Shown: positions 1 to 52,924 of the stretch, piece after piece | Numbering within the stretch: position 1 is the stretch's first letter | Layout: the number at the start of each line of letters is the position of its first letter | Source: a virus | Direction: 5' to 3' (one strand) | DNA: 52,924 bases | Virus record (IMG/VR): IMGVR_UViG_3300045973_001495 | Span: 1 to 52,924 of that record | Program-made: the position numbers and the translations under genes | The notes under the pieces: generated by a model | What the model saw: the letters and a program-made list of their open reading frames with translations, nothing else | What the model was told of the DNA's origin: nothing | Databases searched by the model: none

Positions 1-420
1 TTCTTTGAGCGGCGACAAGCTGCCATCTTTCACCGAATCAATCACGCTCGAAACCATGCTTTCGACTTCGTGCAGCGTGCCTGCGCTTTGGGCAATCTGC
101 GCGCCCGCTGCCAAGGCGGATTCTTGAGACAACCCAGCGCTTTGCAGCTTCCCCGCCACCTTGCGGGTTAGCAGTGCCATCCACTCAGCGTGCCGCGCCG
201 CATCTTCTGACCCTTCTGGCCGACCATCAAGCCCCGCCTTTTCTGACCAATTCTCCGCTTCAGTCGCGCCAAGTTTCCGCTTGAGAGCGCTGCCAATCTC
301 ACCGCCCGCCGAAGTTAGCAGGCCGCCTATGCCGTCCTTCGCTACCTTATCCCCAAATGCGTCAATGCCGTTATTGATTGACCGCGCCCCGTTCTGCATC
401 AAATCCAGCAAGCCCGCCAT
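1..420 (-). CDS. Hypothetical virion-associated protein, 5' part (cut by window edge)
   Basis: The frame is open from an ATG at 420 to the window edge, giving 140 residues with no stop, so the C-terminus lies outside. The start overlaps the stop of the gene before it (TAATG), the coupling used throughout this late operon. The N-terminus is small-residue rich; residues about 87-95 read DAARHAEWM, a D-x-x-RH-x-x-W arrangement that recalls the DUF6973 type. That resemblance is from memory and is weak. It lies directly after two polyvalent proteins, so co-ejection or assembly is a reasonable inference, but no function can be assigned. Confidence 0.7.
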   Translation of the reverse strand, partial: MAGLLDLMQNGARSINNGIDAFGDKVAKDGIGGLLTSAGGEIGSALKRKLGATEAENWSEKAGLDGRPEGSEDAARHAEWMALLTRKVAGKLQSAGLSQESALAAGAQIAQSAGTLHEVESMVSSVIDSVKDGSLSPLKE

Positions 421-3368
421 TATTTTTGCCCCTTCGATATATCCAAGTAGTTTCTGTAAAGCTGCTTCATCGCCTGTTCGAGTGGGCGCTGTTGCGCGTC
501 CTTTTCTGCTGGCGTCAGGTCGCTGCGTGACTGGATAGCCAAGATGGCGTTGTAATAAGCATTGCCCGACTTGGTTGCGCCCGCTGCCATTTGCCCGAGT
601 TGGATCAACTCTTTTTCGTGGTCGTCCATGCTGGTCACATACTCCGCATCACCCTTCTTGACCGCCTGCTTGTAGGCTTCAGAATGGGCTTCCGCCTCCT
701 TGGCGACTTCGTAGAAGCGCGAGCGCAGTGCTTTGTAATCTGTGTTGCCAGCCACGCCGCGCAATATTGGCGTGTCTTTCAGATCAATAGCGTTCGCGTT
801 GCCTGTGCCGACTTGGATGGCGATATTCCCGGCGTCAAACCAGAATTTAGCCGCGCCACCGCCTAGCGTTGATGTCCAATATTTCAGGACTTCCGGCGAC
901 ACATCAGTAAGCTCGTCGATGTATTTGTTGCCGATGTGGTTAGCACCGAACTGCGAAACGCGGTCATAAATCCCGCCCTTCGTGCCTTTGAACATTTTTT
1001 CATTGTCTGGCTGGGCTTCCCTAAAGTCAGGCTTGAGATCGCTGCCGAAACTGTTTGTGTTGGTAAGCGGATTACCGACAATGGAAAGCGCCGTTGGCAA
1101 TGCGTTGGTGAATCCATTTGTCACCTTGATAGGAGAGAAAGTATCCAGCGCAGATACGCCAGCATGCATCGCTTCCTTGCCTACATCGGCACCACGCATC
1201 ACATTGCCAGTGCGTTGCCCCATCTGCATAATCCAGCCATACCCGTAGGGGATTGGCACCAGCACATAGCCCTTGCTGCCATCCTCATTCGTTTTGCCAG
1301 TAGGAAGAACGATGTTTCTATCCCGCGTGTTCTGCGGGATTTCATCCCAATCGTCATCATCCCAAGCCAAGCGGGCGAGCATCGCAATGGTCGCCATACC
1401 GCCAAGCAGCGCCCATGCTTCCGTCTTATGCTTGCCGGTGCTGAGATTCTTCAGAAGGTTGGCGGTGTCCTGTACGGCAGGATTAAAGAACAGGTAGGCA
1501 GCCGGGAAGAACTTGCTTTCCCCTTTGCGGTTGAAGTTGACCGTGACGTTCTTGGCCGCGCTTGCGGCTTCTGCCTGCGCATCTGCGGTGCTCATGCCGT
1601 TATTCATGTGAGCATCACGCACCGCTTTATATGTCGCCATGCGAAAGGCGTTTTCTGAAGCCACGTTTAGATGCTCAATCCAGCCAGCCAAAGCGCCCGC
1701 CGCCTTGCGCCCTGCCGTGCGAACACCGCGCCATGCCTTCGATTTATCCGCCTTGCTGGATGCCTCACTAAGCAGCGACATAGCGCCCTGCTGGTCATCC
1801 ATTGTGTTCTGCAATTCAGCATTGATGCGGTCAAGATCGGGCAGCCAAGATGCGCCGGTATTGCCACCGTTGGCGCGGTACTCTTCAATTAGCTTGGAAA
1901 ACTCGCCGCTGGCTTTGCCGCTGAACGAGTAGCGCACCAGTGAGCCGAAGATACCCGCATAGTTCTTGGCAGCAGTCGCCGCCACCTTTGCGCCTTCGGT
2001 TGCGGTCAGGTTGACCATGCCGGACAGCGCATCACGCACCATGTTCTTGAAGATGAATTCAGGGTTGTAGCCGGTGTAAACCTTGGACAGATACCCGTTA
2101 AGCGCCTTCGCATAACCGAGCGCTGTGTCTAACTGCTCCTGCCCCATGTTCGTGTAGGCGCGAGCTAGCAGATCATCGCGGAAAGTGACGCGAACCGGCT
2201 TGCCCTTGATGTAGATATACGCCTCGTTGTCTTGCAGCGCAGGAAGTGGGCGGGTTTGCGTCTTGCCATTGACGACAATCTTTGTCGTGTCTGGCTGGTC
2301 TAGGGTTATCAGGTTGCCAACCAGATCACGATTGTCGGCAATGAATTGCGCTAGGTGTTGGCCCACGGTGTTCTTTTCCACCGCCACTACGCCCGCGTAA
2401 TAGTCGCGCACGATGTTGGCAAAGACATCATCGGCTTCAGTCGTGCGGCCCGTGGCGCGCTTTTGCTTGCCGCTTACGGATTGCCCCTTGCCGGTACCGC
2501 CGCTGCTGTCGTCGTTGGTCTTGAGTGGCACATAGTATTTGTAAGCGCCATCGTAAGCCGCACGTTGTTCGGCGCTCACAATGCCCGCCTTCTGCATCAT
2601 ATCTAGCCGCTGCTTGGTGACTGCCTGCACCGCATCTGCTGCCTGTTTGATAGCCCTGAAGTTCGGCATTGCCTGCAAAGCAGCCATGCGATTATCAGCG
2701 TCCTTGTCGGTGATGCCCGAACCGCTGTCGTTGCTTGGATCAACCGTGCGAATCTGTGTATTCCGCTCTTTCGCGTGCGCAACCTTCAGGTATTCATTGA
2801 CGTTTTCATGCGTTACCTTACCGGCAGACATCGCATCAAGAATGGGCTTCAGCACCTTCTGCTCGAAGTCTTCGATTCGGCTGGCAATGCGCCCGTGACT
2901 GCGTTCTTCCGCCTTGTAGACGTTGTTTTGCGTCGTGACCTTGCCGCCGTTCTTCAGTGTTTCAGCGTGCAGGGTTGTCCAGCGGTTCCACTTGTCTTGG
3001 ATTGTGCGCTGGAATTTCTCTGTGCGGCTCTCATCAGGCAAGGACATTGGTTGCGGTTGGCCGGGCAGCACGCCACCGCTTGCACCGCTTGGCGGCTGCG
3101 CGGCTTTGGATTGCTTGATGCCCTGCGATGGCTCATCGTTGGTGGCATCTTCTGCATCATCCATCTTGAAGGCGCGGTACTTCATGCCGTGCTGTGCTTG
3201 GATGGCGTCAACGAACTCCGCACGCTCCTGCATCAGCGAATCAATCGCGCTTTGAATGGCCTTACGTTGATCGGCTTTGCTGGGGTTTTCACCCAAGTTC
3301 GCAAAGATGTTTGAAACGTCCTCATCGTGCATGTTCAGCACATCGGCAATGCAACTGCGTAGCGTCAT
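420..3368 (-). CDS. Large polyvalent protein with LPD38-like domain
   Basis: This 982-residue protein belongs to the polyvalent class: long multidomain phage proteins thought to be packaged and injected with DNA to protect it or act on the host. The stretch from about residue 400 to 720, including GYNPEFIFKNMVRDAL near residue 433 and FFNPAVQDTANLL further on, matches what I know of the LPD38 domain. The N-terminal 300 residues are charged and helical. A Pro/Gly linker near residue 90 (QPPSGASGGV) resembles linkers in the 2260-residue neighbour and is also encoded by an imperfect palindrome. The start overlaps the previous stop (ATGA) and the stop overlaps the next start. No catalytic motif is visible, so the biochemical role is unknown. 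Confidence 0.8.
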   Translation of the reverse strand: MTLRSCIADVLNMHDEDVSNIFANLGENPSKADQRKAIQSAIDSLMQERAEFVDAIQAQHGMKYRAFKMDDAEDATNDEPSQGIKQSKAAQPPSGASGGVLPGQPQPMSLPDESRTEKFQRTIQDKWNRWTTLHAETLKNGGKVTTQNNVYKAEERSHGRIASRIEDFEQKVLKPILDAMSAGKVTHENVNEYLKVAHAKERNTQIRTVDPSNDSGSGITDKDADNRMAALQAMPNFRAIKQAADAVQAVTKQRLDMMQKAGIVSAEQRAAYDGAYKYYVPLKTNDDSSGGTGKGQSVSGKQKRATGRTTEADDVFANIVRDYYAGVVAVEKNTVGQHLAQFIADNRDLVGNLITLDQPDTTKIVVNGKTQTRPLPALQDNEAYIYIKGKPVRVTFRDDLLARAYTNMGQEQLDTALGYAKALNGYLSKVYTGYNPEFIFKNMVRDALSGMVNLTATEGAKVAATAAKNYAGIFGSLVRYSFSGKASGEFSKLIEEYRANGGNTGASWLPDLDRINAELQNTMDDQQGAMSLLSEASSKADKSKAWRGVRTAGRKAAGALAGWIEHLNVASENAFRMATYKAVRDAHMNNGMSTADAQAEAASAAKNVTVNFNRKGESKFFPAAYLFFNPAVQDTANLLKNLSTGKHKTEAWALLGGMATIAMLARLAWDDDDWDEIPQNTRDRNIVLPTGKTNEDGSKGYVLVPIPYGYGWIMQMGQRTGNVMRGADVGKEAMHAGVSALDTFSPIKVTNGFTNALPTALSIVGNPLTNTNSFGSDLKPDFREAQPDNEKMFKGTKGGIYDRVSQFGANHIGNKYIDELTDVSPEVLKYWTSTLGGGAAKFWFDAGNIAIQVGTGNANAIDLKDTPILRGVAGNTDYKALRSRFYEVAKEAEAHSEAYKQAVKKGDAEYVTSMDDHEKELIQLGQMAAGATKSGNAYYNAILAIQSRSDLTPAEKDAQQRPLEQAMKQLYRNYLDISKGQK

Positions 3369-3796
3369 CGGTTAGCCCCTGTCGCCATGCAAGCCGCAAT
3401 GGCTAGCATGATTTCTTCAAACTCGTCATCGTTTACCGCTTCCGGTAAATCGTCCTTGAATACCTGAATTGCTGGTGCGGATTGCGGTTGTCTGCGCTTC
3501 TTGCCGCCGCTTCCTTGGCTGGGAACAATTGGGCGCAAGGTGTCGCTGCTGGCTTGTCCGGGGAAGAACACCACCGAACTTGTCAGCGTTACCCCGTTGG
3601 CGTTGCCGGATACCGCGCCGCCACCTGTAGCAGCGCCCGCAATAATTGATGCGGTTGATGTCAGCGTTACGCCTGATGCCGTGGCATTGCGCACGCCATC
3701 TGCTGCGCCAGCAATGAAGCTAACGGCAGCGGTAAGCGTTACTCCTGAAGCGTTTACGCTACCCCCTGCTGCTGCCCGCGTTAGTAGTAGCAGCAT
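3365..3796 (-). CDS. Small virion protein with three internal repeats
   Basis: This 143-residue protein starts with a short hydrophobic Leu run and then carries three imperfect repeats of about 25 residues. Each contains (A/N)(S/N)GVTLT followed by a hydrophobic strand and (A/P)G(A/Q)A. The Val/Thr alternation suggests beta strands, as in head-fibre or decoration proteins. Residues about 92-143 are charged and may form a separate helix. It is coupled to the LPD38 gene by ATGA. The family is not recognised; a structural role is inferred from repeat type and location. Confidence 0.65.
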   Translation of the reverse strand: MLLLLTRAAAGGSVNASGVTLTAAVSFIAGAADGVRNATASGVTLTSTASIIAGAATGGGAVSGNANGVTLTSSVVFFPGQASSDTLRPIVPSQGSGGKKRRQPQSAPAIQVFKDDLPEAVNDDEFEEIMLAIAACMATGANR

Positions 3797-3799
3797 GGG

Positions 3800-5299
3800 T
3801 TAGACGTAGAAAATCGCGCCGACTACATCATTTGCCGCCGTTACGGTGGCATCCAAGTCAGCAGCAGCGCCCGTGCAAGCTATCCCCAAGCCAAGTGACA
3901 TCGCCAAGCCACCGGGCATCTGATGCGTTGTGGTGCTATTGGGCGGCAGTCCAATCATAAAAGTTGGCGATGCGCCCGAGGCTGGTGCTGTGGCTAGGTT
4001 GTAGAACCGGAAATACTTAAATGCTGCGGTCGTATTGGTCAGCGACCAGCCGAGCAAGCGCCGAGCGCCGGTAAGGATCAGCGCATTGTTTACCGTTGCA
4101 GCCGAAGCGAATTTAAACGTAGTCGCCGCGCCGGTTGCATTGGCGCGGTACTGAATGCCAACGTCACCAATCGCATTCGCACCAGCCACTAGCGCAGGCA
4201 GTGCGGCAATCGACACTGGTTGTGTTGCCACGATTGGCGCAAGCGTTGCCTGCGATGCCTGCACGTTAATGGTTGTCGTGCCAGCAGTAGTTGCCGTGGT
4301 CAGACGCAGTCGGAAATATCGAGCAAGTACGTTTGTATTGCGCAGCACCGCCGCGTTGAATGTCGTACTTGATGCGCCGGATTCACTCAGCAGCGTTGCT
4401 GTAACTGGCAAAGTAAACGCCGCATCATTTGCCCATTGTGCTGTCACTACGCCAGTTGTCCCCATGCTAAGGCACTGGATCGACAAGCTCTTAAACTTGG
4501 CACAATCAATTACGATTAGGTCAGTATTGATGGCGATGATGCCGGCCAGTGAATACGGGAATAAGATCAAATCAGGGTTTTGGCTGCTTGGTACTGGCTC
4601 GGTCGCAATCGCGCTTGGCTTCAGAACATATGCCGCCGTGCCGCTTGTGTGAGCGGTCGCCCGCACGCGGAAATAGGTGTAGTTGGCAACATTCAACTCC
4701 CAACCATAGCTAGGCGTTGCCGCTAGAACGCCGGTCGTTGTTTCAATGACGTTGCTATCAGTACGGACGACCTGCGCTGTTTTCCAGTTGCCGTCAGTGC
4801 CGTTTGTGCTGTCGTTTGACACCTCAAAAATGGCGTTGTGACCTACCAGCGTAGTCGCCGCCATCGTGATCGAAAGTGCGCCGAGGCGATTAGTGTTTAC
4901 GAAAACAGTCTGCGCCGCTGCCGTGATGCTGCCCGATGTGGCGACAATATCGCCTGCCTGAATCGCCACCTTGAGCCGTCCAGCCTGATCCATCTTGAGG
5001 CCAGTGTATTGGCCGTCTGCTGTGGTTTCTGCGGTATCGGAGTCCCGTCGCTGGGCAAGCATGACCTGACCGTAGTCGGTGACGTTGGCCGTGCTGTTCT
5101 TCTGTTTGACGGTTTGCTGTTGGATCGCATCGCCAACCGGCAAAGGGAAAGCCGCCGAGGCATCGCGGCTGTCGCCGTCGTCACCGAATGCGACTTTGAC
5201 GCGCTGAACTTTTACGCCAGTCGAGCCGCTGCCGTTGAGCGTGGCAACTTCATCACTAGCGATAGTGTCGTTGCCGGTTTGAGTGGAATTGTCAGCCAT
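3800..5299 (-). CDS. Phage structural protein, probably tail or fibre component
   Basis: This 499-residue protein is rich in Ala, Thr, Ser, Asn and Val with alternating hydrophobic patterning, which suggests beta-rich folds. The start (residues 1-55) is acidic and includes a G-x-G-x-T-G-V-K-V-Q-R-V-K segment common in phage surface proteins. No enzymatic motif is visible. It is coupled to the 138-residue gene upstream by TGATG and sits in a run of likely surface proteins after the large polyvalent gene. A receptor-interacting or appendage protein is the best guess; the exact role is unknown. Confidence 0.6.
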   Translation of the reverse strand: MADNSTQTGNDTIASDEVATLNGSGSTGVKVQRVKVAFGDDGDSRDASAAFPLPVGDAIQQQTVKQKNSTANVTDYGQVMLAQRRDSDTAETTADGQYTGLKMDQAGRLKVAIQAGDIVATSGSITAAAQTVFVNTNRLGALSITMAATTLVGHNAIFEVSNDSTNGTDGNWKTAQVVRTDSNVIETTTGVLAATPSYGWELNVANYTYFRVRATAHTSGTAAYVLKPSAIATEPVPSSQNPDLILFPYSLAGIIAINTDLIVIDCAKFKSLSIQCLSMGTTGVVTAQWANDAAFTLPVTATLLSESGASSTTFNAAVLRNTNVLARYFRLRLTTATTAGTTTINVQASQATLAPIVATQPVSIAALPALVAGANAIGDVGIQYRANATGAATTFKFASAATVNNALILTGARRLLGWSLTNTTAAFKYFRFYNLATAPASGASPTFMIGLPPNSTTTHQMPGGLAMSLGLGIACTGAAADLDATVTAANDVVGAIFYV

Positions 5300-5715
5300 C
5301 AGTTTTGCACCCGAATAGTTGAAGCAGTCAGACTGAACGTGCCAGCCGTGCTAATCACGTCCGAACCAAAGTCGTTTACAGCCACAAGCTCGTCAGCCGT
5401 TGACGCGCCGCCGCGTGACTTGTAGAACACCGCCTTGCGCGCCGTGATCGTGGATGTGGGCCATGAGACAGCGCCTAGCGTCACATCTAGCCGGTCATTC
5501 ACCGTGTCTTTTGTGACGGTGAAAGCGCACGCCGTACCGCCCGCTGTGTAGCCAGCGCCAGCAACTTCATTGGTGATGCTGCTGCGCTTTAGGTGCAAGC
5601 CCTTATCTTCAACGTATGCCGATGTGACGAGCATCACCTTGAAGGTGTCGGTGTCTAGGTCAATCGCACCGCGTGCCAGATCATCCCAAAATGAATTGAA
5701 TACGATGCTTGCCAT
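5299..5715 (-). CDS. Conserved phage structural protein
   Basis: This 138-residue beta-rich protein opens with a pattern I know from many podo- and siphovirus structural genes: FNSFWDDLARGAIDLDTDTF followed by VMLVTSAY. It ends with a hydrophobic/Thr strand pattern. Such proteins are usually annotated only as structural and are often near tail-fibre genes. The start is a TAATG overlap with the gene upstream, and the stop overlaps the next start, so translation is likely coupled. Confidence 0.6.
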   Translation of the reverse strand: MASIVFNSFWDDLARGAIDLDTDTFKVMLVTSAYVEDKGLHLKRSSITNEVAGAGYTAGGTACAFTVTKDTVNDRLDVTLGAVSWPTSTITARKAVFYKSRGGASTADELVAVNDFGSDVISTAGTFSLTASTIRVQN

Positions 5716-6077
5716 TATCTCTCCTTGATCGTCATGCCCGACATAGCGCCGGATTTGTCACGGGTTATGTCCACGCGGAATTCTTTTGGCTTGGTAGCCA
5801 AGCTCTCAGCTAGTGCGCTGATCGCATCCGACTGCATCCCAGCCAGTGTTTTGAGCGCTGCCGTCAGCGCGTCAGCCACCGGCTTCATGTCAACCTTCAC
5901 CGCCTCAACGGTGATTTTTGGCTCCACCTTCACAATGGGCGCAGGTATCGACGGCATTTCAATCTTCGGCGCTTCCATCGTTGGGGATAGATGAAAGTGC
6001 ATTTCTGGCTTGGGTTCTGGCTTTGGCGTTGGCCTTGCCGTGGTGTCAAGCCGGTCTAGTTCGTTTACGCTGCGCAT
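5715..6077 (-). CDS. Proline-rich hypothetical virion protein
   Basis: This 120-residue protein has a Pro/Lys/Glu-rich, probably extended N-terminal half (PTPKPEPKPEM, then repeated PxIxVEPKI units), followed by a helix at about 70-95 and a short basic C-terminus with an RVDITRDKSG strand. Similar proline-rich linkers occur in small phage proteins that bridge virion components. The start lies 13 bases inside the end of the 2260-residue gene, so expression is probably coupled. No known domain is recognised. Confidence 0.55.
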   Translation of the reverse strand: MRSVNELDRLDTTARPTPKPEPKPEMHFHLSPTMEAPKIEMPSIPAPIVKVEPKITVEAVKVDMKPVADALTAALKTLAGMQSDAISALAESLATKPKEFRVDITRDKSGAMSGMTIKER

Positions 6078-9000
6078 TTCAGCACCTTATTCAAGTCGGC
6101 AAGTCGCCGGTCATAGTCGTTAAGTTCTTTGGTGATGTTGAATTTAGCGTCAACCGTGCGGCCTTCACTGCGCACATAAACCGGCACAGTCACCGTTTCC
6201 TTACCGAAGCGGCTGTTGTTAAATTGCTCAGGATAAGACGCAAAAAACCCCGCACTTGGCGGGGTTTTGCTGAATTTTGCACCTAGCGCTCGTAGCGCGT
6301 CCTGCTCTTCTGGTGTTAGGCCTTCGTAGCCGTCCTGTACTTCGATTCCATATCCTTGCGCTTCTGCATCTGTTCCGCTGCCATCGCCCGCAAGTTGTCC
6401 CGCGCCTGCGATTCCTTGGTCAGCTTCTGAATCGTATCCCACTCTTCCGGTGTCATCCAATCGCGCTTTTGCATAGTCGTTCCAATCTAAAGTGCCATCC
6501 ATTTGGGTGGAGTCGGTGCTGTAGTTCTTCCACCGCGCGCCTAACTTCTTCCAAAACGGGCGAGCATCTTTCTGATCGTCGTGCCCGTTGGTGATGTCGA
6601 TAATATCAACCTTGCCGCCAGAAGTTGCAAGCATTGCCTTGATAACTTGCTCCCCATAGCCTTTGCTTTGCTTTGAATCGTCAATCTTGATATTGCGAAG
6701 CACCGAGAAGCCGTCACCATCCGGCTGCAAAATCACGAAGCCGACATCCTGCTTGGCAATGCGGATTCTGAAAGCTACTGATCCATTTGGGTGAGTCAAG
6801 ACAGGGCGCAGCGTTACATCATCGTTATTCGTGTACTCACCATTCGCCTGCTTTTCCAAGCGCGCAAACACACGTCCAGCGTCGTATTTCTCACCCTTGC
6901 TACCCGCAACTGCCGCCGATCCATTGGAGCCAACAAAACCGCCCTTGCCTGCTGTTTGGGCGGATTGCTTCGCCATCATCAGCAGATCGTTTGTCGTCAG
7001 CTTGCCCGGCTCCATCACGCCAGCACGCATCAGGCGCAAGCGAACCATTGAGACAAAATCACGAATCAGGTTGGCGGCTACTGAACCGAAGCGCTTGGCG
7101 ATGCGCTCTAGCGCGTTGCCGTCTATAACCTTGATGCCTTCTTTAGCTGCCCAATTGGCGGCAACTTCCACGGTATAGGTAAGCGTTTCCTCGGCGCTCT
7201 CCGTTTCACCGGCAGATTCAAGGCGGCGCTGCACTTCATCAGCAAGCAAGCGCTTTGGCGATCCTTCCGGCGCGGCAAGTCCTGCCTTGTGGTTGCTTAC
7301 TGCTGCTTGAGTCAGTGCGTCAAACTGCTTGCGCAGTGCTGGGTCACTGTCCAAACCACCATGCAAATACTCATGCAGGAAAACACCATGCGCGGTGTCT
7401 TCAGCCAGCACGTCGCTGTTGAAAGCGTGGATGCCGGAAACAGGGTCATAAAACGCCTGCATCTGGCCGTCAGCGCTTAACTTTGTTTCCAGCTTGCTAG
7501 AATTGGAAACGCCACCCGAAGGTGGCGCTTTTTTTAATTCATTGCTGCTAACTGCTTCTTGAACCAGATCGCTCGATCTTCCACGGTTCGCTTCAGAGAT
7601 TCTAACTCCGATAGAGTTAGCTGATTTGTAGTTGGTAAGGTATCTGGCCTCACTTTCTGTGAGGTCATCAAATTGCCTTCCAGTTGCTTTGAAGAATCCA
7701 TCTTCTAAGTCCCCATGCTTTTCGCGTAGCCGAGCCAATGTTTCTTCCGTTGGCTCAATAATTCGACTGTACTGCTTTCCACTCAATGCGACAATAGATT
7801 TTACCGAGCCACCATTGTCTTCAATGTACTTTGCCAAGGAGGACAACGTGCCACCTTGAGTTATCGTGTCATCAAGAAGAACGTAATTTCTACCCTGTTC
7901 AACTTCGCCGATAAAAGTTGGCTTGTTAAATATCCTTTCAATCCCATCCATTGATGTTCTCTTTGGCGAGTTTGATTGAATGATTTTTGAATCGGCTTCT
8001 GCGTTGAGTTTCTTTGCCAAGACTTCAGCAGCAGCATGAGGAATTGCATTCTTTCCAGATGCTTCGATGGATGAAACGCCAACAATAATTGGATCATTAC
8101 CAGCTTGACTACGTACCTTTTCTACAAGGTTTGGCGTTATCAACTTTAAAGCCAATCTTAATGCACCAACTTTGTCACCAGACTTGCCAAGTTCATAATC
8201 ATCACCCGACATAATGCCAAGTTGATGCTCAATAATTGCATCTGGAAGTTTAAGAATGGAATTCTTCACCTCATCAGCCAAGCGGGCGCGTTCTGTTGCT
8301 ACGTCCGTGCCATTCACCTTCGCACGCGCCTGCGCAACTTGCTCAATGATTGCGTCTTGCGTACCAACAACCATGCCGCCGCGTTCGTTCTTCCGACCTC
8401 GCGCCATCAGGCGATCAACGAGCTTGCTACCGAAAGCGCTACCTAGTGCCTTGAGTAGTTGGGCGGGGGTGGATTTCTGCGGGGTGGCGGTGCGGGAATA
8501 AAGAACCTTTCTGCTGTTTTCTTCCTTAACCTTGATCGTGCTGAATAGCTTTTCAAAGGCTGCATTGATTTCGGCTTTTTCAGACTCAGTAGGGTACGGG
8601 TAGCTTTCCTTCGCGCCCTCTCCCTGCTCTACCTCTTCAATGACGTTCCATGTCTGGTGATCTAGGATGTTTGCTAAATAGTCGTTGCTTAGGCCGTTCT
8701 GCTTTGCTTTATCAATCAGGAACGATTCAAAAGCGCGGGCTGTCAACTCTTCAATAGTTGACCAATAGTTTTTGGTTCTGCGCGCATCAAGCTCTTTCGA
8801 GCGATCAACCATCTTGCTGTTATTGATTGCCTTAACTACATCGGCATAGGCATCAAGCACTTCCTTGCGTATGCCTTCATGTTTTGTTCGTAGGTTGCTG
8901 GTTATGTCGCCGGTTTTACTACCCACAGCGCGGCTGAAATAGTTGGCTACTGCGTGCCACCACTCGTGACCAAGCGATCCTGCACCGTTTTTTCTGGTCA

Positions 9001-12000
9001 GATTGATAGCAACTTTTGCAGGCTCGAAGTGCGCGGCTGCTGGATTTACTCCGCCGTGACCACGCGAACCGAAACCAATCCCAAGCGTACCGTTTAAGCT
9101 GATTGCATCAGGCGGAATTCCAATTAGTTCGGCAAGATCGCTGAATGCGTCATAGGCACGGTTAAGATTGTCTTGGCGCTCTGCTTGCGGCATGGAATTG
9201 CCAAGCTCAATGCGCCCATCGAACCCGAAGGCGTCAGCAAAGTCCTTGGCAGAAACATTACCATCACGGTGCTCTTTCCCCGTCCGATCTGCATTTGTCT
9301 CGCGCCGCTCATTGGGGGTGCTTGTTTTCTTATCCAGCAAGGCAAGCAATTCTGCCTTGTTATCAGCTAGATATTTTCTAGCTTCATCAGGCGTCTTTAG
9401 GCCGGATTTCAGATCAATATATTTACCAGCAGCAATCTTCTTCCCGATTGTGTAGCCCGGAACACCGCGCTCAGAGTAAATATCTAAGGACTTCTCTTTC
9501 TTTGGTGTGTCGCTAGCTTGCTCGCTTGCAATGCGTGATTTGGCAAAAGCTACTGCTTCATCAAATGTGTCGAAATACTTAGTTTTTGAATATGGCTCAC
9601 CTGATCTGCTTATGGAGAATTTCTTAATGCCATGCGGGTGCTTAACGCCATCGAACGTGCTGTAAATTCCAGACTCCAACTCAAGCCCGTTCGTTTTCGT
9701 GAAATCAGGAAAGCCAAGTGCTTTGTAGAAATCAATCTTACTGCGCAACTCCATAGCGCCGGATAACTTGGTGTTATTGATAATTTCATTAACACCGTCC
9801 ATCCCGACGCCATTAAACAAATGTGACGCAAGGCTGCGAATAGTCTTAAGCTTTTCCACCCATGCTTTTAGCAGGTATGGCTTTCTCGGCTTGTTGCCAA
9901 TGAATTCGCGCAATGCTTTTACTGTTGCAAGCGCTTCGTTTGAAGAGCCATTCAAGTTCAATTGTTCATAATTTGGCTCAGGGAAGTGCTTGCTTAGTGT
10001 TATCTCACTTGCTTCTGGCAAGTCTTGAGTAAGCGAGGCGACAAGCTCTGCTCGCTTATCCTTTGCAGCGCCGCCAATTTTCTGACCGTAGTCTTCAATT
10101 GGCCCGGTGTTGTTGAACTTCTTGGGCGCTTCCGCTACTGGTTCAACCTTCGCTGCGGACTCATCAAACAGACTCGACTGCCCACGCGCCGCCCCTTCGT
10201 CTGCGGTGCGATCTGAGCCGGTAAGCGTGAACTCGCCTAGCTGTGCATCTGCATCAGCTTTCCGAGTCGCTTTGCGCGACTCTGTGGCTGCTTGCTCTTC
10301 CTGTTGCCGTGCTTCCGCATTCAGGCGCGGCAAGTCTGCTACGTCTAGTCCTTCGAGTCCGAACTCTTCAGCGCTTCGCGGCGTTGCTTGAGACTCTTCA
10401 GCCACTCCTTCCGCTGTGCTGGTGGCACCTTCAGGAAGTCGCGTATCAATCGCATCATTGCTGGAGACTGCTGGCCGTCCATCGAGGGCGGCAAGGAATT
10501 GTTCTTCTGTGACATTGCTCTTTGCGCTCCACGCTATTTCATAAAAGGCGTCTAGTTCTTGGTCGCTTACGTCTGGATAAGCATCATCGTTGAATTCCGC
10601 ACCGGCACCGGACTCATCCATGTGGGCAAATTCTGCCGCTCTGATTGCCCCATTCTTGGTTTGTTCGTGATGCGTGCGCAGCAAGGCATTAACGGTGCGG
10701 CGCTCTTGCACATCCATCTTCTCACCGGTAAGCGCCTTATCCACCGCCCGCATCGTGGCGGCAGGACTCATGCGCTCGGCAGGTGATAACGCACCCCACC
10801 ATTCAGCGTTCGGCACCCATGACGTGCGCCCAATCTTATCCGATCCATCTACCTGCGGCGTGCGTGTCAGCGCGCCGCCAGTTTCCGACCAACCCGCTTG
10901 CGCCGCAAGTGCGCGCAACTCTGGCTCGTATGCCTTAGCTAAAGTCGGGTCTACTTTGTCTTTGGGCTGGATTACAGCAAGGCTTTTCTGTCCAACTTCA
11001 TCAGTATTTGCCGCGCCTTGAGCGCTTGCCGCTGCGCCTTCTTGCGTTTGCGTCGTTCCTTCTTGTGTAGCCAGTGGGCTAGGTTTGGCATCATTGCTAG
11101 GTGACTCCACTTGAACAATACGGCGGTCAATTTCCGCCTGCGCCTTTGCCCTTGCGCCAGCGCTGGCGGCTTCTGTGTTCAATACCTTGGCTAGCGCCCT
11201 GTCTGATAATTGCGTGACGGGTGTACCGGCAATGGTAGGAATAGAAACGCCCTCAACCGAGGGCGCTTTTAGGTCAATTTGTTGGCCGTCTAACTGCCGC
11301 TTAACGATTGGCGGCTGCTGGCCTAGTGATTGCGCGTTATCAACCTGCGCAATGTCGTCTAGCCGCTTACCTAGTTCGATGTTTTGCACTTGTGCAGGCG
11401 TGCCAACACCTTCAGAACTGGCGATTAGCGTGCTGTCTGGTGCGGGCAATCCTTGCAACTCAGGCGCTTGTACCGACTCAGGGCGCTCGATACTGGCGTT
11501 GCCCTCAGCATCCACCACAACACGCGGTTGCTCCATGTCCAGCCGGTTGGTGGCGGGGGCTTCTTCGCCTGCCGGAATAAACGAACCTTCCAGCGCATCG
11601 CTTGGCGCTGGAAGTGCCAGCGGGCGTGTGATCTTGTGTTCGCCGTGGGTGATTGTGTCGCCCATGCCAAGTGCGTCTAGCAGTGCATCTTGGTTTACAT
11701 CAAGCGCCCCGCCCGTGGCGTCTGGTAGCGTGATGTTCAGTTTTTCGGCTGGGGTTTTTTCGGCTTCTGGCTTCTCGGGAGCGCTGCGATTATTGAACGA
11801 TGAAGCGCCACCACCAACTGCGCCCAATAAGCCGCCAGATAAACCGCCCATTACAGCCTGCTCGGCCACGCCATCCATCAGGGGTTTACCTTGCCCCAAG
11901 TTCTGCCACATTTGTTCAGTAGCAGATTGCGGCGTTTCTTCTAGCAAACCCTCTTTAAGCGCGCCCTTGGCTGCTGCTTTAAATACACCATCCTTGGCCT

Positions 12001-12847
12001 CGCGCATACCCGAAGCAGCAAGACCAGCTTCAACATCCTCTAGGCCAAACTTTGCGCCGATCTTGTTTGATAGCTGCCCGACTGCTGCGGTTGTTACGCC
12101 GGAGCCGATAGCAGAAAGCGCTTGCCTCGCCCCAAGCTCGCCTTTTGCTGCGTAGTCTGCGGCTTGTGATCCTGCGGTTTGCGCACCTTCTCCGGCAGAA
12201 GAAAGCGCGGCCAAACGCGGCATGGCCTTTTCAACTGCTGCACGCCCTGCCATTAACGCAACTTCTTCGGTTGCGCCTGCCGCCATTGCGGTGCTTACAG
12301 CTCCGCTGAAAATCTTGCCAGCCACTAACTTAACGCCACCGGCAAGCGTTGCCATTTGTGGCAATGACTCAATGGCAGATTCTAGGATGGTGCCGGGATT
12401 CTTTAGCGCTTCGCCAATGCCGGAAACGATGCCGTCATTTTGGAATGCTTCATGTATTTTTTGAGAGTTACGCTTGCTAACGTCTGAATGCTTATCGCCC
12501 CAATAATCGGAGGCCATCTTTAGATCAAGATTGTTGTCAGCAAGAAACTCAGTGATTGTGCGGTTCTTTTCGCCGGTTACTGCGTCCACGCCTGCGCGGA
12601 TAGGTGTTGCAGCCAAGTCGGTAAGGCCAACAATGCCTCGCGGGACTTCAGCAAGGCCTTTCATCAGCGATGCGCCAGCATCCTGCGCGACTTCACCCCA
12701 TGTTCGGCTGCGCTTGTCCTCTTCCTCTTTGCGCTTGCGCTCTTCTTCTTGGGCTAGCTGATGCTCCTGCATTAGCCGATAAGTACGGTCAATTAGATCG
12801 TCTGACGGCCTGCTAGATTTAGCTAGGTTGTCGATTTGCTGAGACAT
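6065..12847 (-). CDS. Giant polyvalent protein: LPD1-like metalloprotease, PRTase, second HExxH, GNAT
   Basis: This 2260-residue protein is the largest in the window and probably an injected effector/protection protein. Residues 1-60 are charged and helical. About 130-350 are Ala/Gly-rich amphipathic helices like those of ejection proteins. About 350-900 are low-complexity linkers. About 900-1180 resemble DarB-type polyvalent regions (NTGPIEDYGQKIGGA). About 1200-1330 form an LPD1-like region with HEWWH at 1294-1298, a zinc-peptidase HExxH signature. About 1530-1760 are phosphoribosyltransferase-like, with the PRPP loop LLDDTITQGGT (D1659, D1660). A second HExxH, HEYLH, is at 1825-1829. About 1960-2110 are GNAT-like, with SKGYGEQ (G2063-x-G2065) and a FWKKLGA motif. 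The four motifs are seen directly; activity and substrates are inferred. Four in-frame hairpins interrupt the linkers (listed separately). It follows its own promoter/terminator leader. Confidence 0.85.
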   Translation of the reverse strand: MSQQIDNLAKSSRPSDDLIDRTYRLMQEHQLAQEEERKRKEEEDKRSRTWGEVAQDAGASLMKGLAEVPRGIVGLTDLAATPIRAGVDAVTGEKNRTITEFLADNNLDLKMASDYWGDKHSDVSKRNSQKIHEAFQNDGIVSGIGEALKNPGTILESAIESLPQMATLAGGVKLVAGKIFSGAVSTAMAAGATEEVALMAGRAAVEKAMPRLAALSSAGEGAQTAGSQAADYAAKGELGARQALSAIGSGVTTAAVGQLSNKIGAKFGLEDVEAGLAASGMREAKDGVFKAAAKGALKEGLLEETPQSATEQMWQNLGQGKPLMDGVAEQAVMGGLSGGLLGAVGGGASSFNNRSAPEKPEAEKTPAEKLNITLPDATGGALDVNQDALLDALGMGDTITHGEHKITRPLALPAPSDALEGSFIPAGEEAPATNRLDMEQPRVVVDAEGNASIERPESVQAPELQGLPAPDSTLIASSEGVGTPAQVQNIELGKRLDDIAQVDNAQSLGQQPPIVKRQLDGQQIDLKAPSVEGVSIPTIAGTPVTQLSDRALAKVLNTEAASAGARAKAQAEIDRRIVQVESPSNDAKPSPLATQEGTTQTQEGAAASAQGAANTDEVGQKSLAVIQPKDKVDPTLAKAYEPELRALAAQAGWSETGGALTRTPQVDGSDKIGRTSWVPNAEWWGALSPAERMSPAATMRAVDKALTGEKMDVQERRTVNALLRTHHEQTKNGAIRAAEFAHMDESGAGAEFNDDAYPDVSDQELDAFYEIAWSAKSNVTEEQFLAALDGRPAVSSNDAIDTRLPEGATSTAEGVAEESQATPRSAEEFGLEGLDVADLPRLNAEARQQEEQAATESRKATRKADADAQLGEFTLTGSDRTADEGAARGQSSLFDESAAKVEPVAEAPKKFNNTGPIEDYGQKIGGAAKDKRAELVASLTQDLPEASEITLSKHFPEPNYEQLNLNGSSNEALATVKALREFIGNKPRKPYLLKAWVEKLKTIRSLASHLFNGVGMDGVNEIINNTKLSGAMELRSKIDFYKALGFPDFTKTNGLELESGIYSTFDGVKHPHGIKKFSISRSGEPYSKTKYFDTFDEAVAFAKSRIASEQASDTPKKEKSLDIYSERGVPGYTIGKKIAAGKYIDLKSGLKTPDEARKYLADNKAELLALLDKKTSTPNERRETNADRTGKEHRDGNVSAKDFADAFGFDGRIELGNSMPQAERQDNLNRAYDAFSDLAELIGIPPDAISLNGTLGIGFGSRGHGGVNPAAAHFEPAKVAINLTRKNGAGSLGHEWWHAVANYFSRAVGSKTGDITSNLRTKHEGIRKEVLDAYADVVKAINNSKMVDRSKELDARRTKNYWSTIEELTARAFESFLIDKAKQNGLSNDYLANILDHQTWNVIEEVEQGEGAKESYPYPTESEKAEINAAFEKLFSTIKVKEENSRKVLYSRTATPQKSTPAQLLKALGSAFGSKLVDRLMARGRKNERGGMVVGTQDAIIEQVAQARAKVNGTDVATERARLADEVKNSILKLPDAIIEHQLGIMSGDDYELGKSGDKVGALRLALKLITPNLVEKVRSQAGNDPIIVGVSSIEASGKNAIPHAAAEVLAKKLNAEADSKIIQSNSPKRTSMDGIERIFNKPTFIGEVEQGRNYVLLDDTITQGGTLSSLAKYIEDNGGSVKSIVALSGKQYSRIIEPTEETLARLREKHGDLEDGFFKATGRQFDDLTESEARYLTNYKSANSIGVRISEANRGRSSDLVQEAVSSNELKKAPPSGGVSNSSKLETKLSADGQMQAFYDPVSGIHAFNSDVLAEDTAHGVFLHEYLHGGLDSDPALRKQFDALTQAAVSNHKAGLAAPEGSPKRLLADEVQRRLESAGETESAEETLTYTVEVAANWAAKEGIKVIDGNALERIAKRFGSVAANLIRDFVSMVRLRLMRAGVMEPGKLTTNDLLMMAKQSAQTAGKGGFVGSNGSAAVAGSKGEKYDAGRVFARLEKQANGEYTNNDDVTLRPVLTHPNGSVAFRIRIAKQDVGFVILQPDGDGFSVLRNIKIDDSKQSKGYGEQVIKAMLATSGGKVDIIDITNGHDDQKDARPFWKKLGARWKNYSTDSTQMDGTLDWNDYAKARLDDTGRVGYDSEADQGIAGAGQLAGDGSGTDAEAQGYGIEVQDGYEGLTPEEQDALRALGAKFSKTPPSAGFFASYPEQFNNSRFGKETVTVPVYVRSEGRTVDAKFNITKELNDYDRRLADLNKVLKCAA
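6244..6268 (-). other. In-frame terminator-like hairpin 1 inside the giant gene
   Basis: A perfect 10-bp stem (AAAACCCCGC / GCGGGGTTTT) with a 5-base loop lies inside the coding sequence and reads as KTPPSAGFF near residue 2194-2202. On the transcribed strand it ends in a T-run, like a rho-independent terminator. It separates the GNAT-like region from the last 60 residues. Confidence 0.75.
7510..7527 (-). other. In-frame terminator-like hairpin 2 inside the giant gene
   Basis: A 7-bp perfect stem (CGCCACC / GGTGGCG) has a UUCG tetraloop on the transcript strand. A run of seven A residues lies on its 5' side on that strand. It encodes KKAPPSGGV near residue 1774-1782 and lies between the phosphoribosyltransferase-like segment and the second HExxH segment. 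Confidence 0.75.
11248..11265 (-). other. In-frame hairpin 3 inside the giant gene
   Basis: A 7-bp perfect stem (CGCCCTC / GAGGGCG) with a 4-base loop encodes LKAPSVEGV near residue 528-535, within the low-complexity linker. The peptide has the same K-x-P...G-V layout as hairpin 2. Confidence 0.65.
11587..11614 (-). other. In-frame hairpin 4 inside the giant gene
   Basis: A 10-bp perfect stem (CTTCCAGCGC / GCGCTGGAAG) with an 8-base loop encodes LPAPSDALEGSF near residue 412-421, in the linker after the Ala/Gly-rich helices. Confidence 0.65.
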
Positions 12848-12856
12848 TCAGGAACC

Positions 12857-12893
12857 CCAAAAAGCCAAAAGGCCAGCGGGTTAGGCTGGCCTT
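12857..12893 (-). terminator. Terminator in the leader of the giant polyvalent gene
   Basis: A 9-bp perfect stem (AAGGCCAGC / GCTGGCCTT, 7-base loop) is followed on the minus strand by TTGGCTTTTT. It stands between the 399-residue gene and the giant gene, about 30 bases after the predicted start of the 12930 promoter. It can end read-through from upstream and would block that promoter unless antiterminated. Confidence 0.75.
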
Positions 12894-12899
12894 CGGAAA

Positions 12900-12957
12900 C
12901 GACAAAACACCCACTTGGGGCGACAAGACATTTTAGCGCATGTTAGCGATTAGATAA
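12900..12957 (-). promoter_or_regulatory. Candidate late promoter with initial-transcript hairpin (unit 3)
   Basis: Minus strand: TAAAAT at 12935-12930 as -10, with only a weak -35 (TTATCT, 16-base spacing). It is followed after 4 bases by TGTCGCCCC-AAGT-GGGTGTTTTGTCG-type sequence forming a short hairpin at the probable RNA 5' end. The same arrangement is found at 25447-25504 and 33153-33208. The resemblance among the three supports it more than the -35 does. Confidence 0.4.
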
Positions 12958-14149
12958 GGTTTTTCTGCTGCATGATTCGCACCAAATCCGCTCTTTGTTT
13001 TATTAGTTCCATAGTTTTTTCGGGGTTCTGTTGATTCGCTTGAATAGATGCGTCCACATTCTTTAAAGCCTGTTTATAGGAATCAATAGTGCGCTGGCGC
13101 TCTTCTGGACTCTGCGGAACTTGCGGATCGACCGAGGCGGGCTTAGGTGCTACGGGGGCGGGCTTCGCCGCCACCGGCTGCGCTGCTGCCAGTAATCCAG
13201 CCTGCACAGGCTTAGGCGCTGTTGCTTGCTGTTGCTTTGGCGCTGGCATCTTGCCAGTAGCGACAAAATCGCTGGCTTCCAAGTCTGACAAGCCCGGATG
13301 GTCGGCCTTGGCTTTGGATATTTTTGCGGCAATATCATCACGAGCTGAAGCGGGTGGCTTCCCTGTGCCTGCCTGCGTCAAAGGTGAATATGTGCCGTCG
13401 GCATTAATCCGCACGGTTTCTTTTACAGTTACCGGCTTACTAAGATCGTCTTTAACTTGCTTATCAATGGTTTGAATCCTAAAGCCAGCATCGCGGGCAG
13501 TTGGAGTTAAGAAGGCGGTGAAGTCCTTGCCCTTCGTGGCCGCACTATCCACAAGGTTTTTCAACTCCTTTTTCTCTTCCAAAGTACGCTCACTGGTGGG
13601 AATCGAAGAGATTTCAGCGATCCGCGACTTCATCTTGATCGCTTCAGTGTTGTCGAACTTGTCTTGGGCCTCTTTCTTGCGACGATCCCCCAACTCAGCC
13701 CAGCCAAGTGCTTGACTTGCTTTTGTGCGTTGAATATCAAACTTACTCTTGATTGCTTCTTCAGCCTCTAGCTTAGAAAGCCCGTTCTTCATTTCAAGAG
13801 CAATGGCGTCTTGGTACTCTGGCGTTTTCTTGAACTCAAGTTCTGCGCGCTTCCCATCAAGAGTGCGTTTGATTTCTTCCTGCGCCTTCCCGGCACGCAT
13901 CGCAACTTGCGTTGGATCGTTCCAAACCTTTTGACTAGCACCAGCCTCAGCCATCGCGGTTGTTTCTGCCTTCTTGCCCGCATTGTCTAGGTCAAACTGA
14001 AGCGCCCATTGCTTTTCGCGCTTCACCTGTTCAAACAGTGCTTCGCGTTCCAGTGCTTTGCGGTCTGCATCCTGCTGCTCACGATTCTGGCGAACGTACT
14101 CACCTGTTGCGCCGGTTGCTGCTGCTAGCAATCCATCTAGGAAACTCAT
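12950..14149 (-). CDS. Probable internal (ejection) virion protein, coiled coil
   Basis: This 399-residue protein begins with a short hydrophobic Ala/Gly segment (FLDGLLAAATGATG) and continues as a highly charged helical region to about residue 220, rich in KxxE and QxxD patterns. An extended Ala/Pro/Lys linker follows at about 290-350, then a C-terminal helix. This composition is typical of podovirus internal core proteins. It is coupled by ATGA to the 159-residue gene and is the last gene before the giant polyvalent gene. No enzymatic motif is visible. Confidence 0.6.
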   Translation of the reverse strand: MSFLDGLLAAATGATGEYVRQNREQQDADRKALEREALFEQVKREKQWALQFDLDNAGKKAETTAMAEAGASQKVWNDPTQVAMRAGKAQEEIKRTLDGKRAELEFKKTPEYQDAIALEMKNGLSKLEAEEAIKSKFDIQRTKASQALGWAELGDRRKKEAQDKFDNTEAIKMKSRIAEISSIPTSERTLEEKKELKNLVDSAATKGKDFTAFLTPTARDAGFRIQTIDKQVKDDLSKPVTVKETVRINADGTYSPLTQAGTGKPPASARDDIAAKISKAKADHPGLSDLEASDFVATGKMPAPKQQQATAPKPVQAGLLAAAQPVAAKPAPVAPKPASVDPQVPQSPEERQRTIDSYKQALKNVDASIQANQQNPEKTMELIKQRADLVRIMQQKNLI

Positions 14150-14625
14150 TTGACTGATCCTTTACCAAACTGAACCATATGTTGCGCCATCACGGTTGCA
14201 CGCTGCGCGGTTTGCTTCATTTCGCTCGCATCAATCAGCTTTGCTTTCAGCACAAAGCGCATCAGGCTAGCAATCGCAATAGCGCACAACTGCACCAAGC
14301 TATTTTCATCCAGCTTCGCGCCGCCTAATTGCGCGCTCACAAGGTTGGATGCAGCTTCGGCCATTTCCATTTCAAGATCGCCCTGCCCATCTGTTAGCGT
14401 TTTGATAACGGCGTCTGGTATATGGTCAAGTGCGCGCTCTACATTGGCGGCGTACTGCTTGATTTTCTGATTACTCAGCGCTTGCCCAGCAAAATCGCCG
14501 CTTGCCTCTTGCTGTTCTGTTGCTGGCGTTTCGTGCGCTTCCATCGCCTGATCTTCGTTTGCGTCGTCCGCATCTTCAGGTTGCGCGCCTTGCATTGCGG
14601 CCAATAGGCCGGAGTTGATAGCCAT
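14146..14625 (-). CDS. Hypothetical internal virion protein
   Basis: This 159-residue protein has an acidic, Gln-rich N-terminus (about 1-50) followed by predicted helices ending in an Ala/Met-rich hydrophobic stretch (CAIAIASLMRFVLKAK, about 110-126). Its start GLLAAMQGA resembles the LLAAA starts of neighbours. It is preceded by the 166-residue gene at a 9-base gap and coupled downstream by ATGA. Family not recognised; a virion or assembly role is inferred from location. Confidence 0.55.
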   Translation of the reverse strand: MAINSGLLAAMQGAQPEDADDANEDQAMEAHETPATEQQEASGDFAGQALSNQKIKQYAANVERALDHIPDAVIKTLTDGQGDLEMEMAEAASNLVSAQLGGAKLDENSLVQLCAIAIASLMRFVLKAKLIDASEMKQTAQRATVMAQHMVQFGKGSVK

Positions 14626-14634
14626 ATAAGCCCC

Positions 14635-15135
14635 TTACTTCTTGAAGTAATCAGAATTAACAAAGCGGCTGGTATCCAATCCACCAAGCCCACGGCGTTT
14701 CGCATATTCCTCATAACTGAGTTTTTGCATTTCCTTCGCTTGCTGCAATGCGGCCTCTTGCGCCTTAGTTGTCGCCTTATCTTTCTGGTAGCCATTAAAT
14801 GCACTGAGCAACCCTTGTCCAATAATCCCCTTGCTGCTTGTGCTTAGGCCATTGATTAGGGAAGAGCCGCCTTTCCAGATTTGGTCAAAGATGCTGCCGG
14901 TTTCATCAGAAATGGGCGTGCGGGTAACGTCTTCGTTTGTGTACTGGTAATCAAGGTTAGGACTGCCATCTGGAACTATTTTCTCAAGCCCGTAACCGTC
15001 CTCTTCGCTTGGTGCAATGCTGCCATCTGGCAACACGATTTCGCCATCTTCGTTTATCTTCCACCCGGCAGGGAGCCAACTGGAATCATTGTCTTCCACT
15101 GTGTTGTCGCCATCTGATTCGTTCATATCAACCAC
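14635..15135 (-). CDS. Hypothetical internal virion protein
   Basis: This 166-residue protein has an acidic N-terminal third with a WxxPxGWxxxxDGEIVLPDGS pattern, a Ser/Gly middle, and a basic, Gln-rich helix at about 110-150. Its start overlaps the end of the 557-residue gene by 8 bases. It lies within a block of five genes that probably encode the ejected core. No known domain seen. Confidence 0.55.
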   Translation of the reverse strand: MVDMNESDGDNTVEDNDSSWLPAGWKINEDGEIVLPDGSIAPSEEDGYGLEKIVPDGSPNLDYQYTNEDVTRTPISDETGSIFDQIWKGGSSLINGLSTSSKGIIGQGLLSAFNGYQKDKATTKAQEAALQQAKEMQKLSYEEYAKRRGLGGLDTSRFVNSDYFKK

Positions 15136-16801
15136 CTTTCTTTGTAATCTTCTTTGGCGGCACCAACTGCTTGCCGAGTGTCATTTGTTTAACTGCTGTG
15201 CTGGCAACCGTCCCTGCGATGTCGCCAAGTGTGCCGTTGCCAGTGAGGCTGCCGATACTGTCGTTAGCTGCCGTACCCGCTACGCTGGCAAGTAATCCGT
15301 TTGCGTTTATCCCGCCCGTTTTGATGTACTGCCCAGCCATCTGCCCGCCAGCCGAAATCAGCGCTTTCGTGTAGTCGTTTGGCGTATCTAATCCGCCTTG
15401 GCGTTGCAGGCGAGATAAGTCAGCGCCGGTCGTGCTGGTATTGAAGTCGAGCCCGCGCGACAGGTTCGTGCCCCCTTGGATAAGGCCAGCCGTGGCTGCG
15501 CTAGCTAGCAGGGATTTAGGGTCTAGCTTGCCGGTGCTAATTAGCCCGCTTGTTGCAGTGCGTGCTGCGGCTGCGGCTGCGGCCGAAGCCGACGAGCCTA
15601 AGCCCTTGGTCATGCCGCCAACTGCGCCGCCAACTTGCGCACCGGCATACGATGCGGCAATGCCCTTCAGAACATCGCCCAAGCTGCCGCCGTTGGCTAA
15701 CGTGGTCATGGCAGAGATCGCCCCGCCGATGACTTGACCGCCCGGTATCATCGAGACAACTGCACCAATGATCTGGCCGTTCTTCTGTAGCCACCCGTTT
15801 TGCCGACCGTTGTTCTTGCTGGCGGCTGCCTTGATAAAGTCCTTGTTCGCCATCAAGCCAAAGCGTTCGTCGTAGTGGAACAACATGTTCCGCACGTTCT
15901 GCTGTTGCGCTGGCGTGGTTGCACCGGCTTGCTTATAGACTTCCGGCAACATCGTGTTGATGTCGTCATTTAGTGGCCCGATATTCCCTATCTGTACCAA
16001 GCCTTTTAACTTCGGGTCGCTAATTGCCTGATAGGCTTTATTGTCCTGTTGCTGCGATCTGCGGTTACTTCTACCGGCATTGTGGTCTATGCCATCGTTA
16101 TAAGTTCCGGTAAAACCGTATTCGCCCACGCTGCCATCGGCTGTTTCCATCGCTGTAAAAGCGATCTTGGCTGTCTCGTCGGTGACACCCTTCAGCCCCG
16201 CCTGCTCTAGCAGCTTTTCTTTTGTGCCAAGCATCGGGTCGTTAGCAATAGAAACGCCCTCGTCACCGTAAGCAGTTCCGCCACCATCCATGAAGTAGCC
16301 TGAGTTTTTCTCTAAGTCTTCATCTTTGGTACTAGGGTTAAGTTTCTTCGCTTGTTCTAAAGTTAGATACTGGTAAACCTTTTCATCGTTCTGTGGGTCT
16401 GGGCCTTCATGCGGGCCTTGATACAAGTGATAGTTGGCATACTCCAAACCGGCATTCTTCAACTCGTCTGGCGTTGTCTCCACACGGTAGCGCTTCATCG
16501 ACTTAACGAAGTCACCCACTGTTGTCGTTTTGGAGTCGTCATCCACTAACGCCGCATACTTGTGATCGCCTTTTACCTTCTCCTGCAAAGCAGGATCGAG
16601 CCACATATAAGCAGCGTTCTGGTTTACCCCGTACCCATCGCCGTACCCCGTGAACGAGTTACCAAAGTGCTGAAACGGGGTTTGAGGCTGCGCTGATATA
16701 TTTGATGCGGTAGCTGCGGGCTGAGTGGTTGCCGTTTGCTGTGGCTGCGCCAAGGCAACCACCGGCTGTTTTGGCGGTGTGAGTTGCTTGCCTAGCTGCA
16801 T
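15128..16801 (-). CDS. Probable internal virion protein with glycine-zipper region
   Basis: This 557-residue protein has an Asp/Tyr/Gly-rich N-terminal two-thirds, including GDGYGVNQNAAYMWLDPALQ near residue 50. From about residue 350 the region is Gly/Ala-rich with small-x-x-x-small spacing (VVSMIPGGQVIGGAISAM, GGAVGGMTKGLGSSASAAA), able to form membrane-inserting helices as in ejection proteins. The two ends echo each other: LGKQLTPPK near residue 3 and LGKQLVPPK near the C-terminus. It sits 2 bases after the 846-residue gene. Function inferred from composition and position. Confidence 0.55.
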   Translation of the reverse strand: MQLGKQLTPPKQPVVALAQPQQTATTQPAATASNISAQPQTPFQHFGNSFTGYGDGYGVNQNAAYMWLDPALQEKVKGDHKYAALVDDDSKTTTVGDFVKSMKRYRVETTPDELKNAGLEYANYHLYQGPHEGPDPQNDEKVYQYLTLEQAKKLNPSTKDEDLEKNSGYFMDGGGTAYGDEGVSIANDPMLGTKEKLLEQAGLKGVTDETAKIAFTAMETADGSVGEYGFTGTYNDGIDHNAGRSNRRSQQQDNKAYQAISDPKLKGLVQIGNIGPLNDDINTMLPEVYKQAGATTPAQQQNVRNMLFHYDERFGLMANKDFIKAAASKNNGRQNGWLQKNGQIIGAVVSMIPGGQVIGGAISAMTTLANGGSLGDVLKGIAASYAGAQVGGAVGGMTKGLGSSASAAAAAAARTATSGLISTGKLDPKSLLASAATAGLIQGGTNLSRGLDFNTSTTGADLSRLQRQGGLDTPNDYTKALISAGGQMAGQYIKTGGINANGLLASVAGTAANDSIGSLTGNGTLGDIAGTVASTAVKQMTLGKQLVPPKKITKKGG

Positions 16802-16803
16802 GA

Positions 16804-19344
16804 TTACGCCTCGTGTTCTGAGCCGTCAGCCAAGCGGATTGCCCAGCCAGATTTAGAAGCTGGGTTTTTAACCCACGTTCCAGTTACTTCTGCACCAGTG
16901 TCATCGGTTGCCGCTACGTTTGATCCTTCGGTTACTTTCGAGTAATCCGGAGTCCCGTTTTTCTCGCCAGCAGCGATACCATTGGTGCCTGTTGTTGTGG
17001 TTGTTGTCGTAGTTGCTGGCCCGGTGACGGTTGGTGCTTTGGTGCGCGGCACGCCGTAGAAATCAGAAGCCGAATCAAGCACAAGCTGACGCGATGCAGT
17101 GTCGGGATAGTCACCATTCAAGATGGTCAACATCGTATTTTTGTAATCGACAAACTTTGACTGACTCAAATTCTGTAAAGACAGATCAAAGTTCTTATCA
17201 AACTGCATACCGCTTTGTGCAAGTTGCGCTTTGAATTGGTCGGTAGCTTGTGCGCGGCTTGCTGCGTTTTCTGAGCCTTGAAACTCTTGTTGCGCCTTCT
17301 GCAAAGCCTGTTGTGCAGAAATGTTTTTATCGGCAACCATTATCTGCTGCGCACGATCCAGCGCCGATTGCGTATCCGCATGGTTGTAACCAAGTTGCGT
17401 CATCTTCTCCGTGAAGCCATTTTGGATAGATGAAAGCTCTTTGTTACGTTCAAACGAAAGCTGATTTTCGTCGCGCTGGAATGAGCGGCTTGCGGCGCTC
17501 TCGTCTTTCTGGAAATTGCGATTGGCTGCGTTTTCGCCTGACTGCCATGATTGCTGGCTGTTTTGAAGCGAAGACTGAAGTGACCGATTCGCTGCATTCT
17601 CGCGGCCTGTAAAGGCGTTCTGCCCTTCTTGCAGACCGGCACGGTTGTAAGTGTCAACGTCAGACTGTGCCAAGTCCTTCATTGCACCAAGGCCAGCAGC
17701 TTGAATGCTTGCTTGGCCTAGCGTGGAGTTAAGCAAGCCACGGCTATTCACCGCCTGCGCCATTTCACCTTCAGCCTGCGCTTCAATGGGGTTCGTTGCG
17801 CCGTTGGTTAGCTGGCCTAGCCGGTCGCTGGTGAGTGCGTACTTGGTATCGCCCATTTGACTGCCCAATAAGCCACCGCCAGTCGATACGCTTGGCGTTG
17901 CAGTAGTTGGCGATGGACTGGTTGGTGTAGTGCCGCCGCCCGAAGTGACTGGCGCGCCCGCTGCGGGGGGCTGTGTCGGCGCTGACACGTTGCCGCCTGT
18001 TGGTGGCAGCGTGTGATTGCCCCATTCGTTATGGTCAAGTTTAATTACATCGTTATCTTTTCCGCCAATCACATTGCCTGCGTTTGCGCCGCTACCCGGC
18101 AATATTTTCGCCGGGCCACCAGTCTTCAATCCATTCCCGCCAAGACCGGCAGGCTGACCAGACAAGACAATATTTGGATGTTTTTGTAGCCACGCATCAA
18201 GCGTCTTGTTGTCGCCACCCGCCTGCTTCTGCGATGCGGCTAGTTGCTGATAGCTAATGCCGTTGTCCATCGCCCACTGACCTACACCCTCTTCGCCGCT
18301 GGAATTGACGGCGCGCATGAATAGATCGCCACCCTTGCCAGCATCTAGATAGGCTTGAATCAAGTCAGGCATAGAAACCTTGTTATCACCCGCCCACTTG
18401 GTTACATCCTCAAATGAACCGCCTTTGCCGAAGATTTCTGTGATCGCGCTTGAACGTGTTTTTGCGTCAAGCGGTGCGTTGGTAGCAGGCTTTCCGCCAG
18501 CATCTTTATTGATTTGCGTGAAGTCATCTGGCTTTGGTTGAGTAACGTCAGGCTTTGGCTGCGTACCCGTTGGTGAAGCACCAAACAAACCGTTTTCGCT
18601 AATGAACTTGTCAAAGTCAGCTGGCGTACCGTTTGGATTCGCCTGCTGATATGCAGCAAAGGCGTTTTCTTTCGATACGCCAGCATCTTGAATCGACTTG
18701 GCAGCGCCCAACAGACCGGCATTGCCGCCCCCATAAAAGTTCACACCATCTTTCAGGAAAGCACCAGCCTGATTCGCGCCAACAAAAACCTGCGCAGCTT
18801 GATCGGGTGTTAGCCCATTTTGAATGCCGTAATCGTAGGCTTGCTGGTTCGTCCAGCCTAGACCGCCCTGATCTTTGCCCTTGATCGCATTCTGCAATGC
18901 AGCTTGCCAATCGTTTTGCGAGTAGGAAGTTGTGCCAAAGTTATTAGCTGGTGCGGTTGTATTGGCTGGCTTAGTTGTTGGCAGTGCATAAACGCCATTG
19001 TCGCTAGTCCACTTGTCGAAGTCAGCCTGCGTGCCTTGCGGGTTCGCTTGCTGGTACGCGGCAAAGGCGTTTTCGCGTGAGATACCGCCACTCTGCATGC
19101 CTTTGGCAGCAGCCAGTAGGCCAGTATTACCGCCGCCGTTCTTGGCGATGCCCTCTTGCAAGAACGAGCCGCCTAGCCCGGCGTCATTGAATACGCTCCC
19201 GGCCTCGTCGGCGGTCAGACCATTCTGGATGCCGTAATCCCAAGCCTGTTGATTCGTCCAGCCCGAGCCGCCTTGATCCTTGCCCTTGACTGCGTTCTGA
19301 AGATTGGACTTCCAGACGTCTTTCGTAAAATTGCCGTAGGCCAT
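16804..19344 (-). CDS. Large internal virion protein with tandem ~115-residue repeats
   Basis: This 846-residue protein contains two tandem copies of a unit of about 115 residues (about 6-117 and 140-252). The unit has W(K/Q)xxLQNA(V/I)KGKDQGG, then WTNQQA(W/Y)DYGIQNGLT, and ends ENAFAAYQQANPxGT. A more divergent helical unit follows to about 390. A Pro/Thr/Gly linker leads to a C-terminal helical region with repeated ENAANRxxQ units (about 560-640). No lytic transglycosylase motif is seen. Size and location next to the lysis cassette and before other core proteins suggest an internal or ejected protein. The repeated domain may bind peptidoglycan, but that is speculation. Confidence 0.6.
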   Translation of the reverse strand: MAYGNFTKDVWKSNLQNAVKGKDQGGSGWTNQQAWDYGIQNGLTADEAGSVFNDAGLGGSFLQEGIAKNGGGNTGLLAAAKGMQSGGISRENAFAAYQQANPQGTQADFDKWTSDNGVYALPTTKPANTTAPANNFGTTSYSQNDWQAALQNAIKGKDQGGLGWTNQQAYDYGIQNGLTPDQAAQVFVGANQAGAFLKDGVNFYGGGNAGLLGAAKSIQDAGVSKENAFAAYQQANPNGTPADFDKFISENGLFGASPTGTQPKPDVTQPKPDDFTQINKDAGGKPATNAPLDAKTRSSAITEIFGKGGSFEDVTKWAGDNKVSMPDLIQAYLDAGKGGDLFMRAVNSSGEEGVGQWAMDNGISYQQLAASQKQAGGDNKTLDAWLQKHPNIVLSGQPAGLGGNGLKTGGPAKILPGSGANAGNVIGGKDNDVIKLDHNEWGNHTLPPTGGNVSAPTQPPAAGAPVTSGGGTTPTSPSPTTATPSVSTGGGLLGSQMGDTKYALTSDRLGQLTNGATNPIEAQAEGEMAQAVNSRGLLNSTLGQASIQAAGLGAMKDLAQSDVDTYNRAGLQEGQNAFTGRENAANRSLQSSLQNSQQSWQSGENAANRNFQKDESAASRSFQRDENQLSFERNKELSSIQNGFTEKMTQLGYNHADTQSALDRAQQIMVADKNISAQQALQKAQQEFQGSENAASRAQATDQFKAQLAQSGMQFDKNFDLSLQNLSQSKFVDYKNTMLTILNGDYPDTASRQLVLDSASDFYGVPRTKAPTVTGPATTTTTTTTGTNGIAAGEKNGTPDYSKVTEGSNVAATDDTGAEVTGTWVKNPASKSGWAIRLADGSEHEA

Positions 19345-19601
19345 TATTGTTCCTTTACAAGTGTTTTTGTCGCGGCGCGATAGGCATCAAAGCGGTCAGC
19401 GCACTTAAGCAGCGCGGTTTTATTTTGGATTGCCACTGCCAGCACCGAACCCATAGATGGATCGAGTAGCGCCGCTGGCGGGTCGCAGGGTTTCAGCAAC
19501 TCTGCCGGTATCGGTGTCCGTACCACCTGCGATGCCGTACAGGCGCATCCCGCCGTCAGTAATGCGGCAATCGCTGTAAACAACATTGCTGCCGATTTCA
19601 T
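19344..19601 (-). CDS. Rz1: Outer-membrane spanin lipoprotein (Rz1-like)
   Basis: This 85-residue protein has a signal peptide with a lipobox (LTAGC, Cys19), so it should be lipidated and anchored in the outer membrane. It acts with the Rz-like inner-membrane subunit to fuse the membranes in the last step of lysis. Its start lies inside the Rz gene in another reading frame, the first 182 bases overlap, and the end extends 76 bases past Rz. The mature part contains Pro-rich stretches and two further Cys. The embedded architecture is diagnostic. It abuts the 846-residue gene. Confidence 0.85.
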   Translation of the reverse strand: MKSAAMLFTAIAALLTAGCACTASQVVRTPIPAELLKPCDPPAALLDPSMGSVLAVAIQNKTALLKCADRFDAYRAATKTLVKEQ

Positions 19602-19878
19602 CTTTCAACCCCTTAATTGCTGCCGCTGTTGACCGGTCACGCTCGGCCAGCTTGGCCTTTAGGTCGCCCGTCGCCATTGCGATGTCAAACTGCGCTTGAG
19701 CGATTGCGGCATCTACTGCGGCTTGGTCTGCCGCCTTCTGCGCGTCCCATTTGGACTGCACCTCATTACGACCGCGTTGTACTTCGTGGTGGTCTAACCA
19801 GATCAAAGCGCCGACGAGAGCCGCCAAGGCCACGAAATCAGCCACCAAGCGCCTATTGGCTATCAACAGTTCCAGCAT
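19420..19878 (-). CDS. Rz: Inner-membrane spanin (Rz-like)
   Basis: This 152-residue protein has one N-terminal membrane segment (about 12-30, VADFVALAALVGALIWL) followed by a periplasmic charged coiled coil (about 35-100). This is the usual Rz arrangement. Two Cys-poor, Gly-rich tails follow. It begins inside the end of the probable holin gene (25-base overlap) and has the Rz1-like gene embedded in another frame. Together the pair would span the periplasm and complete lysis after the endolysin acts. Confidence 0.8.
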   Translation of the reverse strand: MLELLIANRRLVADFVALAALVGALIWLDHHEVQRGRNEVQSKWDAQKAADQAAVDAAIAQAQFDIAMATGDLKAKLAERDRSTAAAIKGLKDEIGSNVVYSDCRITDGGMRLYGIAGGTDTDTGRVAETLRPASGATRSIYGFGAGSGNPK

Positions 19879-20131
19879 TAGAGGTGTCCCCCTTCATTAC
19901 TGACTTCGCGCCAACAGAAACGCCACCAACACCGATTAACATGCTCATGTGCTGCAAATACTGGCCCAGCGTGGCAATGTCGAGATGCAACTGCCCCATG
20001 TAAATGCCTGCGGCTGCGGCTGCGTGATAGGTGACGTTTGCTAGACCTGCTGCAAGGCGAACGGGGCAAAAACTCTCCCCGTCCGGCTCGGTAAACATGT
20101 CGCGGAACATCTTTCGAATGACGGCGAGCAT
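19853..20131 (-). CDS. Probable holin
   Basis: This 92-residue protein has a short charged cytoplasmic-type start, then two hydrophobic segments at about 25-47 (LAAGLANVTYHAAAAAGIYMG) and 58-78 (LQHMSMLIGVGGVSVGAKSV). Size, two membrane segments and position between the endolysin and the spanin genes fit a holin. No specific holin family is recognised. The stop overlaps the start of Rz, so the lysis genes are probably coupled. Confidence 0.6.
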   Translation of the reverse strand: MLAVIRKMFRDMFTEPDGESFCPVRLAAGLANVTYHAAAAAGIYMGQLHLDIATLGQYLQHMSMLIGVGGVSVGAKSVMKGDTSNAGTVDSQ

Positions 20132-20133
20132 GA

Positions 20134-20535
20134 TTACCCCTTTAGCTGGAAATGCGGCATTTCACGGAATGGTGCGGACGGTGCGCCGTACCAATTCAAG
20201 CCCAAATCCATCCCGATTTTTCCGGCTTTCTGCCAGTCGGGTGACTTGCCTTCGCCGTCATACTTGCCATTGAGAAGCACTCCAATATCGAACGCCTTCG
20301 CGGCTGGTTTGCCTTGTGCGTCGGTATTGTTGTGCGCGGATTGGCCTGCTCTAGCGCGGGTTACGATTGCCCCCGGCTTCGTCCTGCCTTGGTCGTAAAG
20401 CGCGTTCTGCTCGTCGCCGCTTCGGTAAGTACACACCAAAAAAACGTGCAAACCGTCAGCGTCACAACGGCGCATAAACTCCGTTGCCAGCGGTTGCAAG
20501 TCTTTGTGTAAATCTTCAATTTTTCGGGATGACAT
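20134..20535 (-). CDS. Endolysin, L-alanyl-D-glutamate peptidase (M15 family)
   Basis: This 133-residue protein is a compact M15-type peptidoglycan peptidase that cuts the peptide stem. Zinc-binding motifs are visible: SAHN at 66-69, AFDIG at 81-85 (D83) and PHFQ at 127-130 (H128), the same order as in phage T5-type endolysins. A TYRS..EQ..LY segment (36-47) is also typical of the VanY-like fold. No signal peptide is visible, so release should depend on the holin. The start lies 20 bases inside the upstream membrane-protein gene. Confidence 0.85.
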   Translation of the reverse strand: MSSRKIEDLHKDLQPLATEFMRRCDADGLHVFLVCTYRSGDEQNALYDQGRTKPGAIVTRARAGQSAHNNTDAQGKPAAKAFDIGVLLNGKYDGEGKSPDWQKAGKIGMDLGLNWYGAPSAPFREMPHFQLKG

Positions 20536-21028
20536 GTTCGTTCGCCTCCTGTGCTTTGATGCGATCTGAGAGCGTGCGCAGGTACACTTCCATCTCGCGT
20601 TCGCGCCGGTCGGTTTCGTCTAACTTGTCGGCCACGCGCTGCACCTGCATTGGTATTTCCATGAGCGGGTCGATGTTTGTTTTAACCACCCAGCCAGCCA
20701 AGCCGAATAGCACGACACCAAGCGCCAGTGCGCCTTTAACCCAATTGATGTAGCCGGTGTTGTCCAGCATTAGGCCGGTCAGGTTGTCCGACTGAGAATC
20801 AAGCGCGTCGCGCAATTCCTTAATCTCCTTGAATGCTCGGCCAGTCGCGTCGGCGTTATTGGTAGAGCGCTCTTCGATTAAGGTGATCTTTTGCAAGATT
20901 TCCCGGATGCCTGCCAACTCGTCCTTAACGTCTCGGGTGTGGGCGATGACATAACCAATTTGCCCCTCGATTGCGCCAAGGCGGGCGTTGGTGTCGGCAC
21001 TACGGATTGCTGCGCTGTCTTCGTTCAT
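20516..21028 (-). CDS. Membrane protein with coiled coil in the lysis cassette
   Basis: This 170-residue protein has helical charged segments at about 10-85, a single hydrophobic segment at about 98-120 (WVKGALALGVVLFGLAGWVV) and a second charged helix to the end. I chose the ATG at 21028 because it forms an ATGA overlap with the preceding stop; an in-frame upstream ATG would add 11 residues. Such proteins lie next to endolysins in many phages and may be holin-like or antiholin-like. The role is unproven. Confidence 0.65.
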   Translation of the reverse strand: MNEDSAAIRSADTNARLGAIEGQIGYVIAHTRDVKDELAGIREILQKITLIEERSTNNADATGRAFKEIKELRDALDSQSDNLTGLMLDNTGYINWVKGALALGVVLFGLAGWVVKTNIDPLMEIPMQVQRVADKLDETDRREREMEVYLRTLSDRIKAQEANEHVIPKN

Positions 21029-21486
21029 GCTCTTTTCCCGCTGGTTTTGTCGATAATCCACAGGTGATCAGGCGCAACGATCTTCAGCGCTTCGGGTCGG
21101 TAGGTGACTAAGCCAGCACCTAGAAATGCCCACAAAATCAATTCCGAACAAACCCACTGTAAAAGGCTCTGCCAATCAGGCCGATGCAACAGGTAGCCGA
21201 AAATCCAGCGCACGTCATACGGCTTGCCAATCTGGCTGCGCGCCAAGGCAAGCGCACGGTCTGCGGTTTGCAGATCGCAATCGAACTCTCGAAACGCGAC
21301 TTCTTCAGCGCGCATACAGAACTCATGCAGCGGGGTTTCAACCACGCCATGCGGCCAAGTCGCCTCGATAACCGTGTCAGTTTCTGGATCGTATAAAGCG
21401 CAGTGCGACCAGTGCGAATGCGTAAGCCATCGGATGGCATAAGAGCCGATCTTGCTGGATCGGCTGAAGTAGACTTTTAGTGCCAT
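21025..21486 (-). CDS. Papain-like cysteine peptidase (YiiX/NlpC-type)
   Basis: This 153-residue protein has the circularly permuted papain-like order: HSHWSHCALY at 23-32 supplies the His, E42 lies in VIEATWPHGV, and CSELI at 113-117 supplies the Cys nucleophile. Phage relatives of this group occur near lysis or tail genes and may cut peptide cross-links during entry or lysis. That link is inferred. It precedes the membrane-protein gene by ATGA overlap and is separated from the 129-residue gene upstream by a terminator. Confidence 0.7.
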   Translation of the reverse strand: MALKVYFSRSSKIGSYAIRWLTHSHWSHCALYDPETDTVIEATWPHGVVETPLHEFCMRAEEVAFREFDCDLQTADRALALARSQIGKPYDVRWIFGYLLHRPDWQSLLQWVCSELILWAFLGAGLVTYRPEALKIVAPDHLWIIDKTSGKRA

Positions 21487-21499
21487 TTTGAGCGCCCAT

Positions 21500-21522
21500 T
21501 AAAAAACCGCCCGAAGGCGGTT
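21500..21522 (-). terminator. Rho-independent terminator before the lysis cassette
   Basis: A 7-bp perfect stem (AACCGCC / GGCGGTT) with a UUCG loop on the minus strand, followed by a T-run. It lies between the 129-residue gene and the peptidase gene and would reduce transcription into the lysis genes unless antiterminated. Confidence 0.8.
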
Positions 21523-21540
21523 GGTTGTCGTTGGTATCGT

Positions 21541-21930
21541 CTAGACCGGCTGCACCAGCCCTTTAATGTGTCGCTCGTAATCAGTCGTGTGCGTATTCAG
21601 TAGCGCATCGGCTTGAGGCTGGGATAACAGCGCCTTGGATACAAGAATGCCAACGGCCTGCGCCACATCTGCACGCTTGAGGTCGATATATTGGCGCACA
21701 GTAGAATCCTTGACGATTGCCTGTACGAGCGCATCACTACTAGCCAGAATCGCTAGCTTTGCCGTGCCGAAGCGGTCGAAGAAGGGGCCAATGTCGATAT
21801 GCCAATACTGCGGGTCTAGGTTTGCATCAGTCCAATGCGGCGCAACTGTTGGCCGGTTAATCTCACGGTGCAATTCGTTGTCGTTGTCGTCGAACGTCAC
21901 CAAGTATTCGCCAATTTGTTCTGTTCTCAT
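21541..21930 (-). CDS. Hypothetical phage protein
   Basis: This 129-residue protein has an acidic N-terminal half (about 1-45, including TFDDNDNELHREINRP) and a helical C-terminal half. It resembles small proteins encoded after tail-fibre genes that act as fibre caps or chaperones, but I recognise no family. It follows the 154-residue structural gene after 9 bases and is closed by the terminator at 21500. Confidence 0.55.
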   Translation of the reverse strand: MRTEQIGEYLVTFDDNDNELHREINRPTVAPHWTDANLDPQYWHIDIGPFFDRFGTAKLAILASSDALVQAIVKDSTVRQYIDLKRADVAQAVGILVSKALLSQPQADALLNTHTTDYERHIKGLVQPV

Positions 21931-21939
21931 GGTGGCCTC

Positions 21940-22404
21940 TTAGAAGGTTTCGTACTTGGTGATGATGTTGAACTTGTCGGTCTCGGCAAGGTTTGACGCT
22001 GCCTCCACCAGAAACGAGGTATTGAAGTAAAAACCGTCGCCGGACAAGATGGCAGAGTTGCCCGCGCCGCAAATGACCGCGCCCGTATTGGCTGAGGTAA
22101 TTGATGCAGATGTGTAATCGAATGCAACCACGCCATCTATCGTGATCTTGAGGCGCATTGTTCGCGCCGTTGCGTCAACCGTGGATAGCACCAGATTGGA
22201 TATATGCCCTGCGCCAGTGAGGCTAAGCAGCGTCTTGAGCGCGTTGGCCGTCATCGCGCCGCTAGTTGATGTCTTGCAGCCTACAAATTGATAGTTTGCT
22301 GGCGTGGTTTGGCTGTTAGCTGTAAATCCCGCGACCGCGTAGTAGTTGCCTAGCACCTTGGGCGAGCGAATGCCGCCGCCCTTGAATTGGGAAAGGTTAG
22401 ACAT
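21940..22404 (-). CDS. Probable tail-fibre or appendage protein
   Basis: This 154-residue protein is rich in Ser, Thr, Ala, Gly and Asn with beta-strand patterning, including FDYTSASITSANTGAVICG. It starts one base after the stop of the 189-residue gene. Composition and neighbours suggest a surface or fibre protein. No named domain is recognised. Confidence 0.55.
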   Translation of the reverse strand: MSNLSQFKGGGIRSPKVLGNYYAVAGFTANSQTTPANYQFVGCKTSTSGAMTANALKTLLSLTGAGHISNLVLSTVDATARTMRLKITIDGVVAFDYTSASITSANTGAVICGAGNSAILSGDGFYFNTSFLVEAASNLAETDKFNIITKYETF

Positions 22405-22974
22405 TTATAAGACTCTCCATGCAAGGCCATCCCACTTAACCGAGAAGTAGGCGTATTTATCTGTCACATCCATTGCCTCAAGCACTGCACTGTCCTCGAT
22501 GGCTTGGCCTGCTGCCGGTTGAATCGTTAGCTTGTTGACGCTGAAATTGTTTTTGGCGTCCTTGTAGGCAACCATTTGCCCCACGGATGGCGATGCAGGC
22601 AGCGTGCGGATAATTGCGCCGCCCGCTGTGTTGACTAGCTCTCGCGTGTTTACCGCGCTTGTGCCGGTTGTTGTGACTGCTACGTCCACCAAGTCGCCCA
22701 GCGTGCCAAACGCGGCCACAGAAGCCGCAACGAAAGCAGTGCTTGCCGCTTTGGTAGATGCCTCACCCGTCGCCTGTGTTGGCACGTCAATCGAGTTGGT
22801 GAATACGAACGTGCCAGCAGTTGTGCCGCCCGCCTTGTCCATCTTCAAACCGATGTCAGCCGCCACCAGATCAAAGCCGGTAGCGACGGCGTACAGCTTG
22901 GTTTCAACGTCATTCGCTCGGGCTGTGGAGCCGGGGATTAGCGTTGTCGTGTTGTTAAAGTAGGCATTAGCCAC
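22405..22974 (-). CDS. Tail-fibre-like protein
   Basis: This 189-residue protein starts with ANAYFNNTTTLIPGSTARANDVE, a pattern typical of phage tail-fibre N-termini that attach to the tail. A Thr/Ala/Val-rich, probably trimeric shaft follows. The C-terminus (about 130-189) contains VGQMVAYKDAKNNF and a terminal WDGLAWRVL, a common fibre-head ending. Its start overlaps the tail-hub gene by 8 bases. A short podovirus fibre or fibre adaptor is likely. Confidence 0.65.
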   Translation of the reverse strand: MANAYFNNTTTLIPGSTARANDVETKLYAVATGFDLVAADIGLKMDKAGGTTAGTFVFTNSIDVPTQATGEASTKAASTAFVAASVAAFGTLGDLVDVAVTTTGTSAVNTRELVNTAGGAIIRTLPASPSVGQMVAYKDAKNNFSVNKLTIQPAAGQAIEDSAVLEAMDVTDKYAYFSVKWDGLAWRVL

Positions 22975-24745
22975 GGTCTTGACCTCGCGGTGTCCAGTAA
23001 ATGCCGACCGCTGAAACAGCGAATGGCTTGGTTTTAGCGTTGTTGTAAATCAGTAAACCAATGTTCGTGCCGACGCCGCTGATGTAGATCGTCGCTTGGT
23101 TGGCTGCCGCACCGTCCCAGCTAAAGGCGTCCCACGCTGCGCTATCCCAATAGCCGCCGACTGCGCGCACGCCACCCGCGCTCACGATGTCTGCGCCCGT
23201 CCCGTAATTGAATTCAGGCGCGACGGAAAGCGTCAGTGCGTTGATCGTTTGCACTTCAATCTTGAGTTTGTGGAAGCGCTTGCGCTGGGCTTGTGAGCCG
23301 ATGGCGTTGAATGGCAGGCGCAGGATGGATTCGATTACCGCGCCGTCCTGCGAGTCGCCCTTGTCCAGCTCGTAAACGAAGCCATCGCTTGCACCCAGCC
23401 AAGTGCGCTCAGTGCCGGTCGAGTCCTCGCCGCACCAGCCGCATACGAATTGGTGCGCGTACTTGGCAGTGCCGAAGCCCTGCGCTTGTGCGCCTTGCAT
23501 CGTGCCGACGAGTGCGGTCTTGTCCGTGAAGAACAAGATGTACCGGCCAGTCCTGCGCTGCATGATGGTGAAGGCGGGCGTCTGGCGCTGAAAGATGGAT
23601 TCAACTTTTTTGCTCAGTGTCGCTTGGCTGAAGTCGCCATACGTCTGCGCAGCTTGCAGAGACATAATCCCTGCATCGTCCTGCGCAATGACGTCAGCGC
23701 CCACGTTCTGCGCGGTGTCTGGCAGCGCACCGGCTTGCCGGTTAAATGGCTTCATTTCCCAATTGGCATTGGAATTGCCATACATCAGGTAAATCGAGTT
23801 GCGGCCATAGGCGGCAACCGTGTCTTTGGTTTCGATGACGTTGGTCAGCGTGTCGCCTAGACCAATCTCAAACGAGCCGAGGCGTGGCGAGAATAGGCCG
23901 GGGTTGCCGACTGCGCTGTTCTGAAGCGAGCCGCCAGCGAAGCCCAGCCACAAGTAGAAGCCACGAATCGCAATGTGCGCAGGCTTATCAACCGCCATGC
24001 CAGACACAAGCGGCGTTAGGTAAGTGCCGTCAAACTCAACGGCAGGGTTCTGGCCGTCAACGTAGTACAGCCGCACCTTGTCAGCCGAGCCGTAGAAGTT
24101 GGATATGCGCGAACGGATATACCCGCCCGGTGCGAATGTCGGTGTGGTCAGCGCGCCGGTGCAGACTGCTTTCTGTGCCGCGCCAACGAAGATAAGATCA
24201 GTGTTTGCCCAACTACCAGTAACACCAGTGACGTACAAGCGACCAGTCGCTTTAGTGCCAGAATCCCACGAGCCATAGGCCGAAACGCGAACGACCGTTG
24301 CCGTTTTCGTAGGCGATGCGCCGAGATTGCCAATTGTGTCACCTTCAAATATTTGGATCGTGCCGGTATTGAACGGGATGAACTGCGTGGCGGTGACTGC
24401 TACCCAGCCGCCCGCCGTTGCCTTGTGCATGACTAGCGCCGTAGCGCCAGCGTTGTCACGCCATGCGTACAGCGTTCCGTTGTAATACGCCACGCCACGA
24501 ACAGGCCCGGAGCCGGGTACTGCTGCAATGGCGGTGCGCAGGGTTTCTTGTGTCGCTTCGACTGACGAGCTAGATGGCGCGGTGCGCCCGTCAAAGCGCT
24601 CGTACTGCCCAATCTGGATATACCCGCCCGTGAGTTTCTGAGCGTAGTTCTGCATCACCAAAGCAGCGCCGGGCGGCACGAACAGCGGTGCTGTCGTGTA
24701 GTCCAAGCCGCCGTTTAGTGAGACATAACTTAGCTTCTGGCTCAT
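22967..24745 (-). CDS. Tail hub / stabilisation protein (podovirus tubular-B or P22 gp10-like)
   Basis: This 592-residue protein is built of repeated beta-blade-like segments, with many short GxxxYAWRD, VYELDKG and similar turns. That and its place directly after the adaptor match podovirus tail-hub or stabilisation proteins, such as T7 tubular protein B and P22 gp10 in role. I placed the start at 24745, where ATGA overlaps the adaptor stop; an upstream alternative would add 13 residues. The assignment is by order and pattern, not by a unique motif. Confidence 0.7.
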   Translation of the reverse strand: MSQKLSYVSLNGGLDYTTAPLFVPPGAALVMQNYAQKLTGGYIQIGQYERFDGRTAPSSSSVEATQETLRTAIAAVPGSGPVRGVAYYNGTLYAWRDNAGATALVMHKATAGGWVAVTATQFIPFNTGTIQIFEGDTIGNLGASPTKTATVVRVSAYGSWDSGTKATGRLYVTGVTGSWANTDLIFVGAAQKAVCTGALTTPTFAPGGYIRSRISNFYGSADKVRLYYVDGQNPAVEFDGTYLTPLVSGMAVDKPAHIAIRGFYLWLGFAGGSLQNSAVGNPGLFSPRLGSFEIGLGDTLTNVIETKDTVAAYGRNSIYLMYGNSNANWEMKPFNRQAGALPDTAQNVGADVIAQDDAGIMSLQAAQTYGDFSQATLSKKVESIFQRQTPAFTIMQRRTGRYILFFTDKTALVGTMQGAQAQGFGTAKYAHQFVCGWCGEDSTGTERTWLGASDGFVYELDKGDSQDGAVIESILRLPFNAIGSQAQRKRFHKLKIEVQTINALTLSVAPEFNYGTGADIVSAGGVRAVGGYWDSAAWDAFSWDGAAANQATIYISGVGTNIGLLIYNNAKTKPFAVSAVGIYWTPRGQDRG

Positions 24746-25398
24746 GCTAGCGGGTTCTGTTGTAGCGTGATTTCGCCCAGCCAAGCCGAGCGGATTTCCG
24801 CAATGGATTTGGCGTGCATGGATTGTGCCGACTGATACAACTCAGTAGCGCCGTCATTCATCGCGTAAGACATCACGGCGCGGTACACAATCGCCAAGCA
24901 ATCGACATCATCCAGAATCGGTGCATCTAGGTCGTTGACCAGTGGTGTCGATTTCTTGAAGTAGTCGATGTAAACCGGATAAATCGCGTCCGGTATGTTG
25001 TTGAACTTGACGGAACGCGTGCCGGTTACGGTGTAATAAGTGGGCGCGACATTGAGCGGGGTGTTGTAGTCGTACTCTGCTCTAAAGTCGGTGTAAGGTA
25101 GGAAGCCGAGAGGCTGGTTGCCGGTCGGAAGAGTGATTAGGGCAAATTCCCTATCGGCTTCCCGAAACAGTGGCGCATTCATCTGCGCCGAGGTGTAGGT
25201 TTGCTGCCCGATAACGGTATTGAATGCTGCCCGCTCGCGCATGAAACCCCAAGGGGCTTCAACTTGGATGCCGTTCCACGCGTCAACCGTCCATTGCTTG
25301 AGTTTGGCATTGATGCCGCTTAGGCCGTTTACGGACGTGATGGCCCCTTCTGTCCCTGATTCCAGCTTCACGCGCTGCAAGATTTCAAGGAACGTCAT
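24742..25398 (-). CDS. Head-tail adaptor protein (gp4/tubular-A-like)
   Basis: This 218-residue protein begins TFLEILQRVKLESGTEG and contains LKQWTVDAWNGIQVEAPWGFMR, both typical of podovirus adaptors that bind under the portal. The C-terminal half holds the IYPVYIDYFKKSTPL and LAIVYRAVMSYAM segments seen in this class. The ATG at 25398 is preferred because the reading before it (four residues) enters the terminator/leader region. It is the first gene of the second late unit and is coupled to the tail-hub gene by ATGA. Confidence 0.75.
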   Translation of the reverse strand: MTFLEILQRVKLESGTEGAITSVNGLSGINAKLKQWTVDAWNGIQVEAPWGFMRERAAFNTVIGQQTYTSAQMNAPLFREADREFALITLPTGNQPLGFLPYTDFRAEYDYNTPLNVAPTYYTVTGTRSVKFNNIPDAIYPVYIDYFKKSTPLVNDLDAPILDDVDCLAIVYRAVMSYAMNDGATELYQSAQSMHAKSIAEIRSAWLGEITLQQNPLA

Positions 25399-25412
25399 AG
25401 CGGCCACCAAAT

Positions 25413-25444
25413 AAAAAAGGCCACCCGGTTAAGGATGGCCTTTT
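25413..25444 (-). terminator. Terminator in the leader of the adaptor gene
   Basis: A stem of nine perfect pairs at the base (AAAAGGCCA / TGGCCTTTT) with an inner partly paired loop, then T-run on the minus strand. It lies about 26 bases after the predicted start of the 25477 promoter, between the 97-residue gene and the adaptor gene. Confidence 0.85.
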
Positions 25445-25446
25445 AA

Positions 25447-25504
25447 CGACAAAAACGCCCGTAGGGCGACATGAAGATTATAGCCGAATTTAGCCTTCTA
25501 CCAA
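25447..25504 (-). promoter_or_regulatory. Candidate late promoter with initial-transcript hairpin (unit 2)
   Basis: Minus strand: a perfect TATAAT -10 at 25482-25477 with TTGGTA 16 bases upstream as a possible -35. Five bases downstream, TGTCGCCC-tac-GGGCGTTTTTGTCG forms a hairpin at the expected 5' end of the RNA. The copy at 12900-12957 has the same -10, hairpin and terminator order. Confidence 0.55.
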
Positions 25505-25783
25505 CTGAATTAAATACTTGGGCGAGTAAATATCTTTCTCACCTGTCTGGTCGCGGCGAACTTCTTTCAGACTGCGCAGCATTTCGTAATCCTCGCGCCT
25601 GATCTTCGCCTTTTCACCACGCTTGATGACGTTGGAAGCAATCGCATTGACGGCATAAACCACGTCGTCATTGTTGTACTTGTCTTCGCCAATCAGCACG
25701 GTGACGTAATCGTCGCCCTTGCGGGTGCGCTTGGTGGTAATCAGGCCAGCTTGTTCGGCAGCTTCTTGCATTTCGTTTGACAT
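25490..25783 (-). CDS. Small hypothetical head-region protein
   Basis: This 97-residue protein is highly charged, with KTTRK-type basic patches and a GEDKYNNDDVVYAVNAIASNVIKRG segment predicted to be alpha/beta. Its short ATG-proximal region overlaps nothing, and it is the last gene before the unit 2 promoter. Position after the capsid genes suggests a small head or scaffold accessory protein. No family recognised. Confidence 0.55.
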   Translation of the reverse strand: MSNEMQEAAEQAGLITTKRTRKGDDYVTVLIGEDKYNNDDVVYAVNAIASNVIKRGEKAKIRREDYEMLRSLKEVRRDQTGEKDIYSPKYLIQLVEG

Positions 25784-25786
25784 TTT

Positions 25787-25954
25787 TTAATCCCCTTGTT
25801 TGGCAGGTTTGGATTTGGTTGCTTTGGGTGCAGGCGCGCCATTCTCGGCGTCTGCATAGGCTTGGGCTGCTTCCGGGCTGGTGTGGATCAACACGCCCAC
25901 AGCGCCGCCTTCGTAGTGCTTGGTGGTTTTGAGGCCATCGACTTCAACTGACAT
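25787..25954 (-). CDS. Short acidic/Ala-rich phage protein (55 residues)
   Basis: This 55-residue frame begins MSVEVDGLKTTKHYEGG and ends in an Ala/Lys/Pro tail. A GGGAG ribosome-binding site lies 8 bases before the ATG, and the gene fills the gap between the 177- and 97-residue genes. Short proteins with this start pattern are common after capsid genes in phages of this type. It may be a head-completion or decoration accessory; this is not demonstrated. Confidence 0.6.
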   Translation of the reverse strand: MSVEVDGLKTTKHYEGGAVGVLIHTSPEAAQAYADAENGAPAPKATKSKPAKQGD

Positions 25955-25970
25955 TTTTCAAACTCCCATA

Positions 25971-25999
25971 AAAAAGGCGAGCCACCGAAGTAGCCCGCC
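25971..25999 (-). terminator. Terminator with UUCG tetraloop
   Basis: A 10-bp stem (including two G-T pairs) closed by a UUCG loop, with TTTTTT following on the minus strand. It lies between the 177-residue structural gene and the 55-residue gene. Confidence 0.8.
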
Positions 26000-26038
26000 G
26001 TAAGTGCATTCCGCTGCCGCAGTTTGCTAAAAGGTTGA

Positions 26039-26572
26039 TTAAGGTTGCGAAGCAGCAGGCAACATCGCCACATCAACGAAGGTTGACGTCACGCCAGCAG
26101 CATCAAACAGGGTTGTACCGATCACGAAGTTAGCACCGGAGGCGTTCACGACCTTGATGTAGCCAAACGGGGTGAGGCCATTTGGCACATCAGGCAGGAA
26201 CGATTTACCGACACGCGCTGCATTGGTGTTGGTGGTTGGTGCGCTGGTGATGGTCGGGCTGTTGAACACTTGGCCGTCATACTCGCCTTGCACAGCGTAA
26301 GGCGTACCAGCGCTGTCCAGTGCCAAAACGATGTAGCAGGTTTTAGCGGTAGGGATAGGCTGGAAGGCCAACGTGCCGGGGGCGGCTGCCAGTGCTTGCG
26401 AAGTCATTGCTGCCTTCGTTGCTGGGAAAACGCCACCATTCAGGTAGGTGATGACGTTGGCAGTGTTGAAGCCAGACTTTACCGTACCAATTGCCAAGCC
26501 AGCCTTGGACAAGGTGATGTTGCCAACGAGTTCGCGTAGCGACTCTTCAAAGGCGTCATTAAGTTTTGCCAT
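26039..26572 (-). CDS. Phage structural protein after the capsid gene
   Basis: This 177-residue protein has beta-rich composition with many Thr, Ala, Asn and Gly. It reads FEESLRELVGNITLSKAGLAIGTVKSGFNTAN at the start. Its place directly after the major capsid gene and lack of enzymatic motifs suggest a capsid decoration or structural accessory protein. Specific family not recognised. Confidence 0.6.
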   Translation of the reverse strand: MAKLNDAFEESLRELVGNITLSKAGLAIGTVKSGFNTANVITYLNGGVFPATKAAMTSQALAAAPGTLAFQPIPTAKTCYIVLALDSAGTPYAVQGEYDGQVFNSPTITSAPTTNTNAARVGKSFLPDVPNGLTPFGYIKVVNASGANFVIGTTLFDAAGVTSTFVDVAMLPAASQP

Positions 26573-26600
26573 GATTTTAAATCTCCAAAAGAAGTAAAAA

Positions 26601-26620
26601 CGCCCCCGCTCGGAGGGCGC
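26601..26620 (-). terminator. Terminator after the capsid gene
   Basis: A GC-rich hairpin (CGCCC / GGGCG core) followed by TTTTTAC on the minus strand, immediately after the major capsid stop codon. Confidence 0.75.
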
Positions 26621-26626
26621 TAGTTA

Positions 26627-27631
26627 TTACAAGGTGACGGCAGTTTCGACGCGGGTGAGCCAAGCCTCGTTGGTGATGAAGAATTTAGCCCAGTAGTCGA
26701 TAGCAACCGAACCGCGTTGACCGTGGCGGTCAGTGTCGGAAGGCGTGCCGGGACGGCGAACCTTTGGCGTCATCTGGTTCATGCCCTTCAGTGCGATGCT
26801 ATGCACTGCGTTTTCGCCCAAGATGACCAGCGGGTAAACGGCAGCATTGGCGGCGGTCGTATCATTCGGGATCATTGCGCCAACTGCACCGCCCTTATTG
26901 GCATCGCCTTCAAATGGCAACAGCATTGGGGTGGTGATGAAACGCATGTTTTCCACGGAACCGAACTCGTAATCAACTTTGCCCGAGCCGCTACCGTATT
27001 CCGAAACGTGAACGAAGCCAGCTAAGGCACGAATGACCGGCTGTACGTCTGTGTGACAGAAAACGTAGTAAGCCTTTTCGATTGGTGCAGTGCCGATGTT
27101 CAGGCCACCATCCAGTTGCTTACCGATCATGCGGGCGCGGTTACGCATCAACAGGCGTACTGCTTTACGCAATGTGGTCAACGAAACTTCAGTATTCACC
27201 GCTGCACGGGATGCACCGTTAGCGTAGAAAACTTGGTTGCCGTTGGTCATGGTTTGCCATGCCAGCCATTCAAGCGATTCAGCAGCTTGCTGGGACAGCA
27301 GGTTAGGCGCGTCCGTGAAGATTTCACGGTCAAGCAGGTTGGCTGCTTTGTCGGTTACAACAATGTTCGCGCCGTACTGGTCAATCGTGGCGGTCACATC
27401 GCGGTAAGTGAGTTGCTGGGCGGTTGGCGTGACGCCTTCAGCCATTGGGGTTTTTAGAACACCAAACAAGTTAGGCGCGGACACTTTGACGGTATCGGTG
27501 CTGTTCTTGTCCAAAGGGATTGGCGTGGTGAACTTGCTCAGTACGCAGATTTCGTCGGCGGTCTTAAGTGCATTCTTGATGAACTGCAAGCCTTGCCCGC
27601 TGGTGATGTCACCGTAGGTTGAGATAGCCAT
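26627..27631 (-). CDS. Major capsid protein, N4-gp56 family
   Basis: This 334-residue protein has the hallmarks of the N4-gp56 family of HK97-fold capsid proteins: a YGDITSGQGLQFIKNALK start, LTYRDVTATIDQYGANIVVTD in the first third, a RNRARMIGKQLDGG segment, and YYVFCHTDVQPVIRAL. It follows the scaffold gene and precedes small head genes. The virion should assemble from hundreds of copies. A terminator sits on each side, so its level may be set by processing or antitermination. Confidence 0.88.
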   Translation of the reverse strand: MAISTYGDITSGQGLQFIKNALKTADEICVLSKFTTPIPLDKNSTDTVKVSAPNLFGVLKTPMAEGVTPTAQQLTYRDVTATIDQYGANIVVTDKAANLLDREIFTDAPNLLSQQAAESLEWLAWQTMTNGNQVFYANGASRAAVNTEVSLTTLRKAVRLLMRNRARMIGKQLDGGLNIGTAPIEKAYYVFCHTDVQPVIRALAGFVHVSEYGSGSGKVDYEFGSVENMRFITTPMLLPFEGDANKGGAVGAMIPNDTTAANAAVYPLVILGENAVHSIALKGMNQMTPKVRRPGTPSDTDRHGQRGSVAIDYWAKFFITNEAWLTRVETAVTL

Positions 27632-27655
27632 TTTTTAATGCTCCAGAAATGAAAA

Positions 27656-27674
27656 AACCCGCTCTAGGCGGGTT
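27656..27674 (-). terminator. Terminator between scaffold and capsid genes
   Basis: A 7-bp perfect stem (AACCCGC / GCGGGTT) with a 5-base loop and a T-run on the minus strand. Confidence 0.8.
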
Positions 27675-27683
27675 GTTTGTTTG

Positions 27684-28550
27684 TTAGCGTCGGGCGAGGC
27701 GGCGTTGCCGCTCATCCTCACGAACGAGCGCATTCCATGCGGCTTCAGCATCGCCCTCGTCCACCACGGTTACGGGTGTCACGCGGGACTGAACGCCAGC
27801 CGCTGCTTGTAACTTCTGCTGCTTCGTGGCTGTGACGGATTGCTGTAATGCCTTCCGGTCAGCTTTGAAGCGGTCAAATACATAGTTGATGTCGCTCGGC
27901 TCCCAGCTATTCACTGCTTGCCGAATCACTTGCGGTTGTTTGCCAAGCCACTCGTCGAACACAGGTGAAGCGGTCACTTCGCGCCAGTCAGGGTGCTGCT
28001 GATCGACTTGGCTAATGCCAGACTCAATCACCGCCTGATGCTGTGCGACTCGCTGCGCGTTGTACTGATCCTGTAGAGGCGCTAGGCGCGTCTGCAACAT
28101 CTCTTCAACTCGCTTATCAACTGAGCCAATTCGTTTCTCTAAAACTTCCGCTATTTGCGGGTAGTCCTCACGCAGCGATGCAATGAGCTTCGCGTCCTCG
28201 TCATCGGGAGGCGATTGCACCTTCTGCTGTGCTGATACCACTTGAAGCTGCTGCTCCATTTCAGCGATACGCTTCTGGTATGCGGCTTGCCGTCCTGCTG
28301 CTGAACGCTCCCGCTGTAAAGCGGCCTCTCGTTCCTTGCGTGAAGTAAGGACTTCTTCACGAAGCGCATCCGGCAAAGCGGCCAGCGGATCAACTTCAGT
28401 CGCGGCAACTTCTTGGGTGCTTTCTGTCTGGCTCTCGCCAGTCGGTAATTCGTCTTCTTCGTCTGGCACGGTGGCACGCGCATCTTCAGCGGCCATCTCG
28501 TTCCAAGCGGCTTCTAAGTCTTCAATCTGTTCGGCAGCTTCTTGGCTCAT
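27684..28550 (-). CDS. Probable scaffolding protein
   Basis: This 288-residue protein is acidic at the start (EEDELPTGESQTEST) and then strongly helical and charged, with a coiled-coil-like run at about 75-150 (REAALQRERSAAGRQAAYQKRIAEMEQQLQ). It ends with basic residues (DERQRRLARR). Position between portal and capsid genes and this acidic-helical-basic layout are typical of capsid scaffolds. No protease domain is seen. Confidence 0.75.
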   Translation of the reverse strand: MSQEAAEQIEDLEAAWNEMAAEDARATVPDEEDELPTGESQTESTQEVAATEVDPLAALPDALREEVLTSRKEREAALQRERSAAGRQAAYQKRIAEMEQQLQVVSAQQKVQSPPDDEDAKLIASLREDYPQIAEVLEKRIGSVDKRVEEMLQTRLAPLQDQYNAQRVAQHQAVIESGISQVDQQHPDWREVTASPVFDEWLGKQPQVIRQAVNSWEPSDINYVFDRFKADRKALQQSVTATKQQKLQAAAGVQSRVTPVTVVDEGDAEAAWNALVREDERQRRLARR

Positions 28551-28567
28551 TTTGAGTACCCATAAAA

Positions 28568-28592
28568 AAAGCCGCCTCTAATGGGCGGCTTG
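28568..28592 (-). terminator. Terminator before the scaffold gene
   Basis: A 7-bp perfect stem (AGCCGCC / GGCGGCT) with 7-base loop and a run of T on the minus strand. Confidence 0.8.
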
Positions 28593-28607
28593 TGGTTGGA
28601 AAAGCGG

Positions 28608-28820
28608 TTATTCGTAGTTTGTGACTGGTTCAACCGGCTCGGCTTCGGCCCGTTGCTGTAGGGCTAGCAGGTCATCGAAGGCGGCAACTCGGCCTCGTAG
28701 CATGTTGGTTGATTCAATGCCATGCGGCTGGGCTAGCGCGTAAAGCGTGGCGAGCTTTTCGTTTAGCAACCACTCTTCAATGGCTGCCCATGTTTCAGTC
28801 TTGAACAGGCTGGCTTGCAT
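28608..28820 (-). CDS. Small hypothetical protein between portal and scaffold
   Basis: This 70-residue protein is helical, with many Leu, Ala and Glu. Its ATG overlaps the portal stop (TAATG), so it should be translated by coupling. Podoviruses often carry a small gene here, but no family is recognised. Confidence 0.55.
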   Translation of the reverse strand: MQASLFKTETWAAIEEWLLNEKLATLYALAQPHGIESTNMLRGRVAAFDDLLALQQRAEAEPVEPVTNYE

Positions 28821-31141
28821 TAGATGCCACTCCCTTGGCTGCGCTTGATGGCGGCTTCAGCGTTAAACAGTCGGCTCTTCATATCCCAATCAATCGCCTG
28901 CATCTTCAGCGCCTTCTGTGCTTCGATAACGGTCATATCCTTGCTTGCGGCGATTTGCAGCATCGCCAAGCGCTCGGCACTCGCCAGCTTCTCCATTTCA
29001 CCGCGCTGCTTCATCGCCTCGCGTTGTAGGTCAAGCTGTGAGTCGTTGACGATGGCGTTGGCCTTGATCTGCTCGGCTTGCGCTTTGAATCGCTCAATCT
29101 CCATGCGCTGTTGCCGCTCTTGGGTATCAAGTTGGAATCGTTGCTGTTCCATCGCCAACTCGGCTTGCTTAACCTGCGCATCAAGTTGACCGCGTTGCGC
29201 GTCAATCTGCATTTGTTGCTGGGCAAGTTGCAGCTTGCCTTGCTCAATCTGTACCTTGATCTGCTCAGGGTTAGGCTGTTGCTGTTGTTGCTGCGCAGCC
29301 TGCGCCAGCTCTTCCGGTGACTTCACAATGCCGTCAGCGGTGATCTGCGCGCCCTTGACGATCTGGCGTTGCAGCTCATCCCAGTTGGTTGCCTGTGCGA
29401 ATGGCGGGATGGATGCGAACAGTTGGGACATATTGATTAGGTTTTGCTGCTGCTGTTCACGCATGACCAGCGTGCTAGAGCCAAGCGCCACGATGTCATA
29501 GTCGCCCTTGATCTCCGGCTTATCGCTGAATTCCATGTTCCATCGGTACATGCGGCCAATGACGGGCCGGGTAATGCGGTCGTCCCATTGCTTCACCAAG
29601 CGACGCAGCGGGCTGGAAGCGCTCGATGCCTGAAGGCTCGCACCCGTGGCCGTCTGCGTGATGATTGGATTCTGGCCTTCCTGCTGCATGATTTCCGGTA
29701 CGCCAGATTCTTGCTCTAGCAGAATCACTGCACGGTCGAACAGGCCAAGCAGCATGTCGGCTTGAAGCGGTATCTGTACCGGCTGGATCGGGTTTTGTGA
29801 TGTGGTTGCGCCGGGGATGCTTTCCCATATCTTGCCGGGGGCCAGTTGCATGCGGCCATCTTGCGGGCGCAAACCCTTGTCAATGACGATGTTCGGCACG
29901 GCAGCCAAGGCCGCATTGTCCAGAATCAAGCGCCAAGTCGAGTTAGCCACACGCTGCGAGTGACGCACGCGGTACGGCATGCCGAAACCAAAGATAGAAT
30001 GGTCGTCTTCTTCCCAGCAAAAGATGCTGTAAATGCTGGCATCGTCTGCATACGGGTGTTCCGCTGCCTTCAGCACGATCCCGTTGCAGAACCAGATAAT
30101 CAGGTGCGGCTCGTCCAGCGAGTCGGATTCAATCTCAATGCCGAGCGCCTGTGCGTCATCAGCAGGTAAGCAGCCATTGAATTCCCACACCTCATACCGG
30201 CCAGACTTCCATGTCGATGTCTTGTCGATACGGGCGTCATCCATGAAGCCAGCGACGCGCTCTTCAGGCGATTCCTTCAGCAGCTCCTTGATGGCCGCAC
30301 GACTGAAGCCCGGTGTCTTGGCTAGGTCTTTCAGTTCCTTGCGCGTCAACAGGTGGCGTTCAAGTGTGTTCTCGGATTCCTCAATGCGACGGGCCGACGG
30401 ATCGGGAAAGAAGTGCCAAGGCGAAACGCGATCTACACCTGGCTTAATGCTTTCCTCAATCACGATGTTCTGGGTTTCAACACCCATCTCAACAGCGCGC
30501 TGAATCTTCTTTTTGCTCACGTTGCGCAGCGTGGGCGATTTCATAATGCCGGTGCCAAGCACAATCGCGTCGTGAATCACGCCACGGCAAACGGCGTTGT
30601 AATCAGATTCGGTTAGCTGGTCGTCAATCTCACGCAGCATCGACAAGGCGCGTTTGTCTGCCTCTTTCTGGCGTGCCTCGTTAGGATCAACCGGCGCAGC
30701 CTGTGGCTGTGGCTGTGGCTGTTGCGGCTGGCCTTGTGGTGGCTGTTGCATGCCCATCGCGGGTGGCATCTGTGGCGCGCTGTGCTGTGCCAATGACTGC
30801 GCAATATCAATGTCAGCCATCGGCGTTGGTTTGATAGACCAGTTGCGGTCGTCGGTCGGCAACAGCATTTCAGCAAGGCGGGATTCCGCAAACGTACACT
30901 TCTTCCGCGTCAGGTTCACGAACGCCTGTGAACGTCCCGCACCAATCTGCGTTTTGCTGTCGTACTCACCATTCCACTGGCGCAGGTCGTCTAGCCACCG
31001 CTGTTCGAGCGTGCTGCGTTTGGCAACTCGCTCGTCTGCAATCCCCTGCAAGCGCTCACCAATCGCCTCGACGAGCATTTGTTGCTCGCGTTGCTGCTCT
31101 TCTGCGGCGTAGTCGTCCATCGGGGCGTCAGTAGCCTGCAT
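28820..31141 (-). CDS. Portal protein
   Basis: This 773-residue protein forms the dodecameric portal through which DNA is packaged. It has the features of large podovirus/P22-like portals: an acidic and Gln/Pro-rich insert at about 135-160, MLREIDDQLTESDYNAVCRGVIHDAIVLGTGIM, a VSPWHFFPDPSARRIEE segment, and a Gln-rich coiled coil in the last 180 residues. The ATG at 31141 is chosen because an AGGTG site lies 6 bases upstream; a GTG at 31150 would add three residues. The start lies inside the end of TerL. Confidence 0.85.
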   Translation of the reverse strand: MQATDAPMDDYAAEEQQREQQMLVEAIGERLQGIADERVAKRSTLEQRWLDDLRQWNGEYDSKTQIGAGRSQAFVNLTRKKCTFAESRLAEMLLPTDDRNWSIKPTPMADIDIAQSLAQHSAPQMPPAMGMQQPPQGQPQQPQPQPQAAPVDPNEARQKEADKRALSMLREIDDQLTESDYNAVCRGVIHDAIVLGTGIMKSPTLRNVSKKKIQRAVEMGVETQNIVIEESIKPGVDRVSPWHFFPDPSARRIEESENTLERHLLTRKELKDLAKTPGFSRAAIKELLKESPEERVAGFMDDARIDKTSTWKSGRYEVWEFNGCLPADDAQALGIEIESDSLDEPHLIIWFCNGIVLKAAEHPYADDASIYSIFCWEEDDHSIFGFGMPYRVRHSQRVANSTWRLILDNAALAAVPNIVIDKGLRPQDGRMQLAPGKIWESIPGATTSQNPIQPVQIPLQADMLLGLFDRAVILLEQESGVPEIMQQEGQNPIITQTATGASLQASSASSPLRRLVKQWDDRITRPVIGRMYRWNMEFSDKPEIKGDYDIVALGSSTLVMREQQQQNLINMSQLFASIPPFAQATNWDELQRQIVKGAQITADGIVKSPEELAQAAQQQQQQPNPEQIKVQIEQGKLQLAQQQMQIDAQRGQLDAQVKQAELAMEQQRFQLDTQERQQRMEIERFKAQAEQIKANAIVNDSQLDLQREAMKQRGEMEKLASAERLAMLQIAASKDMTVIEAQKALKMQAIDWDMKSRLFNAEAAIKRSQGSGI

Positions 31142-32690
31142 AAGAATCACCTATGTATTGTTCTGCGCGTGCGGCAGTCGGGAAGATTTCGCGCTCGCGG
31201 CGTACCACGGCGTTGAAGGGAAGTGCGAAGGTCAGCGCTAACGCGTCCCCTGCATCGGGTGACTTGATGCCACGCTTGCGCATGTCATCCTTGGTTTCGA
31301 GCTTGACGCGCCCGTGGCTGTCATAGCTGTAACTCGGTGCGCTCAGGTCAGCGGCCAGCGTGTCATCGTTGGTGATCTTGGTCGGCTGGGCGTTTATCCA
31401 GTCACGCATCAAGCACCACATTTCAGACCGACGATTGACGTACTTGTCAGCCGATAGCGCCTTTTCACCGAAGTTAACGCCAAAGACGTTTTCGTAATTC
31501 AGCTCGTGCAAGCGATCAACTACGCCAGCGCCCAGCCCGCCAACGTCAATCAGGACGGCGTCTGGCTTGAATTCCTTGGCGTACTGGTGAACCACGCCCA
31601 CAACCTGCATCGTTGACAAGCCGTTGACGCGCTTTAGGTCAAGCATCTTGCGACCTTGACGAACCACAATGGCTGTGGAGTCATCACCATACCGCGCAGG
31701 ATCGACGCCAATCAGCACGGGTGCCGTCAGTGTTTCCTCGTCAATCTCAGCCCGGCGAGCGGTAGCGATGGCATCGGCTTTGATTAGGCTCGTGTCATCC
31801 GAGGCCATGAACGCTTCGGAGGCGTCGCTTGGGTACTCACGCATGAACTTTTCAACGTCACCGCCGAAGTCGCCTTCGATTTTTGAGCGACGCCACGCCA
31901 TATGCTCAGGCGTCATGCCGTCAGCTAGGTAGCGAGACAGGTAATCAACTTCATCAGCGGTCAAGTCGCTATCAAGCGGGCGGGTGTATTCAGCCTGCCA
32001 GTACCAAGGCACAAACACAGCGATGTAATCACCTCGCCCAGCTTGTGCGTCCTGCCAGCGTTGGTGAAACTCGTCGCCTACTTTGTTCGCGGTAGATTCA
32101 AGGATGACTTCCGTATCAGGCATTTCAGCAATGGCCTGACCAATGCCTGAAAAGTGTTCGTCTGCTTTGTCCCAGAAGCCGAACTCAGAACCGTGCAGCA
32201 TTTGCGCAGTCCAGCCACGGCCAACAGCGTCAGAACCAGCGGTTGCCACGCGGTAGCCACAATCTTGCTCACCGAATTCCAGTGTGCCGGATGCATCGCG
32301 GGTGATCTTGGGGCGGATAATCTCAGGGATGTTTTTGGCGTAGCGCTGCACCATGCCGAAGATGGCGGCAGTAGAAGCGGCTTGGTGCGCCATCACGACC
32401 GCTTTGCGGCCGATGTTCCAATGGAGCGTCCACAGGAACCGCGCTTCAACGTAAGTCGAAACGCCTTGTTGCCGCCCCTTCAGGATCAAGGCCCGAACGC
32501 GGCCAGTTGTGCGCTTCTGCTCTTCGAGTTTGGCGTGTATGTAGTGTTGTGCTTTGTTAAGCCGCAGTGGGACTTGTTGACCGCGCTTGTCAGCGATCTT
32601 GAGGCACAGGCCAGCGTATTGCGCGAAGTTGCCAGACAGGCGACGCGCCAACTCAAGCGCGTCTGTATCGCTACTCTTCGCTTGGCTCAT
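31128..32690 (-). CDS. terL: Terminase large subunit
   Basis: This 520-residue packaging motor has an N-terminal ATPase with KGRQQGVST at 71-79 (Walker A-like) and EVILESTAN as the coupling segment. A C-terminal RNase H-type nuclease begins with GVDPARYGDDST (D330), its first acidic catalytic residue. It drives ATP-dependent filling and cutting of concatemeric DNA with TerS. The start lies inside the end of TerS, and its stop overlaps the portal start. Headful packaging is likely for this class but cannot be read from the sequence. Confidence 0.9.
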   Translation of the reverse strand: MSQAKSSDTDALELARRLSGNFAQYAGLCLKIADKRGQQVPLRLNKAQHYIHAKLEEQKRTTGRVRALILKGRQQGVSTYVEARFLWTLHWNIGRKAVVMAHQAASTAAIFGMVQRYAKNIPEIIRPKITRDASGTLEFGEQDCGYRVATAGSDAVGRGWTAQMLHGSEFGFWDKADEHFSGIGQAIAEMPDTEVILESTANKVGDEFHQRWQDAQAGRGDYIAVFVPWYWQAEYTRPLDSDLTADEVDYLSRYLADGMTPEHMAWRRSKIEGDFGGDVEKFMREYPSDASEAFMASDDTSLIKADAIATARRAEIDEETLTAPVLIGVDPARYGDDSTAIVVRQGRKMLDLKRVNGLSTMQVVGVVHQYAKEFKPDAVLIDVGGLGAGVVDRLHELNYENVFGVNFGEKALSADKYVNRRSEMWCLMRDWINAQPTKITNDDTLAADLSAPSYSYDSHGRVKLETKDDMRKRGIKSPDAGDALALTFALPFNAVVRREREIFPTAARAEQYIGDSYAGY

Positions 32691-33090
32691 TGCCTTTCAG
32701 TTGGGTAAGCAACGTGGTGAAGCCGCTGATCTTCTCGCCATCACTGGTGACATCCAGCTTGTCGCCGTAGACCTTGGGGCGCAGTTTGCCTGCGCGCCAT
32801 TTCAGCACGTCAATCAGCAGGCGCTTTGCTTGCGCGTTTTCTGCCGTTGTCATGCGTGCTTCTTCAAGCATTTCTTCAGTCAGCAGGTCAGCCTGCGCCA
32901 AACGCGCGCGTGTGTACCTGTCGGCCAAGGCGGCATCTTCACTCAGCCAATCGCACACGGTTGAGTAATGCGGCATGCCTTCAGTGCGCAAGATTGTCGT
33001 CAATGCTTCACCTTGTGCAATGCGCGCAATGATCTTCTCAAAGACCTCTTCGCGGTTGTAAGACGTTGACCGAACCTTAGCCACTTCCAA
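32671..33090 (-). CDS. terS: Terminase small subunit
   Basis: This 139-residue protein recognises the packaging site and loads TerL. Its N-terminal half contains a helix-turn-helix of terminase small subunits (IIARIAQGEALTTILRTEGMPHYSTVCDWL, about 20-50), followed by an oligomerisation helix (about 70-105) and LRPKVYGDKLDV, typical of this group. It is the first gene of the late unit after the promoter at 33180 and a terminator. Confidence 0.85.
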   Translation of the reverse strand: MEVAKVRSTSYNREEVFEKIIARIAQGEALTTILRTEGMPHYSTVCDWLSEDAALADRYTRARLAQADLLTEEMLEEARMTTAENAQAKRLLIDVLKWRAGKLRPKVYGDKLDVTSDGEKISGFTTLLTQLKGNEPSEE

Positions 33091-33102
33091 ACTCCCAAAT
33101 GC

Positions 33103-33134
33103 AAAACGCCCCGACCAGTTAAGGGCGAGGCGTT
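33103..33134 (-). terminator. Terminator before terS
   Basis: A hairpin (AACGCC / GGCGTT, with an alternative inner CGCCC/GGGCG pairing) followed by TTTT on the minus strand, about 39 bases after the predicted start of the late promoter. It has the position of a lambda tR'-type terminator. Confidence 0.65.
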
Positions 33135-33152
33135 GTATTTTTTCAATGCAGA

Positions 33153-33208
33153 AACCGCCAACTTGGGCGGGATATTGAGTTTATAACTCAATCAGATTTT
33201 TTGTGCAA
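33153..33208 (-). promoter_or_regulatory. Late promoter with palindromic operator (unit 1)
   Basis: Minus strand: TTGCAC (33208-33203), 17-base spacer, TATAAA (33185-33180). The 17-base palindrome TTGAGTT-tat-AACTCAA (33175-33191) covers the -10, a likely regulator site. The hairpin CCGCC/GGCGG at the expected RNA 5' end resembles those at 12900 and 25447. Confidence 0.7.
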
Positions 33209-33213
33209 GTTAC

Positions 33214-33429
33214 TCAATGCAAACGATCCTCAAACTCTTCGGCCATCGCACAGACAATGGCCGTCGCTTCTCGCGCATCGTCTTTGGCTTCCGCCATGTA
33301 CTCCTTTTCATCGGCAATCAGCACTGAAGCGAATCTCAAGCAGTCATGCAGGGTATAGCCCAGCGGGTAGCTGTCACCCATCGCAATCTCAAGCCACATT
33401 TGCGCGGCGCTTTGGTCTTCTCTGGTCAT
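33214..33429 (-). CDS. Small hypothetical early/late-junction protein
   Basis: This 71-residue acidic helical protein (MTREDQSAAQMW...) uses the ATG at 33429, which overlaps the preceding stop as ATGA. A reading that starts five residues earlier is possible but would run into the upstream gene. It lies between the Q-like gene and the late promoter, where small unknown genes are common. Function unknown. Confidence 0.5.
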   Translation of the reverse strand: MTREDQSAAQMWLEIAMGDSYPLGYTLHDCLRFASVLIADEKEYMAEAKDDAREATAIVCAMAEEFEDRLH

Positions 33430-33548
33430 TCTTCCGGCTCCCAATCATGTGTCATGCAGCCAACCATCATTTCCTTGTAGTCCGCCAAATCACGCAGCCA
33501 CTCAATTTGCTGTTCGATACTGTCAAATTTCAGCGTGAAGTAATCCAT
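33426..33548 (-). CDS. Tiny hypothetical protein (40 residues)
   Basis: This 40-residue frame (start MDYFTLKFDSIEQQ) has an ATG overlapping the Q-like stop (TGATG) and a stop overlapping the next ATG (ATGA). The perfect two-sided coupling is the main support. It is acidic and helical; function unknown. Confidence 0.5.
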   Translation of the reverse strand: MDYFTLKFDSIEQQIEWLRDLADYKEMMVGCMTHDWEPEE

Positions 33549-33928
33549 CACCTTGCCCCCACCGAGTTGCAAACCATAATCCGCGCCCGCCCCAGCAGAC
33601 TAACGCACCCCTCTTCCGTCAATGCCATTTCTCGCCTCATTTCAGCCGGTTCGTACCCATCAAGGTACACCCGCCGCACCATGAGTCTGTGAGCGGCTGG
33701 AAGGGCCACTACAGCGCGTTCTACGGCCAACGCATCCTTAGCCGGGGGCATAGGCACCGCCCAAGTCTTCCCACCCTCCCAAACGCTGCCCAATTCGGGC
33801 GTATGACGCTTCTCAATCGACCGGCAGGTGTTGCCCCGCTTCTTGGTCGTTGACCACCTAGCCCAACCTAGCAGCAGTGCATGGCCTGTCTGCTCGCGGT
33901 CAATTGTCATTTCGTCTATTCGCATCAT
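33548..33928 (-). CDS. Antitermination protein Q-like / sigma-region-4-like regulator
   Basis: This 126-residue protein has a central basic-aromatic segment and a C-terminal HTH (about 85-120, ...RVYLDGYEPAEMRREMALTEEGCVSLLGRAR) resembling a sigma region 4 fold, as in several phage late regulators of the Q or RinA type. Its gene lies just upstream of the late promoter. If it is Q-like, it would bind RNA polymerase paused near the promoter and let it pass the late terminators. It overlaps RusA by ATGA. Confidence 0.6.
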   Translation of the reverse strand: MMRIDEMTIDREQTGHALLLGWARWSTTKKRGNTCRSIEKRHTPELGSVWEGGKTWAVPMPPAKDALAVERAVVALPAAHRLMVRRVYLDGYEPAEMRREMALTEEGCVSLLGRARIMVCNSVGAR

Positions 33929-34287
33929 TGCCCTGCTCCCATCGGGTTAATCGTTACCAGCACTGCACCGCCCTCAACCTGTTCGCCCCAAACAATCCGC
34001 AGATCGTGTATCTGGCTGTCATCCACCCAGACGCCTGCGTGCGTCATTGCATCCAGCAGGGGCTTGATTGGGTTGTCCACGTCACGCCGCCTGTTGTCTG
34101 GTGGGTAGGCATTGATCAGCACAACCAATCGCCCTGCGTACCCCTTTGCAGCCCGCTGGGCGACAACGTGTGCGTTGACCTCAACGCGGAACTTTCTACC
34201 CGCTGGCAGGATGCTCACGCCGCGTGCTGTGTGCCGGTAGTAGTGGTTAATGCTGGGCGGGAAAGGGAGGGAAATGTGGGTTTTCAT
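33925..34287 (-). CDS. rusA: RusA-family Holliday junction resolvase
   Basis: This 120-residue dimeric nuclease cuts Holliday junctions formed during phage recombination. The catalytic region RRRDVDNPIKPLLDAM (67-81) supplies D69, D71 and K75, and VDD at 88-90 supplies the last acidic pair, matching the RusA pattern closely. The FPPSINHYYRH segment (9-19) is also characteristic. It follows the candidate origin and is coupled to the Q-like gene. Confidence 0.9.
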   Translation of the reverse strand: MKTHISLPFPPSINHYYRHTARGVSILPAGRKFRVEVNAHVVAQRAAKGYAGRLVVLINAYPPDNRRRDVDNPIKPLLDAMTHAGVWVDDSQIHDLRIVWGEQVEGGAVLVTINPMGAGQ

Positions 34288-34327
34288 GGTTTCAATTACC
34301 CGTTACGAGTTAATGGTGTTTTGCACG

Positions 34328-34495
34328 GGCTTATAAGCCTTATGCAGACTGGCTTGCAGGGTTGTCTCGTACTTTTTGGCCGTTTCCCTATACATATAAA
34401 TTCCCACCCCTCACTAACTCTTTTAATAAATAAAAATATATATATACGTTTATACGTATTAACCCTCTAAGCCTTATGCAGACTGGCTTATAGCC
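34328..34495. repeat. Candidate replication origin: two 22-bp repeats flanking an AT tract
   Basis: Two identical 22-bp copies of TAAGCC-N11-GGCTT stand at 34334-34355 and 34468-34489, 134 bases apart. The outer edges add mirrored palindromes, GGCTTATAAGCC (34328-34339) and GGCTTATAGCC (34485-34495). Between them, about 34424-34462 is almost pure A/T. This lies between the primase/helicase and RusA, in a 236-base gap with no gene. Iterons plus an unwinding tract are typical of origins; function is inferred. A regulatory function is the alternative. Confidence 0.5.
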
Positions 34496-34523
34496 CCGTG
34501 GCGAAAACACGGACAAATACGGG

Positions 34524-37118
34524 TTAATCACTTTCATCCTCATCATCTATTAGGTAATCCTTATGGATGTATGCCTCACGTGACTTGCCCCGCCCGCTGG
34601 CTGACTTGAATACCGTTTTGGTAATCACGCCCTCGCGCACCAAGGCAGACAAAACAGAAATGCGCAGATTGGTATCGGCGCTGCGAACCTTTGTCTGCGA
34701 AGCCTCAGACATTTCACCTTCGGTCATACCGCGGGCGCCGCCCGCCCTACTTAGATTTGCTTGCTTCCAAGCTGGCTTTGAAACGATGGATTCAATCTCA
34801 TTGCGCAGGCGTTCAAACGGGCTATCAGCAATATCCCGCGCTGCTCGCTCAATGAACTTTTCGCCGTAGTGAACAACGTAATCCCGCGCCCACATATAAA
34901 GTTCTGGCGTCATCACAGGACGTTCAGGGTTATCCCAAGCAGCTAGCGCGGTTGCGATGCGTAAGGCGTTTTCACGCCACCGCCGCGTCAAATCTGGATA
35001 GGCATACCGCCCCGCTTCTCGGTCAGCCAGCAGTTGCAATTTGAATTGCCAGTCAAGATCAAGCGTGGCTGCTGGTATGGACACGGTTTGCCACAAAGGC
35101 GGCGCTTGGTAAGCCGTATTGCTATTGGCTAGCTTGGTTAGGTCGGTATCCTTTCCGGCGACCTCTGGAACCAGCGCCGTGCGCCCCGCCCGCACCGCAC
35201 GCATGTGTGCAGCCAAATCGGCAGGGAATGGCTCAAATGTCGCTCGACGCCGCGCAAATGGCTCATCATCGGCCAACGTCACCACCCAGCGATTCAGGAA
35301 CCCGTTTTGTACGTCATCGCTGGTAAGTGAGTTGAATACCTGTTCATGCGTAGCAATCGCCATCATAGTCAGGCACGGGCAATGTACGCTGCGATCTACC
35401 GCCTTCGCCTCTTCACCCTTCTGCATGACCTTGGCGTAACTTGGAGGGGCTAATACGTTAATGGCATCCGAATAGATTTCGGTCAGCATTTGAAGCCCCT
35501 TGGCCTCATGCCCTGCGTGCCTAGACCGGCCTAGTTCCAGCTTCTTGCCAAACTCATCTATAACCTGCAAAGCCGCTGGCGACTCCATCAGCATGGACAG
35601 CACGCCGCCCACTGAAGTCACGCCGCTGTAGTTCGACATTTGGCCTAGGCCAATTTCCCGCAATGCCGCCTTTACACAAGACTTGCCGTAATCCTTGCCC
35701 TGCCCCGTGGCGGCAAGCACTAGGTAATAGGTGGATGTGACGTTCCTAGACTCAGACAAATACACCCGTGCTGCCACGGTAGAAGCCAGCACAAGCGCGG
35801 CCTGCACAGACATTTGCCGCTGCGGGTCTTCAGTATGCGTTTCCGCCCACGCCACAAACCGATTGAGCGCCTGAACTGGCAACGTCAGCAGGTGTTCAGG
35901 CGTACCTTTGGACGCATCACAAAAGGCCAGCAAAGCAGGTGGAATGTTGGTGTTCTTCCGCTCGACTACCGCTGGTGGGTTTATTTCGCCGGTTTCAACG
36001 TCAACATCAATAACGATTGGCGTGCGTTCTGTTTTTTTGATCGACTTTGCCGCCGCCATGAAGGCCGAAACATCAAAGCCATCATCAGGCGGCGCAACAG
36101 GTGACAAGCCGCACTCAGACGCGGCGGCACGGATAGCCTTGCTTATATCCCCGTTATGCTCAAGCAAGCACAGCACGCTAAACGCATCATGTGCATGCTC
36201 ATCGTTAAGCGGACAGCTACCGTGGTGCGAATAGATTAGCGGCTTATCGCCATCCTCAAACAACACAACACCGGGGATTTTGGTGCTGCTACTAGGGCAA
36301 AGCCAGCGCTTACCCTTGAGCTTGTATCCATTGCGCTCAAGCACATCAATAGGCGAAAACGCACCATTGAACTTGCCAATTACGTCCCCTCCTTCTCCTT
36401 GCTGTACATAGCGCGGCGCTGCCCTTGGGCGTGGCTTGGCCTCTTCCTTGGGCATCCAAGGACAAAGCGACTTCAATTGATTCTCGAATGTCTTATCCCA
36501 CTCAGACCAGATTGCTAATAGTTCACCATCTAGTTCAGGGATACCGTTAGGATAATCCCAAGGGCTATGCCCCTCGCGCCACTCATACGGCACACCCGTA
36601 ACGGGGTGAATACTTGGCGGCAATACGTCCTGCCCCGACTTCTCTGTATCCTTCGACATACAACGCAACTCGAAAACAGTAACCATTTTTGGCCTGCCGT
36701 TTTCCTGCTTTTCAGTCGGGTGCGGCCACGTCAATTTGTATGTAAATAACGAAGAATTGGCCGGGACTTGAAACAGAAACTTGTCTCGGTCATGCCCACC
36801 CTTGATGCGTGGAAAACGATCAAGGTAGGCCATCAGGTCAACACCAATTAGCTGGAAGGCCAGCACCGCCCACTCAAGGTGATCAATATCAACCGTGCCA
36901 GTGCGGCTATAGGCATGTACCAGCCCCATGCCGTTTTTCCCACCAACAAAGGCTTGCCGAGCCAGATCGGGTGTGTTGATCTTCAGAAATGGTGAGTTCC
37001 AGTTGGTCAAAACTGGCTGCTTGCTGTTTGGCATCAGCTTTACCAGCGACCAGCCAAGCTGGGTATAGGCCGCAGCCCACTCCTGATAAGGCCATTCACT
37101 CTGCTGTGCGGTTGTCAT
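34524..37118 (-). CDS. Primase-polymerase / DnaB-like helicase fusion (Prim-Pol + DUF3987)
   Basis: This 864-residue replication protein joins an N-terminal archaeo-eukaryotic-type primase-polymerase domain (about 10-200; TGTVDID with D77-x-D79 as metal ligands) to a C-terminal DUF3987-type helicase/ATPase. A Walker A-like ATGQGKDYGKS is near 470-480 (K475) and the LQVIDEFGK segment is its probable Walker B. The TGATG junction with the 163-residue gene allows an ATG start at 37118 or GTG at 37121. It should initiate and drive phage replication, perhaps at the repeat region that follows it. Confidence 0.8.
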   Translation of the reverse strand: MTTAQQSEWPYQEWAAAYTQLGWSLVKLMPNSKQPVLTNWNSPFLKINTPDLARQAFVGGKNGMGLVHAYSRTGTVDIDHLEWAVLAFQLIGVDLMAYLDRFPRIKGGHDRDKFLFQVPANSSLFTYKLTWPHPTEKQENGRPKMVTVFELRCMSKDTEKSGQDVLPPSIHPVTGVPYEWREGHSPWDYPNGIPELDGELLAIWSEWDKTFENQLKSLCPWMPKEEAKPRPRAAPRYVQQGEGGDVIGKFNGAFSPIDVLERNGYKLKGKRWLCPSSSTKIPGVVLFEDGDKPLIYSHHGSCPLNDEHAHDAFSVLCLLEHNGDISKAIRAAASECGLSPVAPPDDGFDVSAFMAAAKSIKKTERTPIVIDVDVETGEINPPAVVERKNTNIPPALLAFCDASKGTPEHLLTLPVQALNRFVAWAETHTEDPQRQMSVQAALVLASTVAARVYLSESRNVTSTYYLVLAATGQGKDYGKSCVKAALREIGLGQMSNYSGVTSVGGVLSMLMESPAALQVIDEFGKKLELGRSRHAGHEAKGLQMLTEIYSDAINVLAPPSYAKVMQKGEEAKAVDRSVHCPCLTMMAIATHEQVFNSLTSDDVQNGFLNRWVVTLADDEPFARRRATFEPFPADLAAHMRAVRAGRTALVPEVAGKDTDLTKLANSNTAYQAPPLWQTVSIPAATLDLDWQFKLQLLADREAGRYAYPDLTRRWRENALRIATALAAWDNPERPVMTPELYMWARDYVVHYGEKFIERAARDIADSPFERLRNEIESIVSKPAWKQANLSRAGGARGMTEGEMSEASQTKVRSADTNLRISVLSALVREGVITKTVFKSASGRGKSREAYIHKDYLIDDEDESD

Positions 37119-37609
37119 CACTTCGACACCCCACCAACCAGAATCGCAATCAACTTTTCAATCTTTGCAATCCACTCCTTGTTCTGCTTTCTGGTGTAGC
37201 CAAGACAAAACGGCATTTCTTCCGACAGGTAGAAATGGTTTTCCATCTCGTAGTGGATGAATGGTTTAGATTGAAATTGCTCAACAAATCGAGCCGGAAT
37301 GCGGCAGTAATCAAACTCAGGAGCTTCATAATCAAAATGAATATTGCTCCAAAATGACTGACTAGCACCAAGTGGCGCATATTCTCGATTTAGGATGATT
37401 AGCTCATCAAACGGAGCAAGTCTGAAGTCATTCGCTGCCCGTATGCAGTATGGATAAAACATGCGAGCCATGCCCTTTGCCGGATAGTTGTACTGACCAA
37501 ACTTGCCGGCCTCTTCAGCATCTTTCAACCACTGAAGACAGCACTCCAAATGCGCTATCAACCGACTGCGCTTGTTCAAAAACCCATTGATTAGCTTGGT
37601 GTTTTCCAC
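37118..37609 (-). CDS. Hypothetical early protein
   Basis: This 163-residue protein uses GTG at 37609, preceded by an AGGA site 7 bases upstream. It is rich in Phe and Tyr, with predicted mixed helix/strand (FYPYCIRAANDFRLAPFDELIILN). Its gene has lower GC than the neighbouring primase. No family is recognised. It is coupled to the primase gene. Confidence 0.55.
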   Translation of the reverse strand: MENTKLINGFLNKRSRLIAHLECCLQWLKDAEEAGKFGQYNYPAKGMARMFYPYCIRAANDFRLAPFDELIILNREYAPLGASQSFWSNIHFDYEAPEFDYCRIPARFVEQFQSKPFIHYEMENHFYLSEEMPFCLGYTRKQNKEWIAKIEKLIAILVGGVSK

Positions 37610-37667
37610 GATAATTTCCTTTGTAAGTTCGATTCAAGTTGGTTGTAAGTTGCTGCTACTGAATAAG

Positions 37668-37701
37668 CACCCAGCCCCGTCCGCCAAAGACTCGCTGGGT
37701 G
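37668..37701. terminator. Possible terminator/attenuator upstream of the 163-residue gene
   Basis: An 8-bp perfect stem (CACCCAGC / GCTGGGTG) with an 18-base loop. TTTT follows on the plus strand, and only an interrupted T-rich stretch on the minus strand. The genes here are on the minus strand, so its use is unclear. Confidence 0.35.
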
Positions 37702-37709
37702 TTTTGCTT

Positions 37710-37916
37710 CTAATCCCTGCCGTTCCCCACTCTTCCCAAGCGCCCAAGCCGTTCTGCCTTCAGACTCAAGGCATGGAACTCAGCCACCACCATCTTTTCG
37801 AGATACAGCGAAGCCAGCGCCGAGATTTCTTCATCGGAGAACTCAGCCAGTGCGGCCAATTTTTCGTGGGTTTCCGGCGACAACTTCGCCCGAACGTCTT
37901 TGCGCTCAAGACTCAT
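37710..37916 (-). CDS. Small early regulator-like protein
   Basis: This 68-residue protein reads RKDVRAKLSPETHEKLAALAEFSD, a strand-helix start that recalls ribbon-helix-helix proteins encoded beside phage Cro genes. The start is an ATGA overlap with the Cro stop. A DNA-binding role is possible but is only a guess from pattern and position. Confidence 0.5.
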   Translation of the reverse strand: MSLERKDVRAKLSPETHEKLAALAEFSDEEISALASLYLEKMVVAEFHALSLKAERLGRLGRVGNGRD

Positions 37917-38143
37917 GCGGCCAGCTCAGGCCAGATGCGTTGCCAATCGTTAGGGCGCAGCGCCTTTCTCGACACGCCGGATAGGCGCTCTAGCTCGGGC
38001 GCGTACTCAGGAGGCACAGCGCCACGCCGCGCCCATTGGTAGACCGTTTGATGACGTAGCCCCCAAATCACCGACAGCTTTAAGCCGCCACCGGCTGATT
38101 TAATGGCTAATTTGATAGGGTTTTGGGGTGTAGTGGCTTTCAT
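37913..38143 (-). CDS. Cro-like regulator of the YdaS family
   Basis: This 76-residue DNA-binding protein has the YdaS/Cro pattern AIKSAGGGLKLSVIWGLRHQTVYQWARRGAVPPEY with a terminal RPxDWxRIWPE. I chose the ATG at 38143 because the longer frame runs through the repressor promoter and into the repressor gene. It is transcribed away from the first XRE repressor and would repress that repressor's promoter or its own. Confidence 0.75.
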   Translation of the reverse strand: MKATTPQNPIKLAIKSAGGGLKLSVIWGLRHQTVYQWARRGAVPPEYAPELERLSGVSRKALRPNDWQRIWPELAA

Positions 38144-38206
38144 GCCACCAATTTTGGCACAGCGAGGTAGCATTATGCAACCGACCACACCTATTGAATG
38201 CCACTT
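38134..38206. promoter_or_regulatory. Operator region between the cro-like gene and repressor 1
   Basis: Two overlapping inverted repeats, TGGC-N6-GCCA (38134-38147) and TGCCA-N7-TGGCA (38143-38159), cover the cro start. A TGCCACTT follows at 38199-38206. A minus-strand CATAAT (38177-38172) may be the -10 for the cro operon. The repressor start is only 31 bases away. Confidence 0.55.
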
Positions 38207-39017
38207 TGATGTTTCGCAGAATGTGCGAATGTCCTCAAAACTATGGCAACGCATACGAGCAGCCCGCAGATTTAGCGGCTTAAAACAATCCGATATCGCC
38301 ACAAAGATTGGCGTATCCCGTAGCGCCGTATCTCAATGGGAAATAGACGGCGACAAGACACCCACGCTAGACAACCTGCGCCACTTCAGCGAGGCCACCG
38401 GCTGCCCTATGGAATGGCTTGTGTCCAATGACTCAGACATTAGCCACCATTGGGCGGTAGAGATAACGAAGCCAGAAAGCGCCGACATAGTGCCGATACG
38501 CGAAGGCGTAACCATTGGCGGGAACTTGGCTGGAATCACCCCGGCCAACGAGGAAATCGAATATCAGCACTGGCAGGATTACGCAGAGATATTGAGCTAC
38601 GCAGCAACTAAGGCGTTTGGTGCGGATAGTTACTCAGTCAACGGGCGCATACACACCAAGCTAGGCATGGTTCGCACTGACCTAGAGCTGCACTACCCAT
38701 GCCCCGCCATTGTGATGATTAACGTGCCAGACATACGGATAGCAGCAGCACGGGAGCGTAGTGGGCGGGAGTTAGAGCGCAGTGCCATAGAGGCGCGATT
38801 CATTGACACCCTGACGCTGGCGGCCTTCAGGGCCAAGCACAGCGCCCGCCATTATGTAGTGGTAGCCATCACTTCCCCGCTGTCACTAGAGCGCTATACC
38901 GATGAACTGGAAGCCCTAAGAGAAACCGGCATCATTGACCACCTGACCGTTTTAGAAAACGGCATCCCGATAGAGGATCAGGTGCTAGAAACACTGCGAT
39001 TACTCAAAAGCAGATAA
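38175..39017 (+). CDS. XRE-family repressor 1, without S24 domain
   Basis: This 280-residue protein has an N-terminal HTH (about 19-70 from the chosen start, LWQRIRAARRFSGLKQSDIATKIGVSRSAVSQWE). The rest is a large region with strands and charged helices that I do not recognise. I see no LexA/CI-type Ser-Lys peptidase motifs, so RecA-driven self-cleavage is not expected. The ATG at 38175 has a GAGG site 7 bases upstream; an internal start at 38229 is possible. It should repress the divergent cro/replication operon. Confidence 0.75.
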   Translation: MQPTTPIECHFDVSQNVRMSSKLWQRIRAARRFSGLKQSDIATKIGVSRSAVSQWEIDGDKTPTLDNLRHFSEATGCPMEWLVSNDSDISHHWAVEITKPESADIVPIREGVTIGGNLAGITPANEEIEYQHWQDYAEILSYAATKAFGADSYSVNGRIHTKLGMVRTDLELHYPCPAIVMINVPDIRIAAARERSGRELERSAIEARFIDTLTLAAFRAKHSARHYVVVAITSPLSLERYTDELEALRETGIIDHLTVLENGIPIEDQVLETLRLLKSR

Positions 39018-39020
39018 GAC

Positions 39021-39047
39021 AAAGCCCGCATCTAGCGGGCTTTTTTC
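39021..39047. terminator. Bidirectional terminator between the two repressors
   Basis: A 9-bp perfect stem (AAAGCCCGC / GCGGGCTTT) with T-runs outward on both strands, between the convergent repressor genes. Confidence 0.85.
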
Positions 39048-39594
39048 ATACGCAGCGTTTTATCGCCCGCGCTGTAACTATGTCTATCAGGTCAATGCTA
39101 GTGTCAACTCCAGAAGCTAGCACGGCGTCGCCTATACGTTCCCAAGCAATATGATTGTGGATTTTAGACAGCAACTCATACCCCGCCCAAGTCAGTGCCA
39201 AACCGCCACTACTAACAGATTGCCGAGAGCCAGCCAGCCACTCAAAAGAAAAGCCGGTCAACTCTGCAAAAATACGCAAATGGTCTAGGCGTGGCTCGCT
39301 GCGCTGTGTGGGGTCTTTGCTTTCCCATTTCGTGACGCTAACCCGCGTCAGCCCGCACGCATCGGCAATCTGCTGTTGTGACACATGATTAACCGAGCGC
39401 GCATGGCGCAACCGCTGCCAAAGCTCGCCCGGAGCGGACTTCTCTTCCGTGGCGACTCGCTTTAGATACCCAGCGCTAACCAATAGATCAACGCTGTGGC
39501 TAGCCCCCTTCTCACTCACATGAGCAAGCTCGCCCATAGTGCCGTTGTTCACGGCAATCAAAACATCGCGCATCACATCCCAATTTCTATTCAT
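39046..39594 (-). CDS. XRE-family repressor 2 with DUF2513-like N-terminus
   Basis: This 182-residue protein begins MNRNWDVMRDVLIAVNNG and has SHSVDLLVSAGYLKRV, a winged-helix-like start resembling DUF2513. A canonical XRE HTH follows (about 58-115, ELWQRLRHARSVNHVSQQQIADACGLTRVSVTKWES). No S24 domain is visible. I use the ATG at 39594, which has GAGGAA 5 bases upstream; an upstream start would add 11 residues. The gene faces its own divergent early promoter, which it probably represses. Confidence 0.75.
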   Translation of the reverse strand: MNRNWDVMRDVLIAVNNGTMGELAHVSEKGASHSVDLLVSAGYLKRVATEEKSAPGELWQRLRHARSVNHVSQQQIADACGLTRVSVTKWESKDPTQRSEPRLDHLRIFAELTGFSFEWLAGSRQSVSSGGLALTWAGYELLSKIHNHIAWERIGDAVLASGVDTSIDLIDIVTARAIKRCV

Positions 39595-39629
39595 ACGTTC
39601 CTCACTTTTTTTGACTTGAAATAGCACCG

Positions 39630-39693
39630 TGCCACTTCTGATCGAAATAATATGCCACTTCCTGTTGACACGCCACTACAGGTGGCATAAAGT
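39630..39693 (+). promoter_or_regulatory. Right early promoter with operators
   Basis: TTGACA (39665-39670), 17-base spacer, TAAAGT (39688-39693). A perfect palindrome GCCAC-TACAG-GTGGC (39672-39686) fills the spacer, and TGCCACTT copies lie at 39630-39637 and 39653-39660. This gives three operator-like sites beside repressor 2. Confidence 0.75.
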
Positions 39694-39699
39694 TCATCC

Positions 39700-40038
39700 C
39701 ATCAGCAGCGAAACACCGCTGCAACCGGCCCAGCGCCCTAGCTCAGTAAGAGCCGCTCCTTAAAAAAACGCACAACAACGCCACAGCGGTTAACCGATGC
39801 GGCTGGTCAGGCAGGGTGGACGACCAACGTAGACCAGTAACGCAGATGACGAGCGCCGAATGTGGAGACCGCAAGCCTGCGCGGGAAATAGGCAGGTTTA
39901 CAGCGAAACCTAAAAAAACGCTGGTGCCGCCGGTCACACGATACCGGCACAAGCAAGGCGGTTCACAGAGTCGCCTTCCTTGTTTCCTCCGTTGTTACTT
40001 AGCCCGCCGATGTGCGGGTTCTTTTTTGGAGATACCCA
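39700..40038 (+). promoter_or_regulatory. Structured untranslated leader of the right early operon
   Basis: No convincing gene lies in this stretch. A boxA-like CGCTCCTTAA is at 39754-39763, followed by a CGGTTAACCG palindrome, an AGGTTT/AAACCT stem, a GTGCCG/CGGCAC stem and an AAGGCG/CGCCTT stem, then a terminator before the first gene. An open frame runs across much of it but also across the terminator and into the next gene. Antitermination or a small RNA could explain it. Confidence 0.5.
40003..40027 (+). terminator. Leader terminator before the first right-operon gene
   Basis: A CCCGC / GCGGG stem with a 6-base loop and a TTCTTTTTT run on the plus strand, ending 11 bases before the first start codon. 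Confidence 0.7.
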
Positions 40039-40374
40039 ATGTTCAATTTTTGCGCGGTAGAAATGGACGAAGCCCGGTTTAACGCTGGCGAGTTTGAAGT
40101 GCCGGAAGCAGCAATAGAAAACAACCTGGGCGAAATGCGGCAGGAATTGCAAGGCATTAGCGATTGGCTTGAATCCAATATGGATGAGCGAATCGACTGG
40201 CTTCTTCACAAACTGATTAACGCGGCAGACGTAGATTTGGCGCTCGTTCGTGAGTTGGCTCGTGAAATGTTCAACGAGGACATGCGCCAAGCCGCAATCG
40301 ACGCGCTAAAGCCGAAAGAGAACAGCGCCAGTTACCGGATGCTTCAGGCGCTTTCGATTCGGAAAGCAGCATGA
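40039..40374 (+). CDS. Hypothetical early protein
   Basis: This 111-residue acidic helical protein starts at 40039, where a GGAG site lies 7 bases upstream. Its first part reads MFNFCAVEMDEARFNAGEFEVPEAAIENN. It is the first right-operon gene, behind the leader terminator. No known domain. Confidence 0.6.
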   Translation: MFNFCAVEMDEARFNAGEFEVPEAAIENNLGEMRQELQGISDWLESNMDERIDWLLHKLINAADVDLALVRELAREMFNEDMRQAAIDALKPKENSASYRMLQALSIRKAA

Positions 40375-40553
40375 TTCGCCGCAACGAACGAACCAGCGAG
40401 CCAGATAACCGCGCCCCACTCAAGGAATTGATGGGGCGCTGTCCTGAGCAAGAGGTGAAAAACCATGCTGCTTACATTACCCAAAGGCAACGGATACGCC
40501 GCCAGCTTCAGGAGCTTGCCGACGCAAGCCGAGATTCAGGCGACCCGTACTAA
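40371..40553 (+). CDS. Small basic hypothetical protein
   Basis: This 60-residue protein begins at an ATGA overlap and is rich in Arg, Gln and Glu, with RQRIRRQLQELADASRDSG near the end. It resembles small early proteins of unknown role and overlaps the next candidate gene in another frame. Confidence 0.45.
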   Translation: MIRRNERTSEPDNRAPLKELMGRCPEQEVKNHAAYITQRQRIRRQLQELADASRDSGDPY

Positions 40554-40611
40554 CCAAGAAGCACGGCCAGCACCTGAGCCGTTGCCACCTAAAGGGAACG
40601 ACAGGAAATGA
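40465..40611 (+). CDS. Tiny hypothetical protein (48 residues)
   Basis: The ATG is preceded by AGAGGTG, a good ribosome-binding site, and the frame reads MLLTLPKGNGYAASFRSLPT. It overlaps the 60-residue gene in another frame, and its stop overlaps the next ATG (ATGA). The strong site makes it at least as likely as its overlapping neighbour. Confidence 0.45.
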   Translation: MLLTLPKGNGYAASFRSLPTQAEIQATRTNQEARPAPEPLPPKGNDRK

Positions 40612-40742
40612 AACCCCGCCCCAGCCGAATCAACCCAATACGCCGCGCCACCATGCGGCGTTTGTTTTTGCAGAACCAATCAATCTGGTACGCCATTCAG
40701 GCGTGCCGAACAGCACGGAGTGAACAACATGAATATCAATGA
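40608..40742 (+). CDS. Tiny basic hypothetical protein (44 residues)
   Basis: The ATG overlaps the previous stop (ATGA). The product is very basic (MKPRPSRINPIRRATMRRLF). The frame ends inside the next gene's start region. Support is coupling only, and it may be a spacer rather than a gene. Confidence 0.35.
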   Translation: MKPRPSRINPIRRATMRRLFLQNQSIWYAIQACRTARSEQHEYQ

Positions 40743-41127
40743 TCTATCTGGTGACGCCCTGATCGCCATGTACCTAGATGCCAAGGCAAAAGAAGCCGAG
40801 TTTGCCGAGGTAAAGCGCGCCGCCGCCGCGCAGATGGCTGTCCTGTTCGGCACAACTGAAGAAGGTACGATTACCGCCAACACCGACCGCTACAAGGTAG
40901 CGATTCGCTACAGCGTCACCCGCAAGGTGGATGTCGAGGCGCTGCAAACCAATTGGGCAAAGCTGCCGCCTGAAGTGCAAGCGGCTTTCAAGTGGAAAGC
41001 AGATGTAAACACCAAGGAGTACCGCGCCGCCCTCTTGGACAGTAAGACAAAGGCAATGGTGACGGAATTCGTCACATCGAAGCCCGCATCACCATCCATC
41101 GAAATCGAGGCCAAAGATGGCAATTAA
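40729..41127 (+). CDS. Hypothetical phage replication-region protein
   Basis: This 132-residue protein has GGAG 8 bases upstream of ATG and an N-terminal coiled coil (DAKAKEAEFAEVKRAAAAQMAVLFG). The middle forms alternating strands (TANTDRYKVAIRYSVTRKVDVEALQ). It is a common partner upstream of Sak4-like genes and may support recombination; no activity can be read from the sequence. Its stop lies 8 bases after the next start. Confidence 0.6.
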   Translation: MNINDLSGDALIAMYLDAKAKEAEFAEVKRAAAAQMAVLFGTTEEGTITANTDRYKVAIRYSVTRKVDVEALQTNWAKLPPEVQAAFKWKADVNTKEYRAALLDSKTKAMVTEFVTSKPASPSIEIEAKDGN

Positions 41128-41800
41128 ACTCACCAGCAGCCGAGAAGCTGCCAAATCAAACGGCATCAAGGTTGGTGTGTACGGCCAGTCTGGTGCAGGT
41201 AAGACAACCCTATGCGCCACAACTGGCGCGCCGACCGTCATCATCAGCGCCGAGGGCGGTTTGCTGTCCCTTCGCAATCACGATATTCCAGTGATCGAGG
41301 TCAAGACGCTGGCAGACGTTCACGAAGCGTATGCCTTCATCTTGGGTTCGGATGAGGCAAAGCAATTTGAATGGGTATGCCTTGATTCAATTAGCGAAAT
41401 CGCTGAAGTGGTCTTGAACTACGAGAAGAAGACCAACAAGGACGCCCGCGCAGCATACGGCATGCTGCAAGAACAAATGACCGAGTTAATCCGAGCCTTC
41501 CGTGATTTGCCCGGACGCAACGTGTACTTCAGCGCCAAGCAGGAGCGCATCAAGGACGACACAACGGGTGTTGTGACATACGGCCCAGCTTTCCCGGGCT
41601 CCAAACTTTCCCAAGGCTTCGCTTACTTCTTCGATGAAGTCTTTGTCTTGCGCGTAGAGAAAGCCGAAGACGGTACGCCGATGCGCATGCTGCAAACACA
41701 GCCCGACTTTCAGTATCAAGCTAAAGACCGCAGCGGTGCATTGGCCGCTTGGGAAGAACCCAATCTTGCGGCAATTGCGGCAAAGATTCTGGCGGGCTAA
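41117..41800 (+). CDS. Sak4-like single-strand annealing recombinase (RecA-type ATPase)
   Basis: This 227-residue ATPase has Walker A GQSGAGKTT at 23-31 and Walker B FEWVCLDS with D90. It is short, with no other RecA domains, like the Sak4 group used by phages for homologous recombination. The neighbours are a DUF669 protein, a PD-(D/E)XK exonuclease and a helicase, so a phage recombination module is likely. Annealing is inferred from the family. Confidence 0.8.
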   Translation: MAIKLTSSREAAKSNGIKVGVYGQSGAGKTTLCATTGAPTVIISAEGGLLSLRNHDIPVIEVKTLADVHEAYAFILGSDEAKQFEWVCLDSISEIAEVVLNYEKKTNKDARAAYGMLQEQMTELIRAFRDLPGRNVYFSAKQERIKDDTTGVVTYGPAFPGSKLSQGFAYFFDEVFVLRVEKAEDGTPMRMLQTQPDFQYQAKDRSGALAAWEEPNLAAIAAKILAG

Positions 41801-41919
41801 CCGGCACTAATTGCCGTCATCAATTCGGGTGATGAATATATTCGCACGCTTGTGCAGTATGCGCATCCTCTTATATCTGGCTAGGCAGATTTACCCTAGA
41901 CATAACTGGAGTATTAAAA

Positions 41920-42414
41920 ATGGCATCATTGCAAAACGTATTCATCGACCAAACCGCACAGCCTTCAAAGGGCGGCTTTGAACCCCTGCCTGCTGGCTCT
42001 TACATCGCCATGATTACCGATTCGGAAATCAAAGCGACCAAAGCAGGAACCGGCACCATCCTCAGCCTGACGCACACGGTTGTCGATGGCCCGCACGCCA
42101 ACAAGAAAATCTTTGCCCGCTTGAACGTAGGCAATCCCAACGCCACCGCGCAGAAGATTGGACAAGAGCAATTCGCTGCTGTGCGTGCTGCCACTGGCGT
42201 ATTGCAGCCACGCGATACCGGCGAGCTTCATGGCAAACCCATGAAGATCAAGGTCAAGATTCGCAAGGATGAAACCTACGGCGATTCAAATGAGATTACG
42301 TCTTGGGAGCCAGCAACCGGCGTCAGCGCACCGACAGCCGCACCGTCAGCACCTTGGGGCGGTCAGCAAGCCCCCGCGCCAGCAGCAGGCGCAACCCCGC
42401 CTTGGCAGAAGTAA
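41920..42414 (+). CDS. DUF669 single-strand-binding-like protein
   Basis: This 164-residue protein has the DUF669 layout: FEPLPAGSYIAMITDSEIKATKAGTG at about 20-45, then a helix-strand region with GNPNATAQKIGQEQFAAVRAATG, and a Pro/Ala linker ending PPWQK. Such proteins pair with Sak4-type recombinases and are proposed to bind single-stranded DNA. It follows a 119-base gap after Sak4. Confidence 0.8.
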   Translation: MASLQNVFIDQTAQPSKGGFEPLPAGSYIAMITDSEIKATKAGTGTILSLTHTVVDGPHANKKIFARLNVGNPNATAQKIGQEQFAAVRAATGVLQPRDTGELHGKPMKIKVKIRKDETYGDSNEITSWEPATGVSAPTAAPSAPWGGQQAPAPAAGATPPWQK

Positions 42415-42417
42415 GTT

Positions 42418-42446
42418 TTGACAAACGCGGCTGCTTAAACTACTGT
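42418..42446 (+). promoter_or_regulatory. Promoter for the C4 RNA and antirepressor
   Basis: A TTGACA box, 17-base spacer and TACTGT -10 (42441-42446), placing +1 near 42452. It lies at the end of the DUF669 gene and directly before the C4-like structure. Confidence 0.75.
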
Positions 42447-42450
42447 GAAC

Positions 42451-42525
42451 GTGCTGGCCTCATGCCAGCACGGGATTGGCGTCCCGGAGAGAAGGCAGAC
42501 ACCTGCCGCGCAAAGCGGCTTTTTC
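42451..42525 (+). ncRNA. C4-type antisense RNA (P1/P4-like immunity RNA)
   Basis: The order is a GTGCTGGC/GCCAGCAC stem (42451-42471), a GGGATTGGCGTCCC stem-loop (42472-42485), a GGCAG/CTGCC stem and a CCGC/GCGG stem with a T-run. The GGGATTGGCGTCCC piece is a signature of C4 antisense RNA as I know it. Its loop GGATTGGCG (42473-42481) is exactly complementary to CGCCAATCC at 42608-42616 in the leader of the antirepressor, and CATGCC (42461-42466) can pair with GGCATG near 42538-42543. The RNA should block antirepressor translation. Identified by sequence recall, not by a model search. Confidence 0.85.
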
Positions 42526-42554
42526 ACGTCTGTCAAAGGCATGGCTTCTTCCTA

Positions 42555-42630
42555 TGGGCGGGGCTGTGTTGGGGAGCCGCAAGGCTCGCCGGTTCCTTTT
42601 CCCGGTACGCCAATCCAACACAGTTCCGCC
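42555..42630 (+). promoter_or_regulatory. Antirepressor leader hairpin carrying the C4 target
   Basis: GGGCGG and CTGTGTTGG (about 42556-42572) can pair with CCAACACAG and CCGCCC (about 42615-42632). The loop and flank expose the C4-complementary CGCCAATCC (42608-42616). This long-range hairpin lies 55-130 bases before the antirepressor start. Confidence 0.65.
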
Positions 42631-42684
42631 CACCTCATTTGGCGCTGAGGCGGCGGTTTATTCAGCCGAAAAGGAGTATTAAAA

Positions 42685-43656
42685 ATGTCTAGTACCAATC
42701 TTGCAGTATTTAATTTCGAATCTTTCCCTGTTCGTACCGTTAAAAAAGATGATGACGCATGGTTTGTTGCATCTGACGCTTGCGCGGCTCTTGGGCTTGG
42801 GAATGCGTCACTGGCAGTAAACGGGCGTGCAGACAGAGATAGTGATGGATTAGATGAAGAAGATAGGGGGCTTGCCACTGTCAATACCCCCTCCGGCGAA
42901 CAACAAATGTTAGTCGTCAATGAATCCGGCCTTTACAACCTAATTTTCAAATCGCGAAAACCCGAAGCCAAGAAGTTCAAGAAGTGGGTAACGTCTGAAG
43001 TCCTCCCCGCCATCCGAAAGACCGGCAAGTACCAAGCTAAAGCGGAGAGTCGTTACAAGTTTCCAACACCGTGGACAACCGAAATCGCTGGCGTCACAGA
43101 AGTTGGAGTGTGCTGGCAGAAAAACCAACGCTGGGTACGAATTGGCGGGTATGGCGAATCGCGGGGGAATTCAAGACTAGAACGAGTTTGTAAAGGTCTG
43201 AATCAAACCATCGTCAGTTACTTCGATACGTTCATCAAGCAAGGCATGACAACCGAAGTGCCCTACGAACGCAATACAACTTGCGTAGTGCTAAACCTGC
43301 CCGGCCTACTCTTCGCGCTGAACCGCTGCCGCGCCTCAGCCGATCAGCGTATGGCTATCGACTGGTGCATTTCAACAATGGCAAGCGATGCTGCATTTAT
43401 CGCCACGCTTGAAGCCGACATGGGCGCTCCCGAGCAAGTTGATATAGATAAGTTAGTTGCCGACAAGATGGCTGAAATGCACAAGGATTCGGTGCTGGTC
43501 TCTAAAGAGAAGTTGTCCGAGCTAGTCAACATGCACAGCCAAACTGCAAATTATCTGAACAGCAAGACACGCAAGGCTAAGAAGCTCATGGGCATTGAGA
43601 TATTGCCGCCTTGGCATGGCTACCAAGAGAAGCTACGGCTACCGAAAGCCGCCTAA
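42685..43656 (+). CDS. BRO-N antirepressor
   Basis: This 323-residue protein begins with a BRO-N domain (about 4-115: AVFNFESFPVRTVKKDDDAW, ASDACAALGL, ESGLYNLIFKSRKPEAKKFKKWVTSEVLPAIRKTG), followed by a less recognised region and a C-terminal helical part. AAGGAG lies 8 bases before the ATG. C4 RNA upstream and BRO-N domain together identify it as an antirepressor of the P1 Ant type. It should bind or inactivate one or both repressors and so end lysogeny. Confidence 0.85.
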   Translation: MSSTNLAVFNFESFPVRTVKKDDDAWFVASDACAALGLGNASLAVNGRADRDSDGLDEEDRGLATVNTPSGEQQMLVVNESGLYNLIFKSRKPEAKKFKKWVTSEVLPAIRKTGKYQAKAESRYKFPTPWTTEIAGVTEVGVCWQKNQRWVRIGGYGESRGNSRLERVCKGLNQTIVSYFDTFIKQGMTTEVPYERNTTCVVLNLPGLLFALNRCRASADQRMAIDWCISTMASDAAFIATLEADMGAPEQVDIDKLVADKMAEMHKDSVLVSKEKLSELVNMHSQTANYLNSKTRKAKKLMGIEILPPWHGYQEKLRLPKAA

Positions 43657-43665
43657 CAACCAAAC

Positions 43666-43688
43666 ACCCCGCACATGCGGGGTTTTTT
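43666..43688 (+). terminator. Terminator after the antirepressor gene
   Basis: A 7-bp perfect stem (ACCCCGC / GCGGGGT) with a 4-base loop and a T-run on the plus strand. Confidence 0.85.
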
Positions 43689-43701
43689 ACGGGCTTAGAA
43701 A

Positions 43702-44766
43702 ATGAAAATCCCCACTGGCCTAATCGAAGACCGCGACCAGACGCTAGACGATATTGACGCGGCAATGGAAGAACGCGCAGCGCTGGAACAAGAGCGCCCT
43801 TACTTTGGCATGTCTGGCATGAAAGATTGCGCCCGCGCTATGTGGTACGGGTTCAGGTGGGCGGTTAAGCCCGCATTCAAGGCTGGCACGCTGCGCAAGT
43901 TTGAAGACGGCCACCGAACTGAAGACTTGATGGCTGCACGGTTGCGCATGGTTGAAGGCATCACGCTTTACACGCACGACCCAGCCACCGGCAAGCAGTT
44001 TGGTTTTCAGGATTTTGGCGGGCATTTCAAAGGCCACATGGACGGCGCAATAAAAGGCATTTATGCCGCGCCAAAAAAATGGCATGTGTGGGAATGCAAA
44101 GCGTCAGGAGATGACGTTTACACCAAGTTTCTGAAGGCCAAGAAAGACAAGGGCAGTAAGTCAGCTCTAAAAGACTGGAATCCTACTTACTACGCGCAAG
44201 CCCAGCTTTATATGCACTACTCAAAAATGGATCGCCACTACCTGACGGTAACAAGTGCAGGAGGGCGCGACCACACAAGTTGCCGAACTGAGTACAGCCA
44301 ACAGGATGCGGAGCAATTTATTGCCCGCGCTGAGTCGGTAATTTTTGCCGATGAGCCACCGTTGCGCCCCTATTCGGCAGACTTTTTTAAGTGCAAATGG
44401 TGCGACTTCCGCCAGATTTGCCACAACACCGAAGCGCCTAACGTCAACTGCCGCACCTGTGCGCATAGCACTGTGCAGCGTGCAGGCGGGTGGACGTGTG
44501 ACAAAGCCGAGCCGGTTGAAATCACAGTGGAACAACAGCGAGCCGGGTGCGGATCGCATCGGTACATACCGATCCTCTTGGACAACTTCGCGGAAATGGT
44601 CACAGCCAACGCGGGGGATGTCGCCTACCGCAACAAGCTGACAGAAAACACCTTCACCAATGGCGATCTAAGCAGCGTGGAAATCAAAGCCGCGCAGGAC
44701 AAGAGCGCCCTTGGTGATCCAGACGTACAAGCCCTACGCGCTGCGGGGGCGACAATTACAGGGTAA
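43702..44766 (+). CDS. PD-(D/E)XK exonuclease (RecB/Cas4-like)
   Basis: This 354-residue nuclease contains GHRTEDL (70-76), GHMDGAI with D114, ECK with E131 and K133, and YYAQAQLYM with its Gln near 166-168, the usual PD-(D/E)XK order. The C-terminal half has clustered Cys (CKWCDFRQIC, CRTCAHS, TCDK, GCGSH), as in Cas4/AddB-like iron-sulfur nucleases. It probably resects DNA ends for Sak4. Confidence 0.8.
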   Translation: MKIPTGLIEDRDQTLDDIDAAMEERAALEQERPYFGMSGMKDCARAMWYGFRWAVKPAFKAGTLRKFEDGHRTEDLMAARLRMVEGITLYTHDPATGKQFGFQDFGGHFKGHMDGAIKGIYAAPKKWHVWECKASGDDVYTKFLKAKKDKGSKSALKDWNPTYYAQAQLYMHYSKMDRHYLTVTSAGGRDHTSCRTEYSQQDAEQFIARAESVIFADEPPLRPYSADFFKCKWCDFRQICHNTEAPNVNCRTCAHSTVQRAGGWTCDKAEPVEITVEQQRAGCGSHRYIPILLDNFAEMVTANAGDVAYRNKLTENTFTNGDLSSVEIKAAQDKSALGDPDVQALRAAGATITG

Positions 44767-44770
44767 ACAA

Positions 44771-46495
44771 ATGGAATTGCGACCGTACCAAGAGGAAGCG
44801 CTAGACGATCTGCTGACATGGTGGAACGGACATAAACAGTTTGACCATGACGCACCTGTACTGGTGCTGCCCACTGGTGGTGGTAAAGCGATTCTGTGCG
44901 CCGCCCTTGTTCACAAGATGTTCGATACGTTCCCCCATGAGCATCCTAGAACCTTAGTTCTTGTACCCAGCAAGGAGCTAGCAGAACAAAACGCCGAGAA
45001 GTTGCGCGCTGTTGTGCAGCCCCATTTGACCATTGGCTACTACAGCGCCGCGCTTGGCCGCAAGCGCCCTGACGCTGACGTAATCGTTGCCACCATTGGC
45101 AGTGTTTACCAAGCAGCGCACTTGCTGGGTGACATCAAAATGGTGATCGTAGACGAGTGCCATATGGTTTCTCCTGACGGCGCAGGCCGATACAGGCAAC
45201 TGCTGCGCGACCTAGCCAAGTATTGCAGCTTCAGAGTCGTCGGATTAACAGCAACACCCTTTCGCGGGAATGGTGTTTGGATTACTGACGGTGAAGACCC
45301 ATTTTTCACCGGCATCATCGACAAGATTGGCATTCTCAAGCTGATTGAGTTGGGTTTCCTCGCCCCGCTGGTGCGCCCTGTAGATGCGATACAAACCCGC
45401 ATTGACACTAGCACCATCGAGATTGCCAGCACCGGCGATTACAAGATTGACCAGTTAAGCGACTGCGTTAGCGAGTACATCACCGGCATTGCTGAAGAAA
45501 CGGTAAGACTCGCCGCCGAGCGCAGGAAGTGGATTGCATTCTGCGCCACCGTGGCAAACGCTACTCTGCTACGCGATACCCTGCGCGGCTTGGGAATCAC
45601 CGCTGAGGTTGTGGTGGGTGACACACCAAAGGCCGAACGCGAACGTCTGATTAAGCAATTCAAAGCTGGCGAAATTCGCTGCCTCATTTCAGTCATTGCC
45701 CTAACGACTGGATTTGACGTGCCGGATGTGGATTGTGTGATCTGGTGTCGGCCTACCCGTTCACCCGTGCTGTACGTCCAAGGTTCTGGTCGCGGCCTAC
45801 GAATTTCACCCGGCAAAACAGATTGCTTATGGCTAGACTTCTCCGATACCACCGACCGACTAGGCGCAATCGACGCAATCAAGGGCCGCAAGAAGATCAA
45901 GCGCAGCGCAGAAGACCGCGAAGCCCCGCACGCAACCTGCCCCGAATGTGGGTGTCTGGTACGTCCGGCAAGTCTGATGTACTGCCCAGAATGTAACGCC
46001 CTGATGCGGGAAATCGTGGACGAGCGCCGCGCAGCCAGCAACGCCGCTGTACTTAGCACCCAAGCCCTTCCAGCGATTGTGCGCAAGGAAGTGAACCGCG
46101 TTACCTACGCCAAGCACAGCAAGCCGGACAAGCCGGATTCGCTCAAGGTTGAGTATTGGGATGGCCTAACCCACATCGCAACCGAGTGGATATGCCTAGA
46201 GCACACAGGCTGGGCAAAAGAAAAGGCTGCATCTTGGTGGACGTATCGCATGCCAAGCGATTGCCAATTGCCGCCGAACGTAGATACCGCCGTGAGCTGG
46301 ATCAAGATGGGCTACCCACTCGCCCAACCTTGCGCCGTCATCGTCAACAAAAAAGCCGCCAGCGGTTTCCCTGAGATTCTTGATTATGAATGGCCTCAAT
46401 CGGCAACAGATAGCACTGAAGCGGGACATGCTGGAGCGAGAGTTGAAGTTCTTGAACGGCATCCAATCGGATTGCACGACCTGCCTGCATTTTGA
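44771..46495 (+). CDS. Superfamily 2 DEAD/DEAH helicase with zinc ribbon
   Basis: This 574-residue helicase has Q-like ELRPYQ at the start, Walker A PTGGGK at 34-39, DECH at 128-131, TATP at 160-163 and QGSGRGLR at 337-344. A four-Cys zinc ribbon follows (C390, C393, C405, C408). The last 100 residues look like a DNA-handling tail. I start at the ATG at 44771, since the upstream frame overlaps the exonuclease. It could unwind DNA at recombination or replication forks. Confidence 0.85.
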   Translation: MELRPYQEEALDDLLTWWNGHKQFDHDAPVLVLPTGGGKAILCAALVHKMFDTFPHEHPRTLVLVPSKELAEQNAEKLRAVVQPHLTIGYYSAALGRKRPDADVIVATIGSVYQAAHLLGDIKMVIVDECHMVSPDGAGRYRQLLRDLAKYCSFRVVGLTATPFRGNGVWITDGEDPFFTGIIDKIGILKLIELGFLAPLVRPVDAIQTRIDTSTIEIASTGDYKIDQLSDCVSEYITGIAEETVRLAAERRKWIAFCATVANATLLRDTLRGLGITAEVVVGDTPKAERERLIKQFKAGEIRCLISVIALTTGFDVPDVDCVIWCRPTRSPVLYVQGSGRGLRISPGKTDCLWLDFSDTTDRLGAIDAIKGRKKIKRSAEDREAPHATCPECGCLVRPASLMYCPECNALMREIVDERRAASNAAVLSTQALPAIVRKEVNRVTYAKHSKPDKPDSLKVEYWDGLTHIATEWICLEHTGWAKEKAASWWTYRMPSDCQLPPNVDTAVSWIKMGYPLAQPCAVIVNKKAASGFPEILDYEWPQSATDSTEAGHAGARVEVLERHPIGLHDLPAF

Positions 46496-46589
46496 AGGCG
46501 TGCATTGCAAAAAATATGACACAGCACCGCCGCCCGAGTTTCGGAAGGTTGGTTGCGATGAATGGAGCTGGGATGCGATACCTTTTTAG
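46386..46589 (+). CDS. Small Cys-rich zinc-binding-type protein
   Basis: This 67-residue protein contains CTTCLHFEGVHCKKY with a C-x2-C...C pattern and a fourth Cys near the end (VGCDEWSWD). It overlaps the helicase 3' end by 110 bases in another frame. Such small Cys-rich proteins are common beside phage helicases. Function unknown. Confidence 0.65.
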   Translation: MNGLNRQQIALKRDMLERELKFLNGIQSDCTTCLHFEGVHCKKYDTAPPPEFRKVGCDEWSWDAIPF

Positions 46590-46722
46590 AGACAAGCCGA
46601 AACTAATGCAACGCATCAAGAGTGAATTGCTAGACATCACGTTAGCGCTTGTTGCCAGCGGCGCAATCCTGCTGCTGCTTTGGACAGCCAGCGACGTAGT
46701 ACAGCATTGGGGTATGCCGTAA
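46558..46722 (+). CDS. Small single-pass membrane protein
   Basis: This 54-residue protein has one hydrophobic segment (LDITLALVASGAILLLLWTA, about 25-45) after a basic N-terminus. GGAAGG lies 9 bases before the chosen ATG, and a second ATG at 46573 is also possible. It overlaps the Cys-rich gene. Function unknown. Confidence 0.5.
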   Translation: MNGAGMRYLFRDKPKLMQRIKSELLDITLALVASGAILLLLWTASDVVQHWGMP

Positions 46723-46742
46723 CTGGCTGCCAATAGACAAAC

Positions 46743-46769
46743 AAACCCGCCAGTGTGCGGGTTTTTTAA
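46743..46769 (+). terminator. Terminator in the right early operon
   Basis: An 8-bp perfect stem (AAACCCGC / GCGGGTTT) with a 6-base loop and a T-run on the plus strand. Confidence 0.85.
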
Positions 46770-46781
46770 TGGGGTTTGATA

Positions 46782-47081
46782 ATGCTTAACGGTTCAACAC
46801 TAATCAATGAATCACCAGAAGAATTAACAATTGAACGTGCATTAGAGGAAAGCAATTTCACGCTAAACCGCCGATGCAGTCGAGCGGAACAGCAGGCAGA
46901 CGAATTGCGCTTGCAATTGGAAATCATCACAACAAGCAGCGAGATAAAAGACAGCACCATTGCAGGGCTTCGCCGCGATAACGCCGTCATGGCCTTTGCG
47001 CTGGGCATTTTGGCGAACACCGACAATTTGTCGCACGCCAAGGTTGCGAAAGATGCGCTAGCTAATCGGGTGATGAAATGA
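46782..47081 (+). CDS. Small coiled-coil protein
   Basis: This 99-residue protein is a long charged helix (about 10-85, ESNFTLNRRCSRAEQQADELRLQLEIITTSSE). It is the first gene after a terminator and is coupled by ATGA to the next gene. A regulatory or scaffold role is possible; no family recognised. Confidence 0.5.
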   Translation: MLNGSTLINESPEELTIERALEESNFTLNRRCSRAEQQADELRLQLEIITTSSEIKDSTIAGLRRDNAVMAFALGILANTDNLSHAKVAKDALANRVMK

Positions 47082-47617
47082 AAACAGACAGCTTGATTAT
47101 TAGTGTTGCGGGGGTTTTAACAAATGGCGGTTATTACACATCGGCAAATCTAGCTGCAAAACTAGGCGCAAAAAGACGAGCAATTAACAGGGCGCTTGAG
47201 AAACTTGTTTTTGAACGGTTCGCTATTCGGTCTGAATTAAAAAATGGCAATCTTGATAAGACATACCTGTATTCGCATATCGAAGGCGCTTTGTTAAATT
47301 TAGAACGGCCAAAGAAGCGAACAATTAAACAAGTTGTTTTACAAGCAATTTGCGATTTAGAAACAGACGATAGACGAAAAATTGCAGATAAAACTGGCCT
47401 TGATATTTTGCAAATTAAAAACGCTTTCTGGCTACTTTCTAGGTCTGGTGATATTCGTATAAATGAATTTGGCGGCTGGGAAGTAATCAAGCCGGAAAAG
47501 TCTATGTCGGTTGATTCTAATTCAAAAGTAAGAGTGATTACTTTCCCTGATAACTGGAAGCCACAACCAGCATTGCGCGTTGTTGTTAATCCTCAATCAA
47601 GTTACGAATACGGTTAA
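47078..47617 (+). CDS. Hypothetical winged-helix-like protein in an AT-rich stretch
   Basis: This 179-residue protein has two HTH-like segments, near 20-60 (YYTSANLAAKLGAKRRAINRALEKLVFERFAI) and 85-125 (QVVLQAICDLETDDRRKIADKTGLDILQIKNAFWLLSRSGDI). It is clearly richer in A/T than its neighbours, a sign of later acquisition. A transcriptional or DNA-binding role is likely, but the family is not recognised. Confidence 0.55.
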   Translation: MKTDSLIISVAGVLTNGGYYTSANLAAKLGAKRRAINRALEKLVFERFAIRSELKNGNLDKTYLYSHIEGALLNLERPKKRTIKQVVLQAICDLETDDRRKIADKTGLDILQIKNAFWLLSRSGDIRINEFGGWEVIKPEKSMSVDSNSKVRVITFPDNWKPQPALRVVVNPQSSYEYG

Positions 47618-47621
47618 ATCC

Positions 47622-48068
47622 ATGAGCCTAAAAGAAACGCTGCGCCTAAAACGCGAAGCCAAGCAAGCCGCCAAGGTCGCCGCGTTTGATCTGCCAATGG
47701 CGACTAACCCGCAATGCCGCTTTTTCCATGACCTATTCAGCAAGGTGCGCAAAGTCTGCATTGATGGCATCGGCGGGGTGAGCGTGGTTGACGCAACCAC
47801 ATGGATGCAATGGCGCTCGCTGCTGATTACCTGCCGATTCGTACTGGCGGAGACAGGCCAGCGCCGCGACTTGACCAGCCTTCACAACGTACTAACCCGC
47901 GCCGGTAATCAGGCTGAGTTAGCGCCGCGAGACTTGGAATTGTTGCTTGCCGAATCCACAGCGCTGTACCGCGACGCCATCCAGCAGCCTATGCGGGTTT
48001 GGCAGATTGCCGACATCGACACACAACTTTACGCCCACTTGCACAAGTTTGAAGTGCGGGGGCTTTAG
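47622..48068 (+). CDS. Hypothetical early protein
   Basis: This 148-residue mostly helical protein starts MSLKETLRLKREAKQAAKVAAF. The middle contains two Trp-rich segments near WMQWRSLLIT. It begins 4 bases after the winged-helix stop. It resembles small phage early proteins of unknown function. Confidence 0.5.
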   Translation: MSLKETLRLKREAKQAAKVAAFDLPMATNPQCRFFHDLFSKVRKVCIDGIGGVSVVDATTWMQWRSLLITCRFVLAETGQRRDLTSLHNVLTRAGNQAELAPRDLELLLAESTALYRDAIQQPMRVWQIADIDTQLYAHLHKFEVRGL

Positions 48069-48077
48069 GGGAATTGA

Positions 48078-48377
48078 ATGCTGACTGACGACCAAATATT
48101 TGAAATTGCCGAAGCGAGTCAAAGCGGTTTCACGCCGCATGACGACACGCTCCGCTTCGCCCGAGCCATCCTCGCCGCCCACGAAGCAGCACCGCACCCC
48201 GACACCGTGAGGCTGGATGGGGTGATTAAGCACCATATCAAAGTCTATGAAACGATGCGTGGCGGCTTCTTTGCCTTATACCCCGATGCCCTTGGCGGCA
48301 ATGTCGCAACTGAATACCACCCCACACCCCGCGCCGCCGTAGACGAGGCGCTTGCGAAATTGGAGGCGACGAAATGA
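48078..48377 (+). CDS. Small accessory protein with shared LEATK ending
   Basis: This 99-residue protein begins MLTDDQIFEIAEASQSGF and ends KLEATK. The ending coincides with a repeated gene junction (TTGGAGGCGACGAAATGA) also found at the next two genes. The ATGA links it to the next gene. Its role is unknown. Confidence 0.55.
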   Translation: MLTDDQIFEIAEASQSGFTPHDDTLRFARAILAAHEAAPHPDTVRLDGVIKHHIKVYETMRGGFFALYPDALGGNVATEYHPTPRAAVDEALAKLEATK

Positions 48378-48793
48378 GCAACAAAAGCTTAATGGAAAAG
48401 CTGTTTAACGAAACAGCGCGAATCGAAGAAGTTATCTACTTAGCCGGTGCAATTAGCCAAGTTGATTGCTTCCCTGACCGGCTGCGTAGGTTTCTCGAAG
48501 GTGAGTTTGAAGCCATAGACGAGGCGCTTGGTGAAATGCCGGAATACTGCGACCTAGAGGCTGACAGAAATCTAATGTGCGAAATGTTCTTTGACTGGAT
48601 GAGAGACACGAACCGATTCGGGTACTTGGTGCAGTTCGCCACGCCGGTAATGCGCCCAACCGGTAAGAACTCGGCCATGTTCTCTTGGGGGCACTACACA
48701 ACCACTTGGGTATACGGCGACACGATAGCAGAGGCAGTAAGGAAAGGTATGAAATGGGTGAAAGCCCAGCGCAAATTGGAGGCAACGAAATGA
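48374..48793 (+). CDS. Small accessory protein with shared LEATK ending
   Basis: This 139-residue protein has a strongly acidic N-terminus with a Cys (QVDCFPDRLRRFLEGE), then an aromatic core around FDWMRDTNRFGYLVQF. It ends in KLEATK at the shared junction. No domain recognised. Confidence 0.55.
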   Translation: MSNKSLMEKLFNETARIEEVIYLAGAISQVDCFPDRLRRFLEGEFEAIDEALGEMPEYCDLEADRNLMCEMFFDWMRDTNRFGYLVQFATPVMRPTGKNSAMFSWGHYTTTWVYGDTIAEAVRKGMKWVKAQRKLEATK

Positions 48794-49155
48794 TTACCAA
48801 ACCAGAAATCAACGAAGGCGAAACCTACATCGGCGCAATCATTCACGCCGATGGCACCGGCCACCACATCATCTTGCTAACAGGCGATATTGAAGCAACT
48901 TGGGCTATGGCGATGGAGTGGGCAAAAGTACGCGGCGGAGACCTACCCGACCGCACCGAACAGGCAATGATGTACGCCAATCACCGTGATCAGTTCGACA
49001 ACGACGCGGCCTATTGGAGCAACACCACGGATGAAGACGGTGACGGCTGGGCTTGGTGTCAGGATTTCTTCAATGGCACTCAGGCCACCAGCCACAAGCG
49101 CCACGCGCTCCGTGCGCGTGCCGTCCGGCGTGTTCCTTTGGAGGCGACGAAATGA
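48790..49155 (+). CDS. DUF1566-like protein with shared LEATK ending
   Basis: This 121-residue protein begins MITKPEINEGETYIGAI and contains YWSNTTDEDGDGWAWCQDFFNGTQ with ARAVRRV near the end, which resembles DUF1566/Lcl-like domains. It ends in LEATK. DUF1566-like proteins are often of unknown function. It starts in an ATGA junction. Confidence 0.55.
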   Translation: MITKPEINEGETYIGAIIHADGTGHHIILLTGDIEATWAMAMEWAKVRGGDLPDRTEQAMMYANHRDQFDNDAAYWSNTTDEDGDGWAWCQDFFNGTQATSHKRHALRARAVRRVPLEATK

Positions 49156-49685
49156 TTACCAAAGTTGAAGCGCTAGCTGACCAGTGGCTAAACAGCGGCA
49201 AAGGTGAATGGCACGCGGCTGGCGTGGAAATGTACAACGCCCTCCGCGAAATCGCTGCGACGATGCGGCGTGGTGAAGTAGAAATGCCCGAACCGCATAA
49301 GCCACCAATGTACGCGACTAGCGAAAACACTCCGGCTGTTCGTGATGGTTACGCAGTTGGCGGATACGAAATCGAGGAGGGTCTGTATTCGTATGACCAG
49401 ATGGTTGCTTATGCTGACGCCGCCGTACTGGCTGCGATAGGGGATGTTTCCCTCATTGATGAGGGTAGTAAGGGAAAACCCGCACCCAAGGCCGAGCCGG
49501 TATCAAAGCCACCACTAACGGGGCGCTGGCACCACGGCTGCGGAACAATCGTATCAGGAACCTTGCGAATCGCGAGAGAGGACTTTGAGTACAACGCCAG
49601 TGACGAATGTAGGGATGAAATATTCGACTGGATTTGCGCAACGCTTAATGCCGCCATCGCAGCGGCGAAGGAACAAGGGCGATGA
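49152..49685 (+). CDS. Hypothetical accessory protein
   Basis: This 177-residue protein starts MITKVEALADQW at the same junction and ends AAAKEQGR. The first half is charged helical, the second half contains WHHGCGTIVSGTLRIARED. The ending AAKEQG is shared with a later gene (50518), in a similar junction. Function unknown. Confidence 0.5.
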   Translation: MITKVEALADQWLNSGKGEWHAAGVEMYNALREIAATMRRGEVEMPEPHKPPMYATSENTPAVRDGYAVGGYEIEEGLYSYDQMVAYADAAVLAAIGDVSLIDEGSKGKPAPKAEPVSKPPLTGRWHHGCGTIVSGTLRIAREDFEYNASDECRDEIFDWICATLNAAIAAAKEQGR

Positions 49686-50515
49686 GGAACCCATTTTTAA
49701 TCAACTCTCCCACCTGCATTTCGTTCTCTGGCGGCAGAACAAGCGCCTTTATGTTGAAAAAAACAATTGAAGCAAACGACGGATTGCCGCCAGAAGCTAT
49801 AGTCTGTTTTGCAAATACAGGGAAAGAAACAGAAGAAACACTGGAGTTCGTGCGTGATTGTGAACGTAATTGGAATGTGCCAATTCGCTGGCTTGAATTT
49901 CGGGATGATGAACGAAAATTCGCATCGGTTACTTTTGAAACAGCAAGCAGAAATGGTGAACCTTTTGATGCGCTGATAATGAAACGGGGAATGCTGCCAA
50001 ATCCAGTAAGTAGATTTTGCACCGTTGAATTGAAAGTTAGGACAATCCACCGTTATCTAAAATCAATAGGTTGGAGCGAGTGGAATTCATTTCTCGGCAT
50101 CCGCGCCGATGAGCCGTATCGAGTTGCCAAGATAAAAAATAATGACTACGGAAAGCACGAAGAGAAATCTGCCCCACTTGCCGAGGCTGGCGTAACTGCC
50201 GCTGACGTTGGGGATTTTTGGAAAGCACAATTGTTTGATTTGAATCATCCAAACATCAACGGTGTGACTATGGAAGGCAATTGCGATTTGTGCTTTCTAA
50301 AAGGTGGCAATCAAGTATTTAGTTTGATTCAACAAAAACCCGAGCGCGCAATTTGGTGGTCACAAGCAGAAAGCATGATTCAGACCACTAAATTAAGTGG
50401 TCGAAGATTCAGAATTGACAGGCCGTCTTATCAAGAAATGCTGGATTTCGCATCAGCCCAAAAGGATTGGATTGATGATGCAACAGGAAAAATTCCATGC
50501 TATTGCGGAGATTAA
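49682..50515 (+). CDS. PAPS reductase-like PP-loop protein
   Basis: This 277-residue protein has the ATP-binding PP-loop FSGGRTSA (SGGRTS at 16-21) of phosphoadenosine phosphosulfate reductase-like enzymes. It also has many Cys, including RFCTVELK, GNCDLCFL and a terminal PCYCGD. PP-loop enzymes use ATP to activate sulfur or nucleotide chemistry; the exact reaction of phage versions is not settled. The gene is richer in A/T than its neighbours, a sign of transfer. DNA modification or anti-defence is possible but not shown. Confidence 0.8.
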   Translation: MRNPFLINSPTCISFSGGRTSAFMLKKTIEANDGLPPEAIVCFANTGKETEETLEFVRDCERNWNVPIRWLEFRDDERKFASVTFETASRNGEPFDALIMKRGMLPNPVSRFCTVELKVRTIHRYLKSIGWSEWNSFLGIRADEPYRVAKIKNNDYGKHEEKSAPLAEAGVTAADVGDFWKAQLFDLNHPNINGVTMEGNCDLCFLKGGNQVFSLIQQKPERAIWWSQAESMIQTTKLSGRRFRIDRPSYQEMLDFASAQKDWIDDATGKIPCYCGD

Positions 50516-50517
50516 CA

Positions 50518-50709
50518 ATGACCCAATTGACCTTTGAAAACTTCTTAGACCCAGCGTATTTCGATATGTGGTGCTTGCGAGTAGCCGGAAGTAAAGACTT
50601 AAACAAGACGCTGCATTTTGCAACAACGGACGAAGCACATCACGCACAAGCACTAATTAAAGAATGGATAGCGGATTCCATCTCAGCGGCGAAGGAGCAA
50701 GGGAAATGA
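50518..50709 (+). CDS. Small hypothetical protein with AAKEQG ending
   Basis: This 63-residue protein follows the PP-loop gene after 2 bases. It starts MTQLTFENFLDPAYFDMWCLRVAG and ends SAAKEQGK, with a junction (CAGCGGCGAAGGAGCAAGGG) nearly identical to that at 49660-49679. No known domain. Confidence 0.5.
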   Translation: MTQLTFENFLDPAYFDMWCLRVAGSKDLNKTLHFATTDEAHHAQALIKEWIADSISAAKEQGK

Positions 50710-50819
50710 ACTGGAACGTAGTTGGTGAAAACATCGTCCACAGTATCGAGTGGATCGCACGCATAGGGCTGGGTATCTGCCTTGGTTTGAAACTCGCGCA
50801 GGAAGTGGGTGTTATATGA
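50706..50819 (+). CDS. Tiny membrane-like protein (37 residues)
   Basis: This 37-residue frame (MNWNVVGENIVHSIEW...) has a hydrophobic segment WIARIGLGICLGLKLA. Both ends are ATGA couplings. It may be a small membrane protein. Confidence 0.45.
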   Translation: MNWNVVGENIVHSIEWIARIGLGICLGLKLAQEVGVI

Positions 50820-50980
50820 CCATCACCGCAAACGTACTTCTACCCCTGCTAATCACCGCCGCGCTTGGCTACTGGCGCTGTCGTGCTGATTGGTCGCAGG
50901 TTATTAGCTGGCATATTTATAACGGGTTTGCTGCGGTGTTGTCGGTGGCGGCTTGGCTACTTTGGATGGTGTGGAAATGA
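50816..50980 (+). CDS. Small two-segment membrane protein
   Basis: This 54-residue protein has two hydrophobic segments (about 5-20, 32-52) with a short Arg/Cys link (YWRCRADW). It is ATGA-coupled to both neighbours. A holin or superinfection-exclusion role is possible, with no supporting motif. Confidence 0.5.
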   Translation: MTITANVLLPLLITAALGYWRCRADWSQVISWHIYNGFAAVLSVAAWLLWMVWK

Positions 50981-51237
50981 GTACCTATCGAGAGCAAAGC
51001 GAGGCTGCGAAGCAGAAGCGGCGAGGCTTAGTAACTCAAGCCGAGCGTCGGCAAGTCAAGAAAAAGAAGGTGGCGAAACCGTACGAGGTTTATGGGGCGG
51101 TCTTTAATTTCGTCACACACCGCTGGGCATCGTTTGCCACAGCAGAGCAGGCGGAGAAGTACATAGCTAAACAGCAACGGGCTATGCCAAGCACTGGCGG
51201 GCAATGGTTCATCGTCTACAAGGAGTCCAATAAATGA
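50977..51237 (+). CDS. Small basic hypothetical protein
   Basis: This 86-residue protein is very basic at the start (MSTYREQSEAAKQKRRGLVTQAERRQVKKKK...) and has VFNFVTHRWASFATAEQAEKYIA. The ATGA coupling links it to the membrane gene and to the DUF3310 gene. DNA- or RNA-binding is possible; function unknown. Confidence 0.5.
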   Translation: MSTYREQSEAAKQKRRGLVTQAERRQVKKKKVAKPYEVYGAVFNFVTHRWASFATAEQAEKYIAKQQRAMPSTGGQWFIVYKESNK

Positions 51238-51563
51238 GCGCACTAAAGACCCAAGAAGGCGGAAGCCACTACAAAGACATGAAGATTCAGCCGATGGAAT
51301 ACAGCATGGCGAACAGCCTGAACGCCTGCCAGCACACCATCATTAAGTATGTCAGCCGGTACAAGTCCAAGAACGGGCTGGAGGATTTGAAGAAGGCGAG
51401 GCACACGCTGGATATGCTGATCGAGCTGGAGTACGGCGAAAACGCCGAGGAAACAATAGGAAGATTGCAAAGAGAGTTCCATGACAGGATTTTTATGATG
51501 AAGGCAGCTATTGCCCAAGCAAACGAAAGTGGCTGGGGTATGCAGAATATGGATAAGCCATGA
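51234..51563 (+). CDS. DUF3310 protein
   Basis: This 109-residue protein carries the DUF3310 pattern GGSHYKDMKIQPMEYSMANSLN and YVSRYKSKNGLEDLKKARHTLDMLIE, common in phage early regions. The function of this family is not established; a nucleotide-related role has been suggested in annotation. It is ATGA-coupled on both sides. Confidence 0.8.
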   Translation: MSALKTQEGGSHYKDMKIQPMEYSMANSLNACQHTIIKYVSRYKSKNGLEDLKKARHTLDMLIELEYGENAEETIGRLQREFHDRIFMMKAAIAQANESGWGMQNMDKP

Positions 51564-51754
51564 ACCCTCCCCGCCCTGATTGGCTGTACCCAGACGAATA
51601 TCCGCCGCCACACGGCCAAAAGCTGCTGCTGCTAACTACTGGCTGCATCGCCACCACTGGCACATGGAAAGACGAGGATTGCCGCGCATGGTTGCCACTG
51701 CCGGATGATAAAAGGAAAGGCAATGCGAACCTACACGCTAAAAGAAGCCGCTGA
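51560..51754 (+). CDS. Small DUF551-like protein
   Basis: This 64-residue protein has PPPHGQKLLLLTTGCIATTGTWKDEDCRAWLPLP, resembling DUF551-type phage proteins. The ATGA start links it to DUF3310. It overlaps the start of the excisionase gene by 32 bases. Function unknown. Confidence 0.6.
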   Translation: MNPPRPDWLYPDEYPPPHGQKLLLLTTGCIATTGTWKDEDCRAWLPLPDDKRKGNANLHAKRSR

Positions 51755-52034
51755 GTTTCTGAAGTGCCACCCCGAGACTGTCCGATTAAAAGCGCCCCGC
51801 CAAAAAGTGGGGCGTTGTCTTGTCTACCTAGAGCAAGACTTGATCGACTTACTAAAGGGATACAATCCGCAGACGCGGCAAGCGTCGGCAGGAAAGGAAA
51901 TAGAATGCCGCTCTACAAACAGCCAAAGTCAGATTATTGGCACATTGATGTCGTCGCGCCAAACGGCAAACGAGTTAGACGCTCTACTGGCACGACCGAC
52001 AAGCAGCAAGCGCAGGAGTACCACGACCGCGTAA
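51723..52034 (+). CDS. Excisionase / HTH_17-like DNA-binding protein
   Basis: This 103-residue protein begins TYTLKEAAEFLKCHPETVRLKAP, a MerR-type HTH of excisionases and AlpA-like regulators. It lies directly before the integrase, overlapping it by 130 bases in another frame. A role in directing excision or repressing integrase is likely. Confidence 0.75.
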   Translation: MRTYTLKEAAEFLKCHPETVRLKAPRQKVGRCLVYLEQDLIDLLKGYNPQTRQASAGKEIECRSTNSQSQIIGTLMSSRQTANELDALLARPTSSKRRSTTTA

Positions 52035-52924
52035 AGAATGACCTTTGGCGAAGTCACCACCTTGGCGATAAGCCGCAACGGTCATTCGATGAGGCGGCGC
52101 TGCGCTGGCTACGCGAGAAATCGCATAAGCGCTCTTTAAAAGACGACAAAGTAATCATCAAGTGGTTTCGTCAGCACCTAACCATGCCCCTGCACGAAAT
52201 ACGCGGGAGCATGGCGCTGGAACTGGTTGGCAAGCTGGACGTAAGCAATGCGCGGCGCAACAAGTATTTGGCCGTGCTGCGTGCCATTCTCAAGCGAGCG
52301 GAAACAGCTTGGGAATGGATCGACAAAGCGCCCAGCTTCACCCTGCTGCCAACTAGTAAGCGCCGGATTCGCTCGCTATCAAAGGAGAAAGTGCAGCGCT
52401 TGATTGCTGAACTTCCCGACCACCAGCGCAAGGTTGTGCTTTTTGCGCTAGCAACCGGACTCAGGCAATCAAACGTGCTTGGCTTAACTTGGGATCATGT
52501 TGACCTAGTGCGCCGGGTTGCTTGGGTGGATGCCGAGGATTTCAAAACGGACATTGACCACGGTGTACCGCTGAACGATACCGCTGTCAGCATCATCCGG
52601 CAGTGTATCGGCCAGCATCAAACGCACGTTTTCACATACCGCAACAAGCCAATCACCCAAGCCAATACAAAAGCATGGAGAGCTGCACTCGTCCGTGCTG
52701 GCATTGAGTCGTTCCGCTGGCATGACTTGCGCCACGTTGCGGCAACTTGGATGGTGGAAGACGGCACGCCGCTTTTCGCTGTTCAAGAAATGTTTGGCTG
52801 GAAATCTGAGTCAATGGTTAGGCGTTACGCGCATCTTTCAACACAGCATTTAGCTGTCCACGCGAGCGGGTTGGATACCCGTCTAAGTCATAATCTTGCC
52901 ATACCAAAAAAGAAAACCCGCTAG
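51905..52924 (+). CDS. int: Tyrosine integrase
   Basis: This 339-residue recombinase integrates and excises the phage. The catalytic set is visible: R187 (TGLRQSN), K214 as possible Lys, H273-x-x-R276 (HDLRH) and Y308 (RRYAHLS), with W299 as the likely His/Trp position. The N-terminal part (about 1-150) is the arm- and core-binding region. The stop is exactly at the window edge. The attachment site should lie just outside. Confidence 0.9.
   Translation: MPLYKQPKSDYWHIDVVAPNGKRVRRSTGTTDKQQAQEYHDRVKNDLWRSHHLGDKPQRSFDEAALRWLREKSHKRSLKDDKVIIKWFRQHLTMPLHEIRGSMALELVGKLDVSNARRNKYLAVLRAILKRAETAWEWIDKAPSFTLLPTSKRRIRSLSKEKVQRLIAELPDHQRKVVLFALATGLRQSNVLGLTWDHVDLVRRVAWVDAEDFKTDIDHGVPLNDTAVSIIRQCIGQHQTHVFTYRNKPITQANTKAWRAALVRAGIESFRWHDLRHVAATWMVEDGTPLFAVQEMFGWKSESMVRRYAHLSTQHLAVHASGLDTRLSHNLAIPKKKTR

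Follow-up and report, generated by a model that had tools for sequence, protein, structure and literature searches.

Giant "polyvalent" proteins, which occur in phages as well as in conjugative elements (Iyer et al. 2017, PMC5512222), fuse LPD5/LPD1, PRTase and other modules into one chain encoded among virion genes, and PRTases have been described there as occurring both solo and fused, having been incorporated independently into such proteins; the text of that work, however, does not describe junction terminators, read-through linkers or a +1-frame open reading frame (ORF) at the PRTase end, all of which the locus presented here seems to have. A PRTase with a DDT motif is also found in KfrC of IncU/IncP plasmids (RA3; PMC8124265, PMC7414963), which is, unlike in our case, a separate plasmid gene, has a downstream Rho-independent terminator that works in E. 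coli (PMC7414963), and for which a +1-frame tail is likewise unreported in those two papers. Rickettsia palindromic elements offer a further parallel, being palindromes that reside inside genes and are read in frame. Phage morons are extra genes with a promoter and a terminator of their own.

The stretch of DNA analyzed as a whole (hereafter, the window) is a 52.9 kb virus contig (52,924 nucleotides) with portal, terminase and major head genes, and it contains a giant gene whose single, very large product combines LPD5, LPD1 and relatives of PRTase and zincin, as polyvalent proteins do. The features of this gene and its surroundings that are needed below are as follows:

6065..12847, minus strand: giant polyvalent gene, an ORF of 2260 aa with LPD5 and LPD1 Pfam matches
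7577..8248, minus strand: PRTase (KfrC-type) domain, residues ~1534-1757, with a phrog_22413 match and plasmid/phage relatives
6851..7468, minus strand: zincin-like module (HEYLHGG), after the hairpin at 7510
6539..6754, minus strand: GNAT-like domain (weak Pfam match), before the hairpin at 6244
6244..6268, minus strand: in-frame terminator-like hairpin of 10 bp, loop of 5, sense-strand tail TTTTTT, encoding KTPPSAGFF
7510..7527, minus strand: in-frame hairpin of 7 perfect bp (10 bp with G-U), loop of 4 (UUCG), encoding KKAPPSGGVS, with T7 on the opposite strand
11248..11265, minus strand: in-frame hairpin of 7 perfect bp (10 bp with G-U), loop of 4, tail TTTCTATT, encoding LKAPSVEGVS
11587..11614, minus strand: palindrome of 10 bp, loop of 8, with no T-tract, encoding LPAPSDALEG
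3061..3110, minus strand: degenerate hairpin within the LPD38 gene, encoding QPPSGASGGV and matching in position an in-frame terminator of a related phage (L226)
12869..12893, minus strand: comparison hairpin, intergenic and of ordinary terminator-like form, a short way upstream of the giant gene

The KfrC-type assignment follows from homology to plasmid KfrC/PRTase proteins with the DDT...GGT motif, and solved PRTases gave a weak profile match to the module over its catalytic stretch. The PRTase stretch is AT-rich (GC of 0.40-0.45 against ~0.55), which, together with a terminator of its own, makes it resemble a moron, yet it differs from one in being fused in frame with its terminator translated. 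Elsewhere in the window, PHROG matches indicate a Cas4-domain exonuclease (43702-44766) and a phosphoadenosine phosphosulfate reductase-like gene of the host-takeover category (49682-50515).

A previous sequence-only reading of this DNA had reported four in-frame palindromes inside the giant gene, encoding the related peptides KTPPSAG, KKAPPSGGV, LKAPSVEGV and LPAPSDALEG, and all four perfect stems were indeed recovered within it along with those peptides. That they might be a product of chance, or of the codon composition of Pro/Gly-rich linkers, is very improbable: with a threshold of at least 7 bp and at least 6 G/C, the gene holds four stems, whereas 200 synonymous shuffles gave 0.39 on average (P=0.005, roughly a ten-fold excess over chance) and codon-order shuffles 0.37, its two 10-bp stems compare with 0.03 in shuffles, only one such stem is seen in 24.7 kb made up of 15 further ORFs of the window, and other phages again have a hairpin at this junction. 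What speaks for chance is the palindrome at 11587, which has neither terminator features nor relatives.

The likeness to terminators, which had been claimed for the palindromes as a group, was borne out for three of them (6244, 7510 and 11248, each a GC-rich stem-loop with a short loop) and found no support at the T-tract-less 11587. On the sense strand, the hairpins at 7510 and 11248 form 10-bp helices (7 perfect pairs, a G-U and two A-U), with an outer stem that is nearly identical in both (AAAGCGCC...GGCGTTTC). The U-tract following the stem is full at 6244 (T6; the only stem with the T-run that had been noted), partial at 11248, reduced to TTT at 7510 and absent at 11587. The UUCG loop with a flanking A-run, mentioned earlier as a further terminator trait, belongs to 7510, where the loop is real, whereas the A-run is merely the T7 of the opposite strand.

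The junction at 7510 turned out to be the most informative one. Searches with the PRTase as an alignment query yielded 80 viral loci and 80 loci of bacterial genomes, in which the module either stands alone or belongs to a giant, the largest reaching 4300 aa; in Acinetobacter plasmids, for instance, it forms a gene of its own with 237 codons. Where the PRTase gene stands alone, it ends at the point equivalent to 7510, followed by the stop of a +1-frame tail (see below) and then by ordinary terminators. Among 84 non-redundant loci surveyed at this junction (36 stand-alone and 48 "fused", the latter being 37 giants with ORFs >900 aa and 11 plasmid genes of 438-464 aa), a hairpin with a T-rich tail lies within 75 nt after the +1 stop in 14/36 stand-alone loci (1.0% in random upstream control windows) and in 8/37 giants (1.4% in the same kind of control; the window's own hairpin, with its short sense T-tract, is left out of this count), and none of the 11 plasmid genes has a hairpin after the +1 stop. 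Local folding energy just past the +1 stop falls within the top 5% of the own locus in 12 of the 37 giants (combined p=1.7e-6), and sense-strand terminator-like hairpins number 15 across 52 giants, as opposed to 5.0 after codon shuffling. A clear hairpin is lacking at this junction in about three quarters of the PRTase giants, many showing an FSRS motif instead, and the hairpin is thus not required there. In L013/L099 the zincin precedes the PRTase, the opposite of the order in the window (6851-8248), so the modules flanking the hairpin have been permuted.

Recurring (L/F)FSRS or YSR motifs were seen at the module boundaries of giant proteins, after the PRTase (L014-L055 and similar), and the window has similar ones at its own boundaries (VLYSRT at residue ~1450 and AKFSKT at ~2190); the (V/L/F)S(V/T)SG encoded by hairpin tails is similar to them. 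The motif is possibly a processing site.

In-frame terminator-like hairpins are not confined to PRTase junctions. A pattern scan of viral contigs for GGGNTTTCTGTTTCTGG, whose counts represent a sample, found the hairpin in 38 of 80 matches among those listed, 31 of these 38 being outside long ORFs and seven inside (one of which, L217, is the contig of L083), with other modules as neighbours; all seven are read in frame as (V/L/F)SVSG. A mobile palindromic element that enters giant genes in frame and serves there as a linker, much like the Rickettsia elements, could be envisaged here, as the same hairpin, TTTCTGTTTCTGG tail and frame occur at non-homologous junctions (L111, L083 twice, L033, L226 and L244). 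This is quite improbable, given that the 31 hairpins outside long ORFs, among the matches listed, stand as ordinary terminators, that stems differ in sequence among lineages instead of forming a family of near-identical copies, and that the hairpins are tied to module ends, which for the PRTase means the gene end of its stand-alone relatives; insertion of palindromes as linkers, the second option of the sequence-only reading, has accordingly lost ground. In 21/21 in-gene cases examined, a single phase is used by the main frame to read the hairpin, giving AP-rich linkers, and the hairpin at 6244 shares this phase. The bias is due in part to the other two frames, which would give hydrophobic peptides (like KPRxxRGFLFL or PAKCGxFCF), and it suggests that only those fusions that yield a soluble linker survive.

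A second junction where gene arrangement differs between phages is provided by L226, a related phage with an ORF of 2541 aa in which a perfect terminator lies in frame at residue ~1612-1619. BLASTP of this protein against the separate LPD38 protein of the window gave an alignment starting at L226 residue 1614 and LPD38 residue 92, the very place of the weak fifth hairpin (3061-3110), so that the L226 terminator joins LPD38, a separate gene in the window, to another module, which is the kind of correspondence that the sequence-only reading had proposed to look for. The fifth hairpin, which had been listed as a weaker example, does fold, albeit imperfectly.

Taken together, the hairpins at 7510, 6244 and 11248 are probably intrinsic gene-end terminators that were captured as separate modules fused into one giant polyvalent gene: genes with terminators of their own would have become fused, and the terminator, now read through, would have turned into a protein linker, the fused frame presumably reading each in the single phase that gives a soluble Pro/Ser/Gly peptide (KAPPSxG-V/L-S). 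Growth of the gene by fusion, as the sequence-only reading had proposed, is well supported at 7510, with a separate, terminator-bearing gene elsewhere and other giants retaining the hairpin, supported also for the LPD38 remnant through L226, and plausible for 6244 and 11248, which share only the sequence type and phase. It finds no support at 11587, a palindrome with no T-tract and no relatives that stays unexplained. No relatives were found for the C-terminal 250 aa or for the linker around 11248; tblastn of the last 80 aa gave no match in phages, and when viral contigs were scanned with the PRTase-zincin or C-terminal part as a single sequence, no relatives came up either. Fusion of separate genes would be a simpler reading than breakage of a large one, and it agrees with the independent incorporation of PRTases (PMC5512222).

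The unit captured at 7510 would comprise the PRTase module, an overlapping +1-frame ORF for a helical tail ("LTxSEIESL...") and the terminator. This conserved ORF, tied to the hairpin and missed by the sequence-only reading, is what is new here, no description of it being found in the polyvalent-protein (PMC5512222) or KfrC (PMC8124265, PMC7414963) texts. In the window, it is represented by:

7534..7620, minus strand: conserved +1-frame tail ORF, LTLSELESLKRTVEDRAIWFKKQLAAMN followed by a stop, which overlaps the PRTase end and stops 6 nt before the perfect 7510 stem
7666..7668, minus strand: possible ATG start of the +1 ORF with AAGG upstream, not conserved in relatives

A sequence of the form L[TS]xSEIESL, 15-30 further residues and a stop overlaps the PRTase end in nearly all loci (L013-L178), stand-alone or fused, always in the +1 frame, and its stop sits a few to ~30 nt upstream of the hairpin. 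Substitutions fall at frame-0 third positions until the Leu codon and at +1 third positions thereafter, a shift that is clear initially and weaker downstream. With the first nine codons set aside, the similarity of amino acids against column shuffles reached z=22.5 in +1, compared with 5.7 in frame 0 and 1.9 in +2 (18.1, 8.9 and 1.7 for the giants alone), where the z-scores include relatedness and it is the comparison between frames that counts. Judging from these patterns, the +1 ORF is under selection in giants and stand-alone genes alike. A plasmid search with the tail recovered both PRTase overlaps and free-standing copies, the latter having their own starts in small plasmids (L093, L094, L095 and L097), and a search for the tail within other proteins of phages, where it might form a domain, gave no significant match. 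One fusion alignment of the PRTase and the +1 tail, meant for structure prediction, was rejected; its tail rows had matched a look-alike LTESEARYL motif. Non-PRTase modules with a +1 ORF ending shortly before an in-frame hairpin were observed as well, at L033 residue 1164 and in L192 (...AAKAQRLAKNKTQAK and a stop; MSTDNKSDQNREK...KPKVE and a stop).

The product predicted for this ORF may be made via +1 frameshifting or from an overlapping micro-gene. The frame under constraint changes at a fixed point, frame 0 giving way to +1, as would be expected of programmed +1 frameshifting; no known +1 slippery site or stimulator was found among the PRTase loci, and the junction codons (NNN NYT) vary. 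Start codons within 8 or 20 codons of the ORF are at the level of synonymous shuffling (P=0.065 and 0.8), with a slight excess of ATG within 40 codons (P=0.005), and no start codon is conserved in the PRTase context. In IncP-like kfrC genes (L009, L096, L098 and others), a +1-frame ATG lies 19 codons upstream, often preceded by AGGAG, and could start a micro-gene overlapping kfrC.

Two paired substitutions that preserve stems yet alter amino acids (A to E in L103; N to K and V to F in L077 vs L125) point to maintenance of the stem, which is suggestive only, with one pair per alignment and alignment A3 mixing non-homologous sites. If hairpins have residual terminator activity and the +1 ORF is translated, main-frame ribosomes would probably open the hairpin and go on to complete the whole protein, whereas ribosomes ending at the +1 stop just upstream would leave it free to form, and transcription could end there. 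We tentatively consider, as a possibility, that the +1 ORF may be expressed inside the giant gene by frameshifting or internal initiation, with coupling between its stop and the in-frame terminator, so that the hairpin would act as a live switch between a short post-PRTase product and the full-length polyvalent protein. A broader proposal, that the hairpins, however they arose, are kept because they attenuate the giant mRNA from within the gene today, would account for the intact stems and T-tails of many lineages, the amino-acid-changing paired substitutions and the closeness of the +1 stop, but it seems unlikely, as most giants have no hairpin and the sense-strand T-tract at 7510 has been lost down to TTT.

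Translated terminators could serve as physical marks for tracing how giant phage proteins were put together out of individual genes. A small reading frame, apparently conserved across Proteobacterial plasmids and phages, has been exposed at the end of the PRTase family, and the family that hides this +1 frame is one whose plasmid member is toxic when overproduced.

Follow-up and report, generated by a model that had tools for sequence, protein, structure and literature searches.

Three homologous leader cassettes with late-promoter anatomy and a candidate Q-type antiterminator in a probably temperate phage

Introduction

A probably temperate phage appears to carry three homologous late-promoter leader cassettes, here called sites A, B and C, under a Q-type antiterminator encoded at 33548-33928, a reading to which we give a probability of about 0.58. 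The window, i.e., the whole stretch of DNA that was analysed, is the complete IMG/VR virus record of this phage (G000; 52,924 bases). We observe directly that the cassettes are copies, how each is built, and that the protein resembles Q in its sequence, its fold and its gene order. We consider the Q-type reading probable for site A and plausible for sites B and C and, judged from the DNA alone, three duplicated cassettes in one phage would be an unusual form of Q-type late control.

In the published Q systems considered here, Q loads beside a sigma-dependent pause, at one promoter or, in the case of AlpA, at two. Known Q proteins depend on a pause element that resembles a -10 and closely follows the transcription start (PMC9371919), the Q protein of phage 21 (21Q) has a sigma-region-4-like fold (PMC6606751), and both the AlpA element and the 21Q subsites occupy the region from about -24 to -13 (PMC7969949, PMC6606751). 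That one antiterminator can serve more than one promoter already has a precedent in AlpA of Pseudomonas aeruginosa, which acts at two (PMC7969949). The literature yielded no report of a phage with Q-type control and three late promoters of this kind, although this is weak evidence of absence as subscription journals were mostly outside the coverage.

Results

Organisation of the late region

The late genes are carried on the minus strand, in the order small terminase (TerS) of the Sf6 kind, large terminase (TerL), SU10-like portal and major capsid protein, followed by a connector, tail and lysis block. Beyond this block lie two large proteins of 2260 and 982 amino acids. An integrase-like gene, recognised from its sequence, is located at the right end of the window and points to a phage that is probably temperate. 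At the left end a late gene is truncated, its late-strand open frame at 1-420 (-) continuing past the end, so the record may be incomplete there and more late genes, perhaps with further cassettes, may lie beyond. The genes on which the argument depends are as follows.

33548-33928 (-): Q-like antiterminator candidate, 126 aa (profile, fold, synteny)
33090-32671 (-): TerS, the first gene after the site A terminator
6065-12847 (-): 2260-aa large polyvalent protein with LPD5 and LPD1 domains (domain matches)
420-3368 (-): 982-aa large polyvalent protein with LPD38 (domain match)

Elsewhere in the window, Rfam identified a C4 antisense RNA (63 bits) at 42550-42637 (+), just before a Bro-N antirepressor-like gene at 42685-43656 (+), and the string GCCAGTCTGCATAAGGCTTA is present twice, by eye, within a 236-nt intergenic stretch at 34288-34523.

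Anatomy of the three sites

The initial annotation had described a -10 box, a hairpin and a terminator, in that order, at three minus-strand sites, with each terminator standing between the promoter and the first gene. Both the order and the position of the terminators were recovered at A, B and C, and each cassette sits in the gap before the next late gene. It had also described related hairpins with an AAGT loop; the hairpins are indeed related across the copies, but the AAGT loop is limited to A and C. Site A, at 33.1 kb, comprises:

33208-33203 (-): -35-like TTGCAC, 17 nt before the -10 (sequence)
33185-33180 (-): -10 box TATAAA, inside a palindrome (sequence, scan)
33191-33175: 7-bp perfect palindrome TTGAGTT-ATA-AACTCAA over the -10, unique in the window
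33170-33155 (-): initial-transcript hairpin CCGCC(CAAGTT)GGCGG, CCGCCCAAGTTGGCGG (scan, folding)
33134-33105 (-): terminator with the loop CCCTTAACTGG, before TerS (scan, folding)

Site B, at 25.4 kb, comprises:

25504-25499 (-): -35-like TTGGTA, 16 nt before the -10 (10/12 promoter match)
25482-25477 (-): -10 box TATAAT, preceded by GCTAAATTCGGC, which is partly common to site C (scan)
25468-25456 (-): initial-transcript hairpin CGCCC(TAC)GGGCG, CGCCCTACGGGCG, followed by TTTTTGTCGTT (scan, folding)
25444-25415 (-): terminator AAAAGGCCATCCTTAACCGGGTGGCCTTTT (scan, folding)

Site C, at 12.9 kb, comprises:

12957-12952 (-): -35-like TTATCT, weak, 16 nt before the -10 (sequence)
12935-12930 (-): -10 box TAAAAT, preceded by GCTAACATGCGC, which is partly common to site B (scan)
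12922-12908 (-): initial-transcript hairpin CGCCC(CAAGT)GGGTG, CGCCCCAAGTGGGTG, followed by TTTTGTCGTTTCCGAA (scan, folding)
12894-12868 (-): terminator, before the gene of the 2260-aa protein (12847-6065) (scan, folding)

The -35 of site A (TTGCAC) is weak, and its palindrome could be an operator. Site B is the best sigma70 match within 20000-36000. The spacing between the -10 and the hairpin is nearly equal at all three sites, the two stems of each site are 11-20 nt apart and a T tract follows the second stem throughout; at B and C the first hairpin itself also runs into 4-5 T. Upstream of the -10, B and C have GCTAA in common, and the pattern GCTA-N6-GCTA(A/T) occurs nowhere else in the window, where about one chance match is expected by our estimate. 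Taking the -10 as -12 to -7, this upstream element covers about -24 to -13. Its form GCTAA N5 GC is not clearly shared by A, and comparison of the three sequences revealed no Q-binding element common to A, B and C.

Relatedness of the sites

We scanned the window for a -10 box with at least 5/6 matches that has a hairpin 2-14 nt after it and a terminator 10-50 nt past the hairpin. There were three matches on the minus strand, exactly A, B and C, and none on the plus strand, compared with one match in total across 12 dinucleotide shuffles of the late 34 kb, a figure that flatters the sites because the criteria were set after they had been seen. Local alignment of B and C scored 81 (shuffles 21.6 ± 4.2; 0/1000 reached it), that of A and B 45 (0/1000) and that of A and C 37 (5/1000), while five other terminator gaps of the late region aligned with A, B or C at just 18-25. 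The background for A in a 34-kb search reaches 40, which makes the A-B score alone modest. An HMM built from B and C alone recovered A colinearly (E = 0.052 in 2.3 Mb), and besides B and C themselves the one better match was a bare terminator in locus L202. The likeness begins before the -10 and continues beyond the terminator. Furthermore, all three minus-strand instances of the motif CC(T)TAAC[CT][CG]G fall in the terminator loops of A, B and C (about one expected by chance, an estimate), several pairs of the terminator stems have changed on both sides with pairing kept (e.g., T-G in B, G-C in C), and folding of the transcripts is more favourable than that of shuffled sequence (z -2.4 to -4.4). 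Rfam gave no match at the three sites. Taken on their sequences, A, B and C are copies of one element.

The five gaps used for comparison contain terminators that the initial annotation had not listed. They have no -10 or promoter and no likeness to the cassette element.

28569-28591 (-): promoterless terminator in the late operon (sequence)
27656-27674 (-): promoterless terminator in the late operon (sequence)
26599-26621 (-): promoterless terminator after the major capsid gene (sequence)
25976-25999 (-): promoterless terminator in the late operon (sequence)
21505-21522 (-): promoterless terminator in the late operon (sequence)

To reach the distal genes, polymerase from A must pass all five, as would be consistent with processive antitermination. 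Terminators are likewise present in the late gaps of several related prophages.

The Q candidate

A sigma-region-4-like Q candidate just upstream of the late region had been proposed, and profile, model and synteny agree in placing there a remotely Q-like protein with a sigma-region-4 fold. By itself, the 126-aa protein has no match in Pfam or PHROG, and its matches in NCBIfam and PDB are weak and to sigma factors only. A search of 401 genomes from the single family to which a Polaromonas locus belongs gave the first remote relatives. A profile of six sequences then gathered a distinct group, most of it at E 1e-19 to 1e-52, with sigma factors set apart at E 1e-8 and weaker. The remote relatives number 17 and lie in Burkholderiales-type prophages. 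In the 18-sequence alignment W25, R81 and Y88 are kept, and 11 of the 18 members match phrog_79, 'anti-termination protein Q-like' (best 2e-5). Against PDB, the profile matched sigma region 4 (E 9.5e-4) and phage-21 Q (E 0.025).

The AlphaFold model has a pLDDT of 82.9, while a single-sequence fold was useless (pLDDT 39). Foldseek ranked sigma region 4 first for this model (E 0.018) and aligned the Q21 structures 6p18, 6p1a and 6p1c across some 145 columns; these have the top TM-scores relative to the query, 0.56-0.59 (E 0.17-0.66). The gene lies directly before the late region, its homology to Q being remote, and the same order of Q homolog, promoter-like DNA, terminator, TerS and TerL recurs in prophage G302. 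On profile, model and synteny together, the 33548-33928 protein is quite likely a Q-type antiterminator.

Leaders in related prophages

Directly 3' of about ten of the Q homologs there is a -35 of the TTG(C) type, usually 17 nt from a -10 such as CATAAT. Next come a hairpin and a GC terminator, joined by a linker resembling CGTCTCC(G)AAA. These leaders lie in Burkholderiales-type prophages (L160-L176 and L208:464-559). The TTGC(A) hexamer of the site A type, mostly 17 nt from the -10, also follows the homologs in L160, L161, L162, L168, L172 and L174. The hairpin is further from the -10 in the prophage leaders than at the window sites. The Q-type reading is well supported by anatomy, since several Q homologs are accompanied by promoter, hairpin and terminator and, in G302, by TerS and TerL as well.

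Nine of the leaders align with a common structure, and from these, leaving the window out, we built a covariance model (R1). It recovered a held-out leader, the one beside the Q gene of L208 (29.9 bits, E 4e-5). Its best match in the window was site C, at full length (15.4 bits, E 0.029), with other terminators next at E 0.05-0.3; searched alone, A scored 8.7 bits and B 3.5 bits, and the scores of all three sites are marginal. Kinship with the leader family of the prophage Q genes is thus at most suggested for site C. Rfam returned only tRNAs and weak chance matches for the prophage leaders, none of them credible.

Second cassettes were sought in related prophages by alignment (10 prophages), with R1 and by a promoter-terminator scan of 12 late regions, each covering about 11 to 40 kb downstream of Q, and none was convincing. 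The best alignments outside the leader lay in coding genes near the shuffle level and were rejected, the weak extra matches that we inspected were likewise inside coding genes, and the scan gave one candidate, in prophage G359b. Diverged copies could be missed, because even A and B in the window are only moderately alike. With no convincing second cassette in any of the 12 late regions, the initial view that three such promoters in one phage are unusual held up. In viral contigs, searches with the head-connector and Q proteins found no close relatives of the phage, and the DNA pattern of the B/C linker found nothing. Full-length TerL relatives are just ~34-49% identical to the phage TerL, and their 18 raw matches to the arrangement (four of them the window's own, one counted twice) were not above chance (shuffle mean 10.6).

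Discussion

From these features we infer transcription starts, Q loading, read-through and a role of the hairpin as follows. Site A would head the packaging and capsid block, B the connector, tail and lysis block, and C the giant 2260-aa protein and the fibre-side genes. At each cassette, host sigma70 polymerase would start about 1-3 nt before the small hairpin and, if unmodified, would stop at the terminator about 60-70 nt on. The 126-aa protein, as a Q-type antiterminator of the 21Q fold class, would load at or near these promoters, and the modified polymerase would resist the leader terminator and the five further late terminators. B and C would thereby provide extra loading and initiation stations for the distal blocks.

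This arrangement resembles that of Q and PR' of phage 21 (PMC6606751), where a small sigma-region-4-like protein is likewise encoded just upstream of the late promoter and a terminator precedes the first late gene; our model superposes on Q21 along its length (TMq up to 0.59). However, the window has three promoters rather than one, places a hairpin at the very start of the RNA, and shows neither a pause element at B and C nor a shared direct-repeat binding site at A. Both AlpA promoters also have an intrinsic terminator shortly after the start (26 bp at PA0807), and in both a binding element lies at one fixed position between the -35 and -10, similar to the placing of GCTAA N5 GC at B and C (PMC7969949, PMC9371919). 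In contrast to the window, the AlpA targets are chromosomal operons far apart, and B and C showed no counterpart of the -10-like pause element of AlpA (-1 to +5). The GafYZ system, which controls the Caulobacter gene transfer agent, is alike in its phage-like late cluster with promoter-proximal terminators and, in kind, in its binding element between the -10 and -35, but GafZ has one target promoter (PMC11150451). GafZ has been reported to be without sequence or structural similarity to known antiterminators (PMC11150451).

The sigma-dependent pause element, a hallmark of known Q systems, is a point at which the cassettes depart from them. No hexamer with 3/6 matches and A2 is present at B or C, and at A the pause-like hexamers are just CAATAT, AATATC and TATCCC (3/6). 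Either Q loading differs at these promoters and is aided, for example, by the first hairpin, or Q does not act at B and C, or the TATAAT and TAAAAT of B and C are themselves the pause element of a promoter slightly upstream. In the last arrangement GCTAAAT or GCTAACAT could be the -10, 10 bp away (the distance from pause element to -10 is 11 bp at alpB; PMC9371919), although no acceptable -35 fits. A His-type hairpin pause is not claimed, since the spacing from hairpin to Y-G step fits A only.

If B and C are not Q sites, A alone could be Q-dependent, with B and C as duplicated copies that now act as tandem terminators, insulators or weak constitutive promoters while Q-modified polymerase from A does most late transcription. 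We regard this as doubtful but possible. Only A adjoins the Q gene and has the TTGCAC, 17-nt promoter of the family, the relatives have one leader per Q-type system, and the 4-5 T directly after the first hairpin at B and C would suit such a role. Against it, B and C retain near-consensus -10 boxes and shared upstream bases, the blocks TGTCGCCC and TTTTGTCGTT are identical in both though the rest has diverged, and B ranks first among the sigma70 matches within 20000-36000. A stronger form of this doubt, that B and C have no promoter at all and are tandem terminators of upstream genes with chance -10-like hexamers, seems improbable. In its favour, AT-rich gaps often contain hexamers of this kind, C has a poor -35, and the -10 boxes of B and C are not independent because the two sites are related; yet the near-constant distance from -10 to hairpin, the conservation upstream of the -10 in B and C, and the absence of a -10 at the other five late terminators all argue against chance.

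Two further explanations assign the function to the RNA. The two-hairpin nascent leader might modify the polymerase by itself, without a protein, as in HK022, where putL and putR are two ~70-nt, two-stem elements at two promoters of one phage (PMC9378689). Two conserved hairpins directly after a repeated promoter recall this pair (PMC9378689), but put is protein-free, involves no Q-like gene and consists of two adjacent stem-loops without a terminator T tract. The window sites have a T tract on the second hairpin in all three cases, stems 11-20 nt apart, no Rfam match and a Q-like gene nearby, which leaves a put-like element rather improbable. Less likely still, each cassette might yield a terminated small RNA of ~60-70 nt that regulates late genes in trans. 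The promoter, folded 5' hairpin, linker and terminator, and the folding z-scores, would suit such an RNA, but the position before each late block is better explained by control in cis and no target is known.

Within the preferred reading of three cassettes under a Q-type protein, the departure from the pause element leads to a more speculative proposal, which we consider unlikely as it stands: a Q of a new sequence family would load via the initial-transcript hairpin, rather than at a sigma-dependent pause, at all three cassettes, so that polymerase is re-armed for each late block. More generally, three duplicated cassettes lacking the pause element would demonstrate that Q-type loading may be repeated at several positions within a single late operon, and they would be natural replicate sites for asking what Q loading needs. 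For the wider family, the analysis assigns to the Q-like class an unannotated protein group of Burkholderiales-type prophages, several members of which have a recognisable leader next to them.

Follow-up and report, generated by a model that had tools for sequence, protein, structure and literature searches.

The predicted temperate phage analyzed here carries a module in which, by homology, a genuine C4 antisense RNA of the P1/P7 type lies directly ahead of a BRO-N antirepressor gene, a type of switch that was already known. The best explanation of the locus as a whole, to which we give a probability of about 0.6, is that C4 would block translation of the BRO-N antirepressor and that a short RNA made upstream, a1b1, would titrate C4. 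The window, i.e., the whole stretch of DNA that was analyzed, is 52,924 nt long and comprises positions 1 to 52,924 of the IMG/VR virus record IMGVR_UViG_3300045973_001495.

RESULTS

A C4 antisense RNA is predicted ahead of the BRO-N gene

In an Rfam scan of the whole window, the sole gathering-level match was to the C4 antisense RNA family (RF01695), which aligned over its full length (1-87) with 42550-42637 on the plus strand (63 bits, E 6e-10; cut-off, 45 bits). The initial annotation had proposed this covariance check and a C4 match was indeed obtained, but it fell on the stretch that had been designated the leader hairpin and not on 42451-42525, where the C4 RNA had been placed. The P1-type system and the pairing that had been noticed were correct: the signature GGGATTGGCGTCCC lies within 42472-42485, in a hairpin at 42471-42486, and its exact complement, ACGCCAATCC, lies at 42607-42616. 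The antisense RNA and its target, however, had been exchanged, and we rejected that assignment of roles on the basis of the C4 model match and of the P1 annotation.

C4 of phage P1 is an established antisense RNA, which was mapped there. C4 antisense RNAs are characteristically trimmed by RNase P to about 77 nt, and the product of the P1 c4-icd-ant operon inactivates the phage repressor. The P1 record is annotated in the order a1, b1, C4, a2, b2, and ORF (icd), and the order of these elements in the window is identical, running from a promoter-like site through a1, b1, a terminator, C4, a2, and b2 to the ATG at 42685 (Table 1). P1 and the window are also spaced almost alike, with 29 and 30 nt, respectively, between a2 and b2 and 18 and 17 nt between b2 and the ATG. 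Both RNA parts of the c4-icd-ant operon (immI) of P1, an operon that P7 has as well, are matched by the same models as those of the window. In P1, icd is the first ORF and ant lies behind it, whereas in the window the antirepressor gene is the first ORF and b2 is its own Shine-Dalgarno sequence, complementary to the b' loop of C4. The Bro-N ORF begins 9 nt past b2, and no icd-like ORF was found between C4 and the antirepressor gene. The antirepressor of the window also differs from that of P1 in being a Bro-N protein encoded by a podovirus-type phage. C4 of P1 keeps ribosomes from binding at b2, and a' provides the specificity (reviewed in PMC5320573 and PMC12197685).

Table 1. Coordinates of the C4-antirepressor unit within the window
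Feature	Coordinates	Strand	Remark
Promoter-like site	42418..42446	+	TTGACA (42418-42423), 17-nt spacer, TACTGT (42441-42446); read from sequence
a1b1/IsrK-like element	42444..42530	+	Model R1; expected short RNA about 42451-42525
5' hairpin	42451-42471		Precedes a1
a1, GGATTGGCGT	42473..42482	+	10-nt complement of C4 a'; inside CGGG...CCCG hairpin 42471-42486
b1, GAGAAGG	42489..42495	+	Pairs with C4 b' loop, one G-U
Outer helix around terminator	42494..42534	+	GGCAGAC (42494-42500) with GTCTGTC (42528-42534)
Intrinsic terminator of short RNA	42505..42524	+	GCCGC-GCAAA-GCGGC-TTTTT
C4 antisense RNA (predicted)	42550..42637	+	Rfam RF01695
Upstream ORF, 42 codons	42554..42682	+	Runs through C4; possible counterpart of Gifsy-1 orf45; ends 2 nt before antirepressor ATG
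b', TTCCTTTTCC	42593..42602	+	Loop of C4 hairpin 42588-42606; complementary to antirepressor Shine-Dalgarno
a', ACGCCAATCC	42607..42616	+	Largely single-stranded in C4 model
a2, TTTGGCGC	42638..42645	+	Weak; pairing with a' limited to TTGGCG (6 nt)
b2, GAAAAGGAG	42668..42676	+	Shine-Dalgarno of BRO-N gene; unbroken run of 8 pairs with b', and one G-U
BRO-N antirepressor gene (predicted)	42685..43656	+	323 aa; Pfam PF02498, E 6.9e-25; PHROG anti-repressor Ant, E 1.5e-43
Intrinsic terminator closing cassette	43666..43688	+	ACCCCGCACATGCGGGGT TTTTT

One model spans the isrK and c4-a1b1 families

Upstream of C4, two Rfam families aligned with the window at a permissive threshold: isrK (RF01394) end to end (1-77) with 42451-42525 (33.8 bits; cut-off, 50) and c4-a1b1 (RF03163), the target of C4, with 42440-42490 (21 bits; cut-off, 46.7). 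Because both scores were under the Rfam cut-offs, we used 32 elements found upstream in other C4 loci, not including the window, to build a model, R1. R1 matched the window at 42444-42530 with 55.1 bits (E 5e-14), the next-best match in the window having 17.9 bits. When R1 was run on 32 other antirepressor loci, the only match was in L053, which is a C4 locus itself; the C4 model matches its genome (G007) at the same position. R1 also matched the annotated a1/b1 leader of phage P1 (48.2 bits) and isrK of the Salmonella prophage Gifsy-1 (47.5 bits), and therefore one model spans Rfam's isrK and c4-a1b1. In Gifsy-1, these two families match one and the same place.

The stretch 42451-42525 is the a1b1/IsrK-like element, in which a predicted binding site for C4 precedes an intrinsic terminator, and its product is likely a short, terminated, IsrK-type RNA. 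A 3'-terminal intrinsic terminator is a trait of isrK. Of the 92 loci, 64 have a terminator-like hairpin in the interval from b1 to C4, versus a mean of 9.7 in shuffles. The helix that encloses the terminator can form only in read-through RNA; its two sides pair better with those of their own locus than with those of others, and none of 5,000 permutations was as good. The a1b1 leader of P1 (L160, 2224-2317) likewise has a terminator-like hairpin at its end and an enclosing helix, so that P1 may produce an IsrK-like short RNA.

These assignments bear on the experiments that the initial annotation had suggested. Deletion of 42451-42525 had been expected to raise the antirepressor. By our reading of the sequence, it removes the C4-binding element and the terminator, not C4, and with a decoy role for the short RNA the antirepressor would fall, not rise. 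A ~75-nt RNA on a Northern blot would not by itself identify C4, since the locus should also yield an isrK-like RNA of similar length.

C4 varies in step with its flanking sites

We gathered 97 C4 loci, nearly all through the C4 model and three phage loci through DNA similarity. Ninety-two of them were distinct in a' and b', and the flanking sites were not chosen for pairing. The a' and b' of every C4 were paired against the upstream and downstream regions of every locus, with 5,000 permutations. The mean energy was lower with the locus's own sites than with foreign ones for a'/a1 (-14.0 versus -9.7 kcal/mol), b'/b1 (-13.6 versus -10.1 kcal/mol), b'/b2 (-14.6 versus -9.7 kcal/mol), and a'/a2 (-10.4 versus -8.9 kcal/mol), the own pairing being better than the median foreign one in 88, 89, 88, and 69 of the 92 loci, respectively. 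No permutation out of 5,000 reached the observed mean for any of the four pairings, in a comparison from which common descent is not fully removed. By these energies, the letters of C4 vary in step with its own upstream and downstream sites across the 92 loci.

The window itself showed a strong a'/a1 pairing (-18.4, rank 4 of 92), followed by b'/b1 (-11.2, rank 15), a moderate b'/b2 (-10.6, rank 25), and a weak a'/a2 (-9.4, rank 45), the last limited to 6 nt; a2 is clear in most relatives. In the close relatives L018 and L021, the six elements have all changed together. In 66 of 78 loci, 2 to 16 nt separate the end of the downstream site b2 from the start codon. Co-fold energies of C4 with a1b1 and with a2b2 (means, -2.5 and -2.2) did not tell the preferred partner apart. 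A 10-nt complement also arose in 75 of 5,000 dinucleotide shuffles, and on its own it is therefore weak evidence. The C4 model match, the independent model R1, and the co-variation over 92 loci together exclude chance.

A small genome (G574) holds six C4 units. In the five that were examined (L131, L140, L145, L149, and L151), a' differs from unit to unit and each matches its own a1 and a2, as if the units were kept mutually insulated.

The unit resembles a cassette inserted among recombination genes

The BRO-N gene that the initial annotation had recognized was confirmed by Pfam and PHROG matches (Table 1), and an antirepressor function of its product is predicted from P1 and Gifsy-1. The promoter that had been proposed was also found as a promoter-like pair. 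A sigma-70 consensus scan did not report it because its -10 box matches at only 3 of 6 positions, and a similar pair stands at a similar place in 54 of 97 relatives. The TTGACA begins 3 nt past the stop codon of a DUF669 gene (41920-42414), and the distal terminator ends the unit ahead of a Cas4-like exonuclease gene at 43702 (PHROG). The unit is located in a recombination operon (AAA_24, DUF669, Cas4, helicase), about 3 to 4 kb from the repressor-like genes at 38103-39017 and 39046-39627, in agreement with the setting first described, inside the recombination region and apart from the repressors. Pseudoalteromonas phage C7 and Synechococcus phage Ssp-JY40 also have AAA_24, DUF669, and Cas4-like genes, in that order, with a helicase further on, and in them the gap between the DUF669 and Cas4-like genes is only 67 and 88 bp, respectively. 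Given its own promoter-like site and terminator and these short gaps, the C4-antirepressor unit looks like an inserted, self-contained cassette.

Integrase (from 51764 onward) and excisionase (51705) genes mark the virus as temperate, as had been proposed, and its putative podovirus type rests on relatives of its portal/head-tail adaptor and terminase. No near-identical phage DNA was found for 28001-52924. A search for an operator shared by the repressor region and the C4 promoter found nothing, the best 14-mer matches equaling those of random stretches. Elsewhere in the window, four long ORFs on the minus strand (3800-5299, 12950-14149, 15128-16801, and 16804-19344) had no PHROG match at E 0.001, and 49682-50515 is a phosphoadenosine phosphosulfate reductase-like gene (PHROG E 4e-48).

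C4 units recur in bacterial genomes

The initial annotation had suggested a switch for one group of phages, which is too narrow. Of 300 genomes from the order of a Zoogloeaceae genome, 42 had a C4 match over the Rfam cut-off, as did 18 of 274 from the class of a Competibacteraceae genome and none of 14 control genomes. The ORFs 3' of C4 vary; some encode antirepressors and others different proteins, and some are very short.

Acinetobacter baumannii Group 1 C4-like sRNAs were described with the C4 model and as processed RNAs (PMC5320573). Like the window, the C4 units of the Acinetobacter genomes studied here have their own a1b1 and b2, but most precede very short ORFs, not antirepressors. We counted 8, 20, and 4 C4 units in the Acinetobacter genomes G004, G006, and G009, respectively; those examined (L065-L067, L071-L073, L076-L078, and L081-L094) lie mostly ahead of ORFs of 19 to 64 aa, and most have their own a1b1 and a Shine-Dalgarno sequence matching the C4 loop. 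From their sequences, what was published as Group 1 sRNAs would appear to be complete C4 switches for small genes and not sRNAs that stand alone.

DISCUSSION

The mechanism that we favor builds on the sequence elements observed in the window, with their homology, order, spacing, and co-variation. Transcription would start near 42452, and part of it would end at the first terminator to yield an IsrK-like a1b1 RNA of ~75 nt. Read-through would yield the C4 precursor and the antirepressor mRNA. The b' loop of C4 would pair with b2, aided by a'/a2, so that translation of the antirepressor would be blocked and the prophage would stay silent. The short a1b1 RNA, which offers a second and better a site as well as a b site, would most likely titrate C4, and the balance between a1b1 RNA and C4 would decide whether the antirepressor gets made. 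Processing of C4 and repression by it are proposed after P1 and Gifsy-1, the repression step being strongly supported by homology; we are less certain of the titration of C4 by the short RNA. Points against this explanation are the 6-nt a2 pairing, the scores of isrK and c4-a1b1 under their cut-offs, and the poor -10 box.

Side-by-side isrK and C4 elements have been reported before. In Burkholderia cenocepacia J2315, ncS23/ncS24 consist of an 81-nt isrK with a terminator, a 22-nt gap, and a 90-nt C4, which form one transcription unit by RNA-seq (PMC4603805); the corresponding gap in the window is 24 nt. The two are also annotated side by side in Xylella fastidiosa De Donno (PMC12189769). In isrK-orf45-anrP of Gifsy-1, as in the window, a short terminated RNA is followed by a C4 match and then by an antirepressor gene: the stretch 3' of isrK is C4 by Rfam, and C4, isrK, and c4-a1b1 all match there. 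The RNA from this downstream stretch, STnc1160, was described as complementary to IsrK and likened to the CI RNA of P4, and the text of that paper mentions neither phage P1 nor C4 RNA (PMC4825925). Co-expression of the C4-like STnc1160 made IsrK-mediated growth arrest more pronounced and did not relieve it (PMC4825925), which speaks against the simplest form of C4 titration.

The published Gifsy-1 mechanism itself provides another explanation for the window, which we regard as unlikely. There, the same promoter also gives rise to the short IsrK RNA, by which translation of the antirepressor is activated in trans; deletion of the isrK promoter abolishes stationary-phase prophage induction (PMC4825925). 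Applied strictly, the read-through mRNA would fold into an inactive form with a1b1 paired to the C4 part, and the short a1b1 RNA would refold it in trans and open an upstream ORF coupled to the antirepressor, as with orf45; an action of C4 as a free antisense RNA would not be required. This mechanism was demonstrated by mutation in Gifsy-1 (PMC4825925). In the window, the predicted minimum-energy fold of the leader pairs a1b1 with the 3' half of C4, like structure A of Gifsy-1, and the 42-codon ORF ends just before the antirepressor ATG. This ORF is probably a chance occurrence, however: it is not kept in the window's relatives, its frame being no more often open past C4 than the other two (43, 40, and 41 of 61 relatives), and we rejected upstream-ORF coupling as a general feature. 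Moreover, direct blocking is suggested by b2, which is the Shine-Dalgarno sequence of the main ORF and varies together with the C4 loop, and P1 sets the precedent for C4 as an antisense RNA.

Phage P4 acts on replication genes through transcription termination. Its CI RNA is flanked by complementary sequences, seqA upstream and seqC downstream (PMC4825925), and C4 of the window likewise is an antisense RNA lying between an upstream and a downstream complementary site. If immunity were of the P4 type, C4 would pair with the flanking sites and cause premature transcription termination before the antirepressor, with no blocking of ribosomes. The terminator between a1b1 and C4, strongly enriched at that place in relatives, suits such a scheme, yet pure termination needs no site centered on the Shine-Dalgarno sequence, as b2 is in 66 of 78 loci, and we consider this quite improbable. 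The roles first assigned, with 42451-42525 as the C4 antisense RNA and 42550-42637 as the target leader hairpin, gain from the symmetry of base pairing and from the likely terminated RNA of ~75 nt at 42451-42525. They are very hard to uphold, since the C4 model matches the other stretch, in the window as in P1, and the Shine-Dalgarno sequence pairs with a loop inside 42550-42637. We give equally little credence to a decayed remnant, in which homologous elements have lost their function: the middling rank of a2 and the -10 box would fit decay, but a'/a1 and b'/b2 rank 4th and 25th of 92, the antirepressor frame shows no interruption, and neither terminator is missing.

Beyond the window, we put forward tentatively, as somewhat short of an even chance, the idea that every C4 system, P1 included, might be a three-part switch made of a short terminated decoy RNA (a1b1, with IsrK as one example), C4, and the target Shine-Dalgarno sequence, with co-evolving specificities. 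IsrK and the P1 a1b1 leader would then be a single element, and an IsrK-like anti-C4 RNA of P1 would have been overlooked.

The C4-antirepressor module on which our preferred reading centers adds a temperate phage of podovirus type to the range of a classical phage immunity switch, apparently as a transferable cassette. The additions to the known system are the co-variation in three places, the unification of isrK and c4-a1b1 under a single model, which matches both the C4 target leader of P1 and the IsrK RNA of Salmonella, and the likely cassette nature of the unit. The comparison also makes the decoy role of the upstream RNA testable. As specificity changes in step at three places over 92 loci, the sharing of C4 immunity between phages, or the escape from it, may become readable from sequence.
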